From contig NZ_BMZB01000008.1 of NCBI RefSeq assembly GCF_014652575.1, positions 1-64,000 on the forward strand: a stretch of DNA of 64,000 nt. Direction: 5' to 3'. Below the pieces are notes generated by a model. It worked only from the letters and a program-made list of their open reading frames with translations, made no database searches and was not told where the DNA came from. The DNA is from Asticcacaulis endophyticus. GTDB lineage: Bacteria > Pseudomonadota > Alphaproteobacteria > Caulobacterales > Caulobacteraceae. This document shows positions 1 through 64,000 of this stretch, one piece after another. A program made the position numbers and the translations under genes. Each line of letters begins with the position of its first letter. The first letter of the stretch is position 1.

Positions 1-211
1 GAAAACAGACAACGCATTTTGAAGGCGCAAGGTGTCTAGCAATCTAGGGGCACCTCAGTCTGTCTCGGAACGGTGAGGGCGCTAAATAGGAGTGGAGGTC
101 CGTTTTCCGGCAAGCACTGCGCTCAGAGTGGACTTCCGATAATGGGGTCTTTCGGATCTGCCAAATGACCGCATTGGCGTGCAGGAGGCTAGACAGCGCT
201 ACAGATGCTAA

Positions 212-1102
212 TCACCACGGGTACTCTACCGCTTGAAACTCCCCCTCCGATTCAGAGAACCAGTCAATGTAGTGATCCTCAAGATCCCACTGGGGCAACT
301 CAGTAAACCCGAAGTTGGAGAGCAAACCTATCTGGGTTTGATCGATATAGCCAAGTCCCTGAAGACCGAACTGTGCGACAAGTAGAATAGCGCAAGCCGC
401 CACGGCGTTGAAGGCCTGTTCGAGGCTCGCGCTGTGGAATTCCTGTTCGCGATTGTGTTTCACTCCGTTATACGCTGCGTACCAAAGCAAGTCGGCCGTA
501 GCGGTTTCTTTGTTACCCCAATTCTGGAATGGCGAAAACTGACCAAGCCAACTGTACCGATTGAAGCGTAACTCGTAGTCGTTGAGCTTCATAATCGGAA
601 GCAAGGCTACATAATCTGTTGTGGACTTTCCCTTGCGACCATTGAGGCGCAGGATGCCTTTCCAATGTGCTTCTATTTCTGTGCACGCGAGGATCAGCAG
701 GTTACGTATGTCATGACCGAACGCGCTGTAGTTCTCTTTCGCCGGATGAACAGTTCTGCAAATTGCATCGAGATCTCGGCAAAAAACTTCAAGCTGCCCT
801 ACTGCCTCTGCAATGTACCTGTGATCAGCCTCGGTGAGTGGGCACCCGAATGCGGAATCAAAGGCAAACGGGCGAGCGATACGCTGGTAGAATTGTCCTG
901 GAGCGAGCTTTGGCTCGACGAACTGCTCTTTTCGCCATCCAGACTCCGCATTTATGTCCCAAATCTGGCGGTCGGGGGTAGTCGGAAAAGCTTTTGCAGT
1001 ATGGAGCGGTGTAAGTCCCCAGGTGCCTTCAGCATCAACTTTCCAAAGCTGCGGTCGGTTACCTTCGGCTTTTCGTAAATAGTATATGGGATAGCAGTTC
1101 AT
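212..1102 (-). CDS. Hypothetical protein with HEPN-like C-terminal helices
   Basis: A 296-residue soluble protein that I do not recognise as a named family. No signal peptide or membrane segment is visible. The central part carries helices around FGHDIRNLLILACTEIEAHW, and the last third has GVKHNREQEFHSASLEQAF followed by a hydrophobic helix. The R-x4-H pattern (REQEFH) at the start of a helix resembles the R-x4-6-H signature of HEPN domains, but this is only a motif-level likeness. It stands alone: no antitoxin-sized partner is adjacent, and the flanks are non-coding. The ATG at 1102 has no strong Shine-Dalgarno. A complementary-strand frame inside it (665-1078) is a shadow. Confidence 0.6.
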   Translation of the reverse strand: MNCYPIYYLRKAEGNRPQLWKVDAEGTWGLTPLHTAKAFPTTPDRQIWDINAESGWRKEQFVEPKLAPGQFYQRIARPFAFDSAFGCPLTEADHRYIAEAVGQLEVFCRDLDAICRTVHPAKENYSAFGHDIRNLLILACTEIEAHWKGILRLNGRKGKSTTDYVALLPIMKLNDYELRFNRYSWLGQFSPFQNWGNKETATADLLWYAAYNGVKHNREQEFHSASLEQAFNAVAACAILLVAQFGLQGLGYIDQTQIGLLSNFGFTELPQWDLEDHYIDWFSESEGEFQAVEYPW

Positions 1103-1431
1103 TAGCTTGCCGTTTCTTATACTTGCCTGAGAAAACGCCCGCTACTTATCAATAGATTTGAGGCGGATTCGCTCAGGTCCGCTAATGGAGACTTCCATTT
1201 GCATCAAAATGTCCGGTATGGGCGCGTAGAGGCAGATGCTCCCCCTTTAGGGCACATGTTCTGTCTGAATGAAGCATGCTCCAGAGGGGCAGTGGTTTGA
1301 AGTTTTATGTGGAATAAATAGATGCCACAAATTTACTTATGTATGACCGTTGTAATTATCAGTTTAAGAATAAACACCTTGCATATGTGTCAGTCATTTT
1401 GACTTGTAGAGATATCGATCTTGTACACTTC
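1103..1431. other. Intergenic region, no gene seen
   Basis: This is an AT-richer stretch between the end of the glycosyltransferase cluster and the isolated hypothetical gene. I see no convincing open frame, RNA gene or terminator with a T-tract. It presumably holds the promoter of the 212-1102 gene. Confidence 0.4.
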
Positions 1432-2400
1432 TCAGGCCGGGGGGATTTTCGCCGGGAATAGCCATTCGTGAATATAGCCTTCATGCCACGCCAGACTGAG
1501 GTGGTGTTTGGTCGCCTCTATCGGCATCAGGCACATGAACAGGTGCCCGGCTAGTTTCAGGCTGAACCACAGGTTCTGGCCAAGGCCGGGGCTGGTACCC
1601 ATAAGGTGCGTTTCGCGGCGCTCAGTGACACCTTCCCAGAACATGCGTTGCTTGGCCCATTTCAAGGTCAGGCGGTCGCTGGGAATTATGCGGCGGATGG
1701 CCATTTCGGCAAACACCCACAGCCGCCAGCCATTGGCGATCATGCGGTTGACCATGATGCGTTCATCGCCGCTCATCAAAAGGTCACCGTGACGCCCCAA
1801 AGTCATATCATGGCCACCCACCGCAATAGCGGCATCACGGCGCACCATCAGGTTGGCACCGGTGATCATCGGGTTTTGGGTGCAGTCGCCTTCGCGGGAG
1901 GGGTAGGGGTAGATCAGGATGCGCCACGCATCGGTCAGGTGAGATGTGTCGCCATCGAATTCCGGCACGACTGGCCCGCCGATGATGGCGCAGTTTTCCG
2001 GCACGTTGTTTACGGCGTGGAATAAGGCCTGAACCCAGTCATCCGAAATCAGCGCGTCGTCGTGAATGAACGCCACCCATTTTCCGCTGGCGCAGGCCAG
2101 CGCCAGATTGCGGGCGCGCGATGAGCCTGAGACATCCAGCCTGATCAGCCGCACGCGCGCACTGTTCGATCCCGGCATTTGCGCCGTTTCAATCAATGTC
2201 TGGGCGTGTTGGGTGTTTGAACCGCTGTCGATGATCAGCAGTTCATTGCGCTCAGGATCCAGTTGCGGGCGCAGGGCGGTGATCAATTCCGCAGCCTTTT
2301 GGGAGCGGTTGTTTGTGGTCACAGCGATCGTGATCAAGGGCTGCCCGGTGCCCACAGGGTTCGCCGCTGTATCGCTGATTAACCGGAAGTTGCCGCCCAT
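1432..2400 (-). CDS. Family 2 glycosyltransferase
   Basis: A 322-residue cytoplasmic glycosyltransferase with a GT-A fold. The N-terminus has the nucleotide-sugar binding strand ITIAVTTNNRSQKA, then LLIIDSGSNTQ and the DxD-like metal motif in VAFIHDDALISDDWV. A later GGHDMTL segment and acidic SGDERIM are typical of GT2 acceptor loops. The ATG follows a GAGGAACT ribosome-binding site. It is the last gene of the minus-strand polysaccharide cluster, 20 bp downstream of rfbC, and probably adds one sugar to a surface polymer or lipid-linked repeat. Donor and acceptor cannot be read from the sequence. Confidence 0.85.
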   Translation of the reverse strand: MGGNFRLISDTAANPVGTGQPLITIAVTTNNRSQKAAELITALRPQLDPERNELLIIDSGSNTQHAQTLIETAQMPGSNSARVRLIRLDVSGSSRARNLALACASGKWVAFIHDDALISDDWVQALFHAVNNVPENCAIIGGPVVPEFDGDTSHLTDAWRILIYPYPSREGDCTQNPMITGANLMVRRDAAIAVGGHDMTLGRHGDLLMSGDERIMVNRMIANGWRLWVFAEMAIRRIIPSDRLTLKWAKQRMFWEGVTERRETHLMGTSPGLGQNLWFSLKLAGHLFMCLMPIEATKHHLSLAWHEGYIHEWLFPAKIPPA

Positions 2401-2420
2401 CGCTTTTAGTTCCTCGGCGT

Positions 2421-2972
2421 TTACGCAAAAATCGGTTCGGCATCGGCCGACAGTAGTGGCCAGACGCGATCCTTATCCGAAATCACGCTGACTGGCACCG
2501 GCCAGTCGATACCCAATGCCGGATCGTCATAGCGCAAGCCGCCTTCGGCCGATGGCGTATAGGGCGATGACACCAGATAGCTGACCTCGACATCATCGGT
2601 CAGGGTCTGAAACGCATGGGCAAAGCCCGGCGGCACATAGAGCTGATGGCGGTTTTCGTCAGTCAGTTCAAAGGTTTCGTGCTTCATGTAGGTCGGCGAA
2701 CTGCCACGAAGATCGACAATGATGTCCATGATGGCCCCTTTCAGGCAGCGCACCAGCTTGGCCTCGGCGGCATCTGCGCGCTGAAAATGCATCCCGCGCA
2801 AGGTGCCCTTGTCCTTGGAAAACGACGTGTTCTGCTGAACATAGCGGGTCACAAGGCCATGGGCCGCAAACTCGGTTTCGCAATAGGTGCGGGCAAAAAA
2901 GCCGCGCTCATCACCGCGTTTTTGCAACTCAATCAGCCAGGCGTCTTTGAGCGTGGTCTCATGAAATATCAT
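2421..2972 (-). CDS. rfbC: dTDP-4-dehydrorhamnose 3,5-epimerase-like protein (RfbC family)
   Basis: A 183-residue cupin-fold sugar epimerase. The family pattern is clear: start with a short strand, then RGDERGFFARTYCETEFAAHG, QQNTSFSKDKGTLRGMHFQ (catalytic His in GMHFQ) and YVPPGFAHAFQTL. RfbC enzymes epimerise C3 and C5 of a 4-keto-6-deoxy nucleotide sugar. The neighbouring genes (cytidylyltransferase, SAF oxidoreductase) suggest that the substrate here is a CDP-activated rather than dTDP-activated sugar, which is inference. Its ATG overlaps the stop of the upstream gene (ATGA), so translation is coupled. Confidence 0.88.
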   Translation of the reverse strand: MIFHETTLKDAWLIELQKRGDERGFFARTYCETEFAAHGLVTRYVQQNTSFSKDKGTLRGMHFQRADAAEAKLVRCLKGAIMDIIVDLRGSSPTYMKHETFELTDENRHQLYVPPGFAHAFQTLTDDVEVSYLVSSPYTPSAEGGLRYDDPALGIDWPVPVSVISDKDRVWPLLSADAEPIFA

Positions 2973-4318
2973 TGGGCGGCTCCGGCTATAGCCATTTGGG
3001 ACGCAAACAGGGCTTCCTGCTCGGCATAGAGCTGATCGATCAGGCGGCCCGATGGCAGGTCGAGGTCATCAAAGGTCAGGGCCTGATCTTTTGGAACGGA
3101 ACGGCGTAAAGTGGCACCCAGAGCCAAACCAATGGGGATCAGGTTTTCGCGGCGGATGACATCGATGTTTTCGGCAACGCCGTAAACCTCATAGCCGCCC
3201 AGTTCTTCGACCGTTTCACCGGCTTCGAGGTCTTTTTTGGCCAGGGCGATAACCCCCACAACCGGTCCGGCCTTTGGGGTGAGCACAGGGTCATCAAACA
3301 AAACCGCCCGCGCCACGGATGTCGGCACCTCAAAATGGCAGAGGTGGTAGGGGGTGTAGAAACAATAGTAGGGGCCGGTGCCGAGCTTATAGAGATTTAG
3401 GTAGTGCTGCTGACGGGCATTGTCGATCGTGCCCAGCACAAACACGCCGGGGCCGGGACGGGCACCGACGACATAATCGACTATGCCTTCGCCACCTTCG
3501 GCCAACACGCGGTCAAGGTGCTCCGCAAAGGCGCTAACCGTATCTTCGAGCGGCACCAGCGGCGCGCCGGGATTGCCGCCGGAAAAATCAGGGCCGACCA
3601 TGCCGCGTCTGGCGACCGTCATGCCGGTGGCATTGGCGACAATGGCCTGCTCAAACGAAATCTTGGTGCCATCGGCAAAGGAGGCGACCATGGCCGGTTT
3701 CTGGCCCCACTTTTCGGCAAAGGCCTTTTGGGTCGTCGGGTTACGATAGGGATCGTGCAGGCCCTTGATATTGCCGCACAGGACGGGCTTGACGCCTAGC
3801 CCTTCGACAAAGCGCACCAGATTCATCTGCACGCCCGGCTGATCACCGTCCGAGAACGAATAGACGACGCCCTTGGCATCGGCTTTGGTCTTCAGAATCG
3901 GGCCCACTGTGCCGTCCAGTTCGGCGTTCATCTGGACAACATGCTTACCGGCCTCAAGGGCGGCGACCACGACATGGGCGGCGTATTCTAGCGATCCGGT
4001 CACTTCGACCACGGCATCAATACCGTCAGCGGTCGCGAGCGCAATGGCGTCAGTGGTGGCAACGGGTTTGCCCTCACGGATAAGGGCTTCGATTTCAGCT
4101 TTTGTAGAGGCTGTGGTGGGTTCGACACCGGCCTCACGATAGGCGGCAAGGGCCGGGGCGATATTGCGGTTGGCCACACCCGCCAGAACCATGCCGGGGG
4201 TGGCGGAAATGATTTTCAGCGCTATGCCGCGGCCCTGAAAACCGGCACCGACTATGGCGACGCGGATGGGATTGTTGTCGGCGTGACGTTTTTTAAGGGC
4301 GGTATCGACGATGATCAT
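2969..4318 (-). CDS. NAD(P)-dependent oxidoreductase with C-terminal SAF domain
   Basis: A 449-residue protein with an N-terminal Rossmann fold (VAIVGAGFQGRGIALKI) resembling homoserine dehydrogenase. The middle has the dinucleotide-enzyme pattern GIDAVVEVTGSLEYAAHV. The C-terminus (ALAKKDLEAGETVEELGGY) is a SAF-like domain, as in sialic-acid/antifreeze proteins. Proteins of this arrangement are usually found beside rfbF and rfbC in polysaccharide clusters; their exact reaction is not firmly known to me. I place the start at the ATG at 4318 (MIIVDTALKK), preceded by GGAAAG and only 2 bp after the rfbF stop; the longer frame from 4342 overlaps rfbF. Confidence 0.8.
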   Translation of the reverse strand: MIIVDTALKKRHADNNPIRVAIVGAGFQGRGIALKIISATPGMVLAGVANRNIAPALAAYREAGVEPTTASTKAEIEALIREGKPVATTDAIALATADGIDAVVEVTGSLEYAAHVVVAALEAGKHVVQMNAELDGTVGPILKTKADAKGVVYSFSDGDQPGVQMNLVRFVEGLGVKPVLCGNIKGLHDPYRNPTTQKAFAEKWGQKPAMVASFADGTKISFEQAIVANATGMTVARRGMVGPDFSGGNPGAPLVPLEDTVSAFAEHLDRVLAEGGEGIVDYVVGARPGPGVFVLGTIDNARQQHYLNLYKLGTGPYYCFYTPYHLCHFEVPTSVARAVLFDDPVLTPKAGPVVGVIALAKKDLEAGETVEELGGYEVYGVAENIDVIRRENLIPIGLALGATLRRSVPKDQALTFDDLDLPSGRLIDQLYAEQEALFASQMAIAGAAQ

Positions 4319-4320
4319 GC

Positions 4321-5103
4321 TTAGTCTTTCCACACCTTCCACGGGGCCTTGCCCGACGACCAGATGTTTTCGAGGGTCATCTTGTCGCGCAGAGAATCCA
4401 TGCTCTGCCAGTAGCCGTGGTGATGATAGCTGGACAGTTGCCCGGCCTCAACGATTCGGTCCATCGGGGCTTCTTCCCACATCTGATGATCGCCATCGAT
4501 GACACCAAAGATTTCGGGCTCGCACACAAAAAAGCCGCCATTGATCAGGCCGCCGTCATGGGTGCCCTTTTCGCGGAACCCGCGCACCTGGGTGCGGTCG
4601 TCCGAGAGGGACAGCGCCCCGAACCGGCCCGGTTGGGTGACGGCAGTGACGGTGCACCAGCGCCCTTGGTTTTTATGGAACTCAAGCAGTTCGGCAATAT
4701 TTACATCGGCCACGCCGTCGCCGTAAGTCAGGCAGAAGGTTTCATTGCCCAGATGGGCCTGCGCGCGCTTGATGCGGCCCGCGGTCATGGTGTCGGGGCC
4801 GGTATCGAGCACGGTGACGCGCCAGTTTTCAGTGCGGGCCTCCAGCCAGTCGACCTTGCCGGTACCCAGATCAATGGTGAAATCGCTGACCATCGACTGA
4901 TAACGCAGGAAATAGTCGCGGATGAACTCAACCTTATAGCCGCCCAGCACAACAAAATCGTTCAGCCCGTAATGGGCATAGAGCTTCATAATATGCCACA
5001 TGATCGGCCGACCACCGATTTCGACCATCGGCTTTGGCCGGATGCTGGTTTCTTCGCTCAGACGGGTGCCAAAGCCCCCGGCCAGTAATGCCACTTTTAC
5101 CAC
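4321..5103 (-). CDS. rfbF: Glucose-1-phosphate cytidylyltransferase
   Basis: A 260-residue nucleotidyltransferase that makes CDP-glucose from CTP and glucose-1-phosphate. The N-terminal signature VALLAGGFGTRLSEETSIRP is followed by KPMVEIGGRPIMWHIMKLY and the RfbF-type segment VVLGGYKVEFIRDYFLRY. CLTYGDGVADV provides the metal-binding aspartate. Length matches the family. The start is GTG at 5103, set by an AAAGGGAA ribosome-binding site. It opens the four-gene run rfbF, SAF oxidoreductase, rfbC, GT2. No typical CDP-glucose 4,6-dehydratase (RfbG) is seen beside it. Confidence 0.93.
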   Translation of the reverse strand: MVKVALLAGGFGTRLSEETSIRPKPMVEIGGRPIMWHIMKLYAHYGLNDFVVLGGYKVEFIRDYFLRYQSMVSDFTIDLGTGKVDWLEARTENWRVTVLDTGPDTMTAGRIKRAQAHLGNETFCLTYGDGVADVNIAELLEFHKNQGRWCTVTAVTQPGRFGALSLSDDRTQVRGFREKGTHDGGLINGGFFVCEPEIFGVIDGDHQMWEEAPMDRIVEAGQLSSYHHHGYWQSMDSLRDKMTLENIWSSGKAPWKVWKD

Positions 5104-5204
5104 TTTATTCCCTTTGCGGTTTTGTGCATCCCCGGATCGTTAAGGCTTATGGGGTGCGGCTAAGGATGGGAACGCTTATACTTATGAATTATGGACGGCG
5201 TATT

Positions 5205-6248
5205 TCAGGATTGCCACTCCAGCGCCATGTTCAGGCGGTTTTGCGATATGTGCCCCTGAAGGACTTTCAGGCGCATAAGCTCAGAATTGCGGAACTGCGC
5301 GTCCTTGAAGTTCATGCGCGTCAGTCCCTCGATCAGGTTTTCGATCGATTGTTTGAGGTTAACCTGCGGCTGATGGTTAGGCGCCAGGGATTTATAAAGG
5401 TCAAAACAGACCTGATAGGAGCGGCTGTCGGCCGGGGCATCGAGGTTGATCGAGACCTTTGTGCCGGGCACGGCTTCGGACACGGCCTTGGCCAGATCGC
5501 GTACCTGATAATTGCGGTCATTGGAACCGGCATTGATGGCCAGATATTGCCCGCCGTTATCGGCTGAGCGGGTCGCGGCCCAATCGATGGCGCGAGCCAT
5601 GTCGGCCACATCGATCAGCGGCCGCCAGGGTGAACCGTCGGACAGGACGGTGATTTCGCCTTGCGATAGGGAGCAGGCCACAAAGTCATTGAGCACCAGA
5701 TCAAGCCGCAGCCGATCCGACATGCCGCACGCCGTGGCAAACCGCAGCGAGGTGATGACCATGTCAGTATCAAGCGCGGACAACTCCCCTTCGGCACCGA
5801 TCTTGGACTTGGCATAGGCGGTGATCGGGTTGAGCGGGTCGGTCTCAGAGCGCGGGCCACCGGCAGCAATGCCGTAGACGCTACAGCTTGAGGCAAAGAC
5901 GAAGTTTTTAACCCCGGCCGCAGCGGCGGCCTTGGCGATAGAGACCACGCAGCCCTGATTGATGTCAAAGGTTACGGCCTCAAACTGATTGCCCATCGGA
6001 TCGTTCGAGATGGCGGCCAGTTCAACCACGGCGTCATAGCCGCTCAGGCGATCTGCCGACAGAGTGCGGACATCGCCGTAAAACTGCTCATCCAGCGCCC
6101 GCTCCGGCAAGGTCACGCTGCCGGTCAGGCAATGGGCAAAATAGGCATTGTCAAATCCGTGCAGGATGGCATTGGGATGGGTGGCGCGTAAGTGACGCAC
6201 TACGGCGGGCCCGACATAGCCCATATTTCCGGCGATTAAAATTTTCAT
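5205..6248 (-). CDS. NAD-dependent epimerase/dehydratase (extended SDR)
   Basis: A 347-residue extended short-chain dehydrogenase. It starts with the nucleotide-binding strand MKILIAGNMGYVGPAVVRHL (a GxxGxxG variant), then VVELAAISNDP and the catalytic FASSCSVYG ... AYAKSK (YxxxK) pair. WRPLIDVADMARAI is the usual SDR region before the substrate domain. It probably remodels a nucleotide sugar for the surrounding polysaccharide cluster; the exact sugar is not readable. The ATG at 6248 follows AAAGGGG; the longer frame to 6320 adds residues with no family likeness. A gap of 101 bp separates it from rfbF. Confidence 0.85.
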   Translation of the reverse strand: MKILIAGNMGYVGPAVVRHLRATHPNAILHGFDNAYFAHCLTGSVTLPERALDEQFYGDVRTLSADRLSGYDAVVELAAISNDPMGNQFEAVTFDINQGCVVSIAKAAAAAGVKNFVFASSCSVYGIAAGGPRSETDPLNPITAYAKSKIGAEGELSALDTDMVITSLRFATACGMSDRLRLDLVLNDFVACSLSQGEITVLSDGSPWRPLIDVADMARAIDWAATRSADNGGQYLAINAGSNDRNYQVRDLAKAVSEAVPGTKVSINLDAPADSRSYQVCFDLYKSLAPNHQPQVNLKQSIENLIEGLTRMNFKDAQFRNSELMRLKVLQGHISQNRLNMALEWQS

Positions 6249-6438
6249 TGGCAGCCGCCCCTTTGCGCCCGATTGGAAATCTATCTTAAAATTGATCGTT
6301 TCGTAACACCGATGTGACACGAAACTTCTGATTTATATGCAATGCAATACTCATACCTGACATGAGGCCAAATGCTTCAGAAAAACTTAAATATCAGCCT
6401 TAAGAATTGGTATCTGCGTATTTTCCAAACTAAAGCCT

Positions 6439-7542
6439 TCAGGTCTCAAAACGCATACCCGCCACATGGTCGGCCAAAGCCAGCGCCGACGTCATGCCGG
6501 GGCTTTCGATGCCCAGAAGGTTAATCAGGCCGCTGATGCCGTGACTTTGTGGCCCTTCGATGCGGAAATCCGGCATAGGTTGATCGGGCGCGTGTATCTT
6601 AGGTCTGATCCCGGCATAGTCGGGAACCAGCGCGCCGTCAGGCAGGCCCGGCCAGTAACGCCTGATGGCGGCGGCAAATACCTCCGCACGGGCGGGATTA
6701 ACCTTCAGATCCTGATCATGAGCCACCCATTCAACATCAGGCCCGAACCGGACGCGCCCGCTTAAATCAATCGTCGCATGAACCCCAAGACCGGCAGCCT
6801 CCGGCATCGGATAAACCAGCCGCTTAAATGGTGCGCGACCTGTCAGCGAAAAGTAATTACCCTTGGCGAAATACTGAGGACAGGGCGGGGCATAGGCGCT
6901 CAAATCCTGCAACAGACGCGGGGCACCGTGTCCGGCGGCATTGATCACCCGGCGTGCCCTAAGCGTCATCGGATCGGCCCCGCCGGTCTCAAGCACAAAG
7001 CCATTGGCCTCAATCGACCAGTTGACGACCGGGGTGCCGCAGACCAGCGTGCCGCCCGCATTTTCAAAATCCCCCAGCAGGGCCAGCATAAAGCTATGCA
7101 CATCAATAATGCCGGTGGAGGGCGACAGGTAACCGCCTACGCACGTCACTTCGGGTTCCAGCGCATGGGCTTCATCCGCGGACAAACGGATCAGGTCGTG
7201 TACGCAGCTTAAGCGGGCGTTTTCGGCGATGGCTTCCAGTTTTGGCAATTCCGCCTCAGTTGTGGCCACCAGCAGCTTACCGCAGGCGTTAAACTCAATG
7301 TTGCGGCTCTGGGCATAGTAATAAAGCTGCGTGCGACCGTCACGGCATAGCTGGGCCTTGAGCGATCCAGGCGGGTAATAGATCCCGGCATGGATAACTT
7401 CGCTGTTGCGGGAAGAGGTCTGGGTGCCGAAACTGTCTTCGGCTTCCAGAATGATCGTCTCATGGCCGTTCAGGGCCAGCGCACGCGCCACCGCCAGCCC
7501 GATCACGCCCGCGCCAATGACAACTGTGTCGACATGATGCAT
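6439..7542 (-). CDS. FAD-dependent oxidoreductase, L-2-hydroxyglutarate oxidase-like
   Basis: A 367-residue DAO-family flavoenzyme. The N-terminal FAD site is VVIGAGVIGLAVARALALNG, followed by SSRNSEVIHAGIYYPPGSLK, which closely matches the signature of LhgO/L2HGDH-type oxidases. The C-terminal SGLINLLGIESPGMTSALAL is the FAD-closing segment. LhgO oxidises L-2-hydroxyglutarate to 2-oxoglutarate with membrane quinones; a role in the polysaccharide cluster is unclear, and it may simply share the transcript. It starts 3 bp after the stop of the hexapeptide acetyltransferase gene. Confidence 0.8.
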   Translation of the reverse strand: MHHVDTVVIGAGVIGLAVARALALNGHETIILEAEDSFGTQTSSRNSEVIHAGIYYPPGSLKAQLCRDGRTQLYYYAQSRNIEFNACGKLLVATTEAELPKLEAIAENARLSCVHDLIRLSADEAHALEPEVTCVGGYLSPSTGIIDVHSFMLALLGDFENAGGTLVCGTPVVNWSIEANGFVLETGGADPMTLRARRVINAAGHGAPRLLQDLSAYAPPCPQYFAKGNYFSLTGRAPFKRLVYPMPEAAGLGVHATIDLSGRVRFGPDVEWVAHDQDLKVNPARAEVFAAAIRRYWPGLPDGALVPDYAGIRPKIHAPDQPMPDFRIEGPQSHGISGLINLLGIESPGMTSALALADHVAGMRFET

Positions 7543-7545
7543 CAG

Positions 7546-8292
7546 TTATTCAGCCTGAGCGGTGGCGTCAGCCGACGGCGAGGCCGTGTGGCGCGGCAAA
7601 ATCTTGGGGAATGGTGCCAGCACAGTGGTGTTGGCTGGCACATCGCTCAAGATGACCGCATTGGGGCCGATGTTGACATCATCGCCGATGGTGACCTTGC
7701 CAATGATCATGACGCCGGCTCCGATATCAACCCTATCACCGATGACTGGCGCCGTTTCCTCAACTGGCGTGGCCCGCGTTATGCCGCCTATGCCGAGCGT
7801 GGCGCCCTGCCGGATGACACAATCGTCGCCAATGATTGCATATTCATGAATGACGATGCCGTGTTGGTGGCCGATTTCAAAACGGCGGCCGATTTTGCAT
7901 TTGTAAGAAATTTCAATGCCATAGTGATTGCGAACATGCCGGAACAGTAACAGGTGCAGCAGTGAGGCGGCCATGCGCACGGGCTTTGATGTCCGGCTGC
8001 GCGCCCATGTCCCAAACCGGTAAACTGCCAAGGCCCGAAACCCAGGGCGCGTCCAGTCCCGATGATGCTGGTTGAAATCTTCTTTGATCAGTTTACCTAA
8101 ACCGACCGCTTCAATCAGTGGATTTTCCCAGCGCCGCATGCGTTGCACTACCTTCCACAAACTATCTTTTATAAGCTTATTGAAACAATAGATATCCTGT
8201 CTATGGCAAGGCTTATTTGTATCTTTGGTGCTTTTTAGCCAGCTCTGAACATCCAAGGCTTGCTTCAGTGCAAATTTAGCGAAAGCATCCAT
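7546..8292 (-). CDS. Serine O-acetyltransferase-like hexapeptide transferase
   Basis: A 248-residue acyltransferase of the CysE/left-handed beta-helix class. Residues from about 110 on match: FEIGHQHGIVIHEYAIIGDD, then IRQGATLGIGG and repeated hexapeptide turns such as IGDRVDIGAGVMIIGKVTIG. The N-terminal 80 residues are less conserved and include EDFNQHHRDWTRPGFRAL, common in SAT-like enzymes of surface-polysaccharide clusters. It probably O- or N-acetylates a sugar or serine; its place among glycosyltransferases favours polymer decoration. The start at 8292 overlaps the upstream gene by 28 bp; an inner ATG at 8139 is an alternative. Confidence 0.8.
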   Translation of the reverse strand: MDAFAKFALKQALDVQSWLKSTKDTNKPCHRQDIYCFNKLIKDSLWKVVQRMRRWENPLIEAVGLGKLIKEDFNQHHRDWTRPGFRALAVYRFGTWARSRTSKPVRMAASLLHLLLFRHVRNHYGIEISYKCKIGRRFEIGHQHGIVIHEYAIIGDDCVIRQGATLGIGGITRATPVEETAPVIGDRVDIGAGVMIIGKVTIGDDVNIGPNAVILSDVPANTTVLAPFPKILPRHTASPSADATAQAE

Positions 8293-9092
8293 GGATAAAC
8301 TTCATCAAACTTACGCGCCATGAAATGCCAGCCTTCCTGCATCTGCAGATAGATATCATGTGTAATGATTTCCGGATTTGCCTTTCCAGGTAGCCAGTGC
8401 GCAGATGTGGGGGCGGCGTCTTCGGTTTTTAGATCCAGATTGGCAAATAGGGTCTGGAAAAACATTTCATCGGCAAAAGCAGAGAACGCAAATGCCTGAG
8501 TGTACCAGGGGTTCGTTTCGATGAAGTTGAGCATTTTGCCCACCGTGGGACGGCTCAGCAACCACCACGCGGAGCCTGCATAAGGCACCATACCGTGCAA
8601 AAGATTGTCCAGATTGCGATGCGGCGAGAACTGACGAAATTGGGCCCGAACCAGTGAGTGCGGGCTTATGAGGGGCAGGTCGCGGAAATGCCATCGATTG
8701 AGGCGGTCCAGTGGCTTATGCCACTGCGGCATAGTAAGCACCTGGATAAAGTCTCCGCATGGCCTGCCATCAATATAATTTCGTATATTCCGGTCGCTTT
8801 TGAGGGGGAAATCCTGCCCGCTCATAAGGTAAAAATGAGTATTACCAGGATTTTCGTAGGCCTTTTTAAGCAATAACAATGTCGCTTCAATCATACTGAA
8901 TCCGGACCATCTGACCATAATCTGCGAGTCCAGAAACAGGGATTTATCTATAATTCTATAAAAATCCTCAATATTTGAGCTGCGGTTCACGTGAATATAG
9001 ATCGACCACATTTCGGAGGCGGACAATCTATCTACCAAAGTTTTGAGAAACTCCGGCTTGTGATGTGCCCTTATAATGGCCGCGATCTTCAT
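8265..9092 (-). CDS. Core-2/I-branching-type glycosyltransferase (GT14-like)
   Basis: A 275-residue transferase. It begins MKIAAIIRAHHKPEFLKTLVD, followed by SIYIHVNRSS, RWSGFSMIEATLLLLKKA and HFYLMSGQDFPLKS, the pattern of bacterial Core-2/I-branching beta-N-acetylglucosaminyl- or xylosyltransferases. AGSAWWLLSRPTV and FADEMFFQTLFANL fit the family's later conserved blocks. I start it at the ATG at 9092 rather than at 9101 because family homology begins at MKIAA. It is the promoter-proximal gene of the minus-strand cluster and overlaps the next gene. Confidence 0.8.
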   Translation of the reverse strand: MKIAAIIRAHHKPEFLKTLVDRLSASEMWSIYIHVNRSSNIEDFYRIIDKSLFLDSQIMVRWSGFSMIEATLLLLKKAYENPGNTHFYLMSGQDFPLKSDRNIRNYIDGRPCGDFIQVLTMPQWHKPLDRLNRWHFRDLPLISPHSLVRAQFRQFSPHRNLDNLLHGMVPYAGSAWWLLSRPTVGKMLNFIETNPWYTQAFAFSAFADEMFFQTLFANLDLKTEDAAPTSAHWLPGKANPEIITHDIYLQMQEGWHFMARKFDEVYPWMLSLNLH

Positions 9093-9404
9093 GGGAACCA
9101 TATTGTAAATGGAGTTGATGCCTAACTATATGCCATAGATTTATGCACTTTTTCTAAATGTGGCAATCATGTGTCCGGTAAAAAGCTGATAAAAAGATAC
9201 CGTTACTATGTTAGAGAGCGTGTCGGCCCGTGGCGGCGCGGGCATGACGTTGGGATGTGAGCGGTGACCAGGTCGAATGGCTCGCTGGAGAAACACGCCT
9301 GTCGCGGCACAGTAAAAATACGTGATCAAACATCACAGACTATTTGCCTGTTGTGGATTCGCCTCTATGGTTGATGTGACGTGTAAAATACCAAGGGGAT
9401 AAAC
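9093..9404. other. Intergenic region upstream of the polysaccharide cluster
   Basis: About 310 bp without a supported gene; a 62-codon frame at 9141-9329 on the minus strand has no coding character. It should hold the promoter for the minus-strand cluster. Confidence 0.4.
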
Positions 9405-9488
9405 TTGATTAACGTGGACTCTCTGGCAAACCTGCCGACCTATCTCATGTTCCTGGGAACGGGCATTGTCGTCTGGTGTGTAGGCTAG
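9405..9488 (+). CDS. Possible 27-residue membrane peptide or gene remnant
   Basis: A very short frame from TTG, with a good AAGGGGA ribosome-binding site about 7 bases upstream, encoding NVDSLANLPTYLMFLGTGI and ending TAG. The pattern (short amphipathic start followed by a membrane helix) resembles the first helix of DUF350-type membrane proteins, so it may be the stub of a deleted gene. It ends 8 bp from the convergent ROK kinase gene. Confidence is low because such short frames arise by chance. Confidence 0.2.
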   Translation: MINVDSLANLPTYLMFLGTGIVVWCVG

Positions 9489-9496
9489 ACTGAAGT

Positions 9497-10429
9497 TTAA
9501 GCAATTTGGGCTTTAGGCAAGATGAGCGGAACTTCGCCCGGTCCCCATAGGCGCGCCGCGCCGCGTACACCCGAAGCGTCTCCCCATTTGGCCTGAACCA
9601 TCTTCGCTGACCAGACGTCGGAAAACACATGCTCAGAAATGACGGCGGGCACATGCTCAAATATCTCAGCTACGTTTGACAGGCCGCCGCCAATGACGAT
9701 GGCGTCGGGATCGATCATGTTGCATGCCGTCGCCAAAGCGCGCCCGATCCTGTTAATCAACCGGCCAAACGCGTCGCTCGCTGCAGCGTCGCCGGCGCGC
9801 GCCCGGTCAATAATCTCCTCTGCGGAGAGTAACTTTCCCGTTTGAGTTTGAAAGTCACGCTGAAGGCCGGTGCCGGATATCCATTGTTCAAGGCAGTTGC
9901 GTCTGCCGCAATAACATTCCGGGCCTGGAATTTCGGACGCGTCTGGCCATGGCAGGGGGTTGTGTCCCCACTCGCCGCCAATGCCGTTGGCCCCTTCGAC
10001 CAGTTTGTTGCCGACAACGACACCGCCGCCACAGCCCGTGCCCAGAATCACGCCAAAGCAGACATTGCTGCCTGCGCCTGCGCCATCGACCGCTTCGGAT
10101 AGCGCAAAACAATTGGCATCATTGGCCAAACGGACTTCCCGGCCAATCGCGGTCGTCAGATCTTCGCGGAAAGGCCGACCGTTCAGGTACAGCGAATTGG
10201 AATTGCGCATCAGGCCGGTCGTGGGTGAAATCGATCCCGGTGTGCCAATGCCCACGGTGCCGGTCTGACCGGTATCGCGTTCAACATGGGCGACCAGATC
10301 GCCCACGGCCTTAATGGCATCGTTATAGTTGCCGGGATTTGGTTTGCGGATGCGCAGCAAATAATTCCCAGCGTCGTCGAGTGCCGCAGCTTCGATCTTT
10401 GTGCCCCCGAAATCTAGACCAATCTGCAT
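9497..10429 (-). CDS. ROK-family sugar kinase (fructokinase-like)
   Basis: A 310-residue ROK kinase that phosphorylates a hexose, probably fructose or a related sugar. Visible blocks: ATP loop MQIGLDFGGTKIEAAALDD, catalytic LANDANCFALSEA, phosphate motif GVILGTGCGGGVVV, and the zinc/ROK signature GHNPLPW...CYCGRRNCLEQWISG (three Cys plus His). The ATG at 10429 shares its A with the TGA of the upstream GH88 gene (TGATG), so the genes are translationally coupled; the longer frame to 10501 reads into GH88. It is the last gene of the MFS-GH88-ROK operon controlled by the operator at 13082-13095. Confidence 0.9.
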   Translation of the reverse strand: MQIGLDFGGTKIEAAALDDAGNYLLRIRKPNPGNYNDAIKAVGDLVAHVERDTGQTGTVGIGTPGSISPTTGLMRNSNSLYLNGRPFREDLTTAIGREVRLANDANCFALSEAVDGAGAGSNVCFGVILGTGCGGGVVVGNKLVEGANGIGGEWGHNPLPWPDASEIPGPECYCGRRNCLEQWISGTGLQRDFQTQTGKLLSAEEIIDRARAGDAAASDAFGRLINRIGRALATACNMIDPDAIVIGGGLSNVAEIFEHVPAVISEHVFSDVWSAKMVQAKWGDASGVRGAARLWGPGEVPLILPKAQIA

Positions 10430-11649
10430 CACCAATAGGGCTCCCAAATACGCGTGAGGCGGGTCAGGGCCTCCAGATAAAAGTAATCCCCCCACAGGCA
10501 ATACTCATCGACGCCCATGCCCTTGGGCATATGATAGACGCCGTGTTTGAGCAGGCCTGCGCCGTCATCATTGGAGGTGGCGGCATAATGCCGGATAAGG
10601 TTTTCAACCATGGCCATCGCTGATCCGCGATAGGCCGCACTATCTGTGTCGGACAAGGGCATGGACTTGCCGAGTTCCAGCAGCCCGCAGGCCGCGATGG
10701 CGGCAGCAGATGAGTCACGCTCATGGGGCGGGGCGGTGAACACCAGATCCCAGCAACACACCAGATCGTCTGGCAGGCGGTTCAGGAAATAGTTTGCCAG
10801 ACGTGCTGAGGTTTCAATCAGGGCCGGTTTGCGGAAATAACGATAGACGAGCGGAAAGCCCGCAATGCCCCAGGCCTGACCGCGCGCCCAGCAAGAATCG
10901 TCGGCATAGCCCTGATGGGTGGTGCCGTGGCGTGGCGCGCCGGTCGCGGGGTCCATGTAAAAGGTATGGAAGGTTGAGGCATCAGGCCTGACTATATATT
11001 TCAGCGCCTGCTGGATGTGGCTGTCGGCGGCATTGGCAAAGGTCAGGTCGCCGGTCTGTTCCGTCGCCCAGTACAGCAGCGGCAGGTTCAGATTGCAGTC
11101 GATGATCATGCGTCCGGCTTCTGCGGGATCGGACAGATTGCCCCACGCCTGAATGACTCCGGCCTTGGGCAGATAACGTGTCAGCAGGAGACGGGCGGCT
11201 TCAAGTCCGGCTTCACGGGCAAGGGTTGAGCCGGTCAGCTTGCTGGCTGCGACGCACGACAGCGAATAGAGAAAGCCAAGATCATGGTGATCGACATTGA
11301 CCTGATCAAAAATGCGCGTGTGGAAGCTTTCGACGTGACGTTCCGCTGCCGTGCGGTATTTTTCATCCCCGGAGAGTTCATAGGCCAGCCAGAGTTGGCC
11401 TGTCCAAAAGCCATTGGTCCATTCAGTATTCCCCATGACGCGGTAGACATTGCCCACGGATGAGGGTTCCGGAAACTGATCGCCATAGGCCGCCAAACCC
11501 TTATCAATGCGGGCGAGCGCCGCACTGATCGCTTTGTCCAGGAGGGCTTTGTTTGGGGTGGCCTGAAGGTTACGTCTGAGGAGGGGCTCCCGCGCGGGTG
11601 CCATAGACGCTGCATCGCTCTGCCGGGGCGTGATAAGGTGGGTGGTCAT
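10429..11649 (-). CDS. GH88 unsaturated glucuronyl hydrolase
   Basis: A 406-residue (alpha/alpha)6-barrel hydrolase that releases unsaturated uronic acid from lyase-generated oligosaccharides. GNTEWTNGFWTGQLWLAYE, VDHHDLGFLYSL (Asp123) and MIIDCNLNLPLLYWA (Asp184) match the two catalytic aspartates of the family; TTHQGYADDSCWARGQAWG is the conserved substrate region. No signal peptide is seen, so it should be cytoplasmic, in keeping with the symporter encoded just upstream. Its start overlaps the MFS stop (ATGA). Activity on products of the heparinase-type lyase at 33563 is a reasonable inference. Confidence 0.92.
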   Translation of the reverse strand: MTTHLITPRQSDAASMAPAREPLLRRNLQATPNKALLDKAISAALARIDKGLAAYGDQFPEPSSVGNVYRVMGNTEWTNGFWTGQLWLAYELSGDEKYRTAAERHVESFHTRIFDQVNVDHHDLGFLYSLSCVAASKLTGSTLAREAGLEAARLLLTRYLPKAGVIQAWGNLSDPAEAGRMIIDCNLNLPLLYWATEQTGDLTFANAADSHIQQALKYIVRPDASTFHTFYMDPATGAPRHGTTHQGYADDSCWARGQAWGIAGFPLVYRYFRKPALIETSARLANYFLNRLPDDLVCCWDLVFTAPPHERDSSAAAIAACGLLELGKSMPLSDTDSAAYRGSAMAMVENLIRHYAATSNDDGAGLLKHGVYHMPKGMGVDEYCLWGDYFYLEALTRLTRIWEPYW

Positions 11650-12968
11650 GATTTTACATCGGGAACGGAATTAAGAACGGGGCTTACGACCGGCGCATCG
11701 GGAGAGGCTGTGGTGCTATGTGTCGGGGTATGCTGAGGGTCCGGCGCCAGCGTCCAGATGGAGATTATCCAGCAGATTAATGCGCCAAGGCCAATGATCA
11801 GATAGGTATGCTGAAAACCAAACAGGTCATAAAGGCGGCCAACCGGACTGGAAAGAATCGCCAGCCCCAGACTGTGCCCAAAGCTAACGCCGACCATGTA
11901 AAGTGTCGATGCGAAGCGCGCTTCAAAATGCGCTGCGATATAGCGGAAAATGGATACGGCCAGAATGGGCAGTTCTATAGAGTGCAGCATCTTCATCGCC
12001 GAAATGGCGATCGGGCCTTCGACCAGACCTGAGCCGGTGATGCGAACGATCATTATACCCGCCGCCAGCAACAGGCCGCGTTTGATGCCCGTATAGTTGA
12101 CAATAAACGGCGCTATGAACAGCATCCCGGCTTCGAGGAAGATTTGGGCAAAGTTCAGACGGCCAAACATGACGCGGCCAATCTCTTCGGTTTCAAACTG
12201 CGACGCGTAATAGACCGGAAACTGCTGGTCGAAGACGAGATAAAGATTGGTCACCCCCAGAATAAGTACCATGAACCCCCAGAACTTCGGTAGTTTCAAA
12301 ACCGCAAGCGAGTCTTTCAGGGTAACGCGCGTGGCTGGGGTGGCTTCCTCAGAAACGGTTTCGTTCTTAAACAGGAACAGAACAGAGATCAGGACTATGG
12401 CCAGGGCCGACGCAATCGAGAAATTAATGTGAGGATTGATGTTGAACAGGTTGCCGGAGAAAAATGCAGCACACGCAAAACCCAAGGCACCGAACATACG
12501 CACCCGGCTGTATTCAAAACCGTAGTGCCTGCCCATGCGGTCGACATAGGACTCAAGAGCAAAAGACCCGGCCATGAAGGTCAGCGACAGATAGACACCG
12601 CCCGTAGCCGCGCCGAGTAACAGATTTTGCCGCAAAAGAGGTTCATAAACAAAGTAGAAGAATGGTCCGCAGCATGCGACCAGAACGGCCAGAAACCAAA
12701 GGACGTGTTTCTTGAAACCGATCTTGTCGGAGATAAAACCGTATAGCGGCTGAAACAGCAGGGCCGCGATAAAGTTGGCCCCCAGCACCGTGCCGGTCTG
12801 TTCTCCGGTTAAGGACAGTGTCGATTTCAGCCAGTTGGACAGCAGGGAAATGCTCATGGCCTGCGAGGCGAAATAGGCAAACACGAAGGCGCTAAGCGCT
12901 ATCTGAACTTTCAGCCTGCCGGGACGGTCAAAGGCAGGCGTGCCATTGCCTGATGATACTATAGCCAT
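11646..12968 (-). CDS. MFS oligosaccharide:H+ symporter (LacY-like)
   Basis: A 440-residue transporter with about 12 membrane segments. FASQAMSISLLSNWLKSTL and the loop motif GFISDKIGFKKHVLW (MFS motif A variant) match oligosaccharide-proton symporters. C-terminal FGHSLGLAILSSPVGRLYDL is also typical. It likely moves the oligosaccharide that GH88 then cleaves. I start at the ATG at 12968 (MAIVSSGNG), preceded by AGGGTAG; the frame from a TTG at 13025 adds a non-conserved leader. First gene of a three-gene operon, with a LacI-type operator 114 bp upstream of its start codon. Confidence 0.88.
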   Translation of the reverse strand: MAIVSSGNGTPAFDRPGRLKVQIALSAFVFAYFASQAMSISLLSNWLKSTLSLTGEQTGTVLGANFIAALLFQPLYGFISDKIGFKKHVLWFLAVLVACCGPFFYFVYEPLLRQNLLLGAATGGVYLSLTFMAGSFALESYVDRMGRHYGFEYSRVRMFGALGFACAAFFSGNLFNINPHINFSIASALAIVLISVLFLFKNETVSEEATPATRVTLKDSLAVLKLPKFWGFMVLILGVTNLYLVFDQQFPVYYASQFETEEIGRVMFGRLNFAQIFLEAGMLFIAPFIVNYTGIKRGLLLAAGIMIVRITGSGLVEGPIAISAMKMLHSIELPILAVSIFRYIAAHFEARFASTLYMVGVSFGHSLGLAILSSPVGRLYDLFGFQHTYLIIGLGALICWIISIWTLAPDPQHTPTHSTTASPDAPVVSPVLNSVPDVKS

Positions 12969-13081
12969 GTTTTCTACCCTGTTTCTGTCGCCGTCGTGGG
13001 CTAACGCTGGCGCTTTTTTGAGCAATTGCGTGTTTTGATTTGTATTTCAGATCAAAAACTATCGATCATATGTTATTTTGC

Positions 13082-13095
13082 TGATATCGATATCA
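13082..13095. promoter_or_regulatory. LacI-type operator, copy 1
   Basis: A perfect 14-bp palindrome TGATATCGATATCA between the divergent MFS operon and the beta-lactamase-fusion gene. Eight more copies or near-copies lie upstream of other glycan-utilisation genes. The central CG step and symmetric halves fit LacI-family operators. Confidence 0.8.
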
Positions 13096-13189
13096 AAATT
13101 AGGCGGGGCTGTACAGGCTAAATATCGACAGAAGTGCCGGGTTCTGAAGTTTTGAGATCATACATAATAATAAGCGGCGAGGATGGAAA

Positions 13190-15079
13190 ATGATGTGGAC
13201 ACGGCGAGGTGCGATGAGCGCAATGGGCGCGGGGGCGGCAATGCCACAACGCGTCTGGGCCGCAATCGGGCAACCGGATTTTTCATATCTTGATCAGCGG
13301 CTTCGGCAGCGCGTCGATGCCGGGTACTTTCCGGGCATAGGGTTGCGCATTGGCCGTGGAGAGCAAATCATTCACGAAGCCTATTTCGGTGACGGCGCGC
13401 CCGATCAGATCGTCCATGTTGCGTCGGCCGGAAAATGGGTGGCGGTCGCCGTGATGGCCGCTCTGGTGGATTCGGGGGCGTTGCGGTGGACAGATACTGC
13501 CCGCACCTTTATTCCCGAACTGTCGGATGTGAAAGGTGAGGCCAGTCTGGCTCAACTCTTGTCCCACACGGCGGGCTATCCTGACTATCAACCTCCCGAT
13601 GCGCGGCGTGACGATTATCAGACTCTGGAGGAGGCCGTTCGTCAGATGGCATCGCTTCCGTCGGTCGCTCGTCCGGGCGCGCGGTTCCAGTACGGCGGTT
13701 TAGCCATGCAGGTGGCAGGGCGAATGGCTGAGCTGGCGACCGGGAAGACGTTCAATGAGTTATTTCTCGAACATATAGCCGCACCACTCGAAATGTCACG
13801 GTCAGGGTTTTCGCCCGTATCAGTGGAGCCGGGATTTAACCCCATGTTGGGGGGCGGGTTTTTCACCTCCACGCCGGACTATGGACGTTTTCTGGCCATG
13901 CTGTCTCAACGGGGGCGGTATAAGGGACGGCAGGTACTTAACGCAGCCGCCATCAATGTCATGCAAGCCGACCACGTCAAACAGGCGCGCATTGTGAAAG
14001 ACGACTTTGTTGCGCCAGCCAGAAGTGTTCCGCGTCAGGATATATACGGGCTGGGGCAATGGCGGGAAGAGGTGACACCGAACGGGGAACCGCGCCTGCT
14101 GTCGTCTCCCGGCTGGGCCGGAGCCTATGGCTGGATCGACCGGCAAGAGGGGGTGTGGGGCGCCGTAATCGCCAAGGCCAATGTCGATGTGGCGACAGCC
14201 GACGGGTACAGCACCTTTTTAGGGGCAACCCTATATGCCCCTATGGTGCGGGACGCATTGCGCGATGCAGTTGACACGGCCACGAAACGCGGTGTGGTCA
14301 ATGTGCCCGGGGCACACCTTTATTATGAAGAGCGCGGGCGAGGGGCGCCTGTGATCCTCATTCATGGGCATAGTCTCGACCGGCGAATGTGGGACGATCA
14401 GTTTAAGGTTTTAGCCCGTCGCTACCGGGTTATTCGCTACGATTTGCGCGGATATGGCCGCTCATCCCTGCCGGATGAAGGTGTGCAATTTCTTCATGCT
14501 GACGATCTGCGGGCTCTCATGGATCACTTAGGCATTGCCCGCACCCGTCTGATCGGTTTGTCGCTCGGCGGGTTTATTGCCACCGATTTTCTGGCGCTTA
14601 ATCCGGAACGCGTGGTTAAGGCGGTCATGGCCGGTGGTGATCTGTTTGATGTGCCGGGCCCGGATGAACCCTGGACCTCTGAAGGCATCGCAAGGCGGCG
14701 GTCTGAGATTGCCCAACTGCGCAGAGACGGGCAATGGGCGTTTAAGCGGCGCTGGTATGACGGGCTGGTGGAAAACGCCGGTGCGGGGCGAGACCTTATC
14801 CGCCGCCCGTTATGGACTATGATCGACGAATGGCAGATGTGGCAGCCCCTTCATGTGGAACCGCGTCTGGTCTTGGGCCGTTCGGTCAGGCAGCGCCTCA
14901 GAGACATCAAACCACAAGCGCCCGTGCTGATCGTGAGGGGAGATCGTGAAACGGCAGGGTTTGCCATTACCGATCTGCTGATTGATTGCCAGATCAAAAT
15001 CATCGAAAATTGCGGACACCTGTCCAATATGGATCAGCCTGAGCGCTTCAACGCCGCCGTATTGTCATTTCTGGAATGA
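13190..15079 (+). CDS. Fusion of class C beta-lactamase-like serine hydrolase and alpha/beta hydrolase
   Basis: A 629-residue two-domain exported enzyme. The start MMWTRRGAMSAMG has a twin-Arg leader character and follows GGCGAGGATGG. Residues 30-355 are a beta-lactamase/esterase (PBP-like) domain: SxxK at Ser79-Lys82 (VASAGK), LLSHTAGY at 123-130 and Tyr168 in FQYGG. Residues 370-629 are an alpha/beta hydrolase: HGHS oxyanion loop at 392-395, nucleophile Ser458 in GLSLGG, probable acid Asp585, and His610 in CGHLS. Both domains keep plausible catalytic residues. The tandem suggests ester or amide cleavage of a decorated glycan; the real substrate is unknown. Confidence 0.85.
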   Translation: MMWTRRGAMSAMGAGAAMPQRVWAAIGQPDFSYLDQRLRQRVDAGYFPGIGLRIGRGEQIIHEAYFGDGAPDQIVHVASAGKWVAVAVMAALVDSGALRWTDTARTFIPELSDVKGEASLAQLLSHTAGYPDYQPPDARRDDYQTLEEAVRQMASLPSVARPGARFQYGGLAMQVAGRMAELATGKTFNELFLEHIAAPLEMSRSGFSPVSVEPGFNPMLGGGFFTSTPDYGRFLAMLSQRGRYKGRQVLNAAAINVMQADHVKQARIVKDDFVAPARSVPRQDIYGLGQWREEVTPNGEPRLLSSPGWAGAYGWIDRQEGVWGAVIAKANVDVATADGYSTFLGATLYAPMVRDALRDAVDTATKRGVVNVPGAHLYYEERGRGAPVILIHGHSLDRRMWDDQFKVLARRYRVIRYDLRGYGRSSLPDEGVQFLHADDLRALMDHLGIARTRLIGLSLGGFIATDFLALNPERVVKAVMAGGDLFDVPGPDEPWTSEGIARRRSEIAQLRRDGQWAFKRRWYDGLVENAGAGRDLIRRPLWTMIDEWQMWQPLHVEPRLVLGRSVRQRLRDIKPQAPVLIVRGDRETAGFAITDLLIDCQIKIIENCGHLSNMDQPERFNAAVLSFLE

Positions 15080-15095
15080 ATTGAAGACCGTCGAT

Positions 15096-16550
15096 TTATT
15101 TCGAGATTTCAAATCCCTCAACGTGCGGGCCGATCTTGATATCCCCATCCGTCGGGTTTCGGACCTTGCGTCCGCCGATCGTGAGGTTTTCGATGCGGAC
15201 GCCTTTGACGGCGGTATCGACCGACAGGCCGGAAATGATTGACGCGCTCGGCATACCCTCACCGGTGAAGGTGATATTGCGCAAGGTGACATTTTCCACG
15301 CCGCGTCCCGGCGCTTTGTTATAGCGGGGGCTGTTGCCAGCGACGATATGGATCAGCTTGCCCTCCTCGATACGCTCGACCCTAATGTTGGAAAAGGAGA
15401 TGTCGCGGATGAGGGTGGAATCGCCGGAGAAAATAGCCATAGCCCCTTCCCAGGGCCCGTCATCTTCGTCGAGGTTGAGCACGTCGATATTGTCGAAAGT
15501 GACATTGTGTATGGTGCGCGGGTTTGCATTGTCGCCGAAATGGCCAACATACATAGCGTGGGCAACGTCATTCCAGAACGTCGAGTTCGTCACCTTGATA
15601 TCATAGGTGTCAAAGGATTCTGATGACGGGGCTGTATCGGTCTTGGTCGCACAGATGGGGCAGTCATTAACCGCATAGACGACCACGGCATCGTCTGAGG
15701 TTCTCAGATAGGCCCGATCAACCGCAACATGCTGGGACGTTGAAATGCCGAAACCATCCGACCATTTCCCGGACGTAAAGCCCGTCAGTCCATTGACCTT
15801 CACATTGACGGAGTGCCGAATATTGGAGATGCGCGCGGCAGCTTCTTTGTCATCATTGACGACAATCACATCCTCAATCGTGATGTTTTGGGAGCCATCA
15901 ATCTCAATAGCACGCCCGGAGTTGTAAATCAGGCCGCGTCCCATAATGCGGACATCCTGAACGCCCCTGAGATCAAAATTACCATTCAGGATAGCGCCGC
16001 CCTCGAGATAGATAGTCTCACCGGAGCGCGGACGAAATATTTTCCCGCCATCATCAGGGGCGTGGACGCCCGGCCCATAATAGCTGACATTTTCGCCAGC
16101 GGGTTTTGGCGGCGGCGGTGCGCCCGCCAGAATGTGCAGATTGTGCAGGCGGTCATCGTCGAATTGCAGCGAAAAGCGCTGTGGCCGGTCTAGCGTAAAG
16201 CTGATGATCTTGCCTTTTGTGGTCAGTTTTACGCCGGGCGCACGCGGTAAAACATCAACAGTCTGAAAGCGCCCGTTGTTTTTCTGCACCTCAACTTCGA
16301 CGGTGCCGGTGAAGTCAAAATAGACCATCGACGCGTCCTGGGGTTCGTCCCAATCTACGCGGATATTGTATTCATAAAGATCCTGCCACTCGCCGCCGGG
16401 GGTTCGGACACGCACCGTGTAGGTGTCATTGTGGGCGGCATAGACCATGGGAACCGGCGGCGCTGGGTATGCCCGTAAACTGTCGGCATATGCGTATGGT
16501 GCGGCCACCATAAGGCTAAGGCAGATGACTGAGGCAAAATTCAGTTTCAT
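15096..16550 (-). CDS. Secreted right-handed beta-helix glycosidase (polygalacturonase-like)
   Basis: A 484-residue exported protein with a clear signal peptide (MKLNFASVICLSLMVAAPYA, cut after YADS region). Residues 25-145 look like a beta-sandwich (GTVEVEVQKNNG), then YYGPGVHAPDDGG and a long parallel beta-helix with repeats such as SQNITIEDVIVVN. TSDDAVVVYAV carries the paired Asp expected of GH28/GH49-type glycosidases. The sandwich-plus-helix layout resembles GH49, but GH28 is the more usual label. A paralogue is encoded at 36682-38493. It lies 17 bp downstream of the unknown 795-residue gene and shares its operon; start set by a GGGAG site. Confidence 0.75.
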   Translation of the reverse strand: MKLNFASVICLSLMVAAPYAYADSLRAYPAPPVPMVYAAHNDTYTVRVRTPGGEWQDLYEYNIRVDWDEPQDASMVYFDFTGTVEVEVQKNNGRFQTVDVLPRAPGVKLTTKGKIISFTLDRPQRFSLQFDDDRLHNLHILAGAPPPPKPAGENVSYYGPGVHAPDDGGKIFRPRSGETIYLEGGAILNGNFDLRGVQDVRIMGRGLIYNSGRAIEIDGSQNITIEDVIVVNDDKEAAARISNIRHSVNVKVNGLTGFTSGKWSDGFGISTSQHVAVDRAYLRTSDDAVVVYAVNDCPICATKTDTAPSSESFDTYDIKVTNSTFWNDVAHAMYVGHFGDNANPRTIHNVTFDNIDVLNLDEDDGPWEGAMAIFSGDSTLIRDISFSNIRVERIEEGKLIHIVAGNSPRYNKAPGRGVENVTLRNITFTGEGMPSASIISGLSVDTAVKGVRIENLTIGGRKVRNPTDGDIKIGPHVEGFEISK

Positions 16551-16567
16551 CTTTAGACTCCCGAAGC

Positions 16568-18955
16568 TCAGTTCTTACCAAGGTAAATAACGGCGGTTGT
16601 GCCGGGTAATACGGTCAGCGAAGTTCTGTCGGTGGTCACGATGGTGCCGGAGACAAGGTCTTTAACGGGGGCCGTGCGTGCGGGCAGTTTAAGCTCAAAG
16701 CTTTTTTGCGCCGATGCATTGATCGCGACCAGATAAGGCCCGTAGGTCAATTGGTAGTAGTCCGCGCGTCCGGCATAGGGATTGTCTTCGCCCGGTACAT
16801 ATTTTGAACCGTCAGGCAGTTTGGCGACCGGATCTTTTTCACCGGCGGTCCAGACATCCCCATCGTCAGGATATTTAACCGTAAAGCGCGTGCCATTGAT
16901 GTGGGGATTGTTGGGACGGGTATAGAAGAGACCGCTGGGTTCATATTCCTGCCGGTCCAGAACGACGGTGGCCAGCCGGTCGGTTTGCGGGGTGATGTAA
17001 TGCACACGACCGACACCGCTGATGCCATAATTGGCGCGCCAGTACAGTGAGGCATAAAAGATGTCGTCGCCATGTTTCACGGCCACAACGCCATTCTCTT
17101 CGTCGGTAAAGACGAAATCAGGCTCTCCCTTCGACATGGGCAGCTTAAAGGGTTGCGCGGGCAGAGCGGAGAGGGTTTCAAATTCCTCCACGACATCTAT
17201 CAGCCCGATCGTGGCGCGCAGCGTCCTGGCCGTCATCATATGGTCTACGCTGGAGAAAAACTGGTTTTCGGCGATCTGCTGCTGAGCATAGGATATCAGC
17301 AGGGGATCTTGTGTCGCCACGGCCACCTGAAGCGGGGAGGATTCCCACGACGGTTTTTGCCCGTACATGACATCACCGGGGTAATACATGTCGCGCCAGC
17401 CGATGCCGGTTTCCAGTCGCATGGACTTATAGCCCTTCGCATCAGCATGGGGGACGCGGAAATATCCGCGCGCCTGTGCGATTTTCACCAGTTGATCGCG
17501 AATCTTGACATCGCCCGGTTGGCCTTTGGCGGGCCGTGTCGCGTCATAAAGGGCGGCAACCCAATCAAGGACTTCGCCGTATCCGCCGACATAGCCTAGC
17601 TCTTTGGTCAGCCCCTTAGCGGTGGTTTCAAAATAGTTTTTGGGCACGGAAAACTTCGCATCAGCCTCAGAGGCGGCATAGGTGGGTTCACCCTCATCAT
17701 TCAGGCTGCCGGTCCATGGTATCAGGCCGACAGATTCGTAAAAGAACGGCAATAGTTTCGCGCGCGCTTCGGCCTTTGGGCTGCCTATGGCGATCAGGCC
17801 CTCGTTAGTGTTCCAGATGCCATAGAGGTCCTTGATCATGGACTGGTTGGTGTAGAGCCTGCGGTTCTTTTTGTTCCATTCCCGGCTGTAGACGAACATG
17901 GCTTCATAGGCCTTGCGGCGGCTTATGGTTTTGCCGTCAGGCCCGGTGATTAAGACGTCCAGATCCTTTTGGATGAAGGGGCCGGTTATTTTTAGCGCTT
18001 CGCCCAGAAGCCCCAGACCAAACCAGCCGGGATTGGGCGTATTCACGTCATTGATAGCTATGTCGGAATTGGTTTTGAACTGATCATAATAGGTGTCCGC
18101 ACCTTTCAGAATGGCAGTCAGGTGATCGCGGTCATGGTAACCCGTCGTCCATTTCGTCTCAAAGGTTCGGGCCAGAAATGAGATTTCCATTTGATGAGGG
18201 GCGCGCCCCTGAAGCGACAGGGTTTTGGAGATCTGATCGTTAATGCGCGATCTGACCCGGTTCATCACCTCCGCGCCGTTTTCCGGATTAACGGACAATG
18301 GCATGGGTTTGCCGTCATTGCCCGCAAACTCAATCATTTTATCGGAGTGGACGATAAGCGCGTAAAGGCCGCGCGACGGCTCCGTCATGGGCTTTTGAAA
18401 CTTGGCGAGCTCAGCGCCGTAGCGCCAGATCGGGCCGGTCGCGCGCATCTGGCAGTCGATCCGTGATTTGCCCTGAGTGAGTGCTGCGGGCAGGGCATGG
18501 GTGACATAGTGAAAATGCCCCGGCTTTATTTTGCCGTGGGTGCCCTGATCGAGGATATCAATGTCACTGAGCTGGCGATAACCGACCTGTTTGCCATCGC
18601 AATACAGGGTCGTGCGGTTGGTCGAAATATCTGAGCCCCACAGGCGAACGGTCAGGTAATTTTGCTCATTGCCTTTGACCTTAAGGTGAAACGAGGCTGT
18701 GCCGCCGCGCCATTCATCAGTGTTCGCAGGCCCGGCTTTTAGCGGCAGAAGACGCCGCGCAGACTGGCCTAAACCGCCCGCAATGATGTCACTGGTGTCA
18801 GCCGTCAGACCGTGGGCGGCCTCGGATTTCATGTCGCCAAAGACCAGTATGTCGGTGTGGTCTGCGGCCAGAACCGGCAGGGGGGACGCGCCCAGCAACA
18901 AGGTAACGGCTAAGCCTGCGCGGGTCTTTCGCGCCAGTGTGTTTGAAACGGGCAT
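16568..18955 (-). CDS. Large exported protein of unknown family, probable helical-toroid glycan enzyme
   Basis: A 795-residue exported protein I cannot assign. A signal peptide runs through RAGLAVTLLLGASPLPVLA. Residues 25-150 resemble a carbohydrate-binding jelly roll (NYLTVRLWGSDIS). The middle is rich in helices with aromatic/acidic turns (WTTGYHDRDHLTAI, PNPGWFGLGLLGEALKI, GYVGGYGEVLDWVAALYD), as in (alpha/alpha)-toroid lyases and hydrolases. The last 90 residues look like a beta-sandwich. The ATG at 18955 follows GGAGAGG by 9 bases and is preferred to 18973. It is the first gene of an operon with the beta-helix glycosidase, and an operator lies 47 bp upstream. A lyase or glycosidase is likely, but unproven. 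Confidence 0.7.
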   Translation of the reverse strand: MPVSNTLARKTRAGLAVTLLLGASPLPVLAADHTDILVFGDMKSEAAHGLTADTSDIIAGGLGQSARRLLPLKAGPANTDEWRGGTASFHLKVKGNEQNYLTVRLWGSDISTNRTTLYCDGKQVGYRQLSDIDILDQGTHGKIKPGHFHYVTHALPAALTQGKSRIDCQMRATGPIWRYGAELAKFQKPMTEPSRGLYALIVHSDKMIEFAGNDGKPMPLSVNPENGAEVMNRVRSRINDQISKTLSLQGRAPHQMEISFLARTFETKWTTGYHDRDHLTAILKGADTYYDQFKTNSDIAINDVNTPNPGWFGLGLLGEALKITGPFIQKDLDVLITGPDGKTISRRKAYEAMFVYSREWNKKNRRLYTNQSMIKDLYGIWNTNEGLIAIGSPKAEARAKLLPFFYESVGLIPWTGSLNDEGEPTYAASEADAKFSVPKNYFETTAKGLTKELGYVGGYGEVLDWVAALYDATRPAKGQPGDVKIRDQLVKIAQARGYFRVPHADAKGYKSMRLETGIGWRDMYYPGDVMYGQKPSWESSPLQVAVATQDPLLISYAQQQIAENQFFSSVDHMMTARTLRATIGLIDVVEEFETLSALPAQPFKLPMSKGEPDFVFTDEENGVVAVKHGDDIFYASLYWRANYGISGVGRVHYITPQTDRLATVVLDRQEYEPSGLFYTRPNNPHINGTRFTVKYPDDGDVWTAGEKDPVAKLPDGSKYVPGEDNPYAGRADYYQLTYGPYLVAINASAQKSFELKLPARTAPVKDLVSGTIVTTDRTSLTVLPGTTAVIYLGKN

Positions 18956-19001
18956 CTTTTGTTTCCTCTCCATTTACCCCGATGAGGCATGGATGATTTT
19001 C

Positions 19002-19015
19002 TGATATCGATATCA
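19002..19015. promoter_or_regulatory. LacI-type operator, copy 2
   Basis: Perfect TGATATCGATATCA, 47 bp upstream of the 795-residue unknown gene on the minus strand. It shares the divergent intergenic region with copies 3 and 4. Confidence 0.8.
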
Positions 19016-19092
19016 TAATTGAGGCGGAAATGGCGGGTTGTCAAGCCGGTATATTGGCGCGAAGGGGGCGGTGGTGCCTGTAAATTTTTTAT

Positions 19093-19106
19093 TGATATCG
19101 ATAACA
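19093..19106. promoter_or_regulatory. LacI-type operator, copy 3 (one mismatch)
   Basis: TGATATCGATAACA in the 400-bp divergent control region between the minus-strand and plus-strand glycan operons. It is 91 bp from copy 2 and 203 bp from copy 4; multiple sites of this kind allow repression by DNA looping. Confidence 0.65.
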
Positions 19107-19295
19107 AATTGATGTAGCTATGCACATGTCAGGATTTGTTTTTTGCCTGACCATAGCCACTTTGACTATGTTTGCGTGTTTCCGGTGGAATCGCCCTCTA
19201 TTTCTGCCGGCGCCTTTGGATTCCCTCCATAGGCATCCTTCCCTACGACCTTTCAGCGGCCGCGACACATTTGTGTTCCGGTCGCTTTTTTTATT

Positions 19296-19309
19296 TGATA
19301 TCGATATCA
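19296..19309. promoter_or_regulatory. LacI-type operator, copy 4
   Basis: Perfect TGATATCGATATCA, about 50 bp upstream of the GTG start of the SUMF1-GH43-GH97-GH43 operon. Its distance to copy 2 is 294 bp, close to a whole number of helical turns. Confidence 0.8.
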
Positions 19310-19358
19310 TTATGTGTAGTCTGGCGGGATAAAAAGAATAATCAGAGGAAATGCTGCC

Positions 19359-20135
19359 GTGGGTATCAACATGATGGCCATTTGCGCCCGCCTTTCAGGG
19401 GTGGGCGTATCAGTTGCGGGTCTATGCCTTGCGGGGTCTGTGCTCGCGTCGGCGGATGATTTGCCGCACATGGTGCTTGTGCCGGGCGGGGCGTTTGATA
19501 TGGGCTCCAAACCCGCAGAACCGGGCCGGGAGGGCGATGAAGCGCCGCGCCACCGCGTAGTCCTGAAACCCTTTTATGTGTCTCAGCATGAGGTCACCGA
19601 GTCTCAGTGGAACGCCTGCGTGTCGGCGCAAGCGTGCAAGCCTTTGCGGCAGTCATCGGGCCCGCAATATCCGGCATGGGATTTACGCTGGAAGGAAGCC
19701 GAGGCCTATGTAGGGTGGTTGTCTGAAACGACCGGTCTGAAATACCGCTTTCTGACCGAGGCCGAGTGGGAATATGCGGCGCGCGCGGGAACGGATACAC
19801 TTTACCACACGGGCGATACTATCTCACCCGCGCAGGCCAACTATGCGGCGTCGGGTCTGGGGCGGGTCGGGCCGGTCGGGCAATATAAGCCCAATCACTT
19901 CGGGCTTTATGATATGCACGGTAATGTCTGGGAGTGGGTGGCCGACTGTTATCGCGAGTCAGGTTACTATCAGGCCCCGGCGGATGGCCGAGCGGTAGCT
20001 GATCCGGACTGTCACATGCATGTTTTGCGCGGTGGTGCGTTCGATACGCGGCCGGAGCAACTGAGAAGTGCTTATCGGTTCCGCGCTCAATTTGGTGGTC
20101 CCGGTGTGGGCTTGCGCGTCGCACGGGAGCCGTAA
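19359..20135 (+). CDS. Exported SUMF1/formylglycine-enzyme-fold protein
   Basis: A 258-residue protein with a signal peptide (VSVAGLCLAGSVLASADD) and a complete FGE-sulfatase-type fold: MVLVPGGAFDMGSKPAEPG, FYVSQHEVTESQWNACV, YRFLTEAEWEYAARAG, GLYDMHGNVWEWVADCY and LRGGAFDTRPEQLRSAYRFR. The pair of cysteines that binds copper near the C-terminus of true formylglycine-generating enzymes is not present in the final block, and no sulfatase is encoded nearby, so it is probably not a sulfatase activator. GTG start with AGAGG about 10 bases upstream; ATG at 19371 is an alternative. First gene of a four-gene operon. Confidence 0.8.
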   Translation: MGINMMAICARLSGVGVSVAGLCLAGSVLASADDLPHMVLVPGGAFDMGSKPAEPGREGDEAPRHRVVLKPFYVSQHEVTESQWNACVSAQACKPLRQSSGPQYPAWDLRWKEAEAYVGWLSETTGLKYRFLTEAEWEYAARAGTDTLYHTGDTISPAQANYAASGLGRVGPVGQYKPNHFGLYDMHGNVWEWVADCYRESGYYQAPADGRAVADPDCHMHVLRGGAFDTRPEQLRSAYRFRAQFGGPGVGLRVAREP

Positions 20136-20136
20136 G

Positions 20137-21219
20137 ATGAGACTATTATTCCTCTCGGTATTGTGTCTGCTGCTGGCACCGGTCGCCGGGGCTGAGACCG
20201 CTATGCGTTCCGGCACCATTTCGCCGGGAGCGCTCTGGCCGGATGATAAGGGCGTGCATATCAACGCCCATGGCGGCGGCATTTTACAGCATGACGGCGT
20301 CTATTACTGGTTCGGCGAGCACAAGATCGCGGGTGATGCGGGCAACAGAGCCCATGTCGGCGTTCATGTCTACAGTTCGCGCAATCTCATCAACTGGAAG
20401 GACGAAGGCATCGCCTTGTCAGTGGTCGATGATCCGATGAGCGACATTGTGCGCGGATCGGTGATCGAGCGGCCCAAGGTGATCTATAACGCAAAGACCC
20501 GAAAGTTCGTGATGTGGTTCCATCTGGAGCTTAAGGGGCTGGGCTATAAGTCTGCGCGTTCGGCCGTTGCGGTCGCCGATACCGTCACCGGGCCATACCA
20601 CTATGTTAACTCGTTTCGCCCCAACGCCGGTATCTGGCCGCTAAATCTGTCTGAGGCAGATAAAGATCCGGCCCGAACCGTTGTGGCGCGTGACTTTGAG
20701 ACCGGGCAAATGGCCCGCGATATGACCCTGTTTGTCGATGATGATGGTGCGGCCTATCACCTTTATGCCTCCGAAGAAAATCACACCCTTCATATCTCCC
20801 GCCTTACGGATGATTACATGCGGCCTGCCGGAGACTATGCGCGCATGCTGCCCATGGGCAATGATGAGGCCCCGGCCATATTTAAGCATAAGGGCAAATA
20901 TTATCTGATCACGTCCGGCCTGACCGGATGGGCACCGAACCCGGCCAAGTCCTATGTGGCGGATCATATATTCGGCCCGTGGACGGCGCTCGGTAATCCG
21001 GTGCGCGGCACGCTTGAGCAACAGGCCATAACCTTCGGCGGGCAATCGACCTTCGTTCTGCCCTATGGCAATGGCCATATCTTCATGGGCGATATATGGC
21101 GGCCGAAGGATGCCATTGATGGCCGTTACCTGTGGCTGCCGATTGAGTGGGACAAGGATAAACCGGTGATCCGTTGGTACGACACCTGGAATTTGAAAAC
21201 TTTGGAGACGCCGCAATGA
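20137..21219 (+). CDS. GH43 glycosidase, exo-beta-1,3-galactosidase-like
   Basis: A 360-residue secreted five-bladed beta-propeller enzyme with signal peptide MRLLFLSVLCLLLAPVAGAE. It matches the GH43 group that includes galactan 1,3-beta-galactosidases: HINAHGGGILQHDGVYYWFG near the N-terminus, IERPKVIYNAKTRKFVMWFH with Glu111, and ARDMTLFVDDDGAAYHLY with Asp195. It should remove terminal galactose (or arabinose) from side chains. The ATG lies 1 bp after the SUMF1-gene stop; the longer frame from 20068 lies within that gene. Its stop overlaps the GH97 start (ATGA). Confidence 0.85.
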   Translation: MRLLFLSVLCLLLAPVAGAETAMRSGTISPGALWPDDKGVHINAHGGGILQHDGVYYWFGEHKIAGDAGNRAHVGVHVYSSRNLINWKDEGIALSVVDDPMSDIVRGSVIERPKVIYNAKTRKFVMWFHLELKGLGYKSARSAVAVADTVTGPYHYVNSFRPNAGIWPLNLSEADKDPARTVVARDFETGQMARDMTLFVDDDGAAYHLYASEENHTLHISRLTDDYMRPAGDYARMLPMGNDEAPAIFKHKGKYYLITSGLTGWAPNPAKSYVADHIFGPWTALGNPVRGTLEQQAITFGGQSTFVLPYGNGHIFMGDIWRPKDAIDGRYLWLPIEWDKDKPVIRWYDTWNLKTLETPQ

Positions 21220-23174
21220 CCCCGACCCGCCGCCAGATTATGAGCTTAACCGCCGCCGGTGTGGCTTCATTGAACGCGGTCGCGGCAACGGCTCAGACCA
21301 GCGGCCATATGGCTGTGGAATCTCCGGACAAGCGCTTGCAGGTGGTCGTCGATGTGTCGGGGGCCGTGCCGAACTGGAGTGCCCGCTTCGATGGCCGCGA
21401 TATCCTGCTGCCGTCGGATCTGGGCCTATGGCTGGCCGAGGGGCGGTTGCTGGGGGAGGGGGCGCAGTTTATGGGCATGACCCCAAAATCGCACTCCGGG
21501 ACATGGAGCCCAGTGCTCGGGCAATCTAGCGTTTACGACGCGACCTCACAGGAAGTGACGCTTCAGTTCGCCGACCCAAAATCCAGCGCCCGGTTCAATA
21601 TCATCATCCGCGTGTTTAATGGCGCGGCGGCTGTGCGCTATCAATTGGTCAGCTTGCCCAAAGGCAAGCGGTTGCGGTTGATGGGTGAGCGCACTCAGTT
21701 CCGGTTTCCGGACAGCGCGCGGATATATTCCAGCCGCGACGAAGGCGATATCCATGTCTCTGCCCAGAACCGGCTGGCACCGCTGGAGCATCCGGACCTT
21801 ACCATATCATCAGACCGCGGCGCCTATGCTGACCTGCCCCTGACGGTGGATGTCGGCAATGGGACCTTTGCCTATGTGGCCGAATCCGATCGCCTGCATT
21901 ACCCGCGCTGCATGGTAAAGCCCCACGAAAAGGGCGGGCTGGTGACCTATCTCATGCGCTATCCCGGACGGGCGACCGGCTGGGGCGGGGAAGACGATAC
22001 ACCGGAAGAGGCTGAGTTCGATATTGATGTCGGCCAGAAAACGCCGTGGCGTATCCTGCTGGCGGCGGACAGCGCCAAGGGCCTGATTGAACAGCACCGC
22101 ATTGTGCCGACACTGGCCACGGCCAACCAGTTGGGGGATGTGTCCTGGGTCAGACCCGGTCGGGCGTTTCGGATCATGAAGCCTTATTCGACAGAGGCGT
22201 CGCTAAAAGCCGTCGATTTCGCGGATCAGCACAAAATTGAATATGTTCTGTTCGACGCGCATTGGTATGGCGATGGCACGGATGCGTCTGAGCCGACCTA
22301 CCCGATCAAGGCGCTCGATCTGCAACGGGTGATAGATTATGCCAAAACCAAAAAGATTGGCGTCATGCTCTATATCGACCGTGTGGCGGTCACTCGGGCG
22401 CTCGATGCCATGTGCAAGCTCTACCAGAAATGGGGCGTGGCCGGTGTCAAGCTCGGCTTTATGTGGGAAGGTCGCCAGTCGGACGTTGATTTCATCCATA
22501 AGGTGGTGAAAGCCTTTGGCGAGCATAGGATGGTGGTCAACCTGCATGATAATCTGCGGCCCGCGGGTTTAGAGCGCACCTTGCCCAACTATCTGACGCT
22601 GGAAGGGGTTAAGGGCAATGAGCAGTTTCCTGCCGCCCGTCATCATGTCAATCTGGCTTTCACGCGCCCGATTGCCGGGCCGATCGACTACACCATCTGC
22701 TATGCGCAGGAACGCAATCAGACGACCAATGCCCATCAACTGGCGCTGGCGGTGACTTGCTACAGTCCGCTGACCCTGCTCTACTGGTACGATAAGCCCG
22801 AAAAATATGCCGATAAGCCGTGGCCGGAACTGAAATGGTTCGACGACTGCCCGACCACCTGGGATGAGACGCGCGCCATCGCCGGGGAGATCGGTGAATA
22901 TGTCGTCATCGCCCGTCGCAAAGGGGATGTCTGGTATCTGGGGGCCATTACCAATGAGATGGAGCGCCGTCTGGAGATCGACCTGTCATTCTTGGGCGGT
23001 GGAAGCTGGACCGCGACACGCTATATGGATGGTAATCTGAGCCGTCCGGCCTATAAGACAGCAGTGAAAATTGAAACGGTGGAGGTCATGGCCACGTCAC
23101 GCCTGAAGCTGCAACTCAATGCGGCGGGCGGGCAGGCTATCCGTTTCGTACGCACAGGAGCCGGGAAAATCTGA
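21216..23174 (+). CDS. GH97 glycoside hydrolase
   Basis: A 652-residue exported enzyme with a Tat-like leader (TPTRRQIMSLTAAGVASLNA). The N-terminal beta-supersandwich is followed by a TIM barrel and a C-terminal sheet, as in GH97 alpha-glucosidases/alpha-galactosidases. In AGVKLGFMWEGRQSD, Gly414 occupies the place of the nucleophile Asp of retaining members, while VNLHDNLRPAG (Asp445) aligns with the HE motif of inverting members and Glu469 (GVKGNEQ) with the acid. This suggests an inverting mechanism with Asp in place of Glu. The start ATG overlaps the GH43 stop; its own stop overlaps the next start (TGATG). Confidence 0.85.
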   Translation: MTPTRRQIMSLTAAGVASLNAVAATAQTSGHMAVESPDKRLQVVVDVSGAVPNWSARFDGRDILLPSDLGLWLAEGRLLGEGAQFMGMTPKSHSGTWSPVLGQSSVYDATSQEVTLQFADPKSSARFNIIIRVFNGAAAVRYQLVSLPKGKRLRLMGERTQFRFPDSARIYSSRDEGDIHVSAQNRLAPLEHPDLTISSDRGAYADLPLTVDVGNGTFAYVAESDRLHYPRCMVKPHEKGGLVTYLMRYPGRATGWGGEDDTPEEAEFDIDVGQKTPWRILLAADSAKGLIEQHRIVPTLATANQLGDVSWVRPGRAFRIMKPYSTEASLKAVDFADQHKIEYVLFDAHWYGDGTDASEPTYPIKALDLQRVIDYAKTKKIGVMLYIDRVAVTRALDAMCKLYQKWGVAGVKLGFMWEGRQSDVDFIHKVVKAFGEHRMVVNLHDNLRPAGLERTLPNYLTLEGVKGNEQFPAARHHVNLAFTRPIAGPIDYTICYAQERNQTTNAHQLALAVTCYSPLTLLYWYDKPEKYADKPWPELKWFDDCPTTWDETRAIAGEIGEYVVIARRKGDVWYLGAITNEMERRLEIDLSFLGGGSWTATRYMDGNLSRPAYKTAVKIETVEVMATSRLKLQLNAAGGQAIRFVRTGAGKI

Positions 23175-24928
23175 TGAAGGCTATAGTGTCCATATTGCTG
23201 GCGGGACTGTTTCTGCCGGTGGTAGCTCAGGCTGCCGAGCCGCCGCTGGTCGTGCCCGATACCCGCATGCCGTCAGGTGTGTGGATATCGGATCAGGGGG
23301 ACGGCACCTATATTAATCCGGTGCTTCAGGGCGATTATTCTGATCCCGATGTGGTGCGGGTTGAGGATGACTATTACCTGACGGCCTCCAGCTTTACCAA
23401 TGTGCCGGGGCTGCCCATTCTGCACTCCAAAGATCTGGTCAACTGGACTCTGATCGGCCACGCACTGGCGCGCAATGTGCCGGAGGCTCATCATGCCGTG
23501 CCGCGGCGCGGGGGCGGTGTCTGGGCGCCTGCCATTCGCCACCACAATGGCAAGTTTATGATCTATTATCCCGATCCGGATTTCGGGATATTTCTGGTGA
23601 CCGCCGTGGACCCAAAGGGGCCGTGGAGTGCGCCGGTTCTGGTGGATAGTACCAAGGGCGCCATTGATCCGGCCCCCTTCTGGGATACGGATGGTCAGGG
23701 CTATCTCGTGATAGGTTTTGCCGGATCGCGGGCGGGTATTAAAAACATCATTACGCTGAAAAAGCTCAATGCCGACGGCACAAAAACGGTTGATGAGGGT
23801 GTGCGCATTATCGAAGGCGATAAACTGCCCAAGGTTAAAACCTCGCAAGGGCTGATGCCGTGGTTCACCACCGAAGGCCCCAAGCTCTATAAGCGCGGCG
23901 AATGGTATTACATCTTTGCGCCGTCGGGTTCGGTCAAAGGCGGCTGGCAGGGCGTGTTCCGCTCGAAATCAATTTATGGCCCTTATGAGGGGCGAAGCGT
24001 AATCGATCAGGGCAATACCGACATGAACGGCCCGCATCAGGGCGCGTGGGTCGATACGGCCCCAAAAAATGGAAAACCGGGTGAAGACTGGTTCCTGCAT
24101 TTTCAGGACACGGATTCCTATGGCCGCCGCGTTATGCTGCAACCGATGCATTGGCAAAAGGACGGCTGGCCGATCATCGGTGAGCGTCAAAAAGGTCAGG
24201 TCTATGGTCAGCCGGTCTGGCGTCACAAGAAGCCTGCCTTGCCCTCGCAGCCAATCGCCCGCAACCCGGTGGATGATGATTTTGACAATGGCTATCACCT
24301 CGGCTGGCAATGGAGTTCTAATCCCGGCGACGACTGGGTTGACCAGTCGGTCAAAGGCGCGCTGCGCCTTAAATCCGTATCGTCACCGGTCAATCTGTGG
24401 GAAGCGGGCAATCTGCTGACCCAGAAACTGCCGGGCATGGGTTTCAGTGCGGCGACAAAGTTGACATTAACGCCCAATCTGGCCGGGGAACGTGCGGGTT
24501 TGCTGGTTCTGGGTTATGATTACGGCTGGATCGGGCTGGAAAATACCGCAGATGGTGTCAAGCTGGTGCAGGTCACACGACCGCGCGCCAATGCCGGAGG
24601 CAGCGAGACGGTTCTGACGGCACCGGTGCGTGTTGACGGGCCGGTCTGGGTGCGCGCCCGGTTTGAGCCGGTAACGGTCGCAGACCCTGTGCCGCAGTTT
24701 CCCCATTACTGGCCGTCAATGTTGCGCTCGACCCACGCCAGGGTGGCGTTCAGCTACAGTCTGGACGGGGTGAGTTTCACGCCGGTAGGGACGGGCATGA
24801 TGACGCAGCCGGGGCGATGGGTCGGCACGCAGATAGGCTTGTTTGCGCAGGCCGCGTCAGGTACACCGGCGTTTGTGGCCACCCGTGTCGGCTATGCGCA
24901 GTTCGATAATTTCAGCGTGGTGCCTTGA
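23174..24928 (+). CDS. GH43 beta-xylosidase/alpha-L-arabinofuranosidase-type enzyme
   Basis: A 584-residue secreted enzyme: signal peptide MKAIVSILLAGLFLPVVAQA, GH43 propeller at about 45-355 and a C-terminal beta-sandwich at 365-584 as in two-domain GH43 xylosidases. The catalytic triad is visible: base Asp57 (DYSDPDVV), modulator Asp165 (AIDPAPFW) and acid Glu234 (FTTEGPKLY). It probably cleaves arabinose, xylose or galactose residues from side chains released by other enzymes of the locus. It is the last gene of the operon; the next gene starts 167 bp downstream, behind two inverted repeats. Confidence 0.9.
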   Translation: MKAIVSILLAGLFLPVVAQAAEPPLVVPDTRMPSGVWISDQGDGTYINPVLQGDYSDPDVVRVEDDYYLTASSFTNVPGLPILHSKDLVNWTLIGHALARNVPEAHHAVPRRGGGVWAPAIRHHNGKFMIYYPDPDFGIFLVTAVDPKGPWSAPVLVDSTKGAIDPAPFWDTDGQGYLVIGFAGSRAGIKNIITLKKLNADGTKTVDEGVRIIEGDKLPKVKTSQGLMPWFTTEGPKLYKRGEWYYIFAPSGSVKGGWQGVFRSKSIYGPYEGRSVIDQGNTDMNGPHQGAWVDTAPKNGKPGEDWFLHFQDTDSYGRRVMLQPMHWQKDGWPIIGERQKGQVYGQPVWRHKKPALPSQPIARNPVDDDFDNGYHLGWQWSSNPGDDWVDQSVKGALRLKSVSSPVNLWEAGNLLTQKLPGMGFSAATKLTLTPNLAGERAGLLVLGYDYGWIGLENTADGVKLVQVTRPRANAGGSETVLTAPVRVDGPVWVRARFEPVTVADPVPQFPHYWPSMLRSTHARVAFSYSLDGVSFTPVGTGMMTQPGRWVGTQIGLFAQAASGTPAFVATRVGYAQFDNFSVVP

Positions 24929-24956
24929 GGCCTTATTGCGCTGCCAGAGCGTTTTC

Positions 24957-24980
24957 CCATCAAGTGGAATCACTTGATGG
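24957..24980. repeat. Perfect short palindromic hairpin
   Basis: CCATCAAGTG, 4-base spacer, CACTTGATGG: a 10-bp perfect stem. It has no T-tract, so it is a poor terminator. It resembles the intergenic palindromic (REP-like) elements common in alphaproteobacteria. Confidence 0.6.
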
Positions 24981-25006
24981 ATCAGAAAGAGCGACCACTA
25001 AAAAAT

Positions 25007-25047
25007 TAGAGCAAATTTACGATGCAATATGATCGAAATTTGCTCTA
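25007..25047. repeat. 12-bp inverted repeat upstream of the LacI gene
   Basis: TAGAGCAAATTT (25007-25018) and AAATTTGCTCTA (25036-25047) form a perfect inverted repeat with a 17-base loop, 49 bp before the LacI start codon. It differs from the TGATATCGATATCA sites. It may be part of the adjacent palindromic repeat element or a site for control of the regulator gene. Confidence 0.6.
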
Positions 25048-25095
25048 TTAAATAGCTGTTCTAATTCGCGTTATCTGAATCGCTAGGGATATAAA

Positions 25096-26148
25096 ATGAA
25101 ACGTCAGCGTATGAGCGATCAGGGCGGCACGGTAACGATTCACGATGTGGCCAGACATGCAGGTGTCTCGTCCATGACCGTGTCACGCGTCATTAATAAA
25201 AACGTCAATGTGCGTGAGCCTTTGCGTGAAAAGGTCATGGCCTCGATCAAGGCCCTGAAATACACCATGAACATGGCCGCGAGGTCGACACGCGCCGGCA
25301 TGGGCGGGGTTCGGATCGGCGTGTTATATTCTCACCCGTCGGCGTCCTATCTGAATGAGGTCATGCTGGGGGGGCTGGATCAGGCGGCGCGTCTGGGGGC
25401 GCAACTGTTGCTGGAAAAATGCGGCGGGTTGCAGTCGCAGAAAAACGCCGTCAACCGGCTGGTTGAAGCCGGGGTTGATGGGGTGATTCTGCCGCCGCCT
25501 TTGTGTGATTCCGCACCCACCGTGCAGATGCTGACCCGTGTGGGCATCCCTGTGCTGGCGTTGGCGACGGCGCGCCCCTTGCCGGAAGTCTCGGCTGTGC
25601 GTATCGACGACTTTCAGGGGGCTCTGGCCCTGACCCGACATTTGACCAAGCTGGGGCATAAGCGTATCGGGTTTATCAAAGGCAACCCGACCCACACGCC
25701 GACCGAAGTTCGTTATGAAGGCTTCCTCAAAGGGCTGTCGGAGGCGGGCATTACGCTGGACGAGGGGCTGGTGGTGCAGGGGCAGTTTACCTATAAATCC
25801 GGGCTCGAAGCCGGACGGGAGCTTCTGGATCGGAAAGACCCGCCCACCGCTATATTTGCCTCCAATGACGATATGGCTGCCGGTGTCATGGCGGTCGCGC
25901 ACGGGCTAAAGATCTCAATCCCTGAGCAACTGAGTGTATGCGGGTTTGACGATACGCCGGTCGCCTCGACCATCTGGCCGCAACTGACCACGGTTCATCA
26001 GCCGATCGTGGCTATGGGGCGCAGTTCGGTCAGTACAATTTTCGAGCGGATCAAAGAGCTGAAATCGGGCGAACCGTCTAGGCCCGTCCATCAACTGATG
26101 AAATTCACCCTGATGGATCGCGATTCAACGGGGCCTGCGCCGAAATAA
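25096..26148 (+). CDS. LacI-family transcriptional regulator
   Basis: A 350-residue DNA-binding repressor. Residues 13-60 hold the HTH and hinge (TIHDVARHAGVSSMTVSRVI), followed by a periplasmic-binding-protein-like sugar sensor with GVDGVILPPPL, KLGHKRIGFIKGNP and AIFASNDDMAAGVMA. The ATG follows AGGGAT. It sits between the SUMF1-GH43-GH97-GH43 operon and the esterase/TBDR genes, and is the only LacI protein in the window, so it is the likely reader of the nine palindromes. Its effector is probably an oligosaccharide or sugar from the locus. No palindrome of that type lies immediately before its own start. Confidence 0.92.
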   Translation: MKRQRMSDQGGTVTIHDVARHAGVSSMTVSRVINKNVNVREPLREKVMASIKALKYTMNMAARSTRAGMGGVRIGVLYSHPSASYLNEVMLGGLDQAARLGAQLLLEKCGGLQSQKNAVNRLVEAGVDGVILPPPLCDSAPTVQMLTRVGIPVLALATARPLPEVSAVRIDDFQGALALTRHLTKLGHKRIGFIKGNPTHTPTEVRYEGFLKGLSEAGITLDEGLVVQGQFTYKSGLEAGRELLDRKDPPTAIFASNDDMAAGVMAVAHGLKISIPEQLSVCGFDDTPVASTIWPQLTTVHQPIVAMGRSSVSTIFERIKELKSGEPSRPVHQLMKFTLMDRDSTGPAPK

Positions 26149-26185
26149 TATCTGACGGCGCAGAGGATAAGTTTTCCGCCTTAAT

Positions 26186-26199
26186 TGATATCGATATCT
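26186..26199. promoter_or_regulatory. LacI-type operator, copy 5 (one mismatch)
   Basis: TGATATCGATATCT, 52 bp upstream of the esterase start and 37 bp after the LacI stop codon; placed to overlap or block the esterase promoter. Confidence 0.7.
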
Positions 26200-26251
26200 T
26201 TTGGTCTCGCCGGATTTTAGGGGGCAGGCATCACGCTATAAAGAGGAAATT

Positions 26252-27091
26252 ATGCCGCAGGAACTGCCTTTTGACGAAAAATCGGCGTCTCCCGATGAGG
26301 TGTTTGTTCTTTCGGAAGGGACTCCCAATACGCTTGAGGGAATGTGGCCGGATCGACGGTACTACGTCATCAACCGTTTGGAACTGCATCTATATCGGGC
26401 GGCGTCAAAGCCACGGGCGCGGGCGCTGATTTATCCGGGGGGAGGCTATCTCGATCTGGTTCACGATAAGGAAGGGATAGAGATTGCCCTGTGGTTATCG
26501 GGTATCGGGATCGATGCCTATGTGGTGGTTCATCGGTTGCCGGGGGCGCTAAAAGCCGGTACGGGCGAGGTCTGGTCATCCGATATTGCGCTGAACGACG
26601 GTCTTTTGTGTCTGGATTTTCTGCACGCGCGCGATGATTTGCCGCTTTTGCATTTTGGGTTGTCGTCCGGCGGCCATCTGGCGGGCGTCATGGCCTGTCA
26701 GGCGCATCCTCTGGCGGCGGCAGGCGTCATGATCGGCTATGCGCCGGTCAATGCCAATCACCGTCGCTACAAGGCCCCGGCGGATAAGCCCGATTATCCG
26801 CCGGTTGAGAAACAGGACTTTTATGACGCCTGGCCCATCGGTATGGCGCAGGAACCGCACGGCGTGCCCAAAGTCCCGGTGTTTTTGGTTTATGCGCTTC
26901 ACGATCAGCCAGTGCCGGTCGATCATGCGCTTAACTTCATCAAGGCCATGCAGCAACATGGCGGCGATCTGGAGGCGCATATTTTCCCACAGGCGCCGCA
27001 CGGATTCGCTCTGCGTGACCTCGCCGGAACGCACGATCAATGGCCGCTTCTGGCGTCGCGCTGGATCGACCGGGTTTTGACAGCGCTGTAA
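26252..27091 (+). CDS. Alpha/beta hydrolase, acetyl-esterase-like
   Basis: A 279-residue alpha/beta hydrolase without a signal peptide. The oxyanion segment IYPGGGYLDLVHDKEG is followed by nucleophile Ser in FGLSSGGHLAGVMA, the probable acid Asp in ALHDQPVPVDH and His in APHGFALRD. The pattern fits xylan- and pectin-type acetylesterases (BD-FAE/AxeA group). It would deacetylate imported oligosaccharides in the cytoplasm. The ATG at 26252 follows an AAGAGGAAA site; the longer frame from 26201 lacks one. A LacI-type operator lies 52 bp upstream. Confidence 0.85.
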   Translation: MPQELPFDEKSASPDEVFVLSEGTPNTLEGMWPDRRYYVINRLELHLYRAASKPRARALIYPGGGYLDLVHDKEGIEIALWLSGIGIDAYVVVHRLPGALKAGTGEVWSSDIALNDGLLCLDFLHARDDLPLLHFGLSSGGHLAGVMACQAHPLAAAGVMIGYAPVNANHRRYKAPADKPDYPPVEKQDFYDAWPIGMAQEPHGVPKVPVFLVYALHDQPVPVDHALNFIKAMQQHGGDLEAHIFPQAPHGFALRDLAGTHDQWPLLASRWIDRVLTAL

Positions 27092-27192
27092 TTCGACAGT
27101 TGTGTCAAAATCTGTGGCATAAAGGCGTCAGTTAGCTGTATCCAACTGAATATATATTGACGCATTTGTCATGCAAGCGTAAGGTTTATTTG

Positions 27193-27206
27193 TGGTATCG
27201 ATATCA
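27193..27206. promoter_or_regulatory. LacI-type operator, copy 6 (one mismatch)
   Basis: TGGTATCGATATCA, the outer of two sites upstream of the first TBDR gene, with centres 30 bp from copy 7. Confidence 0.65.
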
Positions 27207-27222
27207 AATTGATGCTGCTTTC

Positions 27223-27236
27223 TGATAACGATATCA
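27223..27236. promoter_or_regulatory. LacI-type operator, copy 7 (one mismatch)
   Basis: TGATAACGATATCA, 95 bp upstream of the first TBDR start codon. A TATAAT sequence follows at 27292-27297, but no good matching -35 box is visible. Confidence 0.7.
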
Positions 27237-27331
27237 AATTAGGGTTGGCGGCAAAGTTGTCGGGCGCTGCATAGGGATATGTACAGGCCAATATAATGAC
27301 GACATGCACGTTAAGCGCCGGAGGAAACAAA

Positions 27332-30265
27332 ATGAAAAGATACACACGGATGCGCGCGTGCGTGTCGGGGGCAGCTATGCTGTTTGCCATGAGCGTGACT
27401 GCTGCGGCTAACGCACAGGAGACGGCATCTGCGGAAGATGTCGATACAACCACGGTGGTGGTCACCGGTATTCGCGCCTCGGCGCGCTCCTCGCTTTCGA
27501 TCAAGAAGAATACGCTTGAGGTCGTTGATTCCATTACGGCCGAAGATATCGGCAAATTGCCTGACACCAATGTGTCGGAAACCCTGACGCGCATTCCCGG
27601 TGTTCAGGGCTACCGGTACGGCGGTGAAGGGGCGTCCCCTGCGGGCTCAGGCTCCGGGGTCACTATTCGCGGCCTGTCGGGGCAGACAGCCTCTCAGCTC
27701 AATAGCCGGGTATTTTTCACCGCCGGGACGCGTGAGTTCAACGTCGAAAGCGCTATTCCGGGCATGGTTGCGGGCATCGATGTTTATAAGAACCCGTCGG
27801 CGGAGCATATCGAAGGCGGTATTGGTGGCCTTGTAAATATCCGCACACGTAACCCCAGTGATTTTAAGGGGCCAACCGTGTCTTTGGGGGCTACGGCGCG
27901 CTATAATGACCTGATCAAAAAGGCTGATCCTGAAATTTTCGGTCTGGTTGCCAACCGTTGGGATCTGGCCAATGGTGGCCGCATCGGCGTGATGGCGGCG
28001 GGGACTTTTAGCGAAAGCAGTGGGCGTTCTGATAATAATCCGGCCAATGGCGGGGCAAACTTCAAGCGCGCGATCCGTGCGGATGATGCTGAATATGCCG
28101 TTGCGGCGGGCGCTAATCAGGCCTATGCCGGGCGAACGGATACGTGGTTTCTGGCCAGTGTGCCGAGCACGGCCAATGTCCCGAATGCCAATCTGACATC
28201 CTTTACAGGCGCGCCCCTGACCAGTGCGCAGCAGGACAATATTATGGTCGCGCCTGCGCTGACCAATAACCTGTTCCAGGAAAGCATTTTCCGTACCCGC
28301 AAAGGGTTGAGCCTTGCCAGTGACTACCGGGTAAATGACAGTCTGCGCTTTTATGCCGAGTATAATTATAACTACTATCTGTACCATCAAAACTATCGCG
28401 GCCTGAATGCCGTTGACGGCGGTACAGTTCAAAATCTGACGACGACGCCGTTCGACTATACCGAAGGGCTGGCCAACCGTAACAGCAATGGCGGCTCAGA
28501 TGACGTGGTCGTCGATCAGCGACTGGCAGGGGCGACCTTCCTCAATTCGACCCTGAATACAGTCGGTGGCGATGAGCATCACGAATACGATACGGCCTCT
28601 CTGGCCGGGGGTGTGGAATGGAAGCCGACGTCCCAGTTGGAGTTCAAAGCCGACCTGATGTATCTTGAAACCACGCGCTCTCAGGATAATCGCTCAGTCA
28701 ATATGGACTCGGCGCCGGGTCTCGTCTGGAATATTGAGCGCACCACCACGGGTGAGCCGCATACCTTTGATATCTCCGGCCCAAGACTGGATGATGCGGC
28801 CAACTGGATTTTCCGCGACTATAATAATGGTGCCAACCAGAAGTGGGACGATAGTGCCTGGGCGGCGGCCTTTTCCGGCAAATATATGCCCGAAGCCGGA
28901 CCGTTCTCCGCCGTCAAGTTCGGCGTTCGCTTTGCGCATCAGCAGGATGATTACCGCACCTACAATTTTTCCGGCCGACGCCTGACAACCGATGGTGGTT
29001 TGCGCACGAGCGCCAACATGATTTTCGGGTCGTCAATGGCGGATCTTCTGGTCAATGCGCCCCGCAACTTCATGCGCGATGAGACGGGCTATTCCGGCGG
29101 GTTCCTGGTGTTCGATTCCGACGCCCTGTTAGGCGATAATGTCCGCAACCGTTTCCCAAATGCCGGGATTGCGGCAGAGGCCTCATTACCTGAAGTAACC
29201 GCGAACCGTCGCTATAGCGAAGAAGACACCACCGCCGCCTTCCTTATGGGTGAGTTTACCTTCCTTGACGACCGGCTTAAGGGCAATGTCGGTGTACGCT
29301 GGGTGAAGACGGAGGGCTTCTTCCGCTCCGGTGCCGGGGCTTCTGCCATTGAGGCGTCGTCTTCCTATAAGAACACCCTGCCGTCGTTGAACGTGACCTA
29401 TGATCTGACGGGCGACAATGATCTGTTGCTGCGATTTGGCTATGGCCGGGGCCTGACCCGTCCTGATCTGGGTCAGCTTAACCCGACCCTGTCCTATAGC
29501 GAATCCTTGGGGACGGGCAGTGCTGGCAATCCCGACCTGAAGCCGCAGGTGGCCGACAGTTATGACCTGTCGCTGGAAAAATACTTCTCCAGCACCAACT
29601 ATGTGTCCGCAGCCGTATTCCGTAAGGAAATCGACAGCTTCTTCTTTGGTATCGCCGGCTGTGAAACCATAGCCGGGGCACCGGCACCCAGTGGTGTTGT
29701 GACGCCAACAGGGTGTGCCTCGCCGCAATATCTGGTGACGCGCACGGTCAATGCCGAGCCGGGCTGGGTCGAAGGGGTGGAACTATCGGGGCAATATTTC
29801 TTTGATGCTCTGCCGGGTATCTGGAGCCATTTCGGCGTTTCCGGGTCTTACACCTTCGTCGATACCGCCTTGCCGGTGAACTTCGGTACGGCCACGGCAC
29901 CACGTTTTGTCATCATGCCTCAGCCGATGCAGTCAAAGCATAATTACAGCCTGACCGGCATGTATGAGGATGAGAAATTCTCGGCCCGTCTGGTCTATAC
30001 CTACCGTTCGGATGCCATTCTGTTTGGAGCGTCGATCAACCCGATCGATGGCCGCTATATCCGTGAGTATGGGATTCTCGATCTGGCGCTCAACTATAAT
30101 CTGACAGAGCGGGTGGCGGTGAGCTTTAATGCCATGAACCTGACCGATCAGGCGCTTAACCGGAATGTGGGTGAGCCCTTCGGTTATGAAACCAACATTG
30201 AGCGTCAGCATTTTGCCAATGGTCGCAACTTCTCGCTGGGGGTGCGCTATAAGTTCGGCGGGTAG
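27332..30265 (+). CDS. TonB-dependent outer-membrane receptor (glycan uptake)
   Basis: A 977-residue TBDR. Signal peptide in CVSGAAMLFAMSVTAAANAQ, TonB box TTVVVTGIRAS, plug domain with SITAEDIGKLPDTNVSETL and VTIRGLSG, then a long 22-strand-type barrel ending FSLGVRYKFGG. This is the proteobacterial TBDR group often linked to carbohydrates. The ATG at 27332 follows GGAGGAAACAAA; the frame from 27296 lacks a ribosome site. It is downstream of two LacI-type operators and followed by a terminator, so it is likely transcribed alone. Ligand is presumably the target oligosaccharide. Confidence 0.92.
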   Translation: MKRYTRMRACVSGAAMLFAMSVTAAANAQETASAEDVDTTTVVVTGIRASARSSLSIKKNTLEVVDSITAEDIGKLPDTNVSETLTRIPGVQGYRYGGEGASPAGSGSGVTIRGLSGQTASQLNSRVFFTAGTREFNVESAIPGMVAGIDVYKNPSAEHIEGGIGGLVNIRTRNPSDFKGPTVSLGATARYNDLIKKADPEIFGLVANRWDLANGGRIGVMAAGTFSESSGRSDNNPANGGANFKRAIRADDAEYAVAAGANQAYAGRTDTWFLASVPSTANVPNANLTSFTGAPLTSAQQDNIMVAPALTNNLFQESIFRTRKGLSLASDYRVNDSLRFYAEYNYNYYLYHQNYRGLNAVDGGTVQNLTTTPFDYTEGLANRNSNGGSDDVVVDQRLAGATFLNSTLNTVGGDEHHEYDTASLAGGVEWKPTSQLEFKADLMYLETTRSQDNRSVNMDSAPGLVWNIERTTTGEPHTFDISGPRLDDAANWIFRDYNNGANQKWDDSAWAAAFSGKYMPEAGPFSAVKFGVRFAHQQDDYRTYNFSGRRLTTDGGLRTSANMIFGSSMADLLVNAPRNFMRDETGYSGGFLVFDSDALLGDNVRNRFPNAGIAAEASLPEVTANRRYSEEDTTAAFLMGEFTFLDDRLKGNVGVRWVKTEGFFRSGAGASAIEASSSYKNTLPSLNVTYDLTGDNDLLLRFGYGRGLTRPDLGQLNPTLSYSESLGTGSAGNPDLKPQVADSYDLSLEKYFSSTNYVSAAVFRKEIDSFFFGIAGCETIAGAPAPSGVVTPTGCASPQYLVTRTVNAEPGWVEGVELSGQYFFDALPGIWSHFGVSGSYTFVDTALPVNFGTATAPRFVIMPQPMQSKHNYSLTGMYEDEKFSARLVYTYRSDAILFGASINPIDGRYIREYGILDLALNYNLTERVAVSFNAMNLTDQALNRNVGEPFGYETNIERQHFANGRNFSLGVRYKFGG

Positions 30266-30296
30266 TATCTAAAGGTTTTAGTCGATTGAGAGCAGG

Positions 30297-30327
30297 GGCT
30301 GCGGCATCATATGTCGCAGCCTTTTTT
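30297..30327 (+). terminator. Rho-independent terminator of the first TBDR gene
   Basis: GGCTGCGGCA pairs with TGTCGCAGCC (one G-U pair) around a short loop, followed directly by six T residues. It lies 31 bp after the TBDR stop codon. Confidence 0.85.
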
Positions 30328-30440
30328 ATTTAATGATTTCAGTTGATTGGCTTGGTTCTGCCCTCCTGTGGTAATTTGGAAACGGTGGGCGGCGTTGTGA
30401 TTGTGCGGGCGGGTTTGGCTTGACAGATTAGAAAATTTTC

Positions 30441-30454
30441 TGATAACGATATCA
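30441..30454. promoter_or_regulatory. LacI-type operator, copy 8 (one mismatch)
   Basis: TGATAACGATATCA upstream of the second TBDR gene; identical to copy 7. Its centre is 43 bp, about four helical turns, from copy 9. Confidence 0.75.
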
Positions 30455-30483
30455 GAATATCGCAGTCCCTTTGCGCCATTTTT

Positions 30484-30497
30484 TGTTATCGATAACT
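30484..30497. promoter_or_regulatory. LacI-type operator, copy 9 (divergent variant)
   Basis: TGTTATCGATAACT; its inner 12 bp, GTTATCGATAAC, are a perfect palindrome with the same central ATCGAT as the other copies. It lies 77 bp upstream of the second TBDR start. Confidence 0.6.
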
Positions 30498-30574
30498 TTT
30501 ATGGTGGTCTCTAAGGGGTGGCGGTCAGGCAATTAAAACAACAGGCCGGGTTACAGAGCCGGCGGGAGAAACAG

Positions 30575-33460
30575 ATGGAAAAGGATAAGGCCCGTAACGG
30601 GCGCTGCGGGACTGCGCAGATTTCATATCAGGCGATGCTGGTGGCCTTGGGCGTCGGGCTTATGGCCGTCCCGGCTGTAGCGCAAGAACCGGCGCAGGCT
30701 CCGGTTCAGGCGCAGACACAAGCGGTACCTGATGAGGTCGACGACGGCACTGAAACGGTCATCGTCACCGGCGTTCTGGCCAATACCAAGGCCAAGAAGG
30801 CCAACGTATCCTATTCGGTCCTCACCGAGGACGATATGTCAAAGTTCACACCGATCAGCGCCGATGACATGCTCCGCGATATGCCGGGGGTGGTTGTGGA
30901 ATCCAACGACGGGGTCGCGCGCAACGAAGTCTTTACGCGCGGCATGACGATCGGCACGGGCTCGAACACATCGGGCTATTTCTGGACGACCATTCTGGAA
31001 GATGGCTTGCCGACGGTGCCGTTCAAATTCAGCGGATTTCAGGATGGCTATTTCTTCCGCTCTGACCTGAACACCAGCCGGGTGGAATCCGTTCGGGGCG
31101 GCTCATCTGCGACGGCCGTGACCACCTCGGTCGGGGCAACCTTTAACTACATCACCGGTAAGGTTCGCCCCGGTGCGTCGATACAGACCAAGATTGGTTT
31201 CGAGGGCGAGGATCTGCATCTGTCGTGGAAACAGGTGGACGGCTATTACGGCTGGCTGAACAAGGCGGGCGATTTTGGCTATAGCGCCAGCGGGTTCTAT
31301 CGTCGCTCAAACGGTCAGGTTAATCCGGGTTGGGACCTTAACCACGGTGGCCAGTTAAAGTTCAATCTGTACAAGAGCTATGAAAGTGAAAATGGCTCCG
31401 GCACCATCAATGTGACGTTCAAGCACCTTGACGATACCAATGCTGAATTGACCACCTTCCAGCAGCCTGCCTATGGCTACGAAGATTCAGAAGCCATTCC
31501 CGGTTTTCCGCGTGATGTGAACCTGTTCATGAATGGCGGCAAGCAAAGCGTGCCGAACTATAATAAGCCGGGTACGCACGCACTCGATCCCTCAGACGGC
31601 TATCAATACCAGCAGGATGCGGTGTGGCTGCGTTGGGAGCATCAAACCAATGGTGCGTGGAACTATGCCGGGGCTCTGCGCCTTCAGAAATCGACCTATG
31701 ACGGGCAATCCTATAAGCCCCAAAGCCTGACCTCGATCGCGTCCGCCGCGGCGACGCGGGAGCGCTATGGCCTGAATATCAACAATCTGGATCGCACACC
31801 CGGCTACTATGAATATTACGACTCGACGGGCGCTCTGCGGGCGCGGGTGGCCAACAATGTGAGCGGCTCACAACTGGGCACAAACTATCGCACCGGTGCC
31901 GCGTGTCCGGTGGTTCCGGGAGCAGCCTGGACGGCAAACAGCCTGTGCCTCGTGGCGAACACTTTACCTAACCGCGAAGTCGACGTCCGCGGAGGCACGG
32001 TAACCGCTACGACCGGAACGGGCTCAACCCTATATCCGGCGGCGGGTCTTAACCGGGACCTCGTTATGCTGACGCGGGCAGAAGATAATGAGCGGTCATC
32101 TGATGACGTGATCGGCAATCTGACGGCGACCTATCGTCAGGATACTTACAGCATCAATATGGGGCTTTATATTGCACGCTCCGAACAGACCAATGACAAC
32201 TGGGCCAACGGGTTGGGCGTATCCGCCTGGGCCGACGGTCAGGTTGAAAATCTGAATGTGCGCTACGTCACCAATACCGGCACCACCTATCAACTGACGG
32301 ACGCAGGCGGCTGGGGGGCTTACGGTTCCGGTCTGTTTACGACGGTGTTCCAAAAAGCGAAGATTGTTGAGATATCTCCCTACATCGGTATCTCATGGTC
32401 ACCGAATGAGCACTGGGACTTAAGCGCCAGCGTGAAGCAGCAGCGTATCAGTGCCAAAACCTATTCCGAGACTTGGGATACCCGTAATTCGGGGGCCGGT
32501 TCTTTGGCGAACGGCGGTCTGGATGGTAATCCGCTGACGGTATTCGATAATGTTTATATGATCAGGAACGTCTCAAAGATCATCGAAGCCGATAAGAACG
32601 TCACCAACCTCAATGTCAGCGCGGCGGTGGGGTATAACATCAACGCCAAAAACAAGGTCTATTACCGCTACATGGACGGCAAGCAGCCGGCCATGGGGAT
32701 CATTAACCGCTATTCGACCGTGGCTACTCTGGCGCGTCCGTTAGGGCCTACGGGCTATGTTAAGTCCCACGAAGCGGCCTATACCTTTGGGGACAGCAAG
32801 TTCAACGGGCAGGTGACCCTGTTCTATCAAAGCTTTGCGATCAACGACTATCCGACCGCCGTCGATACGGACAATGTATCGACCTATCTGTTGCCGGAAA
32901 ACTTCAACACCTACTTCACGCGGGGCGTTGAATCCTGGTTCAAGTGGAAGGTCACGCGCAAGCTGTCGTGGGATGCGTCGGTGACCTATCTCAACGGCAA
33001 AACGACCGAGGCCTATACCTGGCTCAACACGGGTGCGAACGGCAATGGTGCCGCTGATGACCTATTGCGCATCGATTCCGGCATCTTAAGCCGCACACCC
33101 AAGTGGACGGTCAGCAACACGATTTCCTACAAATGGGATGACTTCCGCATCAATCTGCGCCACCGCTGGATGGATAAGCGTAAGGTCAATACCAATCCGG
33201 TCGATACCCGCTGGCTGCCGACGCAGGACAATCTGGATATCTCGGTTCAGTACGAAGGCATCAAGGATACCCGCATCATGCTGGATATCCGCAATGCGCT
33301 CGATACCCAGTATGTCTCGGCCTACGATACGATGGTCACGACGGGCCTGACGAACAATGTCCAGCTTTACGATGTCGTGGCTCAGTTGCCGGAGTCGGGC
33401 TTCCTGCTCAAGCGCAATGCGCCGCGCTCAGTTTGGCTGACGGTCAGATACGACTTCTAA
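30575..33460 (+). CDS. TonB-dependent outer-membrane receptor (glycan uptake)
   Basis: A 961-residue TBDR. A signal peptide (MLVALGVGLMAVPAVAQ) follows an unusually long charged leader; then TonB box ETVIVTGVLAN, a plug domain (DDMLRDMPGVVVESNDGVA, ESVRGGSSATA) and a barrel ending SVWLTVRYDF, the aromatic end typical of Omp85-inserted proteins. It differs clearly from the first TBDR, so the locus may import two ligands or two sizes. The ATG at 30575 follows CGGGAGAAAC. Two LacI-type operators lie upstream, and the heparinase-type lyase gene follows. Confidence 0.92.
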   Translation: MEKDKARNGRCGTAQISYQAMLVALGVGLMAVPAVAQEPAQAPVQAQTQAVPDEVDDGTETVIVTGVLANTKAKKANVSYSVLTEDDMSKFTPISADDMLRDMPGVVVESNDGVARNEVFTRGMTIGTGSNTSGYFWTTILEDGLPTVPFKFSGFQDGYFFRSDLNTSRVESVRGGSSATAVTTSVGATFNYITGKVRPGASIQTKIGFEGEDLHLSWKQVDGYYGWLNKAGDFGYSASGFYRRSNGQVNPGWDLNHGGQLKFNLYKSYESENGSGTINVTFKHLDDTNAELTTFQQPAYGYEDSEAIPGFPRDVNLFMNGGKQSVPNYNKPGTHALDPSDGYQYQQDAVWLRWEHQTNGAWNYAGALRLQKSTYDGQSYKPQSLTSIASAAATRERYGLNINNLDRTPGYYEYYDSTGALRARVANNVSGSQLGTNYRTGAACPVVPGAAWTANSLCLVANTLPNREVDVRGGTVTATTGTGSTLYPAAGLNRDLVMLTRAEDNERSSDDVIGNLTATYRQDTYSINMGLYIARSEQTNDNWANGLGVSAWADGQVENLNVRYVTNTGTTYQLTDAGGWGAYGSGLFTTVFQKAKIVEISPYIGISWSPNEHWDLSASVKQQRISAKTYSETWDTRNSGAGSLANGGLDGNPLTVFDNVYMIRNVSKIIEADKNVTNLNVSAAVGYNINAKNKVYYRYMDGKQPAMGIINRYSTVATLARPLGPTGYVKSHEAAYTFGDSKFNGQVTLFYQSFAINDYPTAVDTDNVSTYLLPENFNTYFTRGVESWFKWKVTRKLSWDASVTYLNGKTTEAYTWLNTGANGNGAADDLLRIDSGILSRTPKWTVSNTISYKWDDFRINLRHRWMDKRKVNTNPVDTRWLPTQDNLDISVQYEGIKDTRIMLDIRNALDTQYVSAYDTMVTTGLTNNVQLYDVVAQLPESGFLLKRNAPRSVWLTVRYDF

Positions 33461-33481
33461 GCTAAACAAAGTCTGCGATTG

Positions 33482-33510
33482 GGGCGGTCAGGTCTATGGC
33501 CAGACCGCCC
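33482..33510 (+). terminator. Hairpin after the second TBDR gene, weak terminator
   Basis: GGGCGGTC pairs with GACCGCCC, with extra GG/CC pairing inside. Only a TTT follows, so termination may be partial and allow read-through into the lyase gene. Confidence 0.5.
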
Positions 33511-33562
33511 TTTGGCCGTTTATCATGGTCCAAAATTATAAACGACGGTGTGAGGAAATTTC

Positions 33563-35959
33563 ATGAGACGTGTGCGCACCCGCCTGACAGCCCAAGTAAC
33601 GGCATGGATAGTTTCAACTTCAGTCGCGGCGGTGGCTTTGGGTTTCTTGCCGCAAGTTTTACGGGCCGAAGAGGCCCAAGCTGTCACACAGGTAAACACG
33701 CGTAGCTTCACCATAAGGCCGGGCGGCGTCCACCTAAGTTTTTCCGATGACGCGATCCGCTCTTTCAAAGCGCGCGTCGCAAACAACCCCGAAGTTGCTG
33801 ATCAATGGCAAAACATCAAAGCCGAGGCCGACCGGCAAGTCGCCCTTCCGACTAAAGACCTGATCCGCGATGGGCGGCGGCTGACCGATGCGCTTGAGCC
33901 GATGATCCTTGCCTACCGCATGACAGGCGATGCCCGTTATCGCCGCAAACTGCATGAGATTTTGCGCGGCTTCTGTGCCCAATCTAATCTTGTCACTGAT
34001 GCGCCGCTGCTGAAGCGCGATCCGGTGTGGAACTCTGATCTGGGCATGGGCTTTTCGGGTGAGATGTTCGGCCTGATTTATGACTCGATCCGGGGGGAGT
34101 TAACGCTGGTCGAGCGTCAGGAACTGGCTTCCGGCTATATTCAAAAGCTGGTCACGCCGGTATTTAACGACTGGATCGATGGCCGCCAGCGCATCCACAC
34201 TCTGGATACTATGGGCCATAACTGGTGGGCCCATATTGTGTTCGGCACCGGTGTCGGGCTTGTCGCCATTTCGCGCGATGATCCCCGCGCCATGGCCTAT
34301 CTTGACCGACTGGAAACAGCCGGTGTTGAGTGGTGGCACTATAAGGGCAGCCGCATCGAATCCAAGGTTGAAACCTTTGATACTGACGGTGGTAATCTGG
34401 AAAGCGTGAACTATGCTGAACTGGCGGTCGGCACCTATCTGGAGTTCCGGCTGGCCTGGCAGGAGATGTTCAAAGAAGCGCCTGCCGATATTCCGGTGGT
34501 GGAAAAGTCCGTCGATTTTCTGACCCATAACGCCTACCCGACGCGCGCGAAGCTGCTGCACGTCAATTTTGGCGACGGCAATATCGATAAGAACTATTCA
34601 CGCACAGCCGCCAATTACTGGCTCATGGGGAAAAAGCGGCCGGTTGATCTCTGGTACATGACGCAGTCGGCAACGGCGGGCGATGGCAAGGACATACGCT
34701 ACCGGCCGCGCTATCTTGTTCAGATACCTCTGGCGACAGAAAATGATGGGGCAGGGCAAACGCCAGATCTGCCGCTTAGTGCCTGGTATCGCAGTATGGG
34801 CTGGGCGACGCTTCGGACGTCATGGGTGGCGGATGCGACCTTGCTGGCCGTTCGATCAGGCTATACCTGGAATCACAGCCATGCCGATGCCGGGTCGTTC
34901 ATTCTGTTCCATAAGGGCAAGCCCCTGCTGATCGATTCCGGTAATTCATCTTATGGGCGCAAGGAATATGACGGCTATTACCGGCAGACTCAAGCCCACA
35001 GTGTGGCGACGTTTAACGGCAAGGCTGAACCGGCTGAGGATACCTATATCGCCTCACATCTGCCCGGGCAGATACCCAATATGCTGGATGCGGCAGGGCT
35101 GCGATATGTGTTCGCAGACGCCACAGGGCCGACATCAGCCAATTTTGCCCGTAATTTCCGGCACTTTCTCTGGGTCGATGGGGTAATCCTTATCTATGAT
35201 GATCTCAAAGCCCGCGCGCCCGGACAATTTGCCTTCCAGTTACACACTGAAGGCGAAACAAAGCGTCAGGGCCAGAACCTGATCGTCAAAAACGGCGACG
35301 CTTCGGTGCAGGTCAGGCCGCTGTTTCCGGCCACCTTCCCCGATGCCGGACTGCCCACGGACTATCCGGAAAATATGCGTCTGGAGGAGCTATCCGGCTA
35401 TAAGGATCATGCCCCGGATACGCGCACGACCTATTATGCCTTCCTGCCTGCGGATAAGGCTGAGCGGCAAAAGTTCCTCACGGCGATTATCCCGCAGGGT
35501 GACGGCAACGCGCCTGAGATCGAGCGGCTGAACGGGCCGGACATGATCGGTGCCCGCATACGCCGTGACGGGCGGGTGACGGATGTCTATATCAACCTCA
35601 AGGCTGACGGCAGCATTAAGCATCGCAACGCCACGGCCACCCTGATGGGCTGGCAGACGGACGCCTACATGCTGTCGATTACCTACAAAGCGGGGGCTGA
35701 ACCATCGCCCTCGACGGTTGAGCGCCTGTTTGTGGCCGATGGCAGCTATCTGCGTCATGGCAGCACGCTTATGCTCGATAGCCTGTCCAAGCGCTTCCTC
35801 ATCGCGGATTATAGGCAGACACCCTCATTCCGGGTGCAGGGTCAGAGCGACGCCGAACTGGGCCTGTGGCTGCCGCGAGTATCGGGGCATGTTGTGGTCA
35901 ATGATCAGCGGGTTGCGCTGACCGGTAAGGATCGTTTCGTGCGTTTGCGCTGCTGCTAA
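33563..35959 (+). CDS. Heparinase II/III-type polysaccharide lyase
   Basis: A 798-residue exported lyase. Signal segment TAWIVSTSVAAVALGFLPQV; (alpha/alpha) toroid to about residue 400 with TMGHNWWAHI (His219, Asn220) and NLESVNYAEL (Tyr284); then the heparinase II/III C-terminal beta domain with WNHSHADAGSFILFHKG, IDSGNSSYGRKEYDGYYRQ and AHSV (His479). These fit the Asn/His/Tyr catalytic set. It would cleave a uronic-acid polymer by beta-elimination, giving the unsaturated ends that GH88 removes. ATG with a GAGGAAA site. Ends in an unusual Cys-Cys. Confidence 0.85.
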   Translation: MRRVRTRLTAQVTAWIVSTSVAAVALGFLPQVLRAEEAQAVTQVNTRSFTIRPGGVHLSFSDDAIRSFKARVANNPEVADQWQNIKAEADRQVALPTKDLIRDGRRLTDALEPMILAYRMTGDARYRRKLHEILRGFCAQSNLVTDAPLLKRDPVWNSDLGMGFSGEMFGLIYDSIRGELTLVERQELASGYIQKLVTPVFNDWIDGRQRIHTLDTMGHNWWAHIVFGTGVGLVAISRDDPRAMAYLDRLETAGVEWWHYKGSRIESKVETFDTDGGNLESVNYAELAVGTYLEFRLAWQEMFKEAPADIPVVEKSVDFLTHNAYPTRAKLLHVNFGDGNIDKNYSRTAANYWLMGKKRPVDLWYMTQSATAGDGKDIRYRPRYLVQIPLATENDGAGQTPDLPLSAWYRSMGWATLRTSWVADATLLAVRSGYTWNHSHADAGSFILFHKGKPLLIDSGNSSYGRKEYDGYYRQTQAHSVATFNGKAEPAEDTYIASHLPGQIPNMLDAAGLRYVFADATGPTSANFARNFRHFLWVDGVILIYDDLKARAPGQFAFQLHTEGETKRQGQNLIVKNGDASVQVRPLFPATFPDAGLPTDYPENMRLEELSGYKDHAPDTRTTYYAFLPADKAERQKFLTAIIPQGDGNAPEIERLNGPDMIGARIRRDGRVTDVYINLKADGSIKHRNATATLMGWQTDAYMLSITYKAGAEPSPSTVERLFVADGSYLRHGSTLMLDSLSKRFLIADYRQTPSFRVQGQSDAELGLWLPRVSGHVVVNDQRVALTGKDRFVRLRCC

Positions 35960-35974
35960 CGGGGAGGTGAGATC

Positions 35975-36637
35975 GTGGCAACAGACTATGGTATGCAGGT
36001 CGTCGCACCGTTTAGTCCCTTGATCATCAAGGCTACCGCGCCGGTATCGGTGGTGGTCGGACTGAACGCACGGGTCGATCAGATCCTGAGCGGGCAGGAT
36101 GAGCGCCGCTCGCGCGACTGGTCACAGCATCTGGCGGGTAATCTGACGACGGAGATCCGCATGACCGATATTATTCGTGACTTGCCGGATCTGACGGATT
36201 TTCTCTACGATGTGGCGCGGACCTATACTTACCGCTGTGAAAATGCCCTTTTGAACTACGGCAACTATAGCGAAACCGAAGAGCTGAAAGACAAGAAGCT
36301 TGAGATCCAGATCAAAGAAGGCTGGGTCAATGACATGCGCGCCGGCGATTTCAATCCGGTGCATTATCATCAGGGCTGTATCTATAGCTGCGTGCTCTTT
36401 CTGAAAATTCCGGAGGATTATGAGGCTGAATTTCAGGCTGATAAACACCGCCAGAACAGTGTCGGCTGCTTGCAGTTCATTGACAGCCGCACCGCTGTCG
36501 GGACGCGTAACCTGTTTATGGTCAAACCGGTCGTCGGGGAGTTTTATCTGTGGCCGTCATGGATGCTGCACTGCGTTTATCCGTTTCGCGGTGTGGGCAT
36601 AAGGCGCAGCATGAGCATCAATATGGCGCTGGCCTGA
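35975..36637 (+). CDS. 2OG-Fe(II) oxygenase-like protein
   Basis: A 220-residue protein matching the putative 2OG-Fe(II) oxygenase family (type 5). The iron/cosubstrate frame is visible: GDFNPVHYHQGCIYSCVLF (His with neighbouring His), GEFYLWPSWMLHCVYPF (second His) and IRRSMSIN (Arg for 2-oxoglutarate). The N-terminus APFSPLIIKATAP is a cupin-type lead strand. No signal peptide, so it is cytoplasmic. GTG start at 35975 with a strong GGGGAGG site, 15 bp after the lyase stop, so the two are probably cotranscribed. Substrate unknown; such a gene is unexpected in a sugar locus. Confidence 0.75.
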   Translation: MATDYGMQVVAPFSPLIIKATAPVSVVVGLNARVDQILSGQDERRSRDWSQHLAGNLTTEIRMTDIIRDLPDLTDFLYDVARTYTYRCENALLNYGNYSETEELKDKKLEIQIKEGWVNDMRAGDFNPVHYHQGCIYSCVLFLKIPEDYEAEFQADKHRQNSVGCLQFIDSRTAVGTRNLFMVKPVVGEFYLWPSWMLHCVYPFRGVGIRRSMSINMALA

Positions 36638-36645
36638 TAGGTGAG

Positions 36646-36680
36646 CCCTGCCGCAGACAGGCATCTGCGGCAGGGTTTTT
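36646..36680 (+). terminator. Strong rho-independent terminator
   Basis: CCCTGCCGCAGA and TCTGCGGCAGGG form a perfect 12-bp stem with a 6-base loop, followed by five T residues. It ends the lyase-oxygenase transcript and abuts the stop of the convergent beta-helix gene. Confidence 0.9.
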
Positions 36681-36681
36681 G

Positions 36682-38493
36682 TCATTTGAATGAGACACCT
36701 TCAACGTGATCGCCGATTTCAAGTAAATCAGGCTGCGCGCCGGTCAGTTTTTTGCCACCGACCGTGACGTTTTCTATGGAAATGCCGCGCACTTTGCGGT
36801 CTGGGGAATAGCCCCGGATCAGTGACGGCGCGAACGCGCCAGAGCCGGTGAAGTGAATATTGCGGAACTTAATATCGTCGATGCCGCGTCCGGGGCTGGT
36901 GTTATATTTCTGGTTATAGAGTACCTGCAGGCTGAACAGTTTACCTTCCTCGATACGCTCAACGCGCCAGTCCTCAAAGGTGATGTTGCGCACCAGATTA
37001 TCATCCCCGACCATCAACCCAATCGCGCCCTGATAGTCGGGTTCATCTTCGTCGTGATCCAGAACATCGACATTGCGAAAGGTGACGTTTTCAATAACTT
37101 CGGCGTCAGGATGGTGAGCAGAAGGGGTGTTTCCGTGAATGCCCATCATGACGTTGTGAGCCACATCGGCCCACAGGGTTGCCTCGCTGACGCGAATGTT
37201 GCGGCTATCGCCCCAGGTATCCCAGCGGTGGTTATAGATCGTGATATTGTCATCGGAGGTGCGCAGGAACACATTGCGGATTTCCACGTCCTGACAGGCG
37301 AAATGGCCCAGCCCATCCGACCACTGACCGCCGCCAATCAAGCGGATGCCAATTTCCCTGACATTTGTCGAATTGAAACAGGCCATGGTGCCGTGCTTCT
37401 GATTGATATGGATCGTACCGTCGATCGTAACATTTTTCGAGTTGCGGATGATCGTCTGGCCGGCATCGACAAACAGTCCATCGCTGAGGACTATGACGTT
37501 CTCGACGTTTTCAATCAGGAGGGGGCTTTTGATGACAGCAGACCCATCGATATAGACCGTCGTGTTTGATTTCAGGCGGATATCGCCCGAATAGACACCG
37601 GGTTTAGCCGGCACAGCCTCTAACAGGGCACGGCCTTGTGCACTGTCGATGAAGGCCGACACAACCGATCTGGCGATCCTGTCCGAAATGATGTGCAAGC
37701 GATCATCCTTTCCTCGAATGGCCAACAGCGGACTCTGCTGATCAAGACCGCCCGCGCCTATGTGGCCATAGGATTTGAGCATTTCACGCGTTTCAGTGGC
37801 TTGGGCGTACGCATTCAGTCGGTTCGTCACAGCATCGGACCAGGTCATGACAAGGGTCGCGCGCGCTTCGATCAGGTGGTTGGTCCCGACTGTTCCGGTT
37901 CGCTTTGGAAAAACAGCCCAGTAGGCGCCGCGCCAGAAAGGCTCTTCGAGCGTTAGTGTGGTCTTAGGCAATGCGCCGCGATCGCGAAGGCGATCCCAGA
38001 AGAGGCCGTCCAGTGCATGTCCAAACACGACGGAAAACGTACTGTTCGCATGGTTGCGGCGTTTCAGCTCTGCGTGGATCAACGCGATATCCGGGGCGAT
38101 TGTTTTTGCAATTATGTCGGCCAATTGCGCGGACTATTTACGCAAGGGTGCCATCTGAGCCGGACCCAGAACCGGAATAGCCGTCGTGACTACATCGCCC
38201 TCGCGACGGAGCATGTTGAAAGTTTCAAGGAGGTTTATCTGGCTGTCTGTTACCCGTGTACCTCTCTGTCGCAGGGCCGCTATCGAGATGCCTTCCCGCG
38301 CCAGAAAAAGCAGTCGTCCATTGTCGTCCATTTTGATGATGCGATGGGGTGTGCGGACGGCATTGATACAAAAACAATGCAAATCCCACTGCGTGAGGTC
38401 TTCCGGTGGGGCGAGAGACTGAGCGTGCAGTTGGCCGACCGCGGACGCTAATCCTACAGCGACTAAGCGCATTATGGCTTTTCGGCGATGCAT
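36682..38493 (-). pseudogene. Beta-helix glycosidase gene interrupted by an in-frame TAG
   Basis: The N-terminal part (38137-38493) encodes a signal peptide (IMRLVAVGLASAVGQLHAQS) and ends ...QMAPLRK at a TAG (38134-38136). The same frame then continues SAQLADIIAKTIAPDIALI and on through a beta-helix C-terminal half closely similar to the 15096-16550 protein (RVERIEEGKL, SPGRGIDD, TSDDNITIYNH). Because the frame is unchanged on both sides, this looks like one ~603-codon gene broken by a single nonsense codon. The downstream part has only a TTG as start and no signal peptide. A sequencing error or read-through remains possible. The last base is 2 bp from the terminator. Confidence 0.75.
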
Positions 38494-39074
38494 GGCGTGG
38501 TCCACACTTTATTTGATAGTGAGTGTAAAAAAACTATCATATAATCGTTTCTAGGTCCGGATCATCTTTTAGTGATTGTGTTCGACTCAGCGATCAATTG
38601 GTATCGTAAGAGAGTTTTCGAGGAGAAATTCAGAGAAACAAGTTCTACTGTTTCCACATTTCTTGACTTCAAGTGGGGGAAGCAAGGCTGCGATTTCCGC
38701 TTTCATGCATATTCTCTCCAACTGCATCCAACTCGGTTCTATTTCTCCTATGGGCGCAAGAGCGACACAGGCGGAGATGATGGTCAAGACGATTTTGAAA
38801 TAAGTTGCCTTAAAAAACGTCAAAATTATCAATAGGTAATTTTGGTGTTCAATTCTTTGCTCAACTTTTTGCTATACTGAAGCGATGTGGATGATCGCTA
38901 ACGGATTGCAATGAGAGTAAATCGACAAAGCCTAGGTATTTTTACACCGGCCGACAAACACGCTGCTGGCCAGGCCCGTTTCTGTCGCCAAAATTTGCCT
39001 TAGAAACTGCTATCAAGAAGATTGATCATCGCGGTAGCCGCACACTATAGTTGCGACGCAGGCAAGGGAATGGG
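38494..39074. other. AT-rich intergenic region, no supported gene
   Basis: About 580 bp, clearly AT-richer than its neighbours. Short frames on both strands near 38572-38835 overlap one another and have no recognisable family or ribosome site. It should carry the promoters of the beta-helix gene (leftward) and the HTH-TPR regulator (rightward). Confidence 0.4.
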
Positions 39075-40394
39075 ATGTCATCAGATCGTATCGACGGATG
39101 GAAGGCGATCGGCGCATACTTTAACCGTGACCGAACGACGGTTATGAGGTGGGCTCGTACGCGCAGCTTGCCGGTCCGCCGCCTGCCGGGCGGCAAGATC
39201 TCCACAGTCTTTGCGTTACGCCAAGACCTCGATCGATGGGCTTCCAGCCAATCCAGCCTTGATGACGAGCCGCCTGCCGATACGCAGGATACGGGGGCAG
39301 CCCTGTCGAAGCGGGTCAGGCTTTTTTGGGCGGCGGGCGCGGCTGTCCTGACGGCTGTTATCGTGGCGGCAGCGCTTCTGTGGCCGCGTGACTCAGGCGC
39401 GCCGACCGTACAGACCCTGCCATCTGATCCAGCGCTCAGCCAACTCTATCTGCAGGCTCGCGGCGACTGGGCGCAGAGGCGGCCCGAAACTCTGGCGCGT
39501 GCCATTGTCGGCTTTGAAACCCTCACGCGGGCCGAACCCGATTACGCGCCGGGTTGGGCGGGGCTGGCGGAAGCCTACATCCTGGCCCGAGAATTCGGCA
39601 CGATGACGGATGACAGCGCTTTTCCCAAGGCGAAGGCTGCCGCTGAAACCGCCTTGCGTCATGATCCGGATCTCGCCAGCGCGCACCGTGCCCTTGGCTT
39701 TGTGCATTACTGGTGGGACAATGCCTCCCGTGAGGCGGGTGTGGATTTTCGCCGCGCGCTGGCGCTGGCGCCGCGCGATGCTCAGACCCATTTCTGGTAT
39801 GGCAATATTCTGGCTGACAACGGTCAGCACGTCGCGGCCATGCGCGAACTCGATACGGCGCGCCTTATAGAGCCGGGTTCCGTCGCCATTCAGGTCGATC
39901 ACGCGTGGGCGCAATGGGGTGCCGGCAACGAAGCCGAGGCGCGGCAGGCCTTTGACGACCTGGCGCGCAGTCATCCCGAATTTGCCGTCATCTTTGATTG
40001 CCTGAGCGAAATTAATCTGAGCGACGGTGACTATGTTGGCTACATTCAGAACCTTGGCACCTATGCCCGGCTGCGCAAGGACGATGCCTTGCTCAAGCAT
40101 GTCGAGGCTTTGCGCACGGCGTTGAAAACCGGCACAGAGGCGGTTCAGGACGCTCTGATGCGGCGCGCCCTGGCTGAGATCGCTTCGGGCGAGCAAAAAA
40201 CGCACATTCGGCCGGTTTTTCTGGCCTCGCTCGCGCAGAACCGCAAACAAACACTGGCGTTCCTTGAACAGGCTGAAATCCGCCAGGAGGTCTGGGGAAA
40301 CGCCGCCACGACAACTCAGATCAGGAAAGTGTGGCTTGATGATGCGGAGATTGCCGAACGTGTGCGGCGTCGCCGTGCTGAGCTGGTCGAGTAA
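39075..40394 (+). CDS. Membrane-anchored HTH regulator with TPR-rich extracytoplasmic part
   Basis: A 439-residue one-component regulator candidate. Residues 5-55 look like a MerR/excisionase-type DNA-binding helix-turn-helix (GWKAIGAYFNRDRTTVMRWA, then RRLPGGKIS). One membrane helix (about 82-103, FWAAGAAVLTAVIVAAALLW) follows, then TPR-like repeats (YAPGWAGLAEAYILAREFG, DAQTHFWYGNILADNGQH) in the periplasm. The layout is like CadC: DNA-binding inside, sensing outside. Start at the ATG at 39075, after AAGGGAATGG. No family-specific targets can be named; glycosyltransferase genes lie convergently next to it. Confidence 0.7.
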   Translation: MSSDRIDGWKAIGAYFNRDRTTVMRWARTRSLPVRRLPGGKISTVFALRQDLDRWASSQSSLDDEPPADTQDTGAALSKRVRLFWAAGAAVLTAVIVAAALLWPRDSGAPTVQTLPSDPALSQLYLQARGDWAQRRPETLARAIVGFETLTRAEPDYAPGWAGLAEAYILAREFGTMTDDSAFPKAKAAAETALRHDPDLASAHRALGFVHYWWDNASREAGVDFRRALALAPRDAQTHFWYGNILADNGQHVAAMRELDTARLIEPGSVAIQVDHAWAQWGAGNEAEARQAFDDLARSHPEFAVIFDCLSEINLSDGDYVGYIQNLGTYARLRKDDALLKHVEALRTALKTGTEAVQDALMRRALAEIASGEQKTHIRPVFLASLAQNRKQTLAFLEQAEIRQEVWGNAATTTQIRKVWLDDAEIAERVRRRRAELVE

Positions 40395-40402
40395 GGCTGG
40401 CA

Positions 40403-41257
40403 TCATCGCCGCACCCGCGGAATTTCTTGATAACCGCTGAACACCATGGTCCTGTCGCAGAGTAGTTCGGCTATTTCCTCGGCGTGACCGCCATAGCGCC
40501 ATAGTGGAAAGTCATAGAAACGGTAACGCGCGTCATGGCGTGGCGCGAGATCAATCTGCGGTCTTTGCCGGGGATTAAGCAAGCCCGCCAGCGGATAGTG
40601 GATGATGCTGTCGGGTGCGGAGAGCCAGCTCGCCAACCAGGAAAAGGTGCTGATCGCCAGAACCTTATGGCGGGCGTGTCGCAGAGTCTGGAAATCCTCG
40701 CAGGCTGTGGCGTGCGTCAGGAAACGGGCTTCGGGAAAGGCCTCACGCAGGGCACGTCCATACCAACTGTCATCCAGTTGACCCACAAACACAGGCTTTA
40801 GCCCAAGCGCCGGTAACAGAGACCTGTAAAAGCTGATCGGCAGAGGAAAATAATCGGGATGTATCCCTGCCAGAATGTCCCCGGCCCGGACGTTGAGGGC
40901 GATCTCGTCATCATCAATCCGTGAGCCTGCGACCGGCGCATCAAATACCTTGCGGAAGCGCTCAATATTGTCGCCAAAATATTCCAGCCTCTGGGCGTAG
41001 GCATGAATATCGAGGCCGTCGTTCTGACCCGTTTCGAGGCGATGCAGCGCCTCTGGGATGTCAATGCGGTGGCGTGCGGGTAGGGTTAAGGGCGCGCACC
41101 ATGGTGGCGTGTCGACCGCCGAGCACAATCCCCAGACCGGCATATGGTAACCCACGATATCGGCATCCTGAATCTGATCGGCCAGATGCTGCGCCAGCAT
41201 GTAACGAAACATCTGATTGCCGAGATTGCCAGGTTGGACGCGGATGTAGACTGTCAT
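40403..41257 (-). CDS. Glycosyltransferase, family 11-like
   Basis: A 284-residue transferase with the GT11/fucosyltransferase-superfamily marks: GNLGNQMFRYMLAQHLA at the N-terminus, LNVRAGDILAG (equivalent of the HxRRGD donor motif) and ISTFSWLASWLS near residue 200. GT11 enzymes add fucose in alpha-1,2 linkage from GDP-fucose; whether this member does is unproven. The ATG overlaps the stop of the upstream GT gene (ATGA), so they work in one operon, ending convergently 8 bp from the HTH-TPR gene. Confidence 0.75.
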   Translation of the reverse strand: MTVYIRVQPGNLGNQMFRYMLAQHLADQIQDADIVGYHMPVWGLCSAVDTPPWCAPLTLPARHRIDIPEALHRLETGQNDGLDIHAYAQRLEYFGDNIERFRKVFDAPVAGSRIDDDEIALNVRAGDILAGIHPDYFPLPISFYRSLLPALGLKPVFVGQLDDSWYGRALREAFPEARFLTHATACEDFQTLRHARHKVLAISTFSWLASWLSAPDSIIHYPLAGLLNPRQRPQIDLAPRHDARYRFYDFPLWRYGGHAEEIAELLCDRTMVFSGYQEIPRVRR

Positions 41258-42426
41258 AATAGCAAGGCCCCGATCCGTTCACGAATAAGCCTCCCCGCAT
41301 CGACTGCAAATTGCGGTCTTATTCTAGCGGCGGCATCCAGGGCGGCCTGGTGAAAAGCCGTGTCGTCATATCGATCATGAATGACCTGACGAACGCTATG
41401 GGCCACGCGCTCTGAAATCGTTATCACATGTACGCAGCCCTGACTTTCACAACGGCGTGCATGATAAAGGTGTTCGAGATGTTGCGGGATAGCGACCTGC
41501 GCCACCCCGGCGGCAAGCCCCAGCGACAGTATGCCATGCTGACCGGAATGGACCATAAGGCGCGACCGCCGCGCGATCAGATCGACCGGCACCGGGCCGT
41601 TTTCAACACAGACACCGGCCGCTACCAGCCGGTTGGCGCGATCGCTGTCAAGGCCCGGACAATAGGCCCTGGTCGGCAGTCCCAGCGAACATATGGCATC
41701 AAGCACGCCCGTATCGGCCAACTCGGTCGTGGAAAAATAACAGAAAACCTCATCGCCTTCACCCGATACGGAAGCCACATCTGCGACCGGAGGCAAAAGC
41801 GCCTGCGTGCGTAAACCGTCATAGGGATCGAGTATATCGAGTGTGCGCACCAGTTCTTGCGAGCGCCGGTAGATATCCGGCAGGACGTCGAGCCTCGGCA
41901 CGCTCAGCGGTTCCAAAGCGGTGTTGATCGTCTGCACCATCTCTGTCTCGTCATAGAGTCGTTGATTGTATTCGGGCAGGAAAATTGGAAATGTTTTCAG
42001 TCCCTCAGCCACAATGCCATAGCCGGTGCCCGTTATAACCGTCGGTATACCCAGGCTTTGCGCGGCCAGCAGGGCGCAGGGCGCATAGTCGGCAATGACC
42101 AGATCGCTGCGCCGCGCAATCAGGGTGGCTTGCCACCAGCCGACCTGACGCGCCAGAAACTCCGCGTCGCGAAATCCGCTGTCGCCCAGGAATTCGCCCC
42201 AAGTGGCGGTACGCACCAAGCCTTCGCGACGGGCCGCGTCGTATCTCAGTCGCGCCGCCGGGAAAACCATCTCACACAGGGGGGCCAGTTCCGCCGCGTG
42301 GTCCATCCGGCACAGGGCGGCATCATAGATGAAGGCGTCGCCGAGGGCCGCCGCCACAGTCTTTAAGGTGACAACGTGCCCTCGGCCAGCGCCCGCTTCC
42401 CAGGCCAGCAGAATTCTCGGTTTCAT
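41254..42426 (-). CDS. GT-B fold glycosyltransferase (GT1-like)
   Basis: A 390-residue GT-B enzyme. The N-terminal MKPRILLAWEAGAGRGHVVT gives the glycine-rich acceptor loop; LMVHSGQHGILSLGLAAGV in the C-terminal half is the donor motif of GT1-like (MGT/UGT) transferases with the HSG..G pattern, followed by IPQHLEHLYHARRCE. A role in surface glycosylation with the downstream GT11-like enzyme is likely. The ATG follows a GGAAC site. No membrane segment. Confidence 0.78.
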   Translation of the reverse strand: MKPRILLAWEAGAGRGHVVTLKTVAAALGDAFIYDAALCRMDHAAELAPLCEMVFPAARLRYDAARREGLVRTATWGEFLGDSGFRDAEFLARQVGWWQATLIARRSDLVIADYAPCALLAAQSLGIPTVITGTGYGIVAEGLKTFPIFLPEYNQRLYDETEMVQTINTALEPLSVPRLDVLPDIYRRSQELVRTLDILDPYDGLRTQALLPPVADVASVSGEGDEVFCYFSTTELADTGVLDAICSLGLPTRAYCPGLDSDRANRLVAAGVCVENGPVPVDLIARRSRLMVHSGQHGILSLGLAAGVAQVAIPQHLEHLYHARRCESQGCVHVITISERVAHSVRQVIHDRYDDTAFHQAALDAAARIRPQFAVDAGRLIRERIGALLL

Positions 42427-42478
42427 ACGTCAAAGTTCCGCGACATGGGATAGTTGGACGCGTTCAGGCGTGGCGTGA

Positions 42479-43390
42479 TTACGTGGCGTAGCAGGCCCCG
42501 CAGACACAGTCGTTATCGTCATCTTCTGGCGGCGGCGGTGGCAGGGCGACATCGGTGCGGCGGCGCGAATTGCCGATACCATACATATCGTCCTTCAGAT
42601 GGTTGGTGTAGGTTTCCTGATCGCGCACCGCCCTGAGCGATGCGCCATTACCGCCAAAACGCACGCGCAGGCCCACCCACGCACCGCTATAGGCCTTGTC
42701 ACCGAAACGGCCCTCGGCGAACAGCGACACCGTCGAAGACTGCCATTTATAGGCACGCTCAACGCCTGCGACACCACCATGGCGTCCGCTACCATAACGA
42801 TGGCCCAGCGTCAGGGCCCAATTGGGGCGCGGGTAGTAGGTGACGTCGGCCAGGTTAAAGACTCCATCCTTGTCGCCATAGGTATCGACCACCGTGTAAC
42901 CGGGAATCGTGCCGGCGACGACCGTAGCGGCGCCCACTTTTTCATGGCCGGCAATCCAGTTGAATGCCGTTTTATCGCCCTGATAGACAAGTTCGAGGCC
43001 CACACGTTCGCTATTCAGTTTGGCAGGCGTTTTGATACGTGTTTTTGAGACATAGACGCCCAATGTGGTGTGAGCCGAAGCCTTAAAGCCCAGGTGGGCA
43101 GCGCCCGCGACGCTTTTGTCGCCGGCATGTTCGGCCGCCAACAGATCGAACTGTCCCTTAAAGGTTTCACCATAGGAGAAACTCATCGAGGGCAGCAGGC
43201 CTTTGCTATCCTTGTTTTTTTCCTTGCCGATAGGACGTGTGTCGGTCGTTGTCCCGGCAAATCCTTCGACGCGGAATCGCACAGCACTGTCCGCCGCAGA
43301 CTGAGCGACCGCCAGTTGTGGCGACAGGCCCCCAGCCGTCGTGGCAACAAGAGCGATGGCCAGTGTTGACCCTGAGAAATTTTGAAGCAT
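42479..43390 (-). CDS. Exported outer-membrane-barrel-like protein with Cys-rich tail
   Basis: A 303-residue exported protein: signal peptide STLAIALVATTAGGLSPQLAVA, then alternating hydrophobic/polar beta strands (WALTLGHRYGSGRHG, STVSLFAEGRFGD, AWVGLRVRFGGN) typical of a barrel of about 12 strands. The last 60 residues are not barrel-like: a proline run (ALPPPPPED), acid residues, then CVCGACYAT. I do not recognise a family. The ATG follows AAGGGG. It lies 52 bp upstream of the GT pair and may share a surface-glycan function, which is inference. Confidence 0.7.
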   Translation of the reverse strand: MLQNFSGSTLAIALVATTAGGLSPQLAVAQSAADSAVRFRVEGFAGTTTDTRPIGKEKNKDSKGLLPSMSFSYGETFKGQFDLLAAEHAGDKSVAGAAHLGFKASAHTTLGVYVSKTRIKTPAKLNSERVGLELVYQGDKTAFNWIAGHEKVGAATVVAGTIPGYTVVDTYGDKDGVFNLADVTYYPRPNWALTLGHRYGSGRHGGVAGVERAYKWQSSTVSLFAEGRFGDKAYSGAWVGLRVRFGGNGASLRAVRDQETYTNHLKDDMYGIGNSRRRTDVALPPPPPEDDDNDCVCGACYAT

Positions 43391-43433
43391 CCAATAGACC
43401 CCTTAGTGAGATATTACCGGACGCCAGCCTTAC

Positions 43434-44201
43434 TCATGTCTTTGATGTGAAGAAGACGGTAAGGTGTTGCATAGCGAGGCGTATGGTTGCTTTGCGCTGA
43501 TGCAACAGTTTGCAACACGCCTGCGCGGCTATCCAAGGATTCCGACAGCCTTGGATAGCCGGACATCCTGCCGGTGTCCATAAGTCAATCTGCTCGGCCA
43601 TTTCTAAAGCGTCATCAACTTCGATACCCAGATACCTCACCGTGCTTTCCAGCTTGGTATGACCCAGGAGGAGTTGTACGGCTCGCAAATTGCCGGTTTT
43701 TCTATATAGCTGGGACGCTTTCGTTCGACGCATAGTATGGGTTCAATACATAGCCGTCTCCAAACCGATGCTCTCGGCCCAGGCATGAACGATGCGAGAG
43801 TACTGCCGTGTGGAAATATGAGGCCGCTGTTTTGACCGGCCTAGGAAAAGGTATCCTGAACCACCGGAAGGCAGTTGTTCAAGTAGCCGCTCTATCGACA
43901 ATCGCGTGTGTTCAGTGACCTCAAATTTCACAGGCTTGCCGGTCTTCTGCTGGATAACGGTAGCTCGGTCATGAACCTTCCCAGCTTGACAGAGATCATT
44001 CACGCGCAGGCGAACTAGGTCACAAGCTCTGAGTTTGCTGTCGATAGCTAGATTGAAAAGGGCAAGGTCTCTTGGTGACTTGCGAAGTTCGAGTCTTACG
44101 CGAATTGACCACACGTGCTTAGGCTGAAGTGGCTTTTTCTGACCAATAAATAAGCCCTTATTCCATGGCTGGGTGCGGGCATAAAGTGTATCTTCGGACA
44201 T
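43434..44201 (-). pseudogene. Tyrosine recombinase (integrase) pseudogene with in-frame TGA
   Basis: Two frames in the same reading phase, split by TGA at 43743-43745, make one phage-type integrase. Part 1 has the first catalytic Arg (SKLRACDLVRLRV); part 2 has HxxR (THTMRRTKASQLYRKTGNL), His in LLLGHTK and nucleophile Tyr in TVRYLGIEV. The TGA stands where related integrases have Gly before THxxRR (GGA to TGA is one substitution). The frame also runs about 50 codons beyond the usual end (AEQIDL), passing through an inverted repeat, so the original stop seems lost. A relic of a mobile element; no other mobile genes are seen. Confidence 0.8.
43526..43561. repeat. 13-bp perfect inverted repeat behind the integrase relic
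   Basis: CGGCTATCCAAGG (43526-43538) and CCTTGGATAGCCG (43549-43561), with a 10-base spacer. It falls in the non-conserved tail of the integrase frame. It could be an old terminator hairpin or an end of the mobile element. Confidence 0.65.
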
Positions 44202-44415
44202 GGCGGATTCACCGCCGGCCCTCCCACCGCAACTCGCTTATGCATACCGCTAGTGTAGCACGGATTAAAGCCATGCGGACGGCAAAGAATAAGCGTGTGA
44301 CGTAGAATTGTCCGCTTATGGGGTGCTCACACGTAGTTGGGTGCAATGTCCGGAATGGGCGCCGAGGAGCCGAACGTGTCGTTGACCTTTTTGGCTGTCG
44401 CCGATTACTTATTTA

Positions 44416-46569
44416 TCAGGCGCGGCGGCGAACATTTGTTGAGTTTTCTTCCCTGCCGGGTTGAGCATTTGACATCAGCAGGTTGGCGATACCGTCAGGG
44501 TGTATAGCCTTGCTCAGCAGGAAGCCCTGGATTTCAGCGCACTGTTCGTGGCGCAAATGGTCAAGTTGATCGACTGTTTCGACACCTTCGGCCACGCAAT
44601 CAAGCCCAAGCTGGCGGGCCAGATCCAGTATACTATGGACGATTGCGGCCGTACTCGCGTCATTGACAATGTCGCGCACGAACGACCGGTCGATCTTAAT
44701 GCGGTCAAGCGGGAAGCGCTTCAGATAGCTCAAAGACGACCAGCCCGTGCCAAAATCATCAAGCGACAGTTGCACGCCCAAGGCCTTAAGATCTTTCATG
44801 GTCTTTAAGACGGCCTCGTTATCATCCAAGGTAAGGCTTTCAGTGAGTTCAAGCTCCAGCCATTGTGGGCTTAAACCGCTCTCTGAAAGTGCTTCGTTCA
44901 CGGCACCAACAATATCACAACGATAAAACTGCTGAGCCGACAGATTAACCGCCACGCGAACTTTACGGAGGCCTTGCGCTTGCCAGGCAGCATTTTGAAG
45001 GCAGGCCGTGCGCAGAACCCAGCGTCCGACCTCGACCATCTGGCCATGCTCTTCGAGTAAGGGGATGAACAAACCTGGCTCGATCATACCCTCGGTCGGG
45101 TGCTGCCAGCGCAATAGCGCTTCAAGGCCGGTTATGGTCGATTTGTCGAGTGAAAACTGCGGCTGATAATGCAGGACAAATTCGCCGCGCTCGCACGCGC
45201 CGTGTAAATCGCTGGACAGGGTATGCCAGCGGTCGGCCGCCATACTCAGATCATGGCTGAACAGGCGGTACTGACCGCGGCCTTTCTTTTTGGCCTGATA
45301 CATGGCCGTGTCAGCGGCCTGGAGCAGGGCGACCGGCGTATCGCCGTCACCGGGATAAAGACTGATACCGATACTGGCGTTGATCCTGAGGTTATGACCA
45401 AGGACATGGGCGACGGGCCGGAAGCAATCCAGCACCCTTTCAGCCAGTCCTTCTGCGTCGGCCGCACAGCTTATGCCGCTGGCCGCAATGACAAATTCGT
45501 CGCCGCCCAGACGGGCCGGTGTATCTGACTCGCGCAGAACGCTGCGCAGTCGTTTGGCCACCTCTTCGAGCAACCCGTCCCCGACAAGATGCCCCAGACT
45601 GTCATTGATGTGTTTGAAGTGATCGAGGTCAAGCAAAAGCAACGCCACCTGACCCTGATGGCGGCGGACATGGGCCATCGACTGCCCCAAACGGTCCATC
45701 AGCAGGGTGCGGTTAGGCAGGCCGGTAAGGGAATCGTGCAGAGCCAGATACCGCACACGGGCCTCGGCCTCTTTGCGGGCGCGGATATCACGAAAGCTGC
45801 ACTGAGCCAGGAGGCGGTCACCGGCGTGATAGGTCGCGCCAACGATTTCGACGCTAACATCTGTGCCATCTGGGCGTTGCCATGACCAGTCATCCCAGCG
45901 GGCTTCAGTCTGGGTGCTCAAAGCATCGACAATAGCCGTACCCATACCATGAGTGTAGCCGTTCAGAACGTCGGCAGCCTTACGGCCGCGAAGGTCATCG
46001 GCGCTGCCACCGAGGATGTCGGTATACCGGGTGTTGACGTCGTTGATCAGGCCTGTAGCGCTGTCGAACACCAGTATGCCGTCACCGGCGGTTTCAAACA
46101 GGCGGCGATGACGCAGTTCAGACTCGCGCAGTGACACCTCTATCGTCTGCCGTGCGCGCACTTCGTCTTTCAGTTCGGACTGCGTTTGATGCAGGGCCAG
46201 ATGAGTGCGCACCCGCGCCAGCAGTTCGGTGATCTGGAACGGCTTGGTGACATAATCGACGCCGCCGGCGTTGAAGGCGGCAATCTTACTGTCAAGGTCA
46301 GTCAGAGCGGTCATGAAAATCACCGGCACGTCGCGAGTACTCGGCTGTTGTTTCAGCCGCCGGCAGGTCTCAAACCCATCCAGATCCGGCATCATAACAT
46401 CCAGCAGGATCAGGTCAGGGGTGACATAGCGGACGCGCTCAAGCGCTTCCAGCCCGCCCAGAGCCACAAGCACATCATAGTTCTGGACTTCCAGATGATC
46501 GACGATGACGCCGATATTCAGGGGATTGTCGTCGATAACCAGAATGGTCGGGTTGCGCATAATCTTCAC
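44416..46569 (-). CDS. Response regulator with PAS, GGDEF and EAL domains
   Basis: A 717-residue cyclic-di-GMP protein. Residues 8-125 are a receiver domain (VIDDNPLNIGVIV, phospho-Asp in LILLDVMMPDLDG, Lys in YVTKPFQ); about 150-265 a PAS sensor; 280-435 a GGDEF cyclase with an intact RLGGDEFVI; 455-700 an EAL phosphodiesterase with EALLRWQHP and DDFGTGWSSL. Both active sites look complete, so it may make and break c-di-GMP. GTG start with an AAGGG site, 9 bp after the sensor-kinase stop, so the pair forms a two-component operon. Confidence 0.92.
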   Translation of the reverse strand: MKIMRNPTILVIDDNPLNIGVIVDHLEVQNYDVLVALGGLEALERVRYVTPDLILLDVMMPDLDGFETCRRLKQQPSTRDVPVIFMTALTDLDSKIAAFNAGGVDYVTKPFQITELLARVRTHLALHQTQSELKDEVRARQTIEVSLRESELRHRRLFETAGDGILVFDSATGLINDVNTRYTDILGGSADDLRGRKAADVLNGYTHGMGTAIVDALSTQTEARWDDWSWQRPDGTDVSVEIVGATYHAGDRLLAQCSFRDIRARKEAEARVRYLALHDSLTGLPNRTLLMDRLGQSMAHVRRHQGQVALLLLDLDHFKHINDSLGHLVGDGLLEEVAKRLRSVLRESDTPARLGGDEFVIAASGISCAADAEGLAERVLDCFRPVAHVLGHNLRINASIGISLYPGDGDTPVALLQAADTAMYQAKKKGRGQYRLFSHDLSMAADRWHTLSSDLHGACERGEFVLHYQPQFSLDKSTITGLEALLRWQHPTEGMIEPGLFIPLLEEHGQMVEVGRWVLRTACLQNAAWQAQGLRKVRVAVNLSAQQFYRCDIVGAVNEALSESGLSPQWLELELTESLTLDDNEAVLKTMKDLKALGVQLSLDDFGTGWSSLSYLKRFPLDRIKIDRSFVRDIVNDASTAAIVHSILDLARQLGLDCVAEGVETVDQLDHLRHEQCAEIQGFLLSKAIHPDGIANLLMSNAQPGREENSTNVRRRA

Positions 46570-46578
46570 AAACAGCCC

Positions 46579-48528
46579 TTATGCGGCTGCCCTTTCCTGA
46601 GCATACTGCTCAATCAGCCGTAAGACGGCCGGGGATTGGTAGCTGGCCGCCAAAGAATCCAGCCGGGCTGCAAACGGATGATACGGCTCACCCAACGCCA
46701 CAATTGACGGAATTTCCTTACGTATGGCGCGCAGATTTCCCGCGCGTGCCAGTACCAGCAGCCGCGCCATCTGCGCGCCTTCCGGGGCCAGCAGGGTCGG
46801 TGCGGTCTCTGTCGGGGGCAGGTCGCCTGAGTGCGGAGATGGTTCTGCACCGTCAAAGCCAAGGCTTATGGTGTCATCGGCGGCCAGATCAAAGGTCGCT
46901 TCGACACGAAAACGGCTGCCGTAGCCCAGCGTACTTTCAACCGTCACATCTCCGCCCATCATCTGCACGATCTGATGGGTGATGCTGAGGCCCAGACCGG
47001 TACCGCAACTGCGGTCAATGGCGTTACCCGCCTGTTCAAAGGGTCTGAAAATCTGCGCTAACTGGTCATCACGGATGCCGACGCCGGTATCGGTAATGTC
47101 AAAGCGCAGCCGGGTTTGATGCGCATGCGTCCACACGGTTGAGACGCTAACGCTTATCTCGCCTTCTGAGGTAAACTTCACAGCATTACCCAGCAGGTTA
47201 ATCAGCACCTGGCGGATGCGTTTCTGATCCGTTTCAATATATCGTGGCACATCGTGGCCGATAGTTGTCACAAACCGCAGACCTTTTTCTTCGGCGCGCA
47301 GGCGGATCATCTGGCTGACATTGACGACGCAGGCGTGCAGGTCGAACCGTGCCGCAATTAGCTCCAGCCGACCGGCTTCAACCTTGGACAGGTCGAGGAT
47401 ATCGGTGATCATGGCCAGCAGATGCTCACCGCTGTGGTGGATCGTGTTGATCGCCGCGATCTGAGACGTCGTCAGGGTGTCATTTTGCAGTAATTGCGTG
47501 TAGCCCAGAATGGCGTTTAGGGGCGTGCGCAACTCATGGCTCATATTGGCCAGAAACTGCGATTTAGCGGCGCTGGACGCTTCGGCGGCCGCGCGCGCCT
47601 TGGATAAGGCCTCGCTTTCTTCGGCCTGCCAACGCTGGCGGGCTTCGTAGGCTCTGCGCATACCCAGGAACCGGAACACCAGAAATCCGCCGGTCAGAAC
47701 CAGCCAGACACCCAGAATAATCAGGTACCAATGGGCCGATGATACCGATGTCCCTTTGAATGAAAAGCTACTTACGGAGACGTTGAACTGGCCATAAGGC
47801 GTGGTGCTGCCGGAACTGAATGCGACCGATACCACACGCTCGAAGTTTACCGGGACCTCATCACGGGCAAGCTTGTGACTCGCGAGCCACCATTCTTCCA
47901 CGGCAAACTGGTCCTGTCGGATATGGATCGTATTCTCTCCCTGAGCCACAACAAACTCGGTGACCATAGGGATGGTGGTGGCGCCATTCACACGCGCACT
48001 TAACGACGCCGGGACGGCCGACTGTACCAGTAGCCGCATGTGATCACCCACGCCTTTGTAGGTGACCTTGACCTTAATGTCGCTGTACTTAGAAAAGTCG
48101 ACGCCGGTATTCTGGCCGCTGGCATCCAGTTGCAGACCGTAACCGCAATAGGCGTATTGAGCGCCCGGGCGCAGATCACACGACCATTTGAGGGGCTTTG
48201 ATGGAGCGTGGCTGATGGTGGAGCGTCCACCTTCGTCCTGATCTCCGTAGGTAAAAGGGTAATACAGACCGCTACGTGCTGCCAGATCGGTTTCCTGACG
48301 GGTAATGCCTTCCTGGCCTAAGACGGCAGCGAAGGTTAGGGCGATAAGCAAAAATACCGCGGCTTCGAGCTTCAGGTTTGAGAAGCTCATCCAGGTTTTG
48401 CGATTGACATTGCCAGTCTTTCGGAACGACCCGGCTACCGTCGACATCGCCAGGTCGCTGAACTGATCGCGGGCCCGTCCGTCAGACCGTGGTAACACTG
48501 TAAGCGGGATGTTTTTGCGATTGCTCAC
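46579..48528 (-). CDS. Sensor histidine kinase with large periplasmic domain
   Basis: A 649-residue membrane kinase. A first membrane helix (LEAAVFLLIALTFAAVLG) is followed by a ~190-residue periplasmic beta-rich domain (GVDFSKYSDIKVKVTYKGVG, FNVSVSSFSFKGTS) reminiscent of carbohydrate-binding jelly rolls. A second helix (HWYLIILGVWLVLTGGFLVF), HisKA with NMSHELRTPLNAILGY, and HATPase (LLGNAVKFTSEGE, FDITDTGVGIRDDQ, GTGLGLSI) follow. It likely phosphorylates the co-encoded GGDEF-EAL response regulator. GTG start assumed; inner starts at 48447 or 48390 would shorten the N-terminus. Confidence 0.85.
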   Translation of the reverse strand: MSNRKNIPLTVLPRSDGRARDQFSDLAMSTVAGSFRKTGNVNRKTWMSFSNLKLEAAVFLLIALTFAAVLGQEGITRQETDLAARSGLYYPFTYGDQDEGGRSTISHAPSKPLKWSCDLRPGAQYAYCGYGLQLDASGQNTGVDFSKYSDIKVKVTYKGVGDHMRLLVQSAVPASLSARVNGATTIPMVTEFVVAQGENTIHIRQDQFAVEEWWLASHKLARDEVPVNFERVVSVAFSSGSTTPYGQFNVSVSSFSFKGTSVSSAHWYLIILGVWLVLTGGFLVFRFLGMRRAYEARQRWQAEESEALSKARAAAEASSAAKSQFLANMSHELRTPLNAILGYTQLLQNDTLTTSQIAAINTIHHSGEHLLAMITDILDLSKVEAGRLELIAARFDLHACVVNVSQMIRLRAEEKGLRFVTTIGHDVPRYIETDQKRIRQVLINLLGNAVKFTSEGEISVSVSTVWTHAHQTRLRFDITDTGVGIRDDQLAQIFRPFEQAGNAIDRSCGTGLGLSITHQIVQMMGGDVTVESTLGYGSRFRVEATFDLAADDTISLGFDGAEPSPHSGDLPPTETAPTLLAPEGAQMARLLVLARAGNLRAIRKEIPSIVALGEPYHPFAARLDSLAASYQSPAVLRLIEQYAQERAAA

Positions 48529-48945
48529 GGTTTAACTATACCTGTATTGGTCAATACTCACCGCATTTTCACAGGTGAAAGTATAGAATAATACACCAGA
48601 ATGGTTATTAAGCCGTTTGTGTTTGGGATTAATTTTAAATCCGCAAAATGTCGTCCATTATTTGAGAATGATATTAATTTGTAATCTGATCAGGATTCAT
48701 TGAACGTCCATTACACGAATGAAGCGAACTCTTACTGTGTTTTATGGATATAAAAAATGTCTTCAAATTTAAAATTTTACTTAGTCATTAATGGCATGGG
48801 ATCGCCGACGTCCGCTTTCAGGATTGCGTTTTGACAGGCGCTAACATGACCGCATTGGGCGGTACCTTATCCGGGCGTGAATCTCGGTAATTTACCGAAT
48901 TGGCCATACAACACGAGATCATTTGATTTGCGTGTGAACGCTCGG
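48529..48945. other. AT-rich intergenic region between two signalling gene pairs
   Basis: About 415 bp without a supported gene. It presumably holds the promoter for the sensor-kinase/GGDEF-EAL pair. I see no terminator with a T-tract or RNA gene. Confidence 0.4.
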
Positions 48946-50175
48946 TCAGTCTTGCCGGTACATATCTGCGCGCTTGAGTGAAAGTTCAAAGCAGGCGCCA
49001 CTCAGGCGGCTGAGGTCGCCGGGCTCTGGAGCTTTGAGGGCCAGTTCGCTGCCGTGACCCTGCATAATCTGTCGGGCCAGACTGAGGCCGACCCCGGTGC
49101 CAGTTGCCTTGGTAGTGTAAAAGGGCAAAAATACCTGATCGACCTCGCTCGCAGGAATGCCCTTGCCCGAATCCTCGATACGTAGGCAAACCGTGTCGTC
49201 AAGTTCCCTCACCGTGAGGCGCACGGTCGGGCTCGTTCCCTCCAGCGCGGCCTGAGCGGCGTTATTGAGCAGATTTCCGGCGCAAAGCCACATCTGATCC
49301 TCGTCCATAAGGACGGGTATGGCGGGCGGATCGTCACAGTCCAGCACAACACCTTTATCAGCCCATTGTCCCGTAAAGCTTTCGCGCAGGACATCCAGCC
49401 ATTCTGCCAGATTGACGGCGCGCGCCACGGGTCGCGGCAGGTATGTCAACGCTCTGTAGGCATTAATAAAATTGTGCAAACCCTCTATGCGCGCCACGAC
49501 CCGCTCAATTGCCCGTATGGCTGCCGACCGTGACGCCTCTGTGTCATCGCCCAGCAGGTCGAGGGCACTTTTGCTCATGGATGCCACAGGGGTCAGGGCG
49601 TTCATCAGTTCATGATTCAGCACCCGCAAAAGATCACGAAGGGCTGTGGCTTCGGCCGCGCGCACATCGGCAGATATATCGGTGAGAACTGCCAGAAACG
49701 ACGTACGATCAGCCTCAGTCATTTCAGCACGGTGCACGGCATAGGTCGCCCCTTTCCAGCGAAGCTGATGGCCAACGGCTGCTAGGTTTTCGTTCTTGTC
49801 CAGAAGCGCCTTGCGGCTGGCGACGGGTAGGGTGTAGGCCACATCGAACAGTCGGCGCGCCGCACGGTTGACCGCGATGACCTGTTCACCGGTTTGCAAC
49901 AGCAATGGTGAGGGGGTCTCATCAAGCAGTAATTGTAGCCTGCGGCGACTTAGTTCCGCGGTAAAGGTAGTGCCCGGTGCCAACCGCCCTATACGCTCCC
50001 GAACTTGACGCAGGGATAGGGTGTTCAGACTGAGTGCCACCAGCGCCAAAGCGGCAAGTCCGCACAACAGGGCACTGGCGAACAGACTGCGGGTCAGGGC
50101 CATCCAGCCTAAAGCCCCGAAGGCAAAGATGCCGACCTGAGCCCCAAGCACAAAAAGGAGACGTCTATAGTCCAT
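48946..50175 (-). CDS. NtrY-like sensor histidine kinase
   Basis: A 409-residue membrane kinase with two N-terminal helices (VLGAQVGIFAFGALGWMAL and SALLCGLAALALVALSL), a PAS-like region, the atypical H-box NHELMNALTP, N-box AGNLLNNAAQAAL and G-boxes RIEDSGKGIP and TGVGLSLAR. The form matches small NtrY-like kinases that pair with Fis-type regulators near efflux genes. Its ATG is inside the last codons of the response-regulator gene (11-bp overlap), so the two are coupled. It likely senses an envelope stress or antimicrobial signal; this is inference. Confidence 0.88.
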   Translation of the reverse strand: MDYRRLLFVLGAQVGIFAFGALGWMALTRSLFASALLCGLAALALVALSLNTLSLRQVRERIGRLAPGTTFTAELSRRRLQLLLDETPSPLLLQTGEQVIAVNRAARRLFDVAYTLPVASRKALLDKNENLAAVGHQLRWKGATYAVHRAEMTEADRTSFLAVLTDISADVRAAEATALRDLLRVLNHELMNALTPVASMSKSALDLLGDDTEASRSAAIRAIERVVARIEGLHNFINAYRALTYLPRPVARAVNLAEWLDVLRESFTGQWADKGVVLDCDDPPAIPVLMDEDQMWLCAGNLLNNAAQAALEGTSPTVRLTVRELDDTVCLRIEDSGKGIPASEVDQVFLPFYTTKATGTGVGLSLARQIMQGHGSELALKAPEPGDLSRLSGACFELSLKRADMYRQD

Positions 50176-50722
50176 GCTTTTCCATACGCCGGTAAAGCGC
50201 CGCCCGGGTCAGGCCGAGGTCTTTGGCTGCCGCCGAGATATTAAACTGATGCCGCCCCAGTGCGGCTTGGATTAAGTCGCGCTCGGAGCGTTCCAGATTG
50301 AGATCCTTTGGGGGAGTATTGGTAGGCACACGGCGCGGCGTGTCGATGGCTGCCCGGATTGAGGCCAAAAACCGGTCGTTATTCCAGGGCTTAACGACGA
50401 AATCCTGAGCGCCCATCCGCATAGCCTGAATGGCAATGCTCATGCCGGAATGTCCTGTCACGATGACGACGGCCAGATCGGGAGTCCTGACCAGACATTC
50501 GCGCAAAAAGTCGAGCCCCGCTTCACCCGACGTGTCTCCGCGCCGGAAGTTCAGGTCCAGCAAGAGCGCATCGATGGCGTTGGTGCTCAGTAAAGCGCGC
50601 GCCTCATCCAGCGTCTGAGCACCTAAAAAGGTAAATCCCTGCCGCGTCAATATAAGCTCAGCCGAACTGAGAATATCGGCATCATCGTCGAGAAACAGGG
50701 CGATTAAGGGATCGGAGGGCAT
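50165..50722 (-). CDS. Response regulator with Fis-type HTH
   Basis: A 185-residue two-domain regulator: receiver with acidic ALFLDDDADILSS, phospho-Asp in ALLLDLNFRRGD and Lys in DFVVKPWNND, then a C-terminal Fis-like helix-turn-helix (NISAAAKDLGLTRAALYRRM). It lacks the AAA+ domain of NtrX, so it cannot act on sigma-54 and should be a direct regulator. It is divergent to the adaptor/ABC operon with about 120 bp between start codons, so those genes are a likely target. Weak ribosome site at 50722. Confidence 0.88.
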   Translation of the reverse strand: MPSDPLIALFLDDDADILSSAELILTRQGFTFLGAQTLDEARALLSTNAIDALLLDLNFRRGDTSGEAGLDFLRECLVRTPDLAVVIVTGHSGMSIAIQAMRMGAQDFVVKPWNNDRFLASIRAAIDTPRRVPTNTPPKDLNLERSERDLIQAALGRHQFNISAAAKDLGLTRAALYRRMEKHGL

Positions 50723-50839
50723 GTTCGATTTCGGACACTTTGAGGCTTGGTGAGACGTGGATTTTGGCCTTAATTCCTGTAAAAGTCAAATAAAATGAAC
50801 TATTTATGTGTATTGATGAGAGGGTGTTATTCTACTAAT

Positions 50840-52138
50840 ATGACCAGCACTCCCTCTCACTCATCCGCCCCCGCCATGGATCGTCGCGTCACGCGCAAAT
50901 GGTATCGCCGGGTGCCATATCAGATTTGTGGCGCGGTTTTCATCGTCGCCGTGGTCACCGCAAGCCTCTTTGCCCTGATGCCTGCGGCAAATACCGTCAA
51001 TGTCGACATAGCCACGCTCGATATCGGTGAGGTGATGCGCGCACCTTATCAGGACTATGTCCCTTTGCGGGCCGAAGTCGTCCCGCTGGAAACCACCTAT
51101 ATTACGGCCGAAACATCAGGTCGTGTCGAATCCATTGCCGTGTCAGATGGTGATACCGTGCTGCCGGGGCAGGCCCTGGCTTATCTGGCCAATCCGTCCC
51201 TGACACTGGAGGTTTCGGCGCGTGAAGCCGATATTTCCGCGCGATTGAGCGACAACAATAATCAGCTAATGAGTCTTAAAACGGCGCAAGAAAATCGTGA
51301 GCAGGCTTTGGCTGACACAACCTACGCGCTGAACAAGGCCAAGCAGGAATTGCAGAAGCGCGAGACCTTGCGCGCCCGTGATATTATCAGTGAGGCGACG
51401 GTTAAACCGTATAGCGACGAAGTCACCTATTTGCAGCAAAGACTTACCGCCCTTAAGTCAGCGCACGTCACTGATGCGCAGTTCTACGCCTCACAACGCC
51501 AGCAAATTCAACGCAATGCCGACGACCTGCGTCGTAATTTAGGCGAGGTCCGTGGCGGCCTGAGCGCGCTCATCCTCACGGCACCAACGCAAGGCCGGCT
51601 GACGGCATTCAGCCTCAAGCCCGGTCAGGCGGTGAAAGTCGGGGATACGATGGGGCAGGTCGATTCTGAGGGCGCCTATAAACTGCGTGCTGAGGTCGAT
51701 GAGTTTTATCTCTCGCGTCTGTCAAGCGGCCTGCAGGCTCAGGCGTCAATACATAATCAGCCGGTCTCTGTCCGGCTGTCCAAAGTGTTTCCGCAGGTGA
51801 GCAATGGTCGGGTGGTCGTCGAACTGGAGTTTGTGACTAACCCGCCCGCCGATCTTAAACGCGGCGAAACCGTTGATACCCGCCTGTCTCTGGGGCAGAC
51901 CGAGGTGGCAACGCTCGCACCGGCAGGGAGCTGGCTCAACGACACCGGCGGCGCGTCGGTATTTGTGCTGAACACCAAAGGCGATAAGGCGACACGGCGC
52001 TCCGTCACGGTCGGTCGCCGTAATCCGGAACAGGCCGAAATTCTTAGCGGCCTGAAAGCCGGTGAGCGCATCGTTACGGGCGGCGCACAAAATTATCAAA
52101 AAGCTGAACATCTTGCACTCAAGGGCAACTCCGAATGA
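50840..52138 (+). CDS. HlyD/MacA-type periplasmic adaptor of an ABC efflux system
   Basis: A 432-residue membrane-fusion protein: one N-terminal helix (IVAVVTASLFALMPAANTV), a lipoyl-like region (YITAETSGRVESIAVSDGDT), a coiled-coil hairpin (residues ~130-215, rich in Q/A/E), then LTAPTQGRLTAFSLKPGQAV and beta-barrel segments. It links the ABC pump below to an outer-membrane exit duct. Start is uncertain: ATG at 50795 opens the frame, but 50840 is better placed behind GAGAGGG. Its stop overlaps the ATPase start (ATGA). Confidence 0.85.
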   Translation: MTSTPSHSSAPAMDRRVTRKWYRRVPYQICGAVFIVAVVTASLFALMPAANTVNVDIATLDIGEVMRAPYQDYVPLRAEVVPLETTYITAETSGRVESIAVSDGDTVLPGQALAYLANPSLTLEVSAREADISARLSDNNNQLMSLKTAQENREQALADTTYALNKAKQELQKRETLRARDIISEATVKPYSDEVTYLQQRLTALKSAHVTDAQFYASQRQQIQRNADDLRRNLGEVRGGLSALILTAPTQGRLTAFSLKPGQAVKVGDTMGQVDSEGAYKLRAEVDEFYLSRLSSGLQAQASIHNQPVSVRLSKVFPQVSNGRVVVELEFVTNPPADLKRGETVDTRLSLGQTEVATLAPAGSWLNDTGGASVFVLNTKGDKATRRSVTVGRRNPEQAEILSGLKAGERIVTGGAQNYQKAEHLALKGNSE

Positions 52139-52815
52139 TTGAACTGAAAAATATTAGTCGCCTTTACCGCTCCGATGAGATCGAAACGACGGCGCTTCAT
52201 GATATCAACCTGACGATTGGGCGTGGCGAATTCGTTGCCATTATGGGGCCCTCAGGGTGTGGGAAATCGACCCTCCTCAACACTCTGGGCACCATAGATC
52301 GGCCGACCTCAGGCCAGTATCTTTTTGACGGGGTTGATCTTGCGCAATTGCCGGAGACGGGACTGGCCAAGCATCGCGCGCAGCATCTGGGCTTTATCTT
52401 TCAGAGCTTCAACCTGATCGACGATCTGACCATTTATGAAAATATTGAACTCGGCCTCCTATACCGATCAGGCCAAAAGGGATCTCGTCGACAGGTGATC
52501 GAGGCGGCTATGGATCGCGTGGCCATCGGCCATCGCGCCCGGCATTTTCCGCACCAGCTTTCCGGCGGTCAGCAGCAGCGGGCAGCCATTGCCAGGGCCA
52601 TTGTCGGTGAACCAGACCTCATTCTGGCGGATGAGCCGACGGGCAACCTCGATACCGAAAATGGGGCACAGGTCATGGATATTCTGCACGGCCTGAACGC
52701 AGCCGGTGCAACAATCATCATGGTCACGCACTCACCCAGCCATGCTGATCAGGCCACGCGCCGCATTGATATCCTTGATGGACAACTCGTTACGTCCGTT
52801 GCGCGGGTGCTATAA
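52135..52815 (+). CDS. ABC transporter ATP-binding protein (LolD/MacB-type)
   Basis: A 226-residue ATPase with all motifs: Walker [13 protein letters not shown]-loop [11 protein letters not shown], signature [12 protein letters not shown], Walker [14 protein letters not shown] and switch His in VTHSPSH. The [15 protein letters not shown] spacing is that of MacB/LolD-type exporters. It starts in overlap with the adaptor stop, and its TAA overlaps the permease ATG. It powers export or envelope transfer of a lipophilic compound or peptide. Confidence 0.93.
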
Positions 52816-55262
52816 TGGGACGCTCAACATTCATCGCCTTTTACCGCTCATTCACACGTCACCCGCTCTATGCGATGCTAAATCTTCTGGGCCTCAGCTT
52901 TGGCATCGCGGTTTTTATCGCGCTCAGCCTGCTTTATCGGTTTGAAACCAGCTATGAGACCTGGAGCCCTGAGCGAGATAAAATTCACGTCATCGGTGGG
53001 CAGTATTTTTTTCCGGGAATGCCTGACGATATCTTCATCGGCTCGATGGGCGGTTTACTCGAAGAAATGAAGGCCGCATATCCGCATCTGGAGGGCGTTA
53101 GGGACTGGAGCAATCCCGTCACGGTTCATAAGGGCGCGGAGGTTTATGCCGAACAGATCGAACTGGTTGACGCCAATTATCTGAGTTTCTTCAAAGTGCC
53201 TATGTTGCACGGCGATGCGGCCACGGCTCTTAATACACCTAACAGCATAGCGCTGTCCGAAGATAAGGCGCGCAAGTATTTTGGAACGACGGATGCCGTG
53301 GGCAAAACCATCACCTTAAGCGACACCGAAGGTCGCAAAGCATACACAGTCAGCGCGGTTATGCGTAATTTGCCAAAGAATACCGACAGTAGACTCGACT
53401 TTGCACGTCTGCTGACGCCCCAACGCATGAGCGCCGAGGAAAACTGGCACGAATGGGGATCGATCCAGCTACTGACCTATTTCAAGTTTCGCGATCCGAA
53501 ACAGGCAGCGACACTTCAGGCGCAGTTTCCCGCTTTCGTCAATCGTCAGGTCGGCGACCGCTTCGGAAGTGATGCGAAGGGCAGCGACGTTTTGGCGCTG
53601 CATCTCGTGCCGCTAGCTGATGTACATCTGATTGATCCACAGCAAAAAGCCGCGATCGTCTCACTCGGGATGGTTGGCGTTGTGGCGCTGGTTCTGGCGC
53701 TTATAAACTATGTCAACCTGGCCACGGCACGGGCCGGACTGCGGGCGCGTGAGGTGGCGGTGCGCAAGACGCTTGGGGCCAACCCTGGAGCACTACGGCG
53801 GCAGTTTCAGGGCGAAGCGGCTCTGACCCTGCTGCTGGCCTTTCTAATAGGTCTGTCGCTGGTGGAACTGAGCCTGCCTTTGATCAATGCTGTGGGTGGC
53901 CTTAATCTGCGTCTGGATTATCGTAGCGAGGGCTTGTGGTTGGGCGGCATACTGAGCCTCGTCATGGTGGCAGGTTTGATTGCCGCGATATATCCGGCCT
54001 TTGCGCTATCGGCATTTAAACCGGCGCAGGTTCTGGCCTCCAGCCGTACCCCTGCCGGGGGCCACGTCGGGGTTCGGTTACGCGAGGCGCTGGTGGTCAT
54101 GCAGTTTGCGACAGTCGTCATCGCCTTCGTTCTGATGATTGGCTTCATGCGCCAGATAGACCATATGCAAAAGGCCGATCTTGGCTTTAAACGGGAGGGT
54201 CTTCTGCTGATTACCTCTGCCCGTGACCCATTGATTTCAAACGGGCAGCGTGCGGCCTATCTTACGGCGATCAAAGCCCTGCCGCAGGTTAAGCTGGCCA
54301 GTATTGGCAACGCTATTCCCGCCGATCAGGAATCGGTCAGCAACAGCAATATTGTCCGTCCCGGACAGGCCGACAGCGCTACCGTGTCACCCACCGTTAA
54401 CTGGTCGGTTGTGGGGCCTGACTATTTTCAGCTTATGGGCACACGCCTTGTCGCCGGGCGCCTGTTTGATGTGCGCTATGGCGGTGACCAGATGTGGCGT
54501 GACGATGCCGACGGTCGGGAAGCGGCAGACGTAACCAATGTCATCATCAGCCGCCTGACCGTGCGACGCATGGGCTACCCCTCACCGCAGGCCGCTATCG
54601 GTCAGACCGCACGTTTCGCCAACCGTCAGGTCAGAATAGTCGGAGTGGTTGAGGATATGCGCTTTTATCATCCGGCGTCGGAAATTCCGGCCAAGCTCTA
54701 CTTGTTCGATGCCAATCCGCAGAACAGCCCCGTCATATTTGTGCGCTATCAGGGCTTATCTGAGCCTCAAATGCGCGCAAAACTGCAACAGGTCTGGCGC
54801 CGGGTCGCGCCTGATGTACCGTTCGAGATCATCTCCACAACCGCCAATCTCGATAAGTACTATAAGCCGGAGCGCGATCGCTCCAACCTGTTCAGCATCG
54901 GTGCGGGAATTGCGGCCCTGATCGGTTGCATCGGTCTTTATGGTATGGCGGCGTTTAATACGTCGCGCCGGGTGCGCGAAATAGGCTTGCGCAAAGTGCT
55001 GGGAGCCTCGCGAGACAAGGTTGTCAGGCTGCTAATCGGACAGTTTTTGAGACCGGTCATCATTGCCAGTGTTCTGGCCTTGCCCCTGGCATGGCTGGCG
55101 CTCAGGCAGTGGTTGTCACAGTTTGACGATGCCATCGCAATCAGCCCGTGGTTCTTTGTTCTGGCAGTGGGGGCAGCTCTTGTGATTGCGCTGGGCACTG
55201 TCGGCGGGCTGGCTCTGGCCAGCGCCTCGACGGAACCGGGGAAAGCTCTAAGGCACGAATAG
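52815..55262 (+). CDS. ABC transporter permease with duplicated FtsX/MacB domains
   Basis: An 815-residue permease: N-terminal helix (YAMLNLLGLSFGIAVFIALS), a periplasmic MacB core, three helices with the FtsX signature (AREVAVRKTLGANPGALRRQ), then a second periplasmic domain and a second FtsX block (REIGLRKVLGASRDKVVRLL). This eight-helix fused form is typical of exporters found with a single small ATPase and NtrY-like sensors. Third gene of the operon; start overlaps the ATPase stop (TAATG). Confidence 0.92.
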   Translation: MGRSTFIAFYRSFTRHPLYAMLNLLGLSFGIAVFIALSLLYRFETSYETWSPERDKIHVIGGQYFFPGMPDDIFIGSMGGLLEEMKAAYPHLEGVRDWSNPVTVHKGAEVYAEQIELVDANYLSFFKVPMLHGDAATALNTPNSIALSEDKARKYFGTTDAVGKTITLSDTEGRKAYTVSAVMRNLPKNTDSRLDFARLLTPQRMSAEENWHEWGSIQLLTYFKFRDPKQAATLQAQFPAFVNRQVGDRFGSDAKGSDVLALHLVPLADVHLIDPQQKAAIVSLGMVGVVALVLALINYVNLATARAGLRAREVAVRKTLGANPGALRRQFQGEAALTLLLAFLIGLSLVELSLPLINAVGGLNLRLDYRSEGLWLGGILSLVMVAGLIAAIYPAFALSAFKPAQVLASSRTPAGGHVGVRLREALVVMQFATVVIAFVLMIGFMRQIDHMQKADLGFKREGLLLITSARDPLISNGQRAAYLTAIKALPQVKLASIGNAIPADQESVSNSNIVRPGQADSATVSPTVNWSVVGPDYFQLMGTRLVAGRLFDVRYGGDQMWRDDADGREAADVTNVIISRLTVRRMGYPSPQAAIGQTARFANRQVRIVGVVEDMRFYHPASEIPAKLYLFDANPQNSPVIFVRYQGLSEPQMRAKLQQVWRRVAPDVPFEIISTTANLDKYYKPERDRSNLFSIGAGIAALIGCIGLYGMAAFNTSRRVREIGLRKVLGASRDKVVRLLIGQFLRPVIIASVLALPLAWLALRQWLSQFDDAIAISPWFFVLAVGAALVIALGTVGGLALASASTEPGKALRHE

Positions 55263-55697
55263 CGTGGTGTCCGCGGCGCCGGAAGATATTACCGGTGACG
55301 TTGTATAGCGGGGCGAATTGAACCTGCCTGGTAACGTTCGGCGCTTGGCACGCAGGGCGTAAGATTAATGCCGCAAGGTTGCGCACTGTCGATTGCTCTC
55401 GCTCAACGGGGGCAGGGAGAGGCGGCATGGACGCACGGATTTGCCGTAGCTGCCGTACCGGCATTTACGCCCTAGTTCAGAATGCGAACCGCAGGTAAAT
55501 CTCAAAAATCACTCACATTTGTCCGCTGCCAGGTATACATTGTAGCGTCAGCATCTATTTCCGAAAGGGGCGCCAAGTGATGTTTTATGATATTCGTTAG
55601 ATCCTATACTACTTAAGTGCAACTTTATGGGCGTAATTCAACAAGCCGGCCATACTCAGCACTGTTAGCCTGACACAGTGGTCAAGGTGAGGTTGCG
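55263..55697. other. Intergenic region before the FecI-type sigma gene
   Basis: About 435 bp without a supported gene; frames on the minus strand here are non-coding continuations antisense to the permease. It must carry the promoter of the sigma/anti-sigma/TBDR group, but I cannot define it. Confidence 0.4.
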
Positions 55698-56297
55698 ATG
55701 GCGCGGCGGTCCGGACATTTTGTAGAACACCATGACGATACCGCCATAAAGCAGTGGTTCGCATCTGAGGTTCTGCCGCTGGAGCCCTCCCTGATGCGAT
55801 ATCTACGCCGGAACTGGCGTAACGAGGGGGACATCGCTGATCTGCGGCAGGAGGTTTACTTGAAACTGTATGCTAGCGCCCGAAATGGTGAAATCATCTT
55901 AAATACTAAAGCCTTTGTTTTTACCGTTGCGCGCAACCACCTGATCAACTGTGTGAAACGATCTAAAATTATTTCATTCGAGCATGTAGCGGATTTAGAG
56001 GCTTCGATTGTCTTAGCTGATAATATAACACCGGACCGCACCTTGCTGGCGCGGGATGAAGTCCGAAGATTGCATGCAGGTCTCAGTAATTTGCCGCCGC
56101 GCTGTCAGCAGGTTGTACGCTTGAGAAAAATTGAAGGGCTTACGACACGTGAAGTGGCAGATAAGCTCAAGGTTAGTTTAGATACAGTAGAACAGCAAAT
56201 GGTACATGGTATGCGTGCACTGGTCGATTTCATGCTCGGGGGATCTGGCAAGATTAAGCGGCCCGTAAAAAAGACGGGACGCAGCGCCAAGAGGTAG
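55698..56297 (+). CDS. FecI-like ECF sigma factor
   Basis: A 199-residue extracytoplasmic-function sigma factor. Sigma region 2 (EPSLMRYLRRNWRNEGDIAD, LRQEVYLKLYASARNGE, FVFTVARNHLINCVKRS) is followed by region 4 with LPPRCQQVVRLRKIEGLTTR and HTH VADKLKVSLDTVEQQMVHG. The start follows AAGGTGAGG. It is followed by a FecR anti-sigma factor and an STN-domain TBDR, so it is expected to respond to ligand binding at that receptor. Confidence 0.93.
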   Translation: MARRSGHFVEHHDDTAIKQWFASEVLPLEPSLMRYLRRNWRNEGDIADLRQEVYLKLYASARNGEIILNTKAFVFTVARNHLINCVKRSKIISFEHVADLEASIVLADNITPDRTLLARDEVRRLHAGLSNLPPRCQQVVRLRKIEGLTTREVADKLKVSLDTVEQQMVHGMRALVDFMLGGSGKIKRPVKKTGRSAKR

Positions 56298-56300
56298 GCG

Positions 56301-57227
56301 ATGACTGAACGCGAGACGATCGAAGATGAGGCGGCCGGCTGGCTGCTAAGGCGCGAACAGCCTGGCTGGTCGACGCCCGATCAGGTGCGCCTTGACGCCT
56401 GGCTCGAAGAAAATCCAGAACATAAAATTACCTTCTGGCGATTAGAGTACGGGTGGGACCGCGCCAGCCAGATGCGCATATTGGAAACACGACCCAAACC
56501 ACAAAAGGCATGGGTGACGTGGGCGGTGGCGGCCGGCATCAGTGTCGTAGCCCTAACCGGCGGCTGGATGAGCCTGAGAACGATTTCGCCAGCCCCACAA
56601 GAGTTCAGAACACCGATTGGTGAGGTCCGCCCAGAGGTTCTTGCGGACGGTACCCGGATAGACCTTAATACGGCGACAGATATTAGAGCTAAGGTGTCGA
56701 GAACCTCGCGGACCGTATGGCTGGAAGCGGGTGAAGCCTATTTCGATGTGGCTCATGATCCGGCTCATCCGTTCGTAATCGTGGCTGGATCTCGGCGCAT
56801 AACCGTGCTGGGCACAAAGTTTTCAGTGCGCCGGGACGGCGACCGTGTCGAAGTGGCCGTTAGTGAGGGCAGGGTCCGGGTCGAACCAGCGGATAAATCT
56901 GCGGGGGCGACCGTTTTGATGCGCGGCGATAGTTTAATGGCCGAAGGTGCATCGACCCTGTTGCTGCCAAGGTCGCCAAAGCGCGTCGAAGACGATATGG
57001 GCTGGCGTCAGGGGCGGTTGATATTTGACCAGGTGACGCTTGCCGATGCGGCGGCTGAGTTTAATCGTTATAATCAGAAGAAACTCATCATATCCGGATC
57101 GGTAGCCTCGACACGGATTGGCGGTAGTTTTGAAAGTCAGAATGTCGAGGGTTTTGCGCGTTTACTGAACAAGGGGTTTGGTCTGACCGTAGAAAGTTCC
57201 GAGGACGGAATAAAAATTTCGGAATAG
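56301..57227 (+). CDS. FecR-like anti-sigma factor
   Basis: A 308-residue membrane regulator. N-terminal cytoplasmic FecR domain (EAAGWLLRREQPGWSTPDQV, LDAWLEENPEHKITF), one membrane helix (AVAAGISVVALTGGWM), then the periplasmic FecR core (GEVRPEVLADGTRIDLNTAT, VWLEAGEAYFDVAHDPAHP, ITVLGTKFSVR). It holds or activates the sigma factor encoded 3 bp upstream and reads the STN domain of the next receptor. ATG with an AGAGGTAGG site. Confidence 0.92.
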   Translation: MTERETIEDEAAGWLLRREQPGWSTPDQVRLDAWLEENPEHKITFWRLEYGWDRASQMRILETRPKPQKAWVTWAVAAGISVVALTGGWMSLRTISPAPQEFRTPIGEVRPEVLADGTRIDLNTATDIRAKVSRTSRTVWLEAGEAYFDVAHDPAHPFVIVAGSRRITVLGTKFSVRRDGDRVEVAVSEGRVRVEPADKSAGATVLMRGDSLMAEGASTLLLPRSPKRVEDDMGWRQGRLIFDQVTLADAAAEFNRYNQKKLIISGSVASTRIGGSFESQNVEGFARLLNKGFGLTVESSEDGIKISE

Positions 57228-57298
57228 GTGTTAAGGGTTTTACGTTGTGTCTTGTCCTAGTTCTGTGAGGCTGATGACGGCCGAATAGGGGATAAGAT

Positions 57299-59686
57299 AT
57301 GAAAACGCTAAATCGCCAGTTTTATCGGCGTCTGATGACAGGTGTGGCCACCAGCCTTCTGGCGGTTGCCTTTGCGGGCAGCGTACTGGCTCAACCACGT
57401 ACCTTTAATGTGCCTGCCGGAGATCTTAAGGCGGCTCTTGACGGGTTTATCGCTCAGTCAGGCGTCTCGCTTATTTATCGCGTCGAAGATGTAAAATCCA
57501 GAAACTCACCAGGTGTAAAAGGCACAATGGAGCCAGATGTTGCCCTTCGTCAGCTTCTGTCTGGCGCTAACCTTACGCTGACCAAAGATGAAAGCGGTGC
57601 GTTTGTACTTTCAAAAGCCACGGCCAGCATCGATGCGGCAACTGAGCCCACCGTAATTGAGGAAGTCATAGTCACGGCTGAGAAGCGCTCCAGTGCCGCT
57701 CAGCGCACGGCCATAGCCATGGACGTATTCGATGCCAATGCCTTGAAACGCAATGGTGTGGCCAGCCTGCAGGACCTGGCGAACGTTTCACCAAGTATCC
57801 AATTTTCACAGAATCAGGCCGCCTCGGTCATAACGATCCGTGGCGTAGCCAGCCGCGACGACTCAGAGGTGGGGGATCCGGCGGTCGCTGTCAGCGTAGA
57901 TGGGTTCTACGTGCAGCGCCCCGTCGGGCTGAATGCGACGATGTTCGATCTGGAACGTATAGAAGCCTTACGCGGACCGCAGGGCACGCTCTATGGGCGC
58001 AATGCGACCGGTGGCGCCATCAATATTATTAGCAAAAAGCCAACCTACACCTTCGGGGCCAGTGCTATGGCCGACATAGGTAATTTCAATACGCAAAACT
58101 TTGAAGGCATGATCAATGTGCCTTTGTCCAGCATCGCCAGCCTGCGCGTGTCCGGGGCGGTACGCTCACATGACGGCTATCTGAAACGTACCCCTGTGCC
58201 GGATGCGGATGATGAGGATAGCGAAGCCTTGCGGGCGCATCTTTTGATCGAACCCACGGACCGTCTGACTATTCTGCTCACGGCTGACTTTCTTAAACAA
58301 ACCGGAGTTGGGTCGCAAGGTGTAGGCGTGCCTATGCCGACGGATGGTGCGGGCAATCCCACGCGGAGCAAGCCGGGCATCCCTGATGCGGATACTGAGA
58401 TCTATTCTGATCTGGCCGGTTATACCAATGTTTCGGTCAACACCTATAAATGGAATGTCGCCTATAGCTTTGATCCGGTCACGCTGACCTATCTTGGCGG
58501 ATCAAGCAAAATGACCTTCCACCGCCTGGGGGAACTGGATGCCACCGAAGGGTATTTTGAAGGGTTTCAGCAAAATGAGGCGCCGAAGACCATCAATCAT
58601 GAACTACGCTTGAGCTCTAACGGAGACGGCGCGTTCAAATGGCAGGCGGGGGCATTCTATTTTAAGGAAGACAATGCCCTGCGTACTTATCTTCAGACCT
58701 ATACAGGTGATGTCCCGTTTAACTGGGGTGTATTTGACTTCCCGGAAATTGTGGCTGAATCCAAAGCCGTGTTCGCACAGGGCAGCTATAGGCTGACACC
58801 CACCGTAACGGCAGAGGCCGGCATACGATACACTGAAGATGAAAAAAGCCGTATTGGTTCCCTGAGCTTTTATGGGTTTGGTATTCCCGAAGATAGTCAG
58901 GAAAGCTCAATCGCGACAACCTGGCACCTGGGGTTAAACTGGCAGCGCACACCCGTGAATTTGGTCTATGCCAAGGCCGATCGTGGCTACAAGGCGGGCG
59001 GTTTCAACAACGGTTCGACCTATGATCCGGAATTTCTGACGGCCTATGAAATAGGCTCAAAAAATCAGTTCTTTGACCGTCGGCTTCAGCTCAATCTGAC
59101 AGCATTCTACTATGACTACTCAAACCAACAGGTGAAGCAAAATATCGCCACGGAAGAGCAAAGTATCATACGCGAAATCGTTTCAAACGCCGGTAGCTCG
59201 GAACTGTTTGGACTTGAAGCGGATGGCATCTGGCTGGCCACACCCGATGACCGGTTTGATTTTTCGGTGGGGCTGTTACATGCCGAATATACGCGTTTTG
59301 ACGTTTCTGACGGCAATGGCGGGAACGACAATCTGGCGGGCAACCAGATGCAACAAGCTCCAAAGACGACAATCACCGGTGGCTACCAGCATACATGGCC
59401 ACTCACCGCTGGCGATCTGACGGCGCGCCTTCAAAGCCGTTATCAGAGCGCCATGTATCTGTCGTCCTATAACTATGCCTTTAGTCGGCAGGATGCGTAC
59501 ACCAAGACGGATGCGTCTCTCAGCTATACGCCGTCCGGCGGGCATTACACCCTACAGGCCTATGTCCGTAATATCGAAAACGAGCGTGTGATCAACGTTG
59601 CGGTCGAAAATCTTGAATATGACAGCATTTACTATCAGCTCGGCGCCCCGCGTACCTATGGGGTCCGTCTGACCGCGAACTGGTGA
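57299..59686 (+). CDS. TonB-dependent receptor with STN signalling domain
   Basis: A 795-residue outer-membrane transducer. Signal peptide TGVATSLLAVAFAGSVLAQ, then an STN (secretin/TonB short) domain at about 35-115 (FNVPAGDLKAALDGFIAQSG), TonB box EEVIVTAEKR, plug (LQDLANVSPSIQF, LRGPQGTLYGRNATGGAINI) and barrel ending TYGVRLTANW. The STN domain allows signalling to FecR and thus to the sigma factor. Ligand unknown; the GH3 downstream suggests a beta-glucoside-like glycan. ATG with GGGGATAAG. Confidence 0.93.
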   Translation: MKTLNRQFYRRLMTGVATSLLAVAFAGSVLAQPRTFNVPAGDLKAALDGFIAQSGVSLIYRVEDVKSRNSPGVKGTMEPDVALRQLLSGANLTLTKDESGAFVLSKATASIDAATEPTVIEEVIVTAEKRSSAAQRTAIAMDVFDANALKRNGVASLQDLANVSPSIQFSQNQAASVITIRGVASRDDSEVGDPAVAVSVDGFYVQRPVGLNATMFDLERIEALRGPQGTLYGRNATGGAINIISKKPTYTFGASAMADIGNFNTQNFEGMINVPLSSIASLRVSGAVRSHDGYLKRTPVPDADDEDSEALRAHLLIEPTDRLTILLTADFLKQTGVGSQGVGVPMPTDGAGNPTRSKPGIPDADTEIYSDLAGYTNVSVNTYKWNVAYSFDPVTLTYLGGSSKMTFHRLGELDATEGYFEGFQQNEAPKTINHELRLSSNGDGAFKWQAGAFYFKEDNALRTYLQTYTGDVPFNWGVFDFPEIVAESKAVFAQGSYRLTPTVTAEAGIRYTEDEKSRIGSLSFYGFGIPEDSQESSIATTWHLGLNWQRTPVNLVYAKADRGYKAGGFNNGSTYDPEFLTAYEIGSKNQFFDRRLQLNLTAFYYDYSNQQVKQNIATEEQSIIREIVSNAGSSELFGLEADGIWLATPDDRFDFSVGLLHAEYTRFDVSDGNGGNDNLAGNQMQQAPKTTITGGYQHTWPLTAGDLTARLQSRYQSAMYLSSYNYAFSRQDAYTKTDASLSYTPSGGHYTLQAYVRNIENERVINVAVENLEYDSIYYQLGAPRTYGVRLTANW

Positions 59687-59799
59687 CAGTCGCGGGAGAA
59701 AACAGCGGTTCCATATCCCCGCAGGTTTTCTTTTATCAAGCTGATCCAGGCCTGATGTTTCCAGGCTCGGATCGAGAGGCATTAATTGCGATGCCAAAT

Positions 59800-59839
59800 G
59801 AAAGAGGCGGTCCAGCCCCGCCTCTTTCTCCCCTTTTTT
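59800..59839 (+). terminator. Rho-independent terminator just before the GH3 start
   Basis: GAAAGAGGCGG and CCGCCTCTTTC form an 11-bp stem with a 7-base loop, followed by a C/T-rich stretch ending in six T residues. The T run is immediately followed by the GGAGAAATTTATG start region of the GH3 gene. Confidence 0.85.
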
Positions 59840-59849
59840 GGAGAAATTT

Positions 59850-61823
59850 ATGTTGCGTTCTTTCCTTAGTGTAAGTGTCTGTTGGCTGGCCTTGAACGGG
59901 TTCGTTCAGGTGGGGCCTGCTCAAGCTGGTGCGGTTCAGCCGATTTTGGATGGTGATGCCGGGCAATGGCTGACCGTAGAGGGTGCGAAATTCCGGGATT
60001 TGAACCGAAGTGGAGCTCTGGAGCCTTACGAGGACTGGCGTCTGTCCGCGCAAAATCGCACACATGATCTGGTTAGCCGCATGACGCTGGAGGAAAAAGC
60101 TGGGGCCATGATGCATGGTACCGCACCGACGCTTGATGGTGATTACGGAACGGGTACCCTCTATGACCTAAACCAAGCCGAGGAATTTATCGCAAACCTG
60201 CATGTAAATTCCCTTCTGACACGGCTGAAGGCTGACCCCGCAGAATTCGCTCGTCAAAACAACGCGCTTCAGCTTTTGGCGCAAAAAACCAGGCTAGGTA
60301 TTCCGGTTACGGTCTCGACCGACTCGCGTCACCATTTTCAGGTGACCCACGGTGCCAGCGCGTCCGGCCAGGGATTCACCAAATGGCCTGAGACTTTGGG
60401 CTTTGCGGCGATTGGCGACACAGAGCTTACACGCCGCTTTGCCGAAATCGCGCGCCGGGAATATCGAGCGGTGGGTATTCAGATGGCGTTGTCACCACAG
60501 GCGGATCTATCGACTGAGCCACGCTGGCCGCGCGTAAATGGAACCTTTGGTGAAGATGTAGCAATGGTCGTGGCTCAGACCCATGCCTATGTTGAGGGCT
60601 TTCAGAACGGGGTGAGCGGGCTGAACAACGAGAGCGTCATTGCTGTCGCCAAGCACTGGGTTGGCTATGGTTCACCCGCCGAAAAAGGCTATGACAGCCA
60701 CAACTATTATGGCCGCTACGCAGCCTTCCCCGGAGGCGACCTCGACAAGCATATCGCGGCCTTCAAAGGTGTCTTCGATGCCGGAGTCGCCGGTATCATG
60801 CCGACCTATTCCATCCTTAAAGACGTCACTCTGGACGGCAAGCCGGTGGAGCAGGTTGGCGCGGGCTTTTCAAAAGTGCTGCTGACGGACGCGCTGCGCC
60901 ATAAGCAAGGTTTTACCGGAGTGGTTATTTCGGACTTTGCGATTACTGAAGACTGTAACACCGCCTGTAAAGAAGGCTCAAAACCTGGTGAACCATTTGC
61001 CGTGACAAAAGCTTGGGGCGTCGATCACCTCAGCAAACTCGACCGTTTTGCGCTTGGGATCGAAGCGGGGCTTGATCAGTTCGGAGGCACCGAGGAGGTG
61101 GCGCCGGTTATCGAGGCGGTGAAAAGTGGTCGGATTACAGAAAAACGCCTCGACGATTCTGTGTATCGGGTCATGCTACAGAAGTTCCAGATCGGCTTGT
61201 TTGAAAGTGCTATCGTCGACCCGGCCGTTGCCGCTAAATGGGTAGGGGTGGAGCCCTACCTTAGTGAGGGCGTCGCGGCGCAATCACGGGCCATGGTGGT
61301 TCTGGAGGTCAAATCATCGATCCTTCCGTTGAGGGCGGGACAAAAAGTCTATGGACGAAACCTGGATCAGGCGGCCATCGAAGCCGCTGGCCTTATAGCG
61401 GTTTCAGACCCAAAGCTGGCTGACGTAGCTATTGTGCGTACCTCAACCCCCTATCAGATAACCCACACAGGCTACATGTTCGGAAGCTTTCAGCACGAAG
61501 GTGATCTGGACTTCAAAGTCGGCAATGAAGACTTTCAGGAGATACAAAAACTGGCAAAGGATGTGCCGGTTATCGTTGATGTGTATCTGGATCGTCCAGC
61601 TATTCTAACCAACATCAAGCCTTTGGCGTCAGCGCTTATTGCCAATTTTGGCGGCAGTGATCTTGCCTTGCTTAATGCGCTAACAGGGAAAATTAAGGCA
61701 GAGGGCAGTCTGCCATTTGAGTTGCCGAGCTCAATGGAGGCGGTCGACACGCAATTTCCTGATCGGCCTGCCGACAGTAAGGCGCCATTGTACAAGATGC
61801 ATTACAGATACGGCGATAGATGA
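59850..61823 (+). CDS. GH3 beta-glucosidase-type enzyme
   Basis: A 657-residue exported GH3: signal peptide MLRSFLSVSVCWLALNGFVQ; TIM barrel with RMTLEEKAGAMMHGT, LGIPVTVSTDSRHHF and AVAKHWVGYGSPAEKGYDSH; nucleophile Asp in FTGVVISDFAIT; then the (alpha/beta)6 domain to the end. No fibronectin III domain follows, so it is at the short end of the family. It releases a terminal sugar, likely glucose or xylose, in the periplasm. The ATG at 59850 is set by GGAGAAA; a TTG 12 bp upstream is less likely. It is separated from the TBDR by a terminator. Confidence 0.9.
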   Translation: MLRSFLSVSVCWLALNGFVQVGPAQAGAVQPILDGDAGQWLTVEGAKFRDLNRSGALEPYEDWRLSAQNRTHDLVSRMTLEEKAGAMMHGTAPTLDGDYGTGTLYDLNQAEEFIANLHVNSLLTRLKADPAEFARQNNALQLLAQKTRLGIPVTVSTDSRHHFQVTHGASASGQGFTKWPETLGFAAIGDTELTRRFAEIARREYRAVGIQMALSPQADLSTEPRWPRVNGTFGEDVAMVVAQTHAYVEGFQNGVSGLNNESVIAVAKHWVGYGSPAEKGYDSHNYYGRYAAFPGGDLDKHIAAFKGVFDAGVAGIMPTYSILKDVTLDGKPVEQVGAGFSKVLLTDALRHKQGFTGVVISDFAITEDCNTACKEGSKPGEPFAVTKAWGVDHLSKLDRFALGIEAGLDQFGGTEEVAPVIEAVKSGRITEKRLDDSVYRVMLQKFQIGLFESAIVDPAVAAKWVGVEPYLSEGVAAQSRAMVVLEVKSSILPLRAGQKVYGRNLDQAAIEAAGLIAVSDPKLADVAIVRTSTPYQITHTGYMFGSFQHEGDLDFKVGNEDFQEIQKLAKDVPVIVDVYLDRPAILTNIKPLASALIANFGGSDLALLNALTGKIKAEGSLPFELPSSMEAVDTQFPDRPADSKAPLYKMHYRYGDR

Positions 61824-62067
61824 CCACAGTGGAAATTATGCCGCCAAGTGGGTCACTTCTCGGTGGAAATCAACACGCTCTGGGGCTTCACTCCGTAGAA
61901 ACTCGGAGATGTCCCCTCTGGGCGCCCGTCGGCCGCTTTCGAGAAAATGCTAATGAGCTCATGCCGAGATCTTGGCAAGTTAGAAATCAACCACTCAATG
62001 AAGTTGAGTCGTCCCATTCCTGAGCACAAGAAATTCTGCAGGCCTACTTGGATTCAATCACCTAGGT

Positions 62068-63003
62068 TTAGAATGCGCATTTATCATGCGATCCCGGCTT
62101 CAATGCCCAAATGTATTCAGTAATCATTGCGCTTTCGGTTGAAAAGCTGAACAAGGTCGGTTTGCCGTCTCGCAGAGCCACAATATTGACTACCGAATCG
62201 GCAACCACATTGGAGGCGCTGTGCGCAATGCGCTCCCTTATGCCTGTGTACGATATGATCGCATCATTATTTTGTAGACCGCTTTTACCCGCGGCCGATC
62301 CGGGCACAATTTGAGTTACCTTGTAGGGTGTCATCAGAAAACTATCTTCGGACATTCCTAAATCAGTTCTGCTGCGGGTTAATCTATGTCTCTCAAAACA
62401 CGATCCAAATGCATTGCTCTCAGGCACGATCATTTGTCCCTGAAGCATCTGATCAAGGCTATCAACTCCACTCTGCCCCAACTCTTTTAATACCAAAGCC
62501 CGCCAGGCCGTTTCGTCATAGGATTGTCCCGAACGCTTTCGTTCAAGCATGGCTAGGACTAGATTATCGAGCGACCGCTTTCCTTGCGATTTAGTGCGGA
62601 TGTTTTCATTCAAATCGGCAAAATACATAAATCCCCGTGAGTAAGGGATACCCTGTGCATCACTTCCATCCCAACGGGCCTTGGCAATTTCATCGTAGGG
62701 AGTCGCGATAAGAGACGACGCATAGTAGGTGCTGGTCATGTAATTGATTTCACGACCAATATCGTGGACATGTACCAGTCCCGCGTCTAGCGGCAGGCGA
62801 AGCTTATAAAATTCCGCCAAGCCTTCACCGTACCAGGCGACTGCACTAGAATCTCCATTCAGTTGTCCAATAAAATGATGGATCATTTCGTGCGTAAACA
62901 TCAATTGCCGCGACGCGTCATCCATCCGGCCCTGGCCGAATTCCAACATAAATCCGCCCCGAGCGGCTCCACCACCATCTCGGGGGCGAGCGTAGGGGCG
63001 CAT
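62068..63003 (-). CDS. Truncated M61-type metallopeptidase with PDZ domain
   Basis: A 311-residue frame with the zinc site THEMIHHFIG (His38, Glu39, His42) and the third ligand Glu60 in WYGEGLAEFY, and a C-terminal PDZ (VPGSAAGKSGLQNNDAIISY). M61 glycyl-aminopeptidases are about 600 residues with an N-terminal sandwich. Here the same frame stays open upstream to 63129 and reads like family sequence (FKGSSSFATLENFFQDRSNA), but has no start codon before a TGA at 63130-63132. So the gene is probably a 5'-deleted relic. Low odds that the 63003 ATG gives a functional protease. Confidence 0.65.
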   Translation of the reverse strand: MRPYARPRDGGGAARGGFMLEFGQGRMDDASRQLMFTHEMIHHFIGQLNGDSSAVAWYGEGLAEFYKLRLPLDAGLVHVHDIGREINYMTSTYYASSLIATPYDEIAKARWDGSDAQGIPYSRGFMYFADLNENIRTKSQGKRSLDNLVLAMLERKRSGQSYDETAWRALVLKELGQSGVDSLDQMLQGQMIVPESNAFGSCFERHRLTRSRTDLGMSEDSFLMTPYKVTQIVPGSAAGKSGLQNNDAIISYTGIRERIAHSASNVVADSVVNIVALRDGKPTLFSFSTESAMITEYIWALKPGSHDKCAF

Positions 63004-63296
63004 GAGCAGGGTGTAGGGCGCGTTACTACGATCCTGAAAAAAATTCTCTAAAGTTGCAAAGGATGAGGAGCCCTTAAAATTGTAGACGCTCTGCTTGTTA
63101 GAAATTGGAAGTAATAGGTACGACGAATGTCATTTAATCGTTTCCCCAAGATGCCCGCAACGGGCGCTCATCAGATCATGCACCGCGAGGCGCTTTTATG
63201 GCGCGTCGCCGATTTCACAAACCGCCAGTGCAAACTCAAGGTTGGATCACATCAAAGGCAACGTTGATGTCCGCGAAAATCGTGCAGTGGACTTCG

Positions 63297-64000
63297 CTAG
63301 GCAGCCCCGGCATTTGGCGCCGGTTCCTCGGTGGATATGGCATCGGTCGTACGGCCTAAGAGTTCAGGCGAACCGTCGGAGCGGCCCATACTAACGGTTA
63401 CATCACCGTACTGAACGTTTCCGCCAAACGGTGAACAGAAAGCAATTTCGGCGGCGTCGCGCCCAACACCAATGCGAACTAGCCCATCAAGGTTGGCTTG
63501 GCGCGTACCATCGAACAGCCACCAACGCCCATCCAGGTAGGCTTCAAAAACGGCATGAAAGTCGCTGGGATTAAGACCATAAGCATAGCAGCTAACAAAA
63601 CGCGCGGGAATCTCCAACGCCCGGCAAAAAGCGATCCCCAGATGTGCAAAATCCCGGCAGACGCCGGCTCTTAATATAAGGCTTTCATCCGCCGTTGTTT
63701 GCTCGTTGGAGGCGCCGCGCTGATAGTCAATGTTATCGTAGAGCCAGTTGCAAATCGCCGTTATCCGATTAAAGCCAGGGGCCAGATATCCGAACTCGCG
63801 CCGCGCAAATGCGGCTAGGCGATCCGACGGTACAAAGCGCGAGGGGAGAAGGAACGGCATGATATCAAGCGGAAGACGCTCAACCGGTGTCTCGGGCACC
63901 GTATTTGGGTCGGCCCGCAAAACCTCAAGTGAAACCTCGGCTTCATATTTCACCGTTAAAGGGCCAGCCGGTGCATGTACGCTAAAATAGCGGTTGTTTA
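63297..64000 (-). CDS. Transglutaminase-like protease, partial at the right edge
   Basis: At least 234 residues; the gene runs off the window. The visible frame begins NNRYFSVHAPAGPLTVKYEA, which is the usual N-terminal sandwich, and carries on past the GTG at 63953, so that codon is not the start. The transglutaminase core has Cys in RAGVCRDFAHLGIAFCRALE, His in SDFHAVFEAYLDG and Asp in WLFDGTRQ, the complete triad. Such proteins act as cysteine peptidases or amidases. It ends 294 bp upstream (in its own direction) of the M61 frame. Confidence 0.85.
   Translation of the reverse strand, partial: NNRYFSVHAPAGPLTVKYEAEVSLEVLRADPNTVPETPVERLPLDIMPFLLPSRFVPSDRLAAFARREFGYLAPGFNRITAICNWLYDNIDYQRGASNEQTTADESLILRAGVCRDFAHLGIAFCRALEIPARFVSCYAYGLNPSDFHAVFEAYLDGRWWLFDGTRQANLDGLVRIGVGRDAAEIAFCSPFGGNVQYGDVTVSMGRSDGSPELLGRTTDAISTEEPAPNAGAA

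Follow-up and report, generated by a model that had tools for sequence, protein, structure and literature searches.

Does a single LacI-family protein, by reading palindromes scattered between glycan-related genes, hold these genes together as one regulon? This was proposed in a first-pass annotation of the window, i.e. the whole stretch of 64,000 nt of Asticcacaulis endophyticus DNA under study, and we followed it up in the window, in the 3.95-Mb genome, and in related genomes.

Palindromic sites and gene content of the locus

All nine palindromes of TGATATCGATATCA that had been listed were found where the annotation placed them. The three described as perfect (13082, 19002, and 19296) match exactly, five (19093, 26186, 27193, 27223, and 30441) have one mismatch, and the last (30484) has three. 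With start codons picked from ribosome-binding sites, all nine lie between genes, as claimed. The window contains 15 places within three mismatches of TGATATCGATATCA versus 1.94 expected (100 shuffles, largest 5), and eight within one mismatch versus a mean of 0.017 and a maximum of 1 for 59 palindromes with permuted half-sites. The palindromes are genuine and far beyond chance expectation. Genome-wide, the word is specific up to one mismatch (11 places, eight of them in the window and the other three within ORFs), which supports a glycan regulon at this locus, and its exact form TGNTATCGATANCA occurs in five places, all at the locus. At two mismatches, however, the word becomes unspecific, with 53 places versus five for the backwards pattern, a minority of their contexts having been examined. 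The features of the locus are as follows.

9497..10501, minus strand: ROK-family sugar kinase
10429..11649, minus strand: GH88 unsaturated glucuronyl hydrolase (Pfam; PDB 2zzr, E 3e-113)
11646..12968, minus strand: LacY-type MFS oligosaccharide symporter (start codon picked; mechanical ORF to 13025)
13082..13095, no strand: operator 1, perfect; between divergent MFS and esterase-fusion genes
13190..15079, plus strand: beta-lactamase-like/alpha-beta-hydrolase fusion (esterase)
15096..16550, minus strand: GH28-family protein (Pfam; no PDB relative at E 0.01)
16568..18955, minus strand: 801-aa protein, possibly a lyase (mechanical ORF to 18973)
19002..19015, no strand: operator 2, perfect; upstream of the 801-aa lyase-like gene
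19093..19106, no strand: operator 3, one mismatch; shares its intergenic region with operator 2
19296..19309, no strand: operator 4, perfect; upstream of the FGE-GH43-GH97-GH43 run
19359..20135, plus strand: FGE-sulfatase-domain protein
20068..21219, plus strand: GH43, exo-beta-1,3-galactanase-like (PDB 6eug, E 7e-110; 7bys, E 5e-55)
21174..23174, plus strand: GH97, alpha-galactosidase-like (PDB 5e1q, E 5e-72)
23174..24928, plus strand: GH43 with beta-xylosidase C-terminal domain
25096..26148, plus strand: LacI-family regulator, proposed locus repressor (Pfam LacI HTH and periplasmic-binding-like domains)
26186..26199, no strand: operator 5, one mismatch; between lacI and the esterase gene
26252..27091, plus strand: esterase-like protein (Pfam Peptidase_S9/DLH; mechanical ORF from 26201)
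27193..27206, no strand: operator 6, one mismatch; upstream of TBDR1
27223..27236, no strand: operator 7, one mismatch; upstream of TBDR1
27332..30265, plus strand: TBDR1, TonB-dependent receptor (mechanical ORF from 27296)
30441..30454, no strand: operator 8, one mismatch; upstream of TBDR2
30484..30497, no strand: operator 9 (TGTTATCGATAACT), three mismatches; upstream of TBDR2
30575..33460, plus strand: TBDR2, TonB-dependent receptor (Pfam Plug domain; mechanical ORF from 30518)
33563..35959, plus strand: heparinase II/III-like lyase
35975..36637, plus strand: 2OG-Fe(II) oxygenase-like protein

With TBDRs, an inner-membrane sugar transporter, glycan enzymes, and a regulator side by side, the region has the composition of a TonB-receptor carbohydrate-utilization locus. 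An exo-beta-1,3-galactanase accompanied by glucuronate-processing enzymes would characterize a type II arabinogalactan degradation system. The locus holds homologues of a galactanase-like GH43, a GH88, and a heparinase-like lyase, and its enzymes suggest that the substrate is probably a type II arabinogalactan-like glycan. That the same regulon serves pectin, or a sulfated or alginate-like polymer, is a serious alternative to which we give somewhat less than even weight. Two GH28-like proteins (the second scoring short of the Pfam cut-off), an esterase weakly similar to pectin acetylesterases, a heparinase/alginate-lyase-like protein, and the FGE domain point that way, whereas the galactanase-like GH43, the alpha-galactosidase-like GH97, and GH88 fit a uronate-bearing galactan. 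For the esterase-like protein at 26252, pectin- and xylan-acetylesterase models score below their cut-offs. Pfam and NCBIfam assign no family to the 801-aa protein, whose predicted fold, of low confidence (mean pLDDT 64), has only weak and partial lyase and CBM35 matches.

Site positions and predicted mode of action

Operator 2 touches the -10 of a TTGACA-18-AATTAT promoter match, and a TTGACA hexamer at 30420 starts 21 bp before operator 8. The latter arrangement, TTGAC 21 bp ahead of the TBDR2 operator, is present together with the operator in all five aligned Asticcacaulis, and the operator is retained though the flanking DNA diverges. Operator 9 is kept in four of these five and missing from G029. 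At TBDR2 (5/5 Asticcacaulis) and at other promoters, the expected -10 is covered by the operator. A scan for whole promoters gave no excess (10 matches versus 11.9 in shuffles), and the -35-like enrichment near the sites is spread over more than one distance. Because the sites often overlap the -10/start region of TTGACA-type promoters, their positions predict that the regulator likely acts by repression. An activator or dual regulator is unlikely: several regions do have two or three sites, some distant from any -10 (e.g. 19093 and 27193), but the covered -10 elements argue for simple repression, as does SucR of Caulobacter crescentus, which is of the LacI type and represses a sugar locus with a TonB receptor (PMC11897816). 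SucR, which is expressed constitutively, differs in controlling a single, sucrose-induced sucABCD operon (PMC11897816), compared with about seven predicted units and many glycan enzymes here.

The suggestion that operators are spaced by whole helical turns, allowing looping, survives for the two spacings on which it was built, 43 bp (4.1 turns) and 294 bp (28.0 turns), but not beyond them. The remaining adjacent spacings in the window are off-turn (91, 203, and 30 bp, or 8.67, 19.33, and 2.86 turns), and the 28 distinct spacings in the window and its relatives are phaseless at 10.5 bp (R = 0.19, p about 0.38; 0.17 at 10.0 and 0.66 at 11.0). The spacings thus lend no support to looping.

No site within three mismatches was found upstream of lacI in any of five Asticcacaulis, which speaks against lacI autoregulation through such sites; lacking a preceding operator, lacI may therefore be constitutive or expressed by read-through. 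In the consulted portion of the RegPrecise study (PMC4052901), autoregulation is stated for 72% of studied LacI-family members. The local regulons described there share with ours a LacI-family protein beside sugar genes, an even CG-centred palindrome, and sites upstream of starts; our locus differs in having no operator before lacI. The present regulon is not among the Caulobacter examples in that portion, GluR and BglR1-3, which concern glucose and beta-glucosides.

Proposed pairing of the regulator with the sites

The protein encoded at 25096 has both domains of the LacI/GalR family (PF00356, 58.6 bits for a cut-off of 27; PF13377, 117.8 bits for a cut-off of 26.5), the expected fold in its predicted structure (mean pLDDT 78), and, as putative operator, the even CG-centred palindrome usual in the family. 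The genome yields eight LacI-HTH matches, seven above the Pfam cut-off, and only one is on this contig, in agreement with the claim of a sole LacI-family gene in the window.

Among 149 genomes of the family, those encoding a LacI homologue with 61% identity or more (14 genomes) have 4-14 sites each and the other 135 have 0-4 (mean 0.47), statistics that overstate independence because the genomes are related; this co-occurrence fits the LacI and a co-travelling gene cluster alike. Sites precede homologues of the matching genes in rearranged clusters of four Asticcacaulis and five Caulobacter. Counterparts of operator 1 precede the MFS gene in four genomes (G068, G141, G029, and G099), and in G141 and G099 sites accompany cluster genes on separate contigs. 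Gene positions in relatives were taken from homology, ORF-based coding labels (35 of 99 sites "coding?") being unreliable in G+C-rich DNA. A few sites have no tie to cluster genes: one in G115 and two on contig C3 of G029 are in ORFs, and those in G080 and on contig C6 of G141 are outside long ORFs, with no cluster genes nearby.

We also compared 78 named loci. In the class with a Ser-Met/TVSR helix, TGATATCGATATCA with at most one mismatch is nearby in all 17 Asticcacaulis/Caulobacter loci (70 sites in total; control mean 0.10, maximum 6) and in six of seven cluster-containing sphingomonad loci (15 sites; none in L134). Such a site is absent from two Ser-Met loci, of Rhizomicrobium and an alphaproteobacterial bin, and from five more distant ones (L124, L142, L143, L150, and L151). 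The 38 Xanthomonas-group loci (Pro-Met) have none, and one (L141) of 13 other loci holds a site. For the Xanthomonas group we claim no motif: the top 12-mer GGTAACGTTACC occurs in 5 of the 16 loci examined, but TGGTAACGTTACCA, with one mismatch allowed, is confined to 2 of 38.

The genome also encodes a paralogue (C1:1339484), whose first recognition-helix residue is Pro, versus Ser26 in the 25096 protein. The paralogue loci contain a motif of their own, TGNTAGCGCTANCA, in 20 of 21 cases, no more than 200 bp beyond lacI in 17 of these 21. Counted against the pairing is the core GATATCGATATC, which five of the 21 paralogue loci also contain, each time inside a long ORF. Co-occurrence, gene-linked sites, and this contrasting motif support the proposal that the 25096 protein reads the sites. 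The "one regulator" of the first-pass annotation holds for the window but not for Caulobacter, where a second LacI with identical recognition residues shares the cluster. That the operators are read by another regulator, either the paralogue or such a second LacI, is thus conceivable, all the more as one-mismatch sites occur in 3 of 19 paralogue loci (the own-genome instance being inside an ORF). We consider it quite improbable, as the paralogue is of the Pro-Met type with its own motif, and the five other genomic LacI-HTH proteins above the Pfam cut-off have different residues before the TVSR motif. As for the palindromes being chance words or a mobile repeat with no regulatory role, the commonness of the two-mismatch word is outweighed by the site statistics, by the conservation of the operator amid diverging flanks, and by sites that track homologous genes across genera, and this explanation was rejected as next to impossible.

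The 25096 protein is thus very probably a local repressor that would bind TGATATCGATATCA before seven predicted transcription units and be released by a glycan sugar. In this model, a LacI dimer binds the palindromes preceding MFS-GH88-ROK and the esterase fusion (units 1-2), the lyase-like gene with GH28 and FGE-GH43-GH97-GH43 (units 3-4), and the esterase after lacI, TBDR1, and TBDR2-heparinase-like-2OG (units 5-7). At several promoters the operator covers the -10/start region, so that bound LacI would keep RNA polymerase out. The repressor would come off when a sugar set free by glycan breakdown, perhaps a small galactose/glucuronate oligosaccharide derived from type II arabinogalactan, occupies its periplasmic-binding-like domain.

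Recognition residues, hinge, and significance

The YPAL hinge motif is reported to occur in about 60% of LacI-family linkers (PMC3875437) and is hence typical rather than defining. The 25096 protein reads Y-M-A-T at these four positions, its oddity being a Thr (Thr65) where the DNA-intercalating leucine is expected. This Thr is found in all 34 rows, drawn from the 78-locus set, of Asticcacaulis, Caulobacter, Rhizomicrobium, and one alphaproteobacterial bin, plus the window protein; the hinge proline is also replaced in 18 of the 34. Sites adjoining Asticcacaulis/Caulobacter Thr-hinge members retain the canonical CG-centred form, and sphingomonad relatives with hinge Leu or Phe have a nearly identical adjoining site. 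The predicted structure is uninformative on this Thr because pLDDT is below 50 in the hinge (59-69).

In the consulted part of an analysis of the LacI recognition code (PMC2978694), operator bases vary with the hinge residues and with AA-15 and AA-16 of the recognition helix, NT-2 is linked to AA-55, AA-15, and AA-5, and a leucine at AA-54 (82%) accompanies a central CG. In our set, Ser/Pro at AA-15 tracks T/G at NT-2, and AA-54 is Thr alongside a central CG. The XylR xyl-box TGGTAGCGCTAACA of Caulobacter and Xanthomonas is likewise a 14-bp CG-centred LacI-type operator (PMC10380989); it differs in having G, not T, next to the central C and resembles the paralogue motif. It is tempting, if still tentative, to suggest that the leucine lever is dispensable for CG-centred sites and that Ser versus Pro (LacI position 17) moves NT-2 between T and G.

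A search of the literature on Caulobacter/Asticcacaulis LacI, TBDR, arabinogalactan, and LacI hinge by title and abstract start, with RegPrecise entries and paper supplements outside its scope, did not return this regulon. The 14-mer string itself retrieved two papers, on breast cancer and on a nematode, judging by title.

For a multi-enzyme plant-glycan system of Caulobacteraceae, the locus offers a regulon that is almost fully specified, from regulator through operators to targets, and open to testing, and the operator word can be used to find further members. In addition, it belongs to a natural LacI series whose members vary in recognition and hinge residues and whose likely operators can be identified. 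This series allows a direct test of the recognition code and of whether the hinge leucine is needed, as has been supposed.

Candidate operators and the genes behind them

The first-pass annotation had proposed that nine 14-bp CG-centered palindromes are operators read by the LacI-family protein encoded at 25096 (window LacI). All nine palindromes were found at the positions given (13082, 19002, 19093, 19296, 26186, 27193, 27223, 30441, and 30484) and are indeed intergenic; three are perfect, five carry one mismatch to the consensus, and one (30484) carries three. The window contains eight matches when one mismatch is allowed, versus a mean of 0.017 (maximum 1) for 59 control palindromes made by permuting the half-sites; allowing three mismatches gives 15 matches versus 1.94 expected. 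When the genome (3.95 Mb, 13 contigs) was scanned, the suggested restriction of the word to this locus stood at up to one mismatch, with eight of 11 places in the window, but not at two, where specificity is lost among 53 places, a minority of which were seen in context. The three outside one-mismatch places each lie within an ORF (by eye, these look fumarylacetoacetate-hydrolase-like, ParB-like, and MgtE-like). The exact form TGNTATCGATANCA occurs at five places genome-wide, all in the window locus.

Sites lie upstream of a LacY-type symporter gene followed by a GH88 hydrolase and a ROK kinase, an esterase fusion gene, the gene for an 801-aa protein with GH28, an FGE-domain gene followed by GH43, GH97, and a second GH43, an esterase gene, and both TonB-dependent receptor genes (TBDR1 and TBDR2). 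A heparinase II/III-like lyase and a 2OG-oxygenase-like protein are encoded 3' of TBDR2. The best match of the first GH43 is 6eug (listed as a beta-glucanase, E 7e-110), followed by galactan 1,3-beta-galactosidases (e.g. 7bys, E 5e-55). The best match of GH97 is a retaining alpha-galactosidase, and those of the GH88 protein are unsaturated glucuronyl hydrolases. According to an excerpt of PMC8377490, unsaturated glucuronate is left when lyases act on gum arabic; a GH88 enzyme could use it. We lean toward a type II arabinogalactan-like substrate for the cluster.

Three further features of these genes were noted. The FGE-sulfatase-domain gene (19359-20135) is first in the GH43/GH97 run, and a scan of 20 proteins from around the locus found no sulfatase-family match. 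The 801-aa protein (16568-18973) accompanies the cluster in Asticcacaulis, Caulobacter, and a Sphingobium at 41-98% identity. Sequence searches placed it in no Pfam family (E up to 1) and gave no match to a solved structure; it possibly represents an undescribed lyase family. In a GH28-like ORF (36682-38124), the match to A. machinosus (86% identity) is confined to the part from ∼37605 down, the initial part being unmatched; the gene has an upstream site in A. machinosus and in Asticcacaulis G141 (L054:8656 and L056:16031) and none in the window, which suggests that its 5' end and operator were replaced by a rearrangement.

Conservation of sites with the LacI protein and the cluster

Among the matches listed, the window LacI shares 99% identity with a protein from Asticcacaulis sp. 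UBA2476 and 98% with one from A. machinosus LKC15W. In relatives with a rearranged cluster, both Asticcacaulis (G068, G141, G029, and G099) and Caulobacter (G091, G082, G116, G086, and G146), sites lie upstream of homologues of the same genes. On a separate contig of G141, a perfect site precedes the gene for a 361-aa protein homologous to the esterase fusion's beta-lactamase-like half, and in G099 sites are found on both further contigs, one with the heparinase-like gene and the other with the esterase and TBDR2. We compared at least 78 named LacI loci. All 17 Asticcacaulis/Caulobacter loci listed, two of which (L074 and L075) are nearly the same as the window, have sites, 70 in all (control mean 0.10, maximum 6). 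So do six of seven sphingomonad loci listed with the same enzymes (15 sites), L134 having no one-mismatch site. Sites occur in most loci listed of sphingomonad LacI proteins 46-49% identical to ours, which have Ser-Met at E. coli LacI positions 17 and 18. There are none in the 38 loci listed of the Xanthomonas group (53-58% identical, all Pro-Met). No one-mismatch site was found in two Rhizomicrobium-type Ser-Met loci or in the distant Ser-Met loci L124, L142, L143, L150, and L151, and one of 13 other loci listed (L141) has one. The R. electricum locus L079 contains two adjoining Ser-Met lacI genes (8871 and 10001) with Thr hinges, and cluster homologues; it has no one-mismatch site.

We searched 149 family genomes for both protein and word. 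Fourteen encode a LacI that is at least 61% identical; these have 4-14 one-mismatch places (mean 7.4), versus 0-4 (mean 0.47, at least one place in 42) in the other 135. This co-occurrence (p 7e-13, counting related genomes as independent) holds within the genus (5 versus 18 genomes, p 4e-4, kinship ignored), the LacI being in both tests inseparable from its cluster.

Recognition residues and a second LacI

The window LacI has Y-M-A-T where E. coli LacI has YPAL. Thr at the Leu56 position is found in 34 of 109 aligned LacI rows, namely the window and every Asticcacaulis, Caulobacter, Rhizomicrobium, and alphaproteobacterial-bin row among the loci listed; 18 of the 34 also have another residue in place of the hinge proline. 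Excerpts of PMC3875437 report that 11-13 different Leu56 substitutions left LacI unable to repress and that, of seven in PurR, methionine alone was tolerated; an excerpt of PMC2978694 correlates leucine at the hinge with a central CG. The position is Leu in rows of the paralogue (another LacI of this genome) and Leu or Phe in sphingomonad rows with the cluster. The site consensus is almost unchanged beside Thr, Leu, and Phe proteins, the possible difference being limited by preselection of sites at up to one mismatch.

The paralogue (L072, C1:1339484-1340497) is 48% identical to the window LacI and, like its relatives, is Pro-Met rather than Ser-Met. TGNTAGCGCTANCA is present in 20 of 21 paralogue loci; in 17 of the 21 it lies no more than 200 bp past lacI. 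It has seven places in this genome (five on contig C1, none in the window), and paralogue and word together look like a second regulon. The window word occurs in one-mismatch form in three of 19 paralogue loci; a related core, GATATCGATATC, occurs in five of 21, each time inside a long ORF. Operator base NT-2 is tied to AA-55, AA-15, and AA-5 in the excerpted PMC2978694. The window LacI and paralogue differ at AA-15 (Ser/Pro), AA-55 (Arg/Ala), and NT-2 (T/G). Because NT-2 is still T beside sphingomonad Ser-Met proteins with Lys or Ser at AA-55, this correlation points to AA-15.

The Caulobacter cluster encodes a second LacI, also Ser-Met. In a tree of 75 of the 110 rows, it groups with sphingomonad proteins (100/99), whereas the window LacI falls with the first Caulobacter copy and Rhizomicrobium (100/98); both Caulobacter copies may share the candidate operator.

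Position of sites relative to promoters

Upstream of TBDR2, TTGAC(A/T) starts 21 bp before the operator in all five Asticcacaulis, in otherwise diverged DNA; with normal spacing, the −10 would lie within the operator. The second TBDR2 site is kept in four of five. The operator at 19002 touches the −10 of the region's best promoter match (10/12), and the promoter scan overall showed no excess (10 observed versus 11.9). TTGACA/TTGACG starts 20-21 bp before the site on eight of 131 site sides (21 loci), Caulobacter TBDR1 and GH97 genes among them. Since other distances also show an excess of −35-like hexamers, for example 10-14 bp (9 versus 2.3) and 55-59 bp (9 versus 2.4), this is support, not proof. 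Judged from sequence, the position fits steric repression by predicted LacI binding. Looping had been considered possible from spacings of 294 and 43 bp, which are whole helical turns; those of 91, 203, and 30 bp are not, and 28 distinct spacings show no phasing at 10.5 bp (R = 0.19, p ∼0.38).

No site was found upstream of lacI in any of five Asticcacaulis, for which there is precedent in SucR, a constitutively expressed repressor of LacI type that controls a TBDR locus in Caulobacter (PMC11897816). The region upstream of lacI contains a perfect inverted repeat, CAAGTGGAATCACTTG (24961-24976; two further genome copies), and, by eye, a second, AGAGCAAATTT...AAATTTGCTCT (∼25009-25049).

We found no description of this regulon in the literature searched, RegPrecise being outside the search. 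The predicted LacI regulon appears new, and its type is well known; what makes it noteworthy is how complete the prediction is, together with the hinge.

Follow-up and report, generated by a model that had tools for sequence, protein, structure and literature searches.

Gene organization and operators at the locus

The gene under study lies on the minus strand of the window, the whole 64,000-nucleotide stretch of Asticcacaulis endophyticus DNA analysed here, where an open reading frame of 795 codons plus stop reads from 18955 down to 16568 and, judged from the frame and its relatives, encodes an exported putative lyase. An AGAGGA ribosome-binding site is situated about 8 nt 5' of its ATG, and an alternative in-frame ATG at 18973 would extend the protein to 801 amino acids. 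Residues 1-31 (18863..18955, minus strand) read as a Sec signal peptide with a basic start, a hydrophobic core and the ending PVLA/AD, in agreement with the exported protein of 795 residues that a sequence-only reading had proposed without giving a strand. The same reading had made it the first gene of an operon with a beta-helix glycosidase, and the second position of this two-gene unit is indeed taken by a GH28 gene (15096..16550, minus strand; Pfam E 6e-11) located downstream on the same strand after a 17-bp gap. The GH28 protein had 0 matches in PDB sequences. It is one of two divergent GH28-like proteins, the other at 36685-38124, in a locus that otherwise resembles one for arabinogalactan use.

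Motif scanning located a perfect operator palindrome, TGATATCGATATCA, at 19002..19015, 47 bp upstream of the target start codon as had been noted before. A second copy with 1 mismatch lies at 19093..19106, and another perfect copy at 19296..19309 precedes a divergent unit of FGE-sulfatase-type, GH43, GH97 and GH43 genes. With <=3 mismatches allowed, 15 operator matches were obtained in the window against 1.9 expected from shuffling. All 3 perfect copies of the 3.95-Mb genome fall inside the window, as do 8 of the 11 genomic sites with <=1 mismatch, and such concentration fits a local regulon of the LacI-family protein encoded at 25096..26148 (plus strand). Based on its location, this protein is the likely reader of the operator and probably controls transcription of the target. 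Orthologues in 4 other Asticcacaulis loci and in Sphingobium also have an operator with 0 or 1 mismatch upstream.

The minus strand further carries a GH88 unsaturated glucuronyl hydrolase (10432..11649; PDB 2zzr, E 3e-113) and a LacY-type sugar symporter (11646..13025) with an operator at 13082 upstream. On the plus strand are a GH43_24-type exo-beta-1,3-galactanase (20068..21219; PDB 6eug, E 7e-110, and 7bys, a galactan 1,3-beta-galactosidase, E 5e-55), a GH97 of alpha-galactosidase type (21174..23174; PDB 5e1q, E 5e-72) and a GH43 of arabinofuranosidase/xylosidase type with GH43_C2 (23174..24928), as well as two TonB-dependent receptors (27296..30265 and 30518..33460) and a heparinase II/III-type lyase (33563..35959) sharing its regulon with the target. 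This heparinase-type protein is a distant relative of PL15, PL12 and PL21 structures (best E about 1e-8) and is kept in 6 Asticcacaulis genomes as well as in Sphingobium.

A beta-lactamase-type domain fused to an alpha/beta hydrolase (13190-15079), with a 51% counterpart in the Sphingobium locus, is possibly a pathway esterase. An FGE-sulfatase-type protein (19359-20135) is encoded ahead of the GH43_24 gene and adjoins it in other Asticcacaulis loci; it was not seen in the Sphingobium locus, and no sulfatase was present among the scanned window genes. In several Asticcacaulis loci a 2OG-Fe(II) oxygenase (PF13759; 35975-36637) is linked to both the TonB receptor and the lyase, and in Sphingobium it is linked to the TonB receptor.

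Relatives and domain organization

Neither the target protein alone nor two family profiles gave a match in Pfam, NCBIfam or PDB sequences, and the earlier remark that no family could be named therefore holds against these three collections. None of 7 family members (0/7) matched Pfam Lyase_8_N or Lyase_8 at E<=10, and, with the same cut-off, PDB held no chain related to the profiles of 7 and 9 members; the weak PDB matches 9e5c, 7rmy, 7y5e and 6kcr were judged to be chance. No description of the family was found in the literature on PL27, on Halocatena lyases or on Asticcacaulis arabinogalactan.

Full-length relatives were recovered from Asticcacaulis (74-98% identity), Sphingobium (42%) and the archaeon Halocatena (20-27%), so the protein that had merely looked conserved is conserved from Alphaproteobacteria to Archaea. 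The family is present in 5 of 25 Asticcacaulis genomes with the source genome counted, while a search through genomes of Alphaproteobacteria (289) and Pseudomonadota (398) yielded no additional full-length relative, indicating that the family is rare there. Scans of viral contigs for further relatives found none. The Sphingobium relative is carried on a 1.25-Mb plasmid, and those of Halocatena marina (about 25% identity) are likewise located on plasmids, with three paralogues (P0003, P0005 and P0006) in one cluster. Halocatena relatives possess a twin-arginine-like signal at the N-terminus, and paralogues at L011 14731-18015 and 19608-23276 are 1094 and 1222 aa in length with extra C-terminal parts, both unnamed in the record.

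The sequence-only reading had assigned a jelly roll, a helical toroid and a C-terminal sandwich in this order. AlphaFold modelling of the full protein reached a pLDDT of only 35 from an alignment of 5 near-identical sequences, and the model was not used for fold search; its secondary structure nevertheless follows the proposed order, with beta strands at residues 35-203, helices at 228-600 and strands at 614-792. The order thus agrees with a low-confidence prediction that falls short of proving it. The N-terminal beta module (residues 35-203; 18347..18853, minus strand) modelled alone reached a pLDDT of 53, and searching with it gave weak jelly-roll or sugar-binding matches only (TM about 0.3), which were not relied on. 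In a whole-genome search, the family profile matched, with E 2e-4, the C-terminal module of GH127 proteins, known in Pfam as DUF6805. Profile positions 47-188 align with GH127 C-termini, and direct Pfam DUF6805 matches were absent from the family members. This DUF6805-like match speaks for the N-terminal jelly roll. The module is followed by the helical part (residues 228-600; 17156..18274, minus strand), for which a toroid is proposed from profile comparison given that fold prediction failed, and by a C-terminal beta part (residues 606-795; 16571..17140, minus strand) with strands predicted at low confidence.

Similarity of the helical part to PL8 toroids

The helical region of 9 family sequences was compared by hhalign with a profile of 7 collected PL8 proteins, with no motif supplied. 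Global alignment to the PL8 toroid gave an E value of 4e-5, a probability of 67% and a score of 27.1, as opposed to scores of 1.9-3.7 against the GH88, GH127 (3.1) and heparinase-type profiles; these three families themselves scored 2.6-4.4 against PL8. The comparison showed no relation of the target to heparinase-type lyases, GH88 or GH127, and kinship with them was rejected. When the profile was shuffled in 10-column blocks, 0 of 200 shuffles reached the real global score, and 2 of 200 did so with 25-column blocks, which retain real homologous pieces. Local alignment to PL8 gave a probability of 25%, and its score was matched by 12 of 200 25-column shuffles. Since the local scores are weaker and coarse shuffles reach them, we regard the PL8 link of the helical part as well evidenced, short of proof.

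Residue positions point in the same direction. The 9-sequence alignment, with identities down to 20%, contains 17 invariant residues in the helical part, including N370, Q371, E452, Y459, G460 and R521, and D287 is invariant as well. N370 (17846..17848), Y459 (17579..17581) and R521 (17393..17395), all on the minus strand, align respectively with the catalytic Asn, the catalytic Tyr and the Arg of PL8, represented by N236, Y295 and R349 of the PL8 protein L061. In chondroitin AC lyase the catalytic residues are Asn183, His233 and Tyr242 (PMC12088678), and the His and Tyr of L061 show the same spacing from its Asn (50 and 59 residues). Where PL8 enzymes have their catalytic His, 9 residues ahead of the Tyr, the target has T450, which is not conserved in its family, and no other invariant His was found in the helical part of the 9-sequence alignment. 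The Asn/Tyr/Arg mapping was unchanged by leaving out each of the 7 PL8 sequences in turn. Using the Asticcacaulis/Sphingobium half alone, or P0005 and P0006 alone, Tyr and Arg still mapped at zero offset. The Asn is more dependent on sampling, being unaligned with the Asticcacaulis/Sphingobium subset and mapping, among the subsets tested, only with P0005 and P0006 present; small family subsets also lose the global PL8 score.

The target thus shares with PL8 (Lyase_8_N toroid; hyaluronate, chondroitin AC and xanthan lyases) the helical profile, the Asn/Tyr/Arg set, a YxGxYG motif and export, but differs in giving no Lyase_8_N or Lyase_8 match, in having T450 in place of the catalytic His, in the added N-terminal DUF6805-like module and in the shortness of its C-terminal beta part (only about 190 aa). 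Judged by Pfam matches and by the His, it falls outside PL8; its mode of action is probably that of a PL8 enzyme. Of the two options given earlier, a polysaccharide lyase or a toroid glycosidase, the former is favoured by the similarity to the PL8 toroid and the latter is less favoured with no similarity to GH88 or GH127. That the target is a lyase is probable; that it is specifically a secreted beta-elimination enzyme with an (alpha/alpha)-toroid, a distant PL8 relative having lost the catalytic His, is also rather likely.

In such an enzyme, the exported protein would bind a glucuronate-bearing side chain, with N370 (and Q371 adjacent) binding and neutralizing the uronate carboxylate and R521 holding or orienting the substrate sugar. 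Y459 would abstract the C5 proton and then protonate the leaving O4, leaving a 4,5-unsaturated glucuronate end to be removed by the co-regulated GH88. With the PL8 His missing, the Tyr may serve as both base and acid, a role that the chemistry permits for syn elimination on glucuronate.

Substrate clues and alternative readings

The enzyme set of the locus resembles the Bacteroides systems for using arabinogalactan or gum arabic, which pair a Rha-GlcA lyase with GH105 and GH43_24 (PMC8406133; PMC8377490). By this analogy, the target may act on the glucuronate of acidic arabinogalactan or gum and perhaps removes rhamnose caps; we propose the Rha-GlcA cap as the exact substrate only tentatively. 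The GH88 gene tracks the target closely: in Asticcacaulis it occurs in the same 5 of 25 genomes as the target family plus one, on the Sphingobium plasmid it lies 4.6 kb from the target relative, and on each Halocatena plasmid the sole GH88-like gene is 1.8 kb or 7.7 kb from the nearest relative, with no heparinase-type homologue found on these plasmids. However, Asticcacaulis G023 contains GH88 and the heparinase-type lyase with the target gene absent, indicating that GH88 can have another supplier. The proposal that the target is the only supplier of the GH88 substrate was accordingly weakened, both by G023 and by the heparinase-type lyase.

Two target-bearing loci, those of Sphingobium and A. 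solisilvae G002, lack GH43_24, and arabinogalactan is therefore not proven as the substrate. This lack would suit a lyase acting on another uronate polymer, such as glucuronan or an ulvan-like or gellan-like sulfated or rhamnosylated glucuronan, to which the arabinogalactan genes would be a later neighbour. In favour of this reading, the core common across genera consists of GH88, LacY-type symporter, LacI, GH43, GH97, TonB receptors and heparinase-type lyase, and the Halocatena cluster holds many sulfatases together with GH172 and a fucosidase. By contrast, the GH97 of alpha-galactosidase type and the GH43 of arabinofuranosidase type stay with the target, as fits gum or arabinogalactan side chains, and we consider a different polymer somewhat unlikely.

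With the same action, the target could be a diverged member of PL27, a Bacteroides family of L-rhamnose-alpha-1,4-D-glucuronate lyases, or of some other lyase family in CAZy that lacks a Pfam model; 44 PL families were counted in 2025 (PMC12088678), some of them without such models. In PL27 enzymes an (alpha/alpha)6 barrel comes after the N-terminal beta-sandwich, and rhamnose is freed from gum arabic (PMC8377490); both properties fit the architecture and the locus of the target. As described, PL27 (BT0263, BACCELL_00875) resembles the target in this order of beta-sandwich and alpha/alpha barrel, in expected substrate and in being partnered by GH43_24 and an unsaturated glucuronyl hydrolase, whereas the target carries a beta part of about 190 residues at its C-terminus and showed no sequence relation to any PDB chain. 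PL27 has solved structures, and the failure of both family profiles to find a related chain is evidence against membership that is indirect for PL27. Assignment to a known family of this kind is thus judged unlikely.

A toroid glycoside hydrolase of a new family, for instance a glucuronidase, rhamnosidase or galactosidase, could work through E452, D287 or other invariant acids. Many GH families combine jelly roll, toroid and sandwich, the N-terminal module is common to the target and GH127, and the neighbours of the target are mostly hydrolases. On the other side, PL8 stands out in the profile comparison with no similarity to the two GH toroid families compared, and the invariant residues agree in order and spacing with Asn, Tyr and Arg of PL8, which makes a hydrolase improbable. 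A non-catalytic secreted sugar-binding protein, to which the DUF6805-like module and the missing PL8 catalytic residue could be ascribed, is very improbable given that the remaining residues at catalytic positions vary in none of the bacterial and archaeal sequences, a constancy that pure binding would not need.

PL42 and GH145 rhamnose-glucuronate lyases possibly share its reaction and locus type but are beta-propellers with BNR_4 (PF15892), whereas the target has no Pfam match and, in the low-confidence model, helices in its middle. GH127 proteins with a C-terminal DUF6805 share the accessory module, but their catalytic part is unrelated to the target by profile and the target has no Pfam match to it. 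Heparinase II/III-type lyases (PL12/PL21 and allies) are alike in the expected general kind of fold, in beta-elimination and, for the one at 33563, in regulon, but the target shows neither a Hepar_II_III_C Pfam match nor profile similarity.

Returning to the proposed His-less PL8-like lyase, the suggestion that this gene was the best candidate for a new carbohydrate-active family survives, as a candidate judged on Pfam, NCBIfam and PDB sequences. Whether it founds a new polysaccharide lyase family of Alphaproteobacteria and haloarchaea, with a PL8-like toroid eliminating at glucuronate without the PL8 His and a fused DUF6805-like sugar-binding module, we hold at slightly under an even chance. 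Such a family would be one more among the toroid lyases, would provide a natural His-less PL8 site as a test of which residue takes the proton and a candidate tool to trim acidic plant gums, and would allow a lyase function to be predicted for at least four proteins of salt-loving archaea that are so far unnamed "hypothetical proteins".

Three further features were seen in the related loci. A DUF2264 protein adjoins the target orthologue in A. solisilvae (L009 12577-14037), where the GH28 partner is missing; no paper on DUF2264 as a glucuronidase was found. On the Sphingobium V4 plasmid (L060 2525-6310), frame breaks that may be sequencing errors interrupt both the GH28 and the heparinase-type lyase. 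Finally, a broken GH88 copy lies beside a Halocatena relative (L012 7657-8084), annotated as two small hypothetical proteins.
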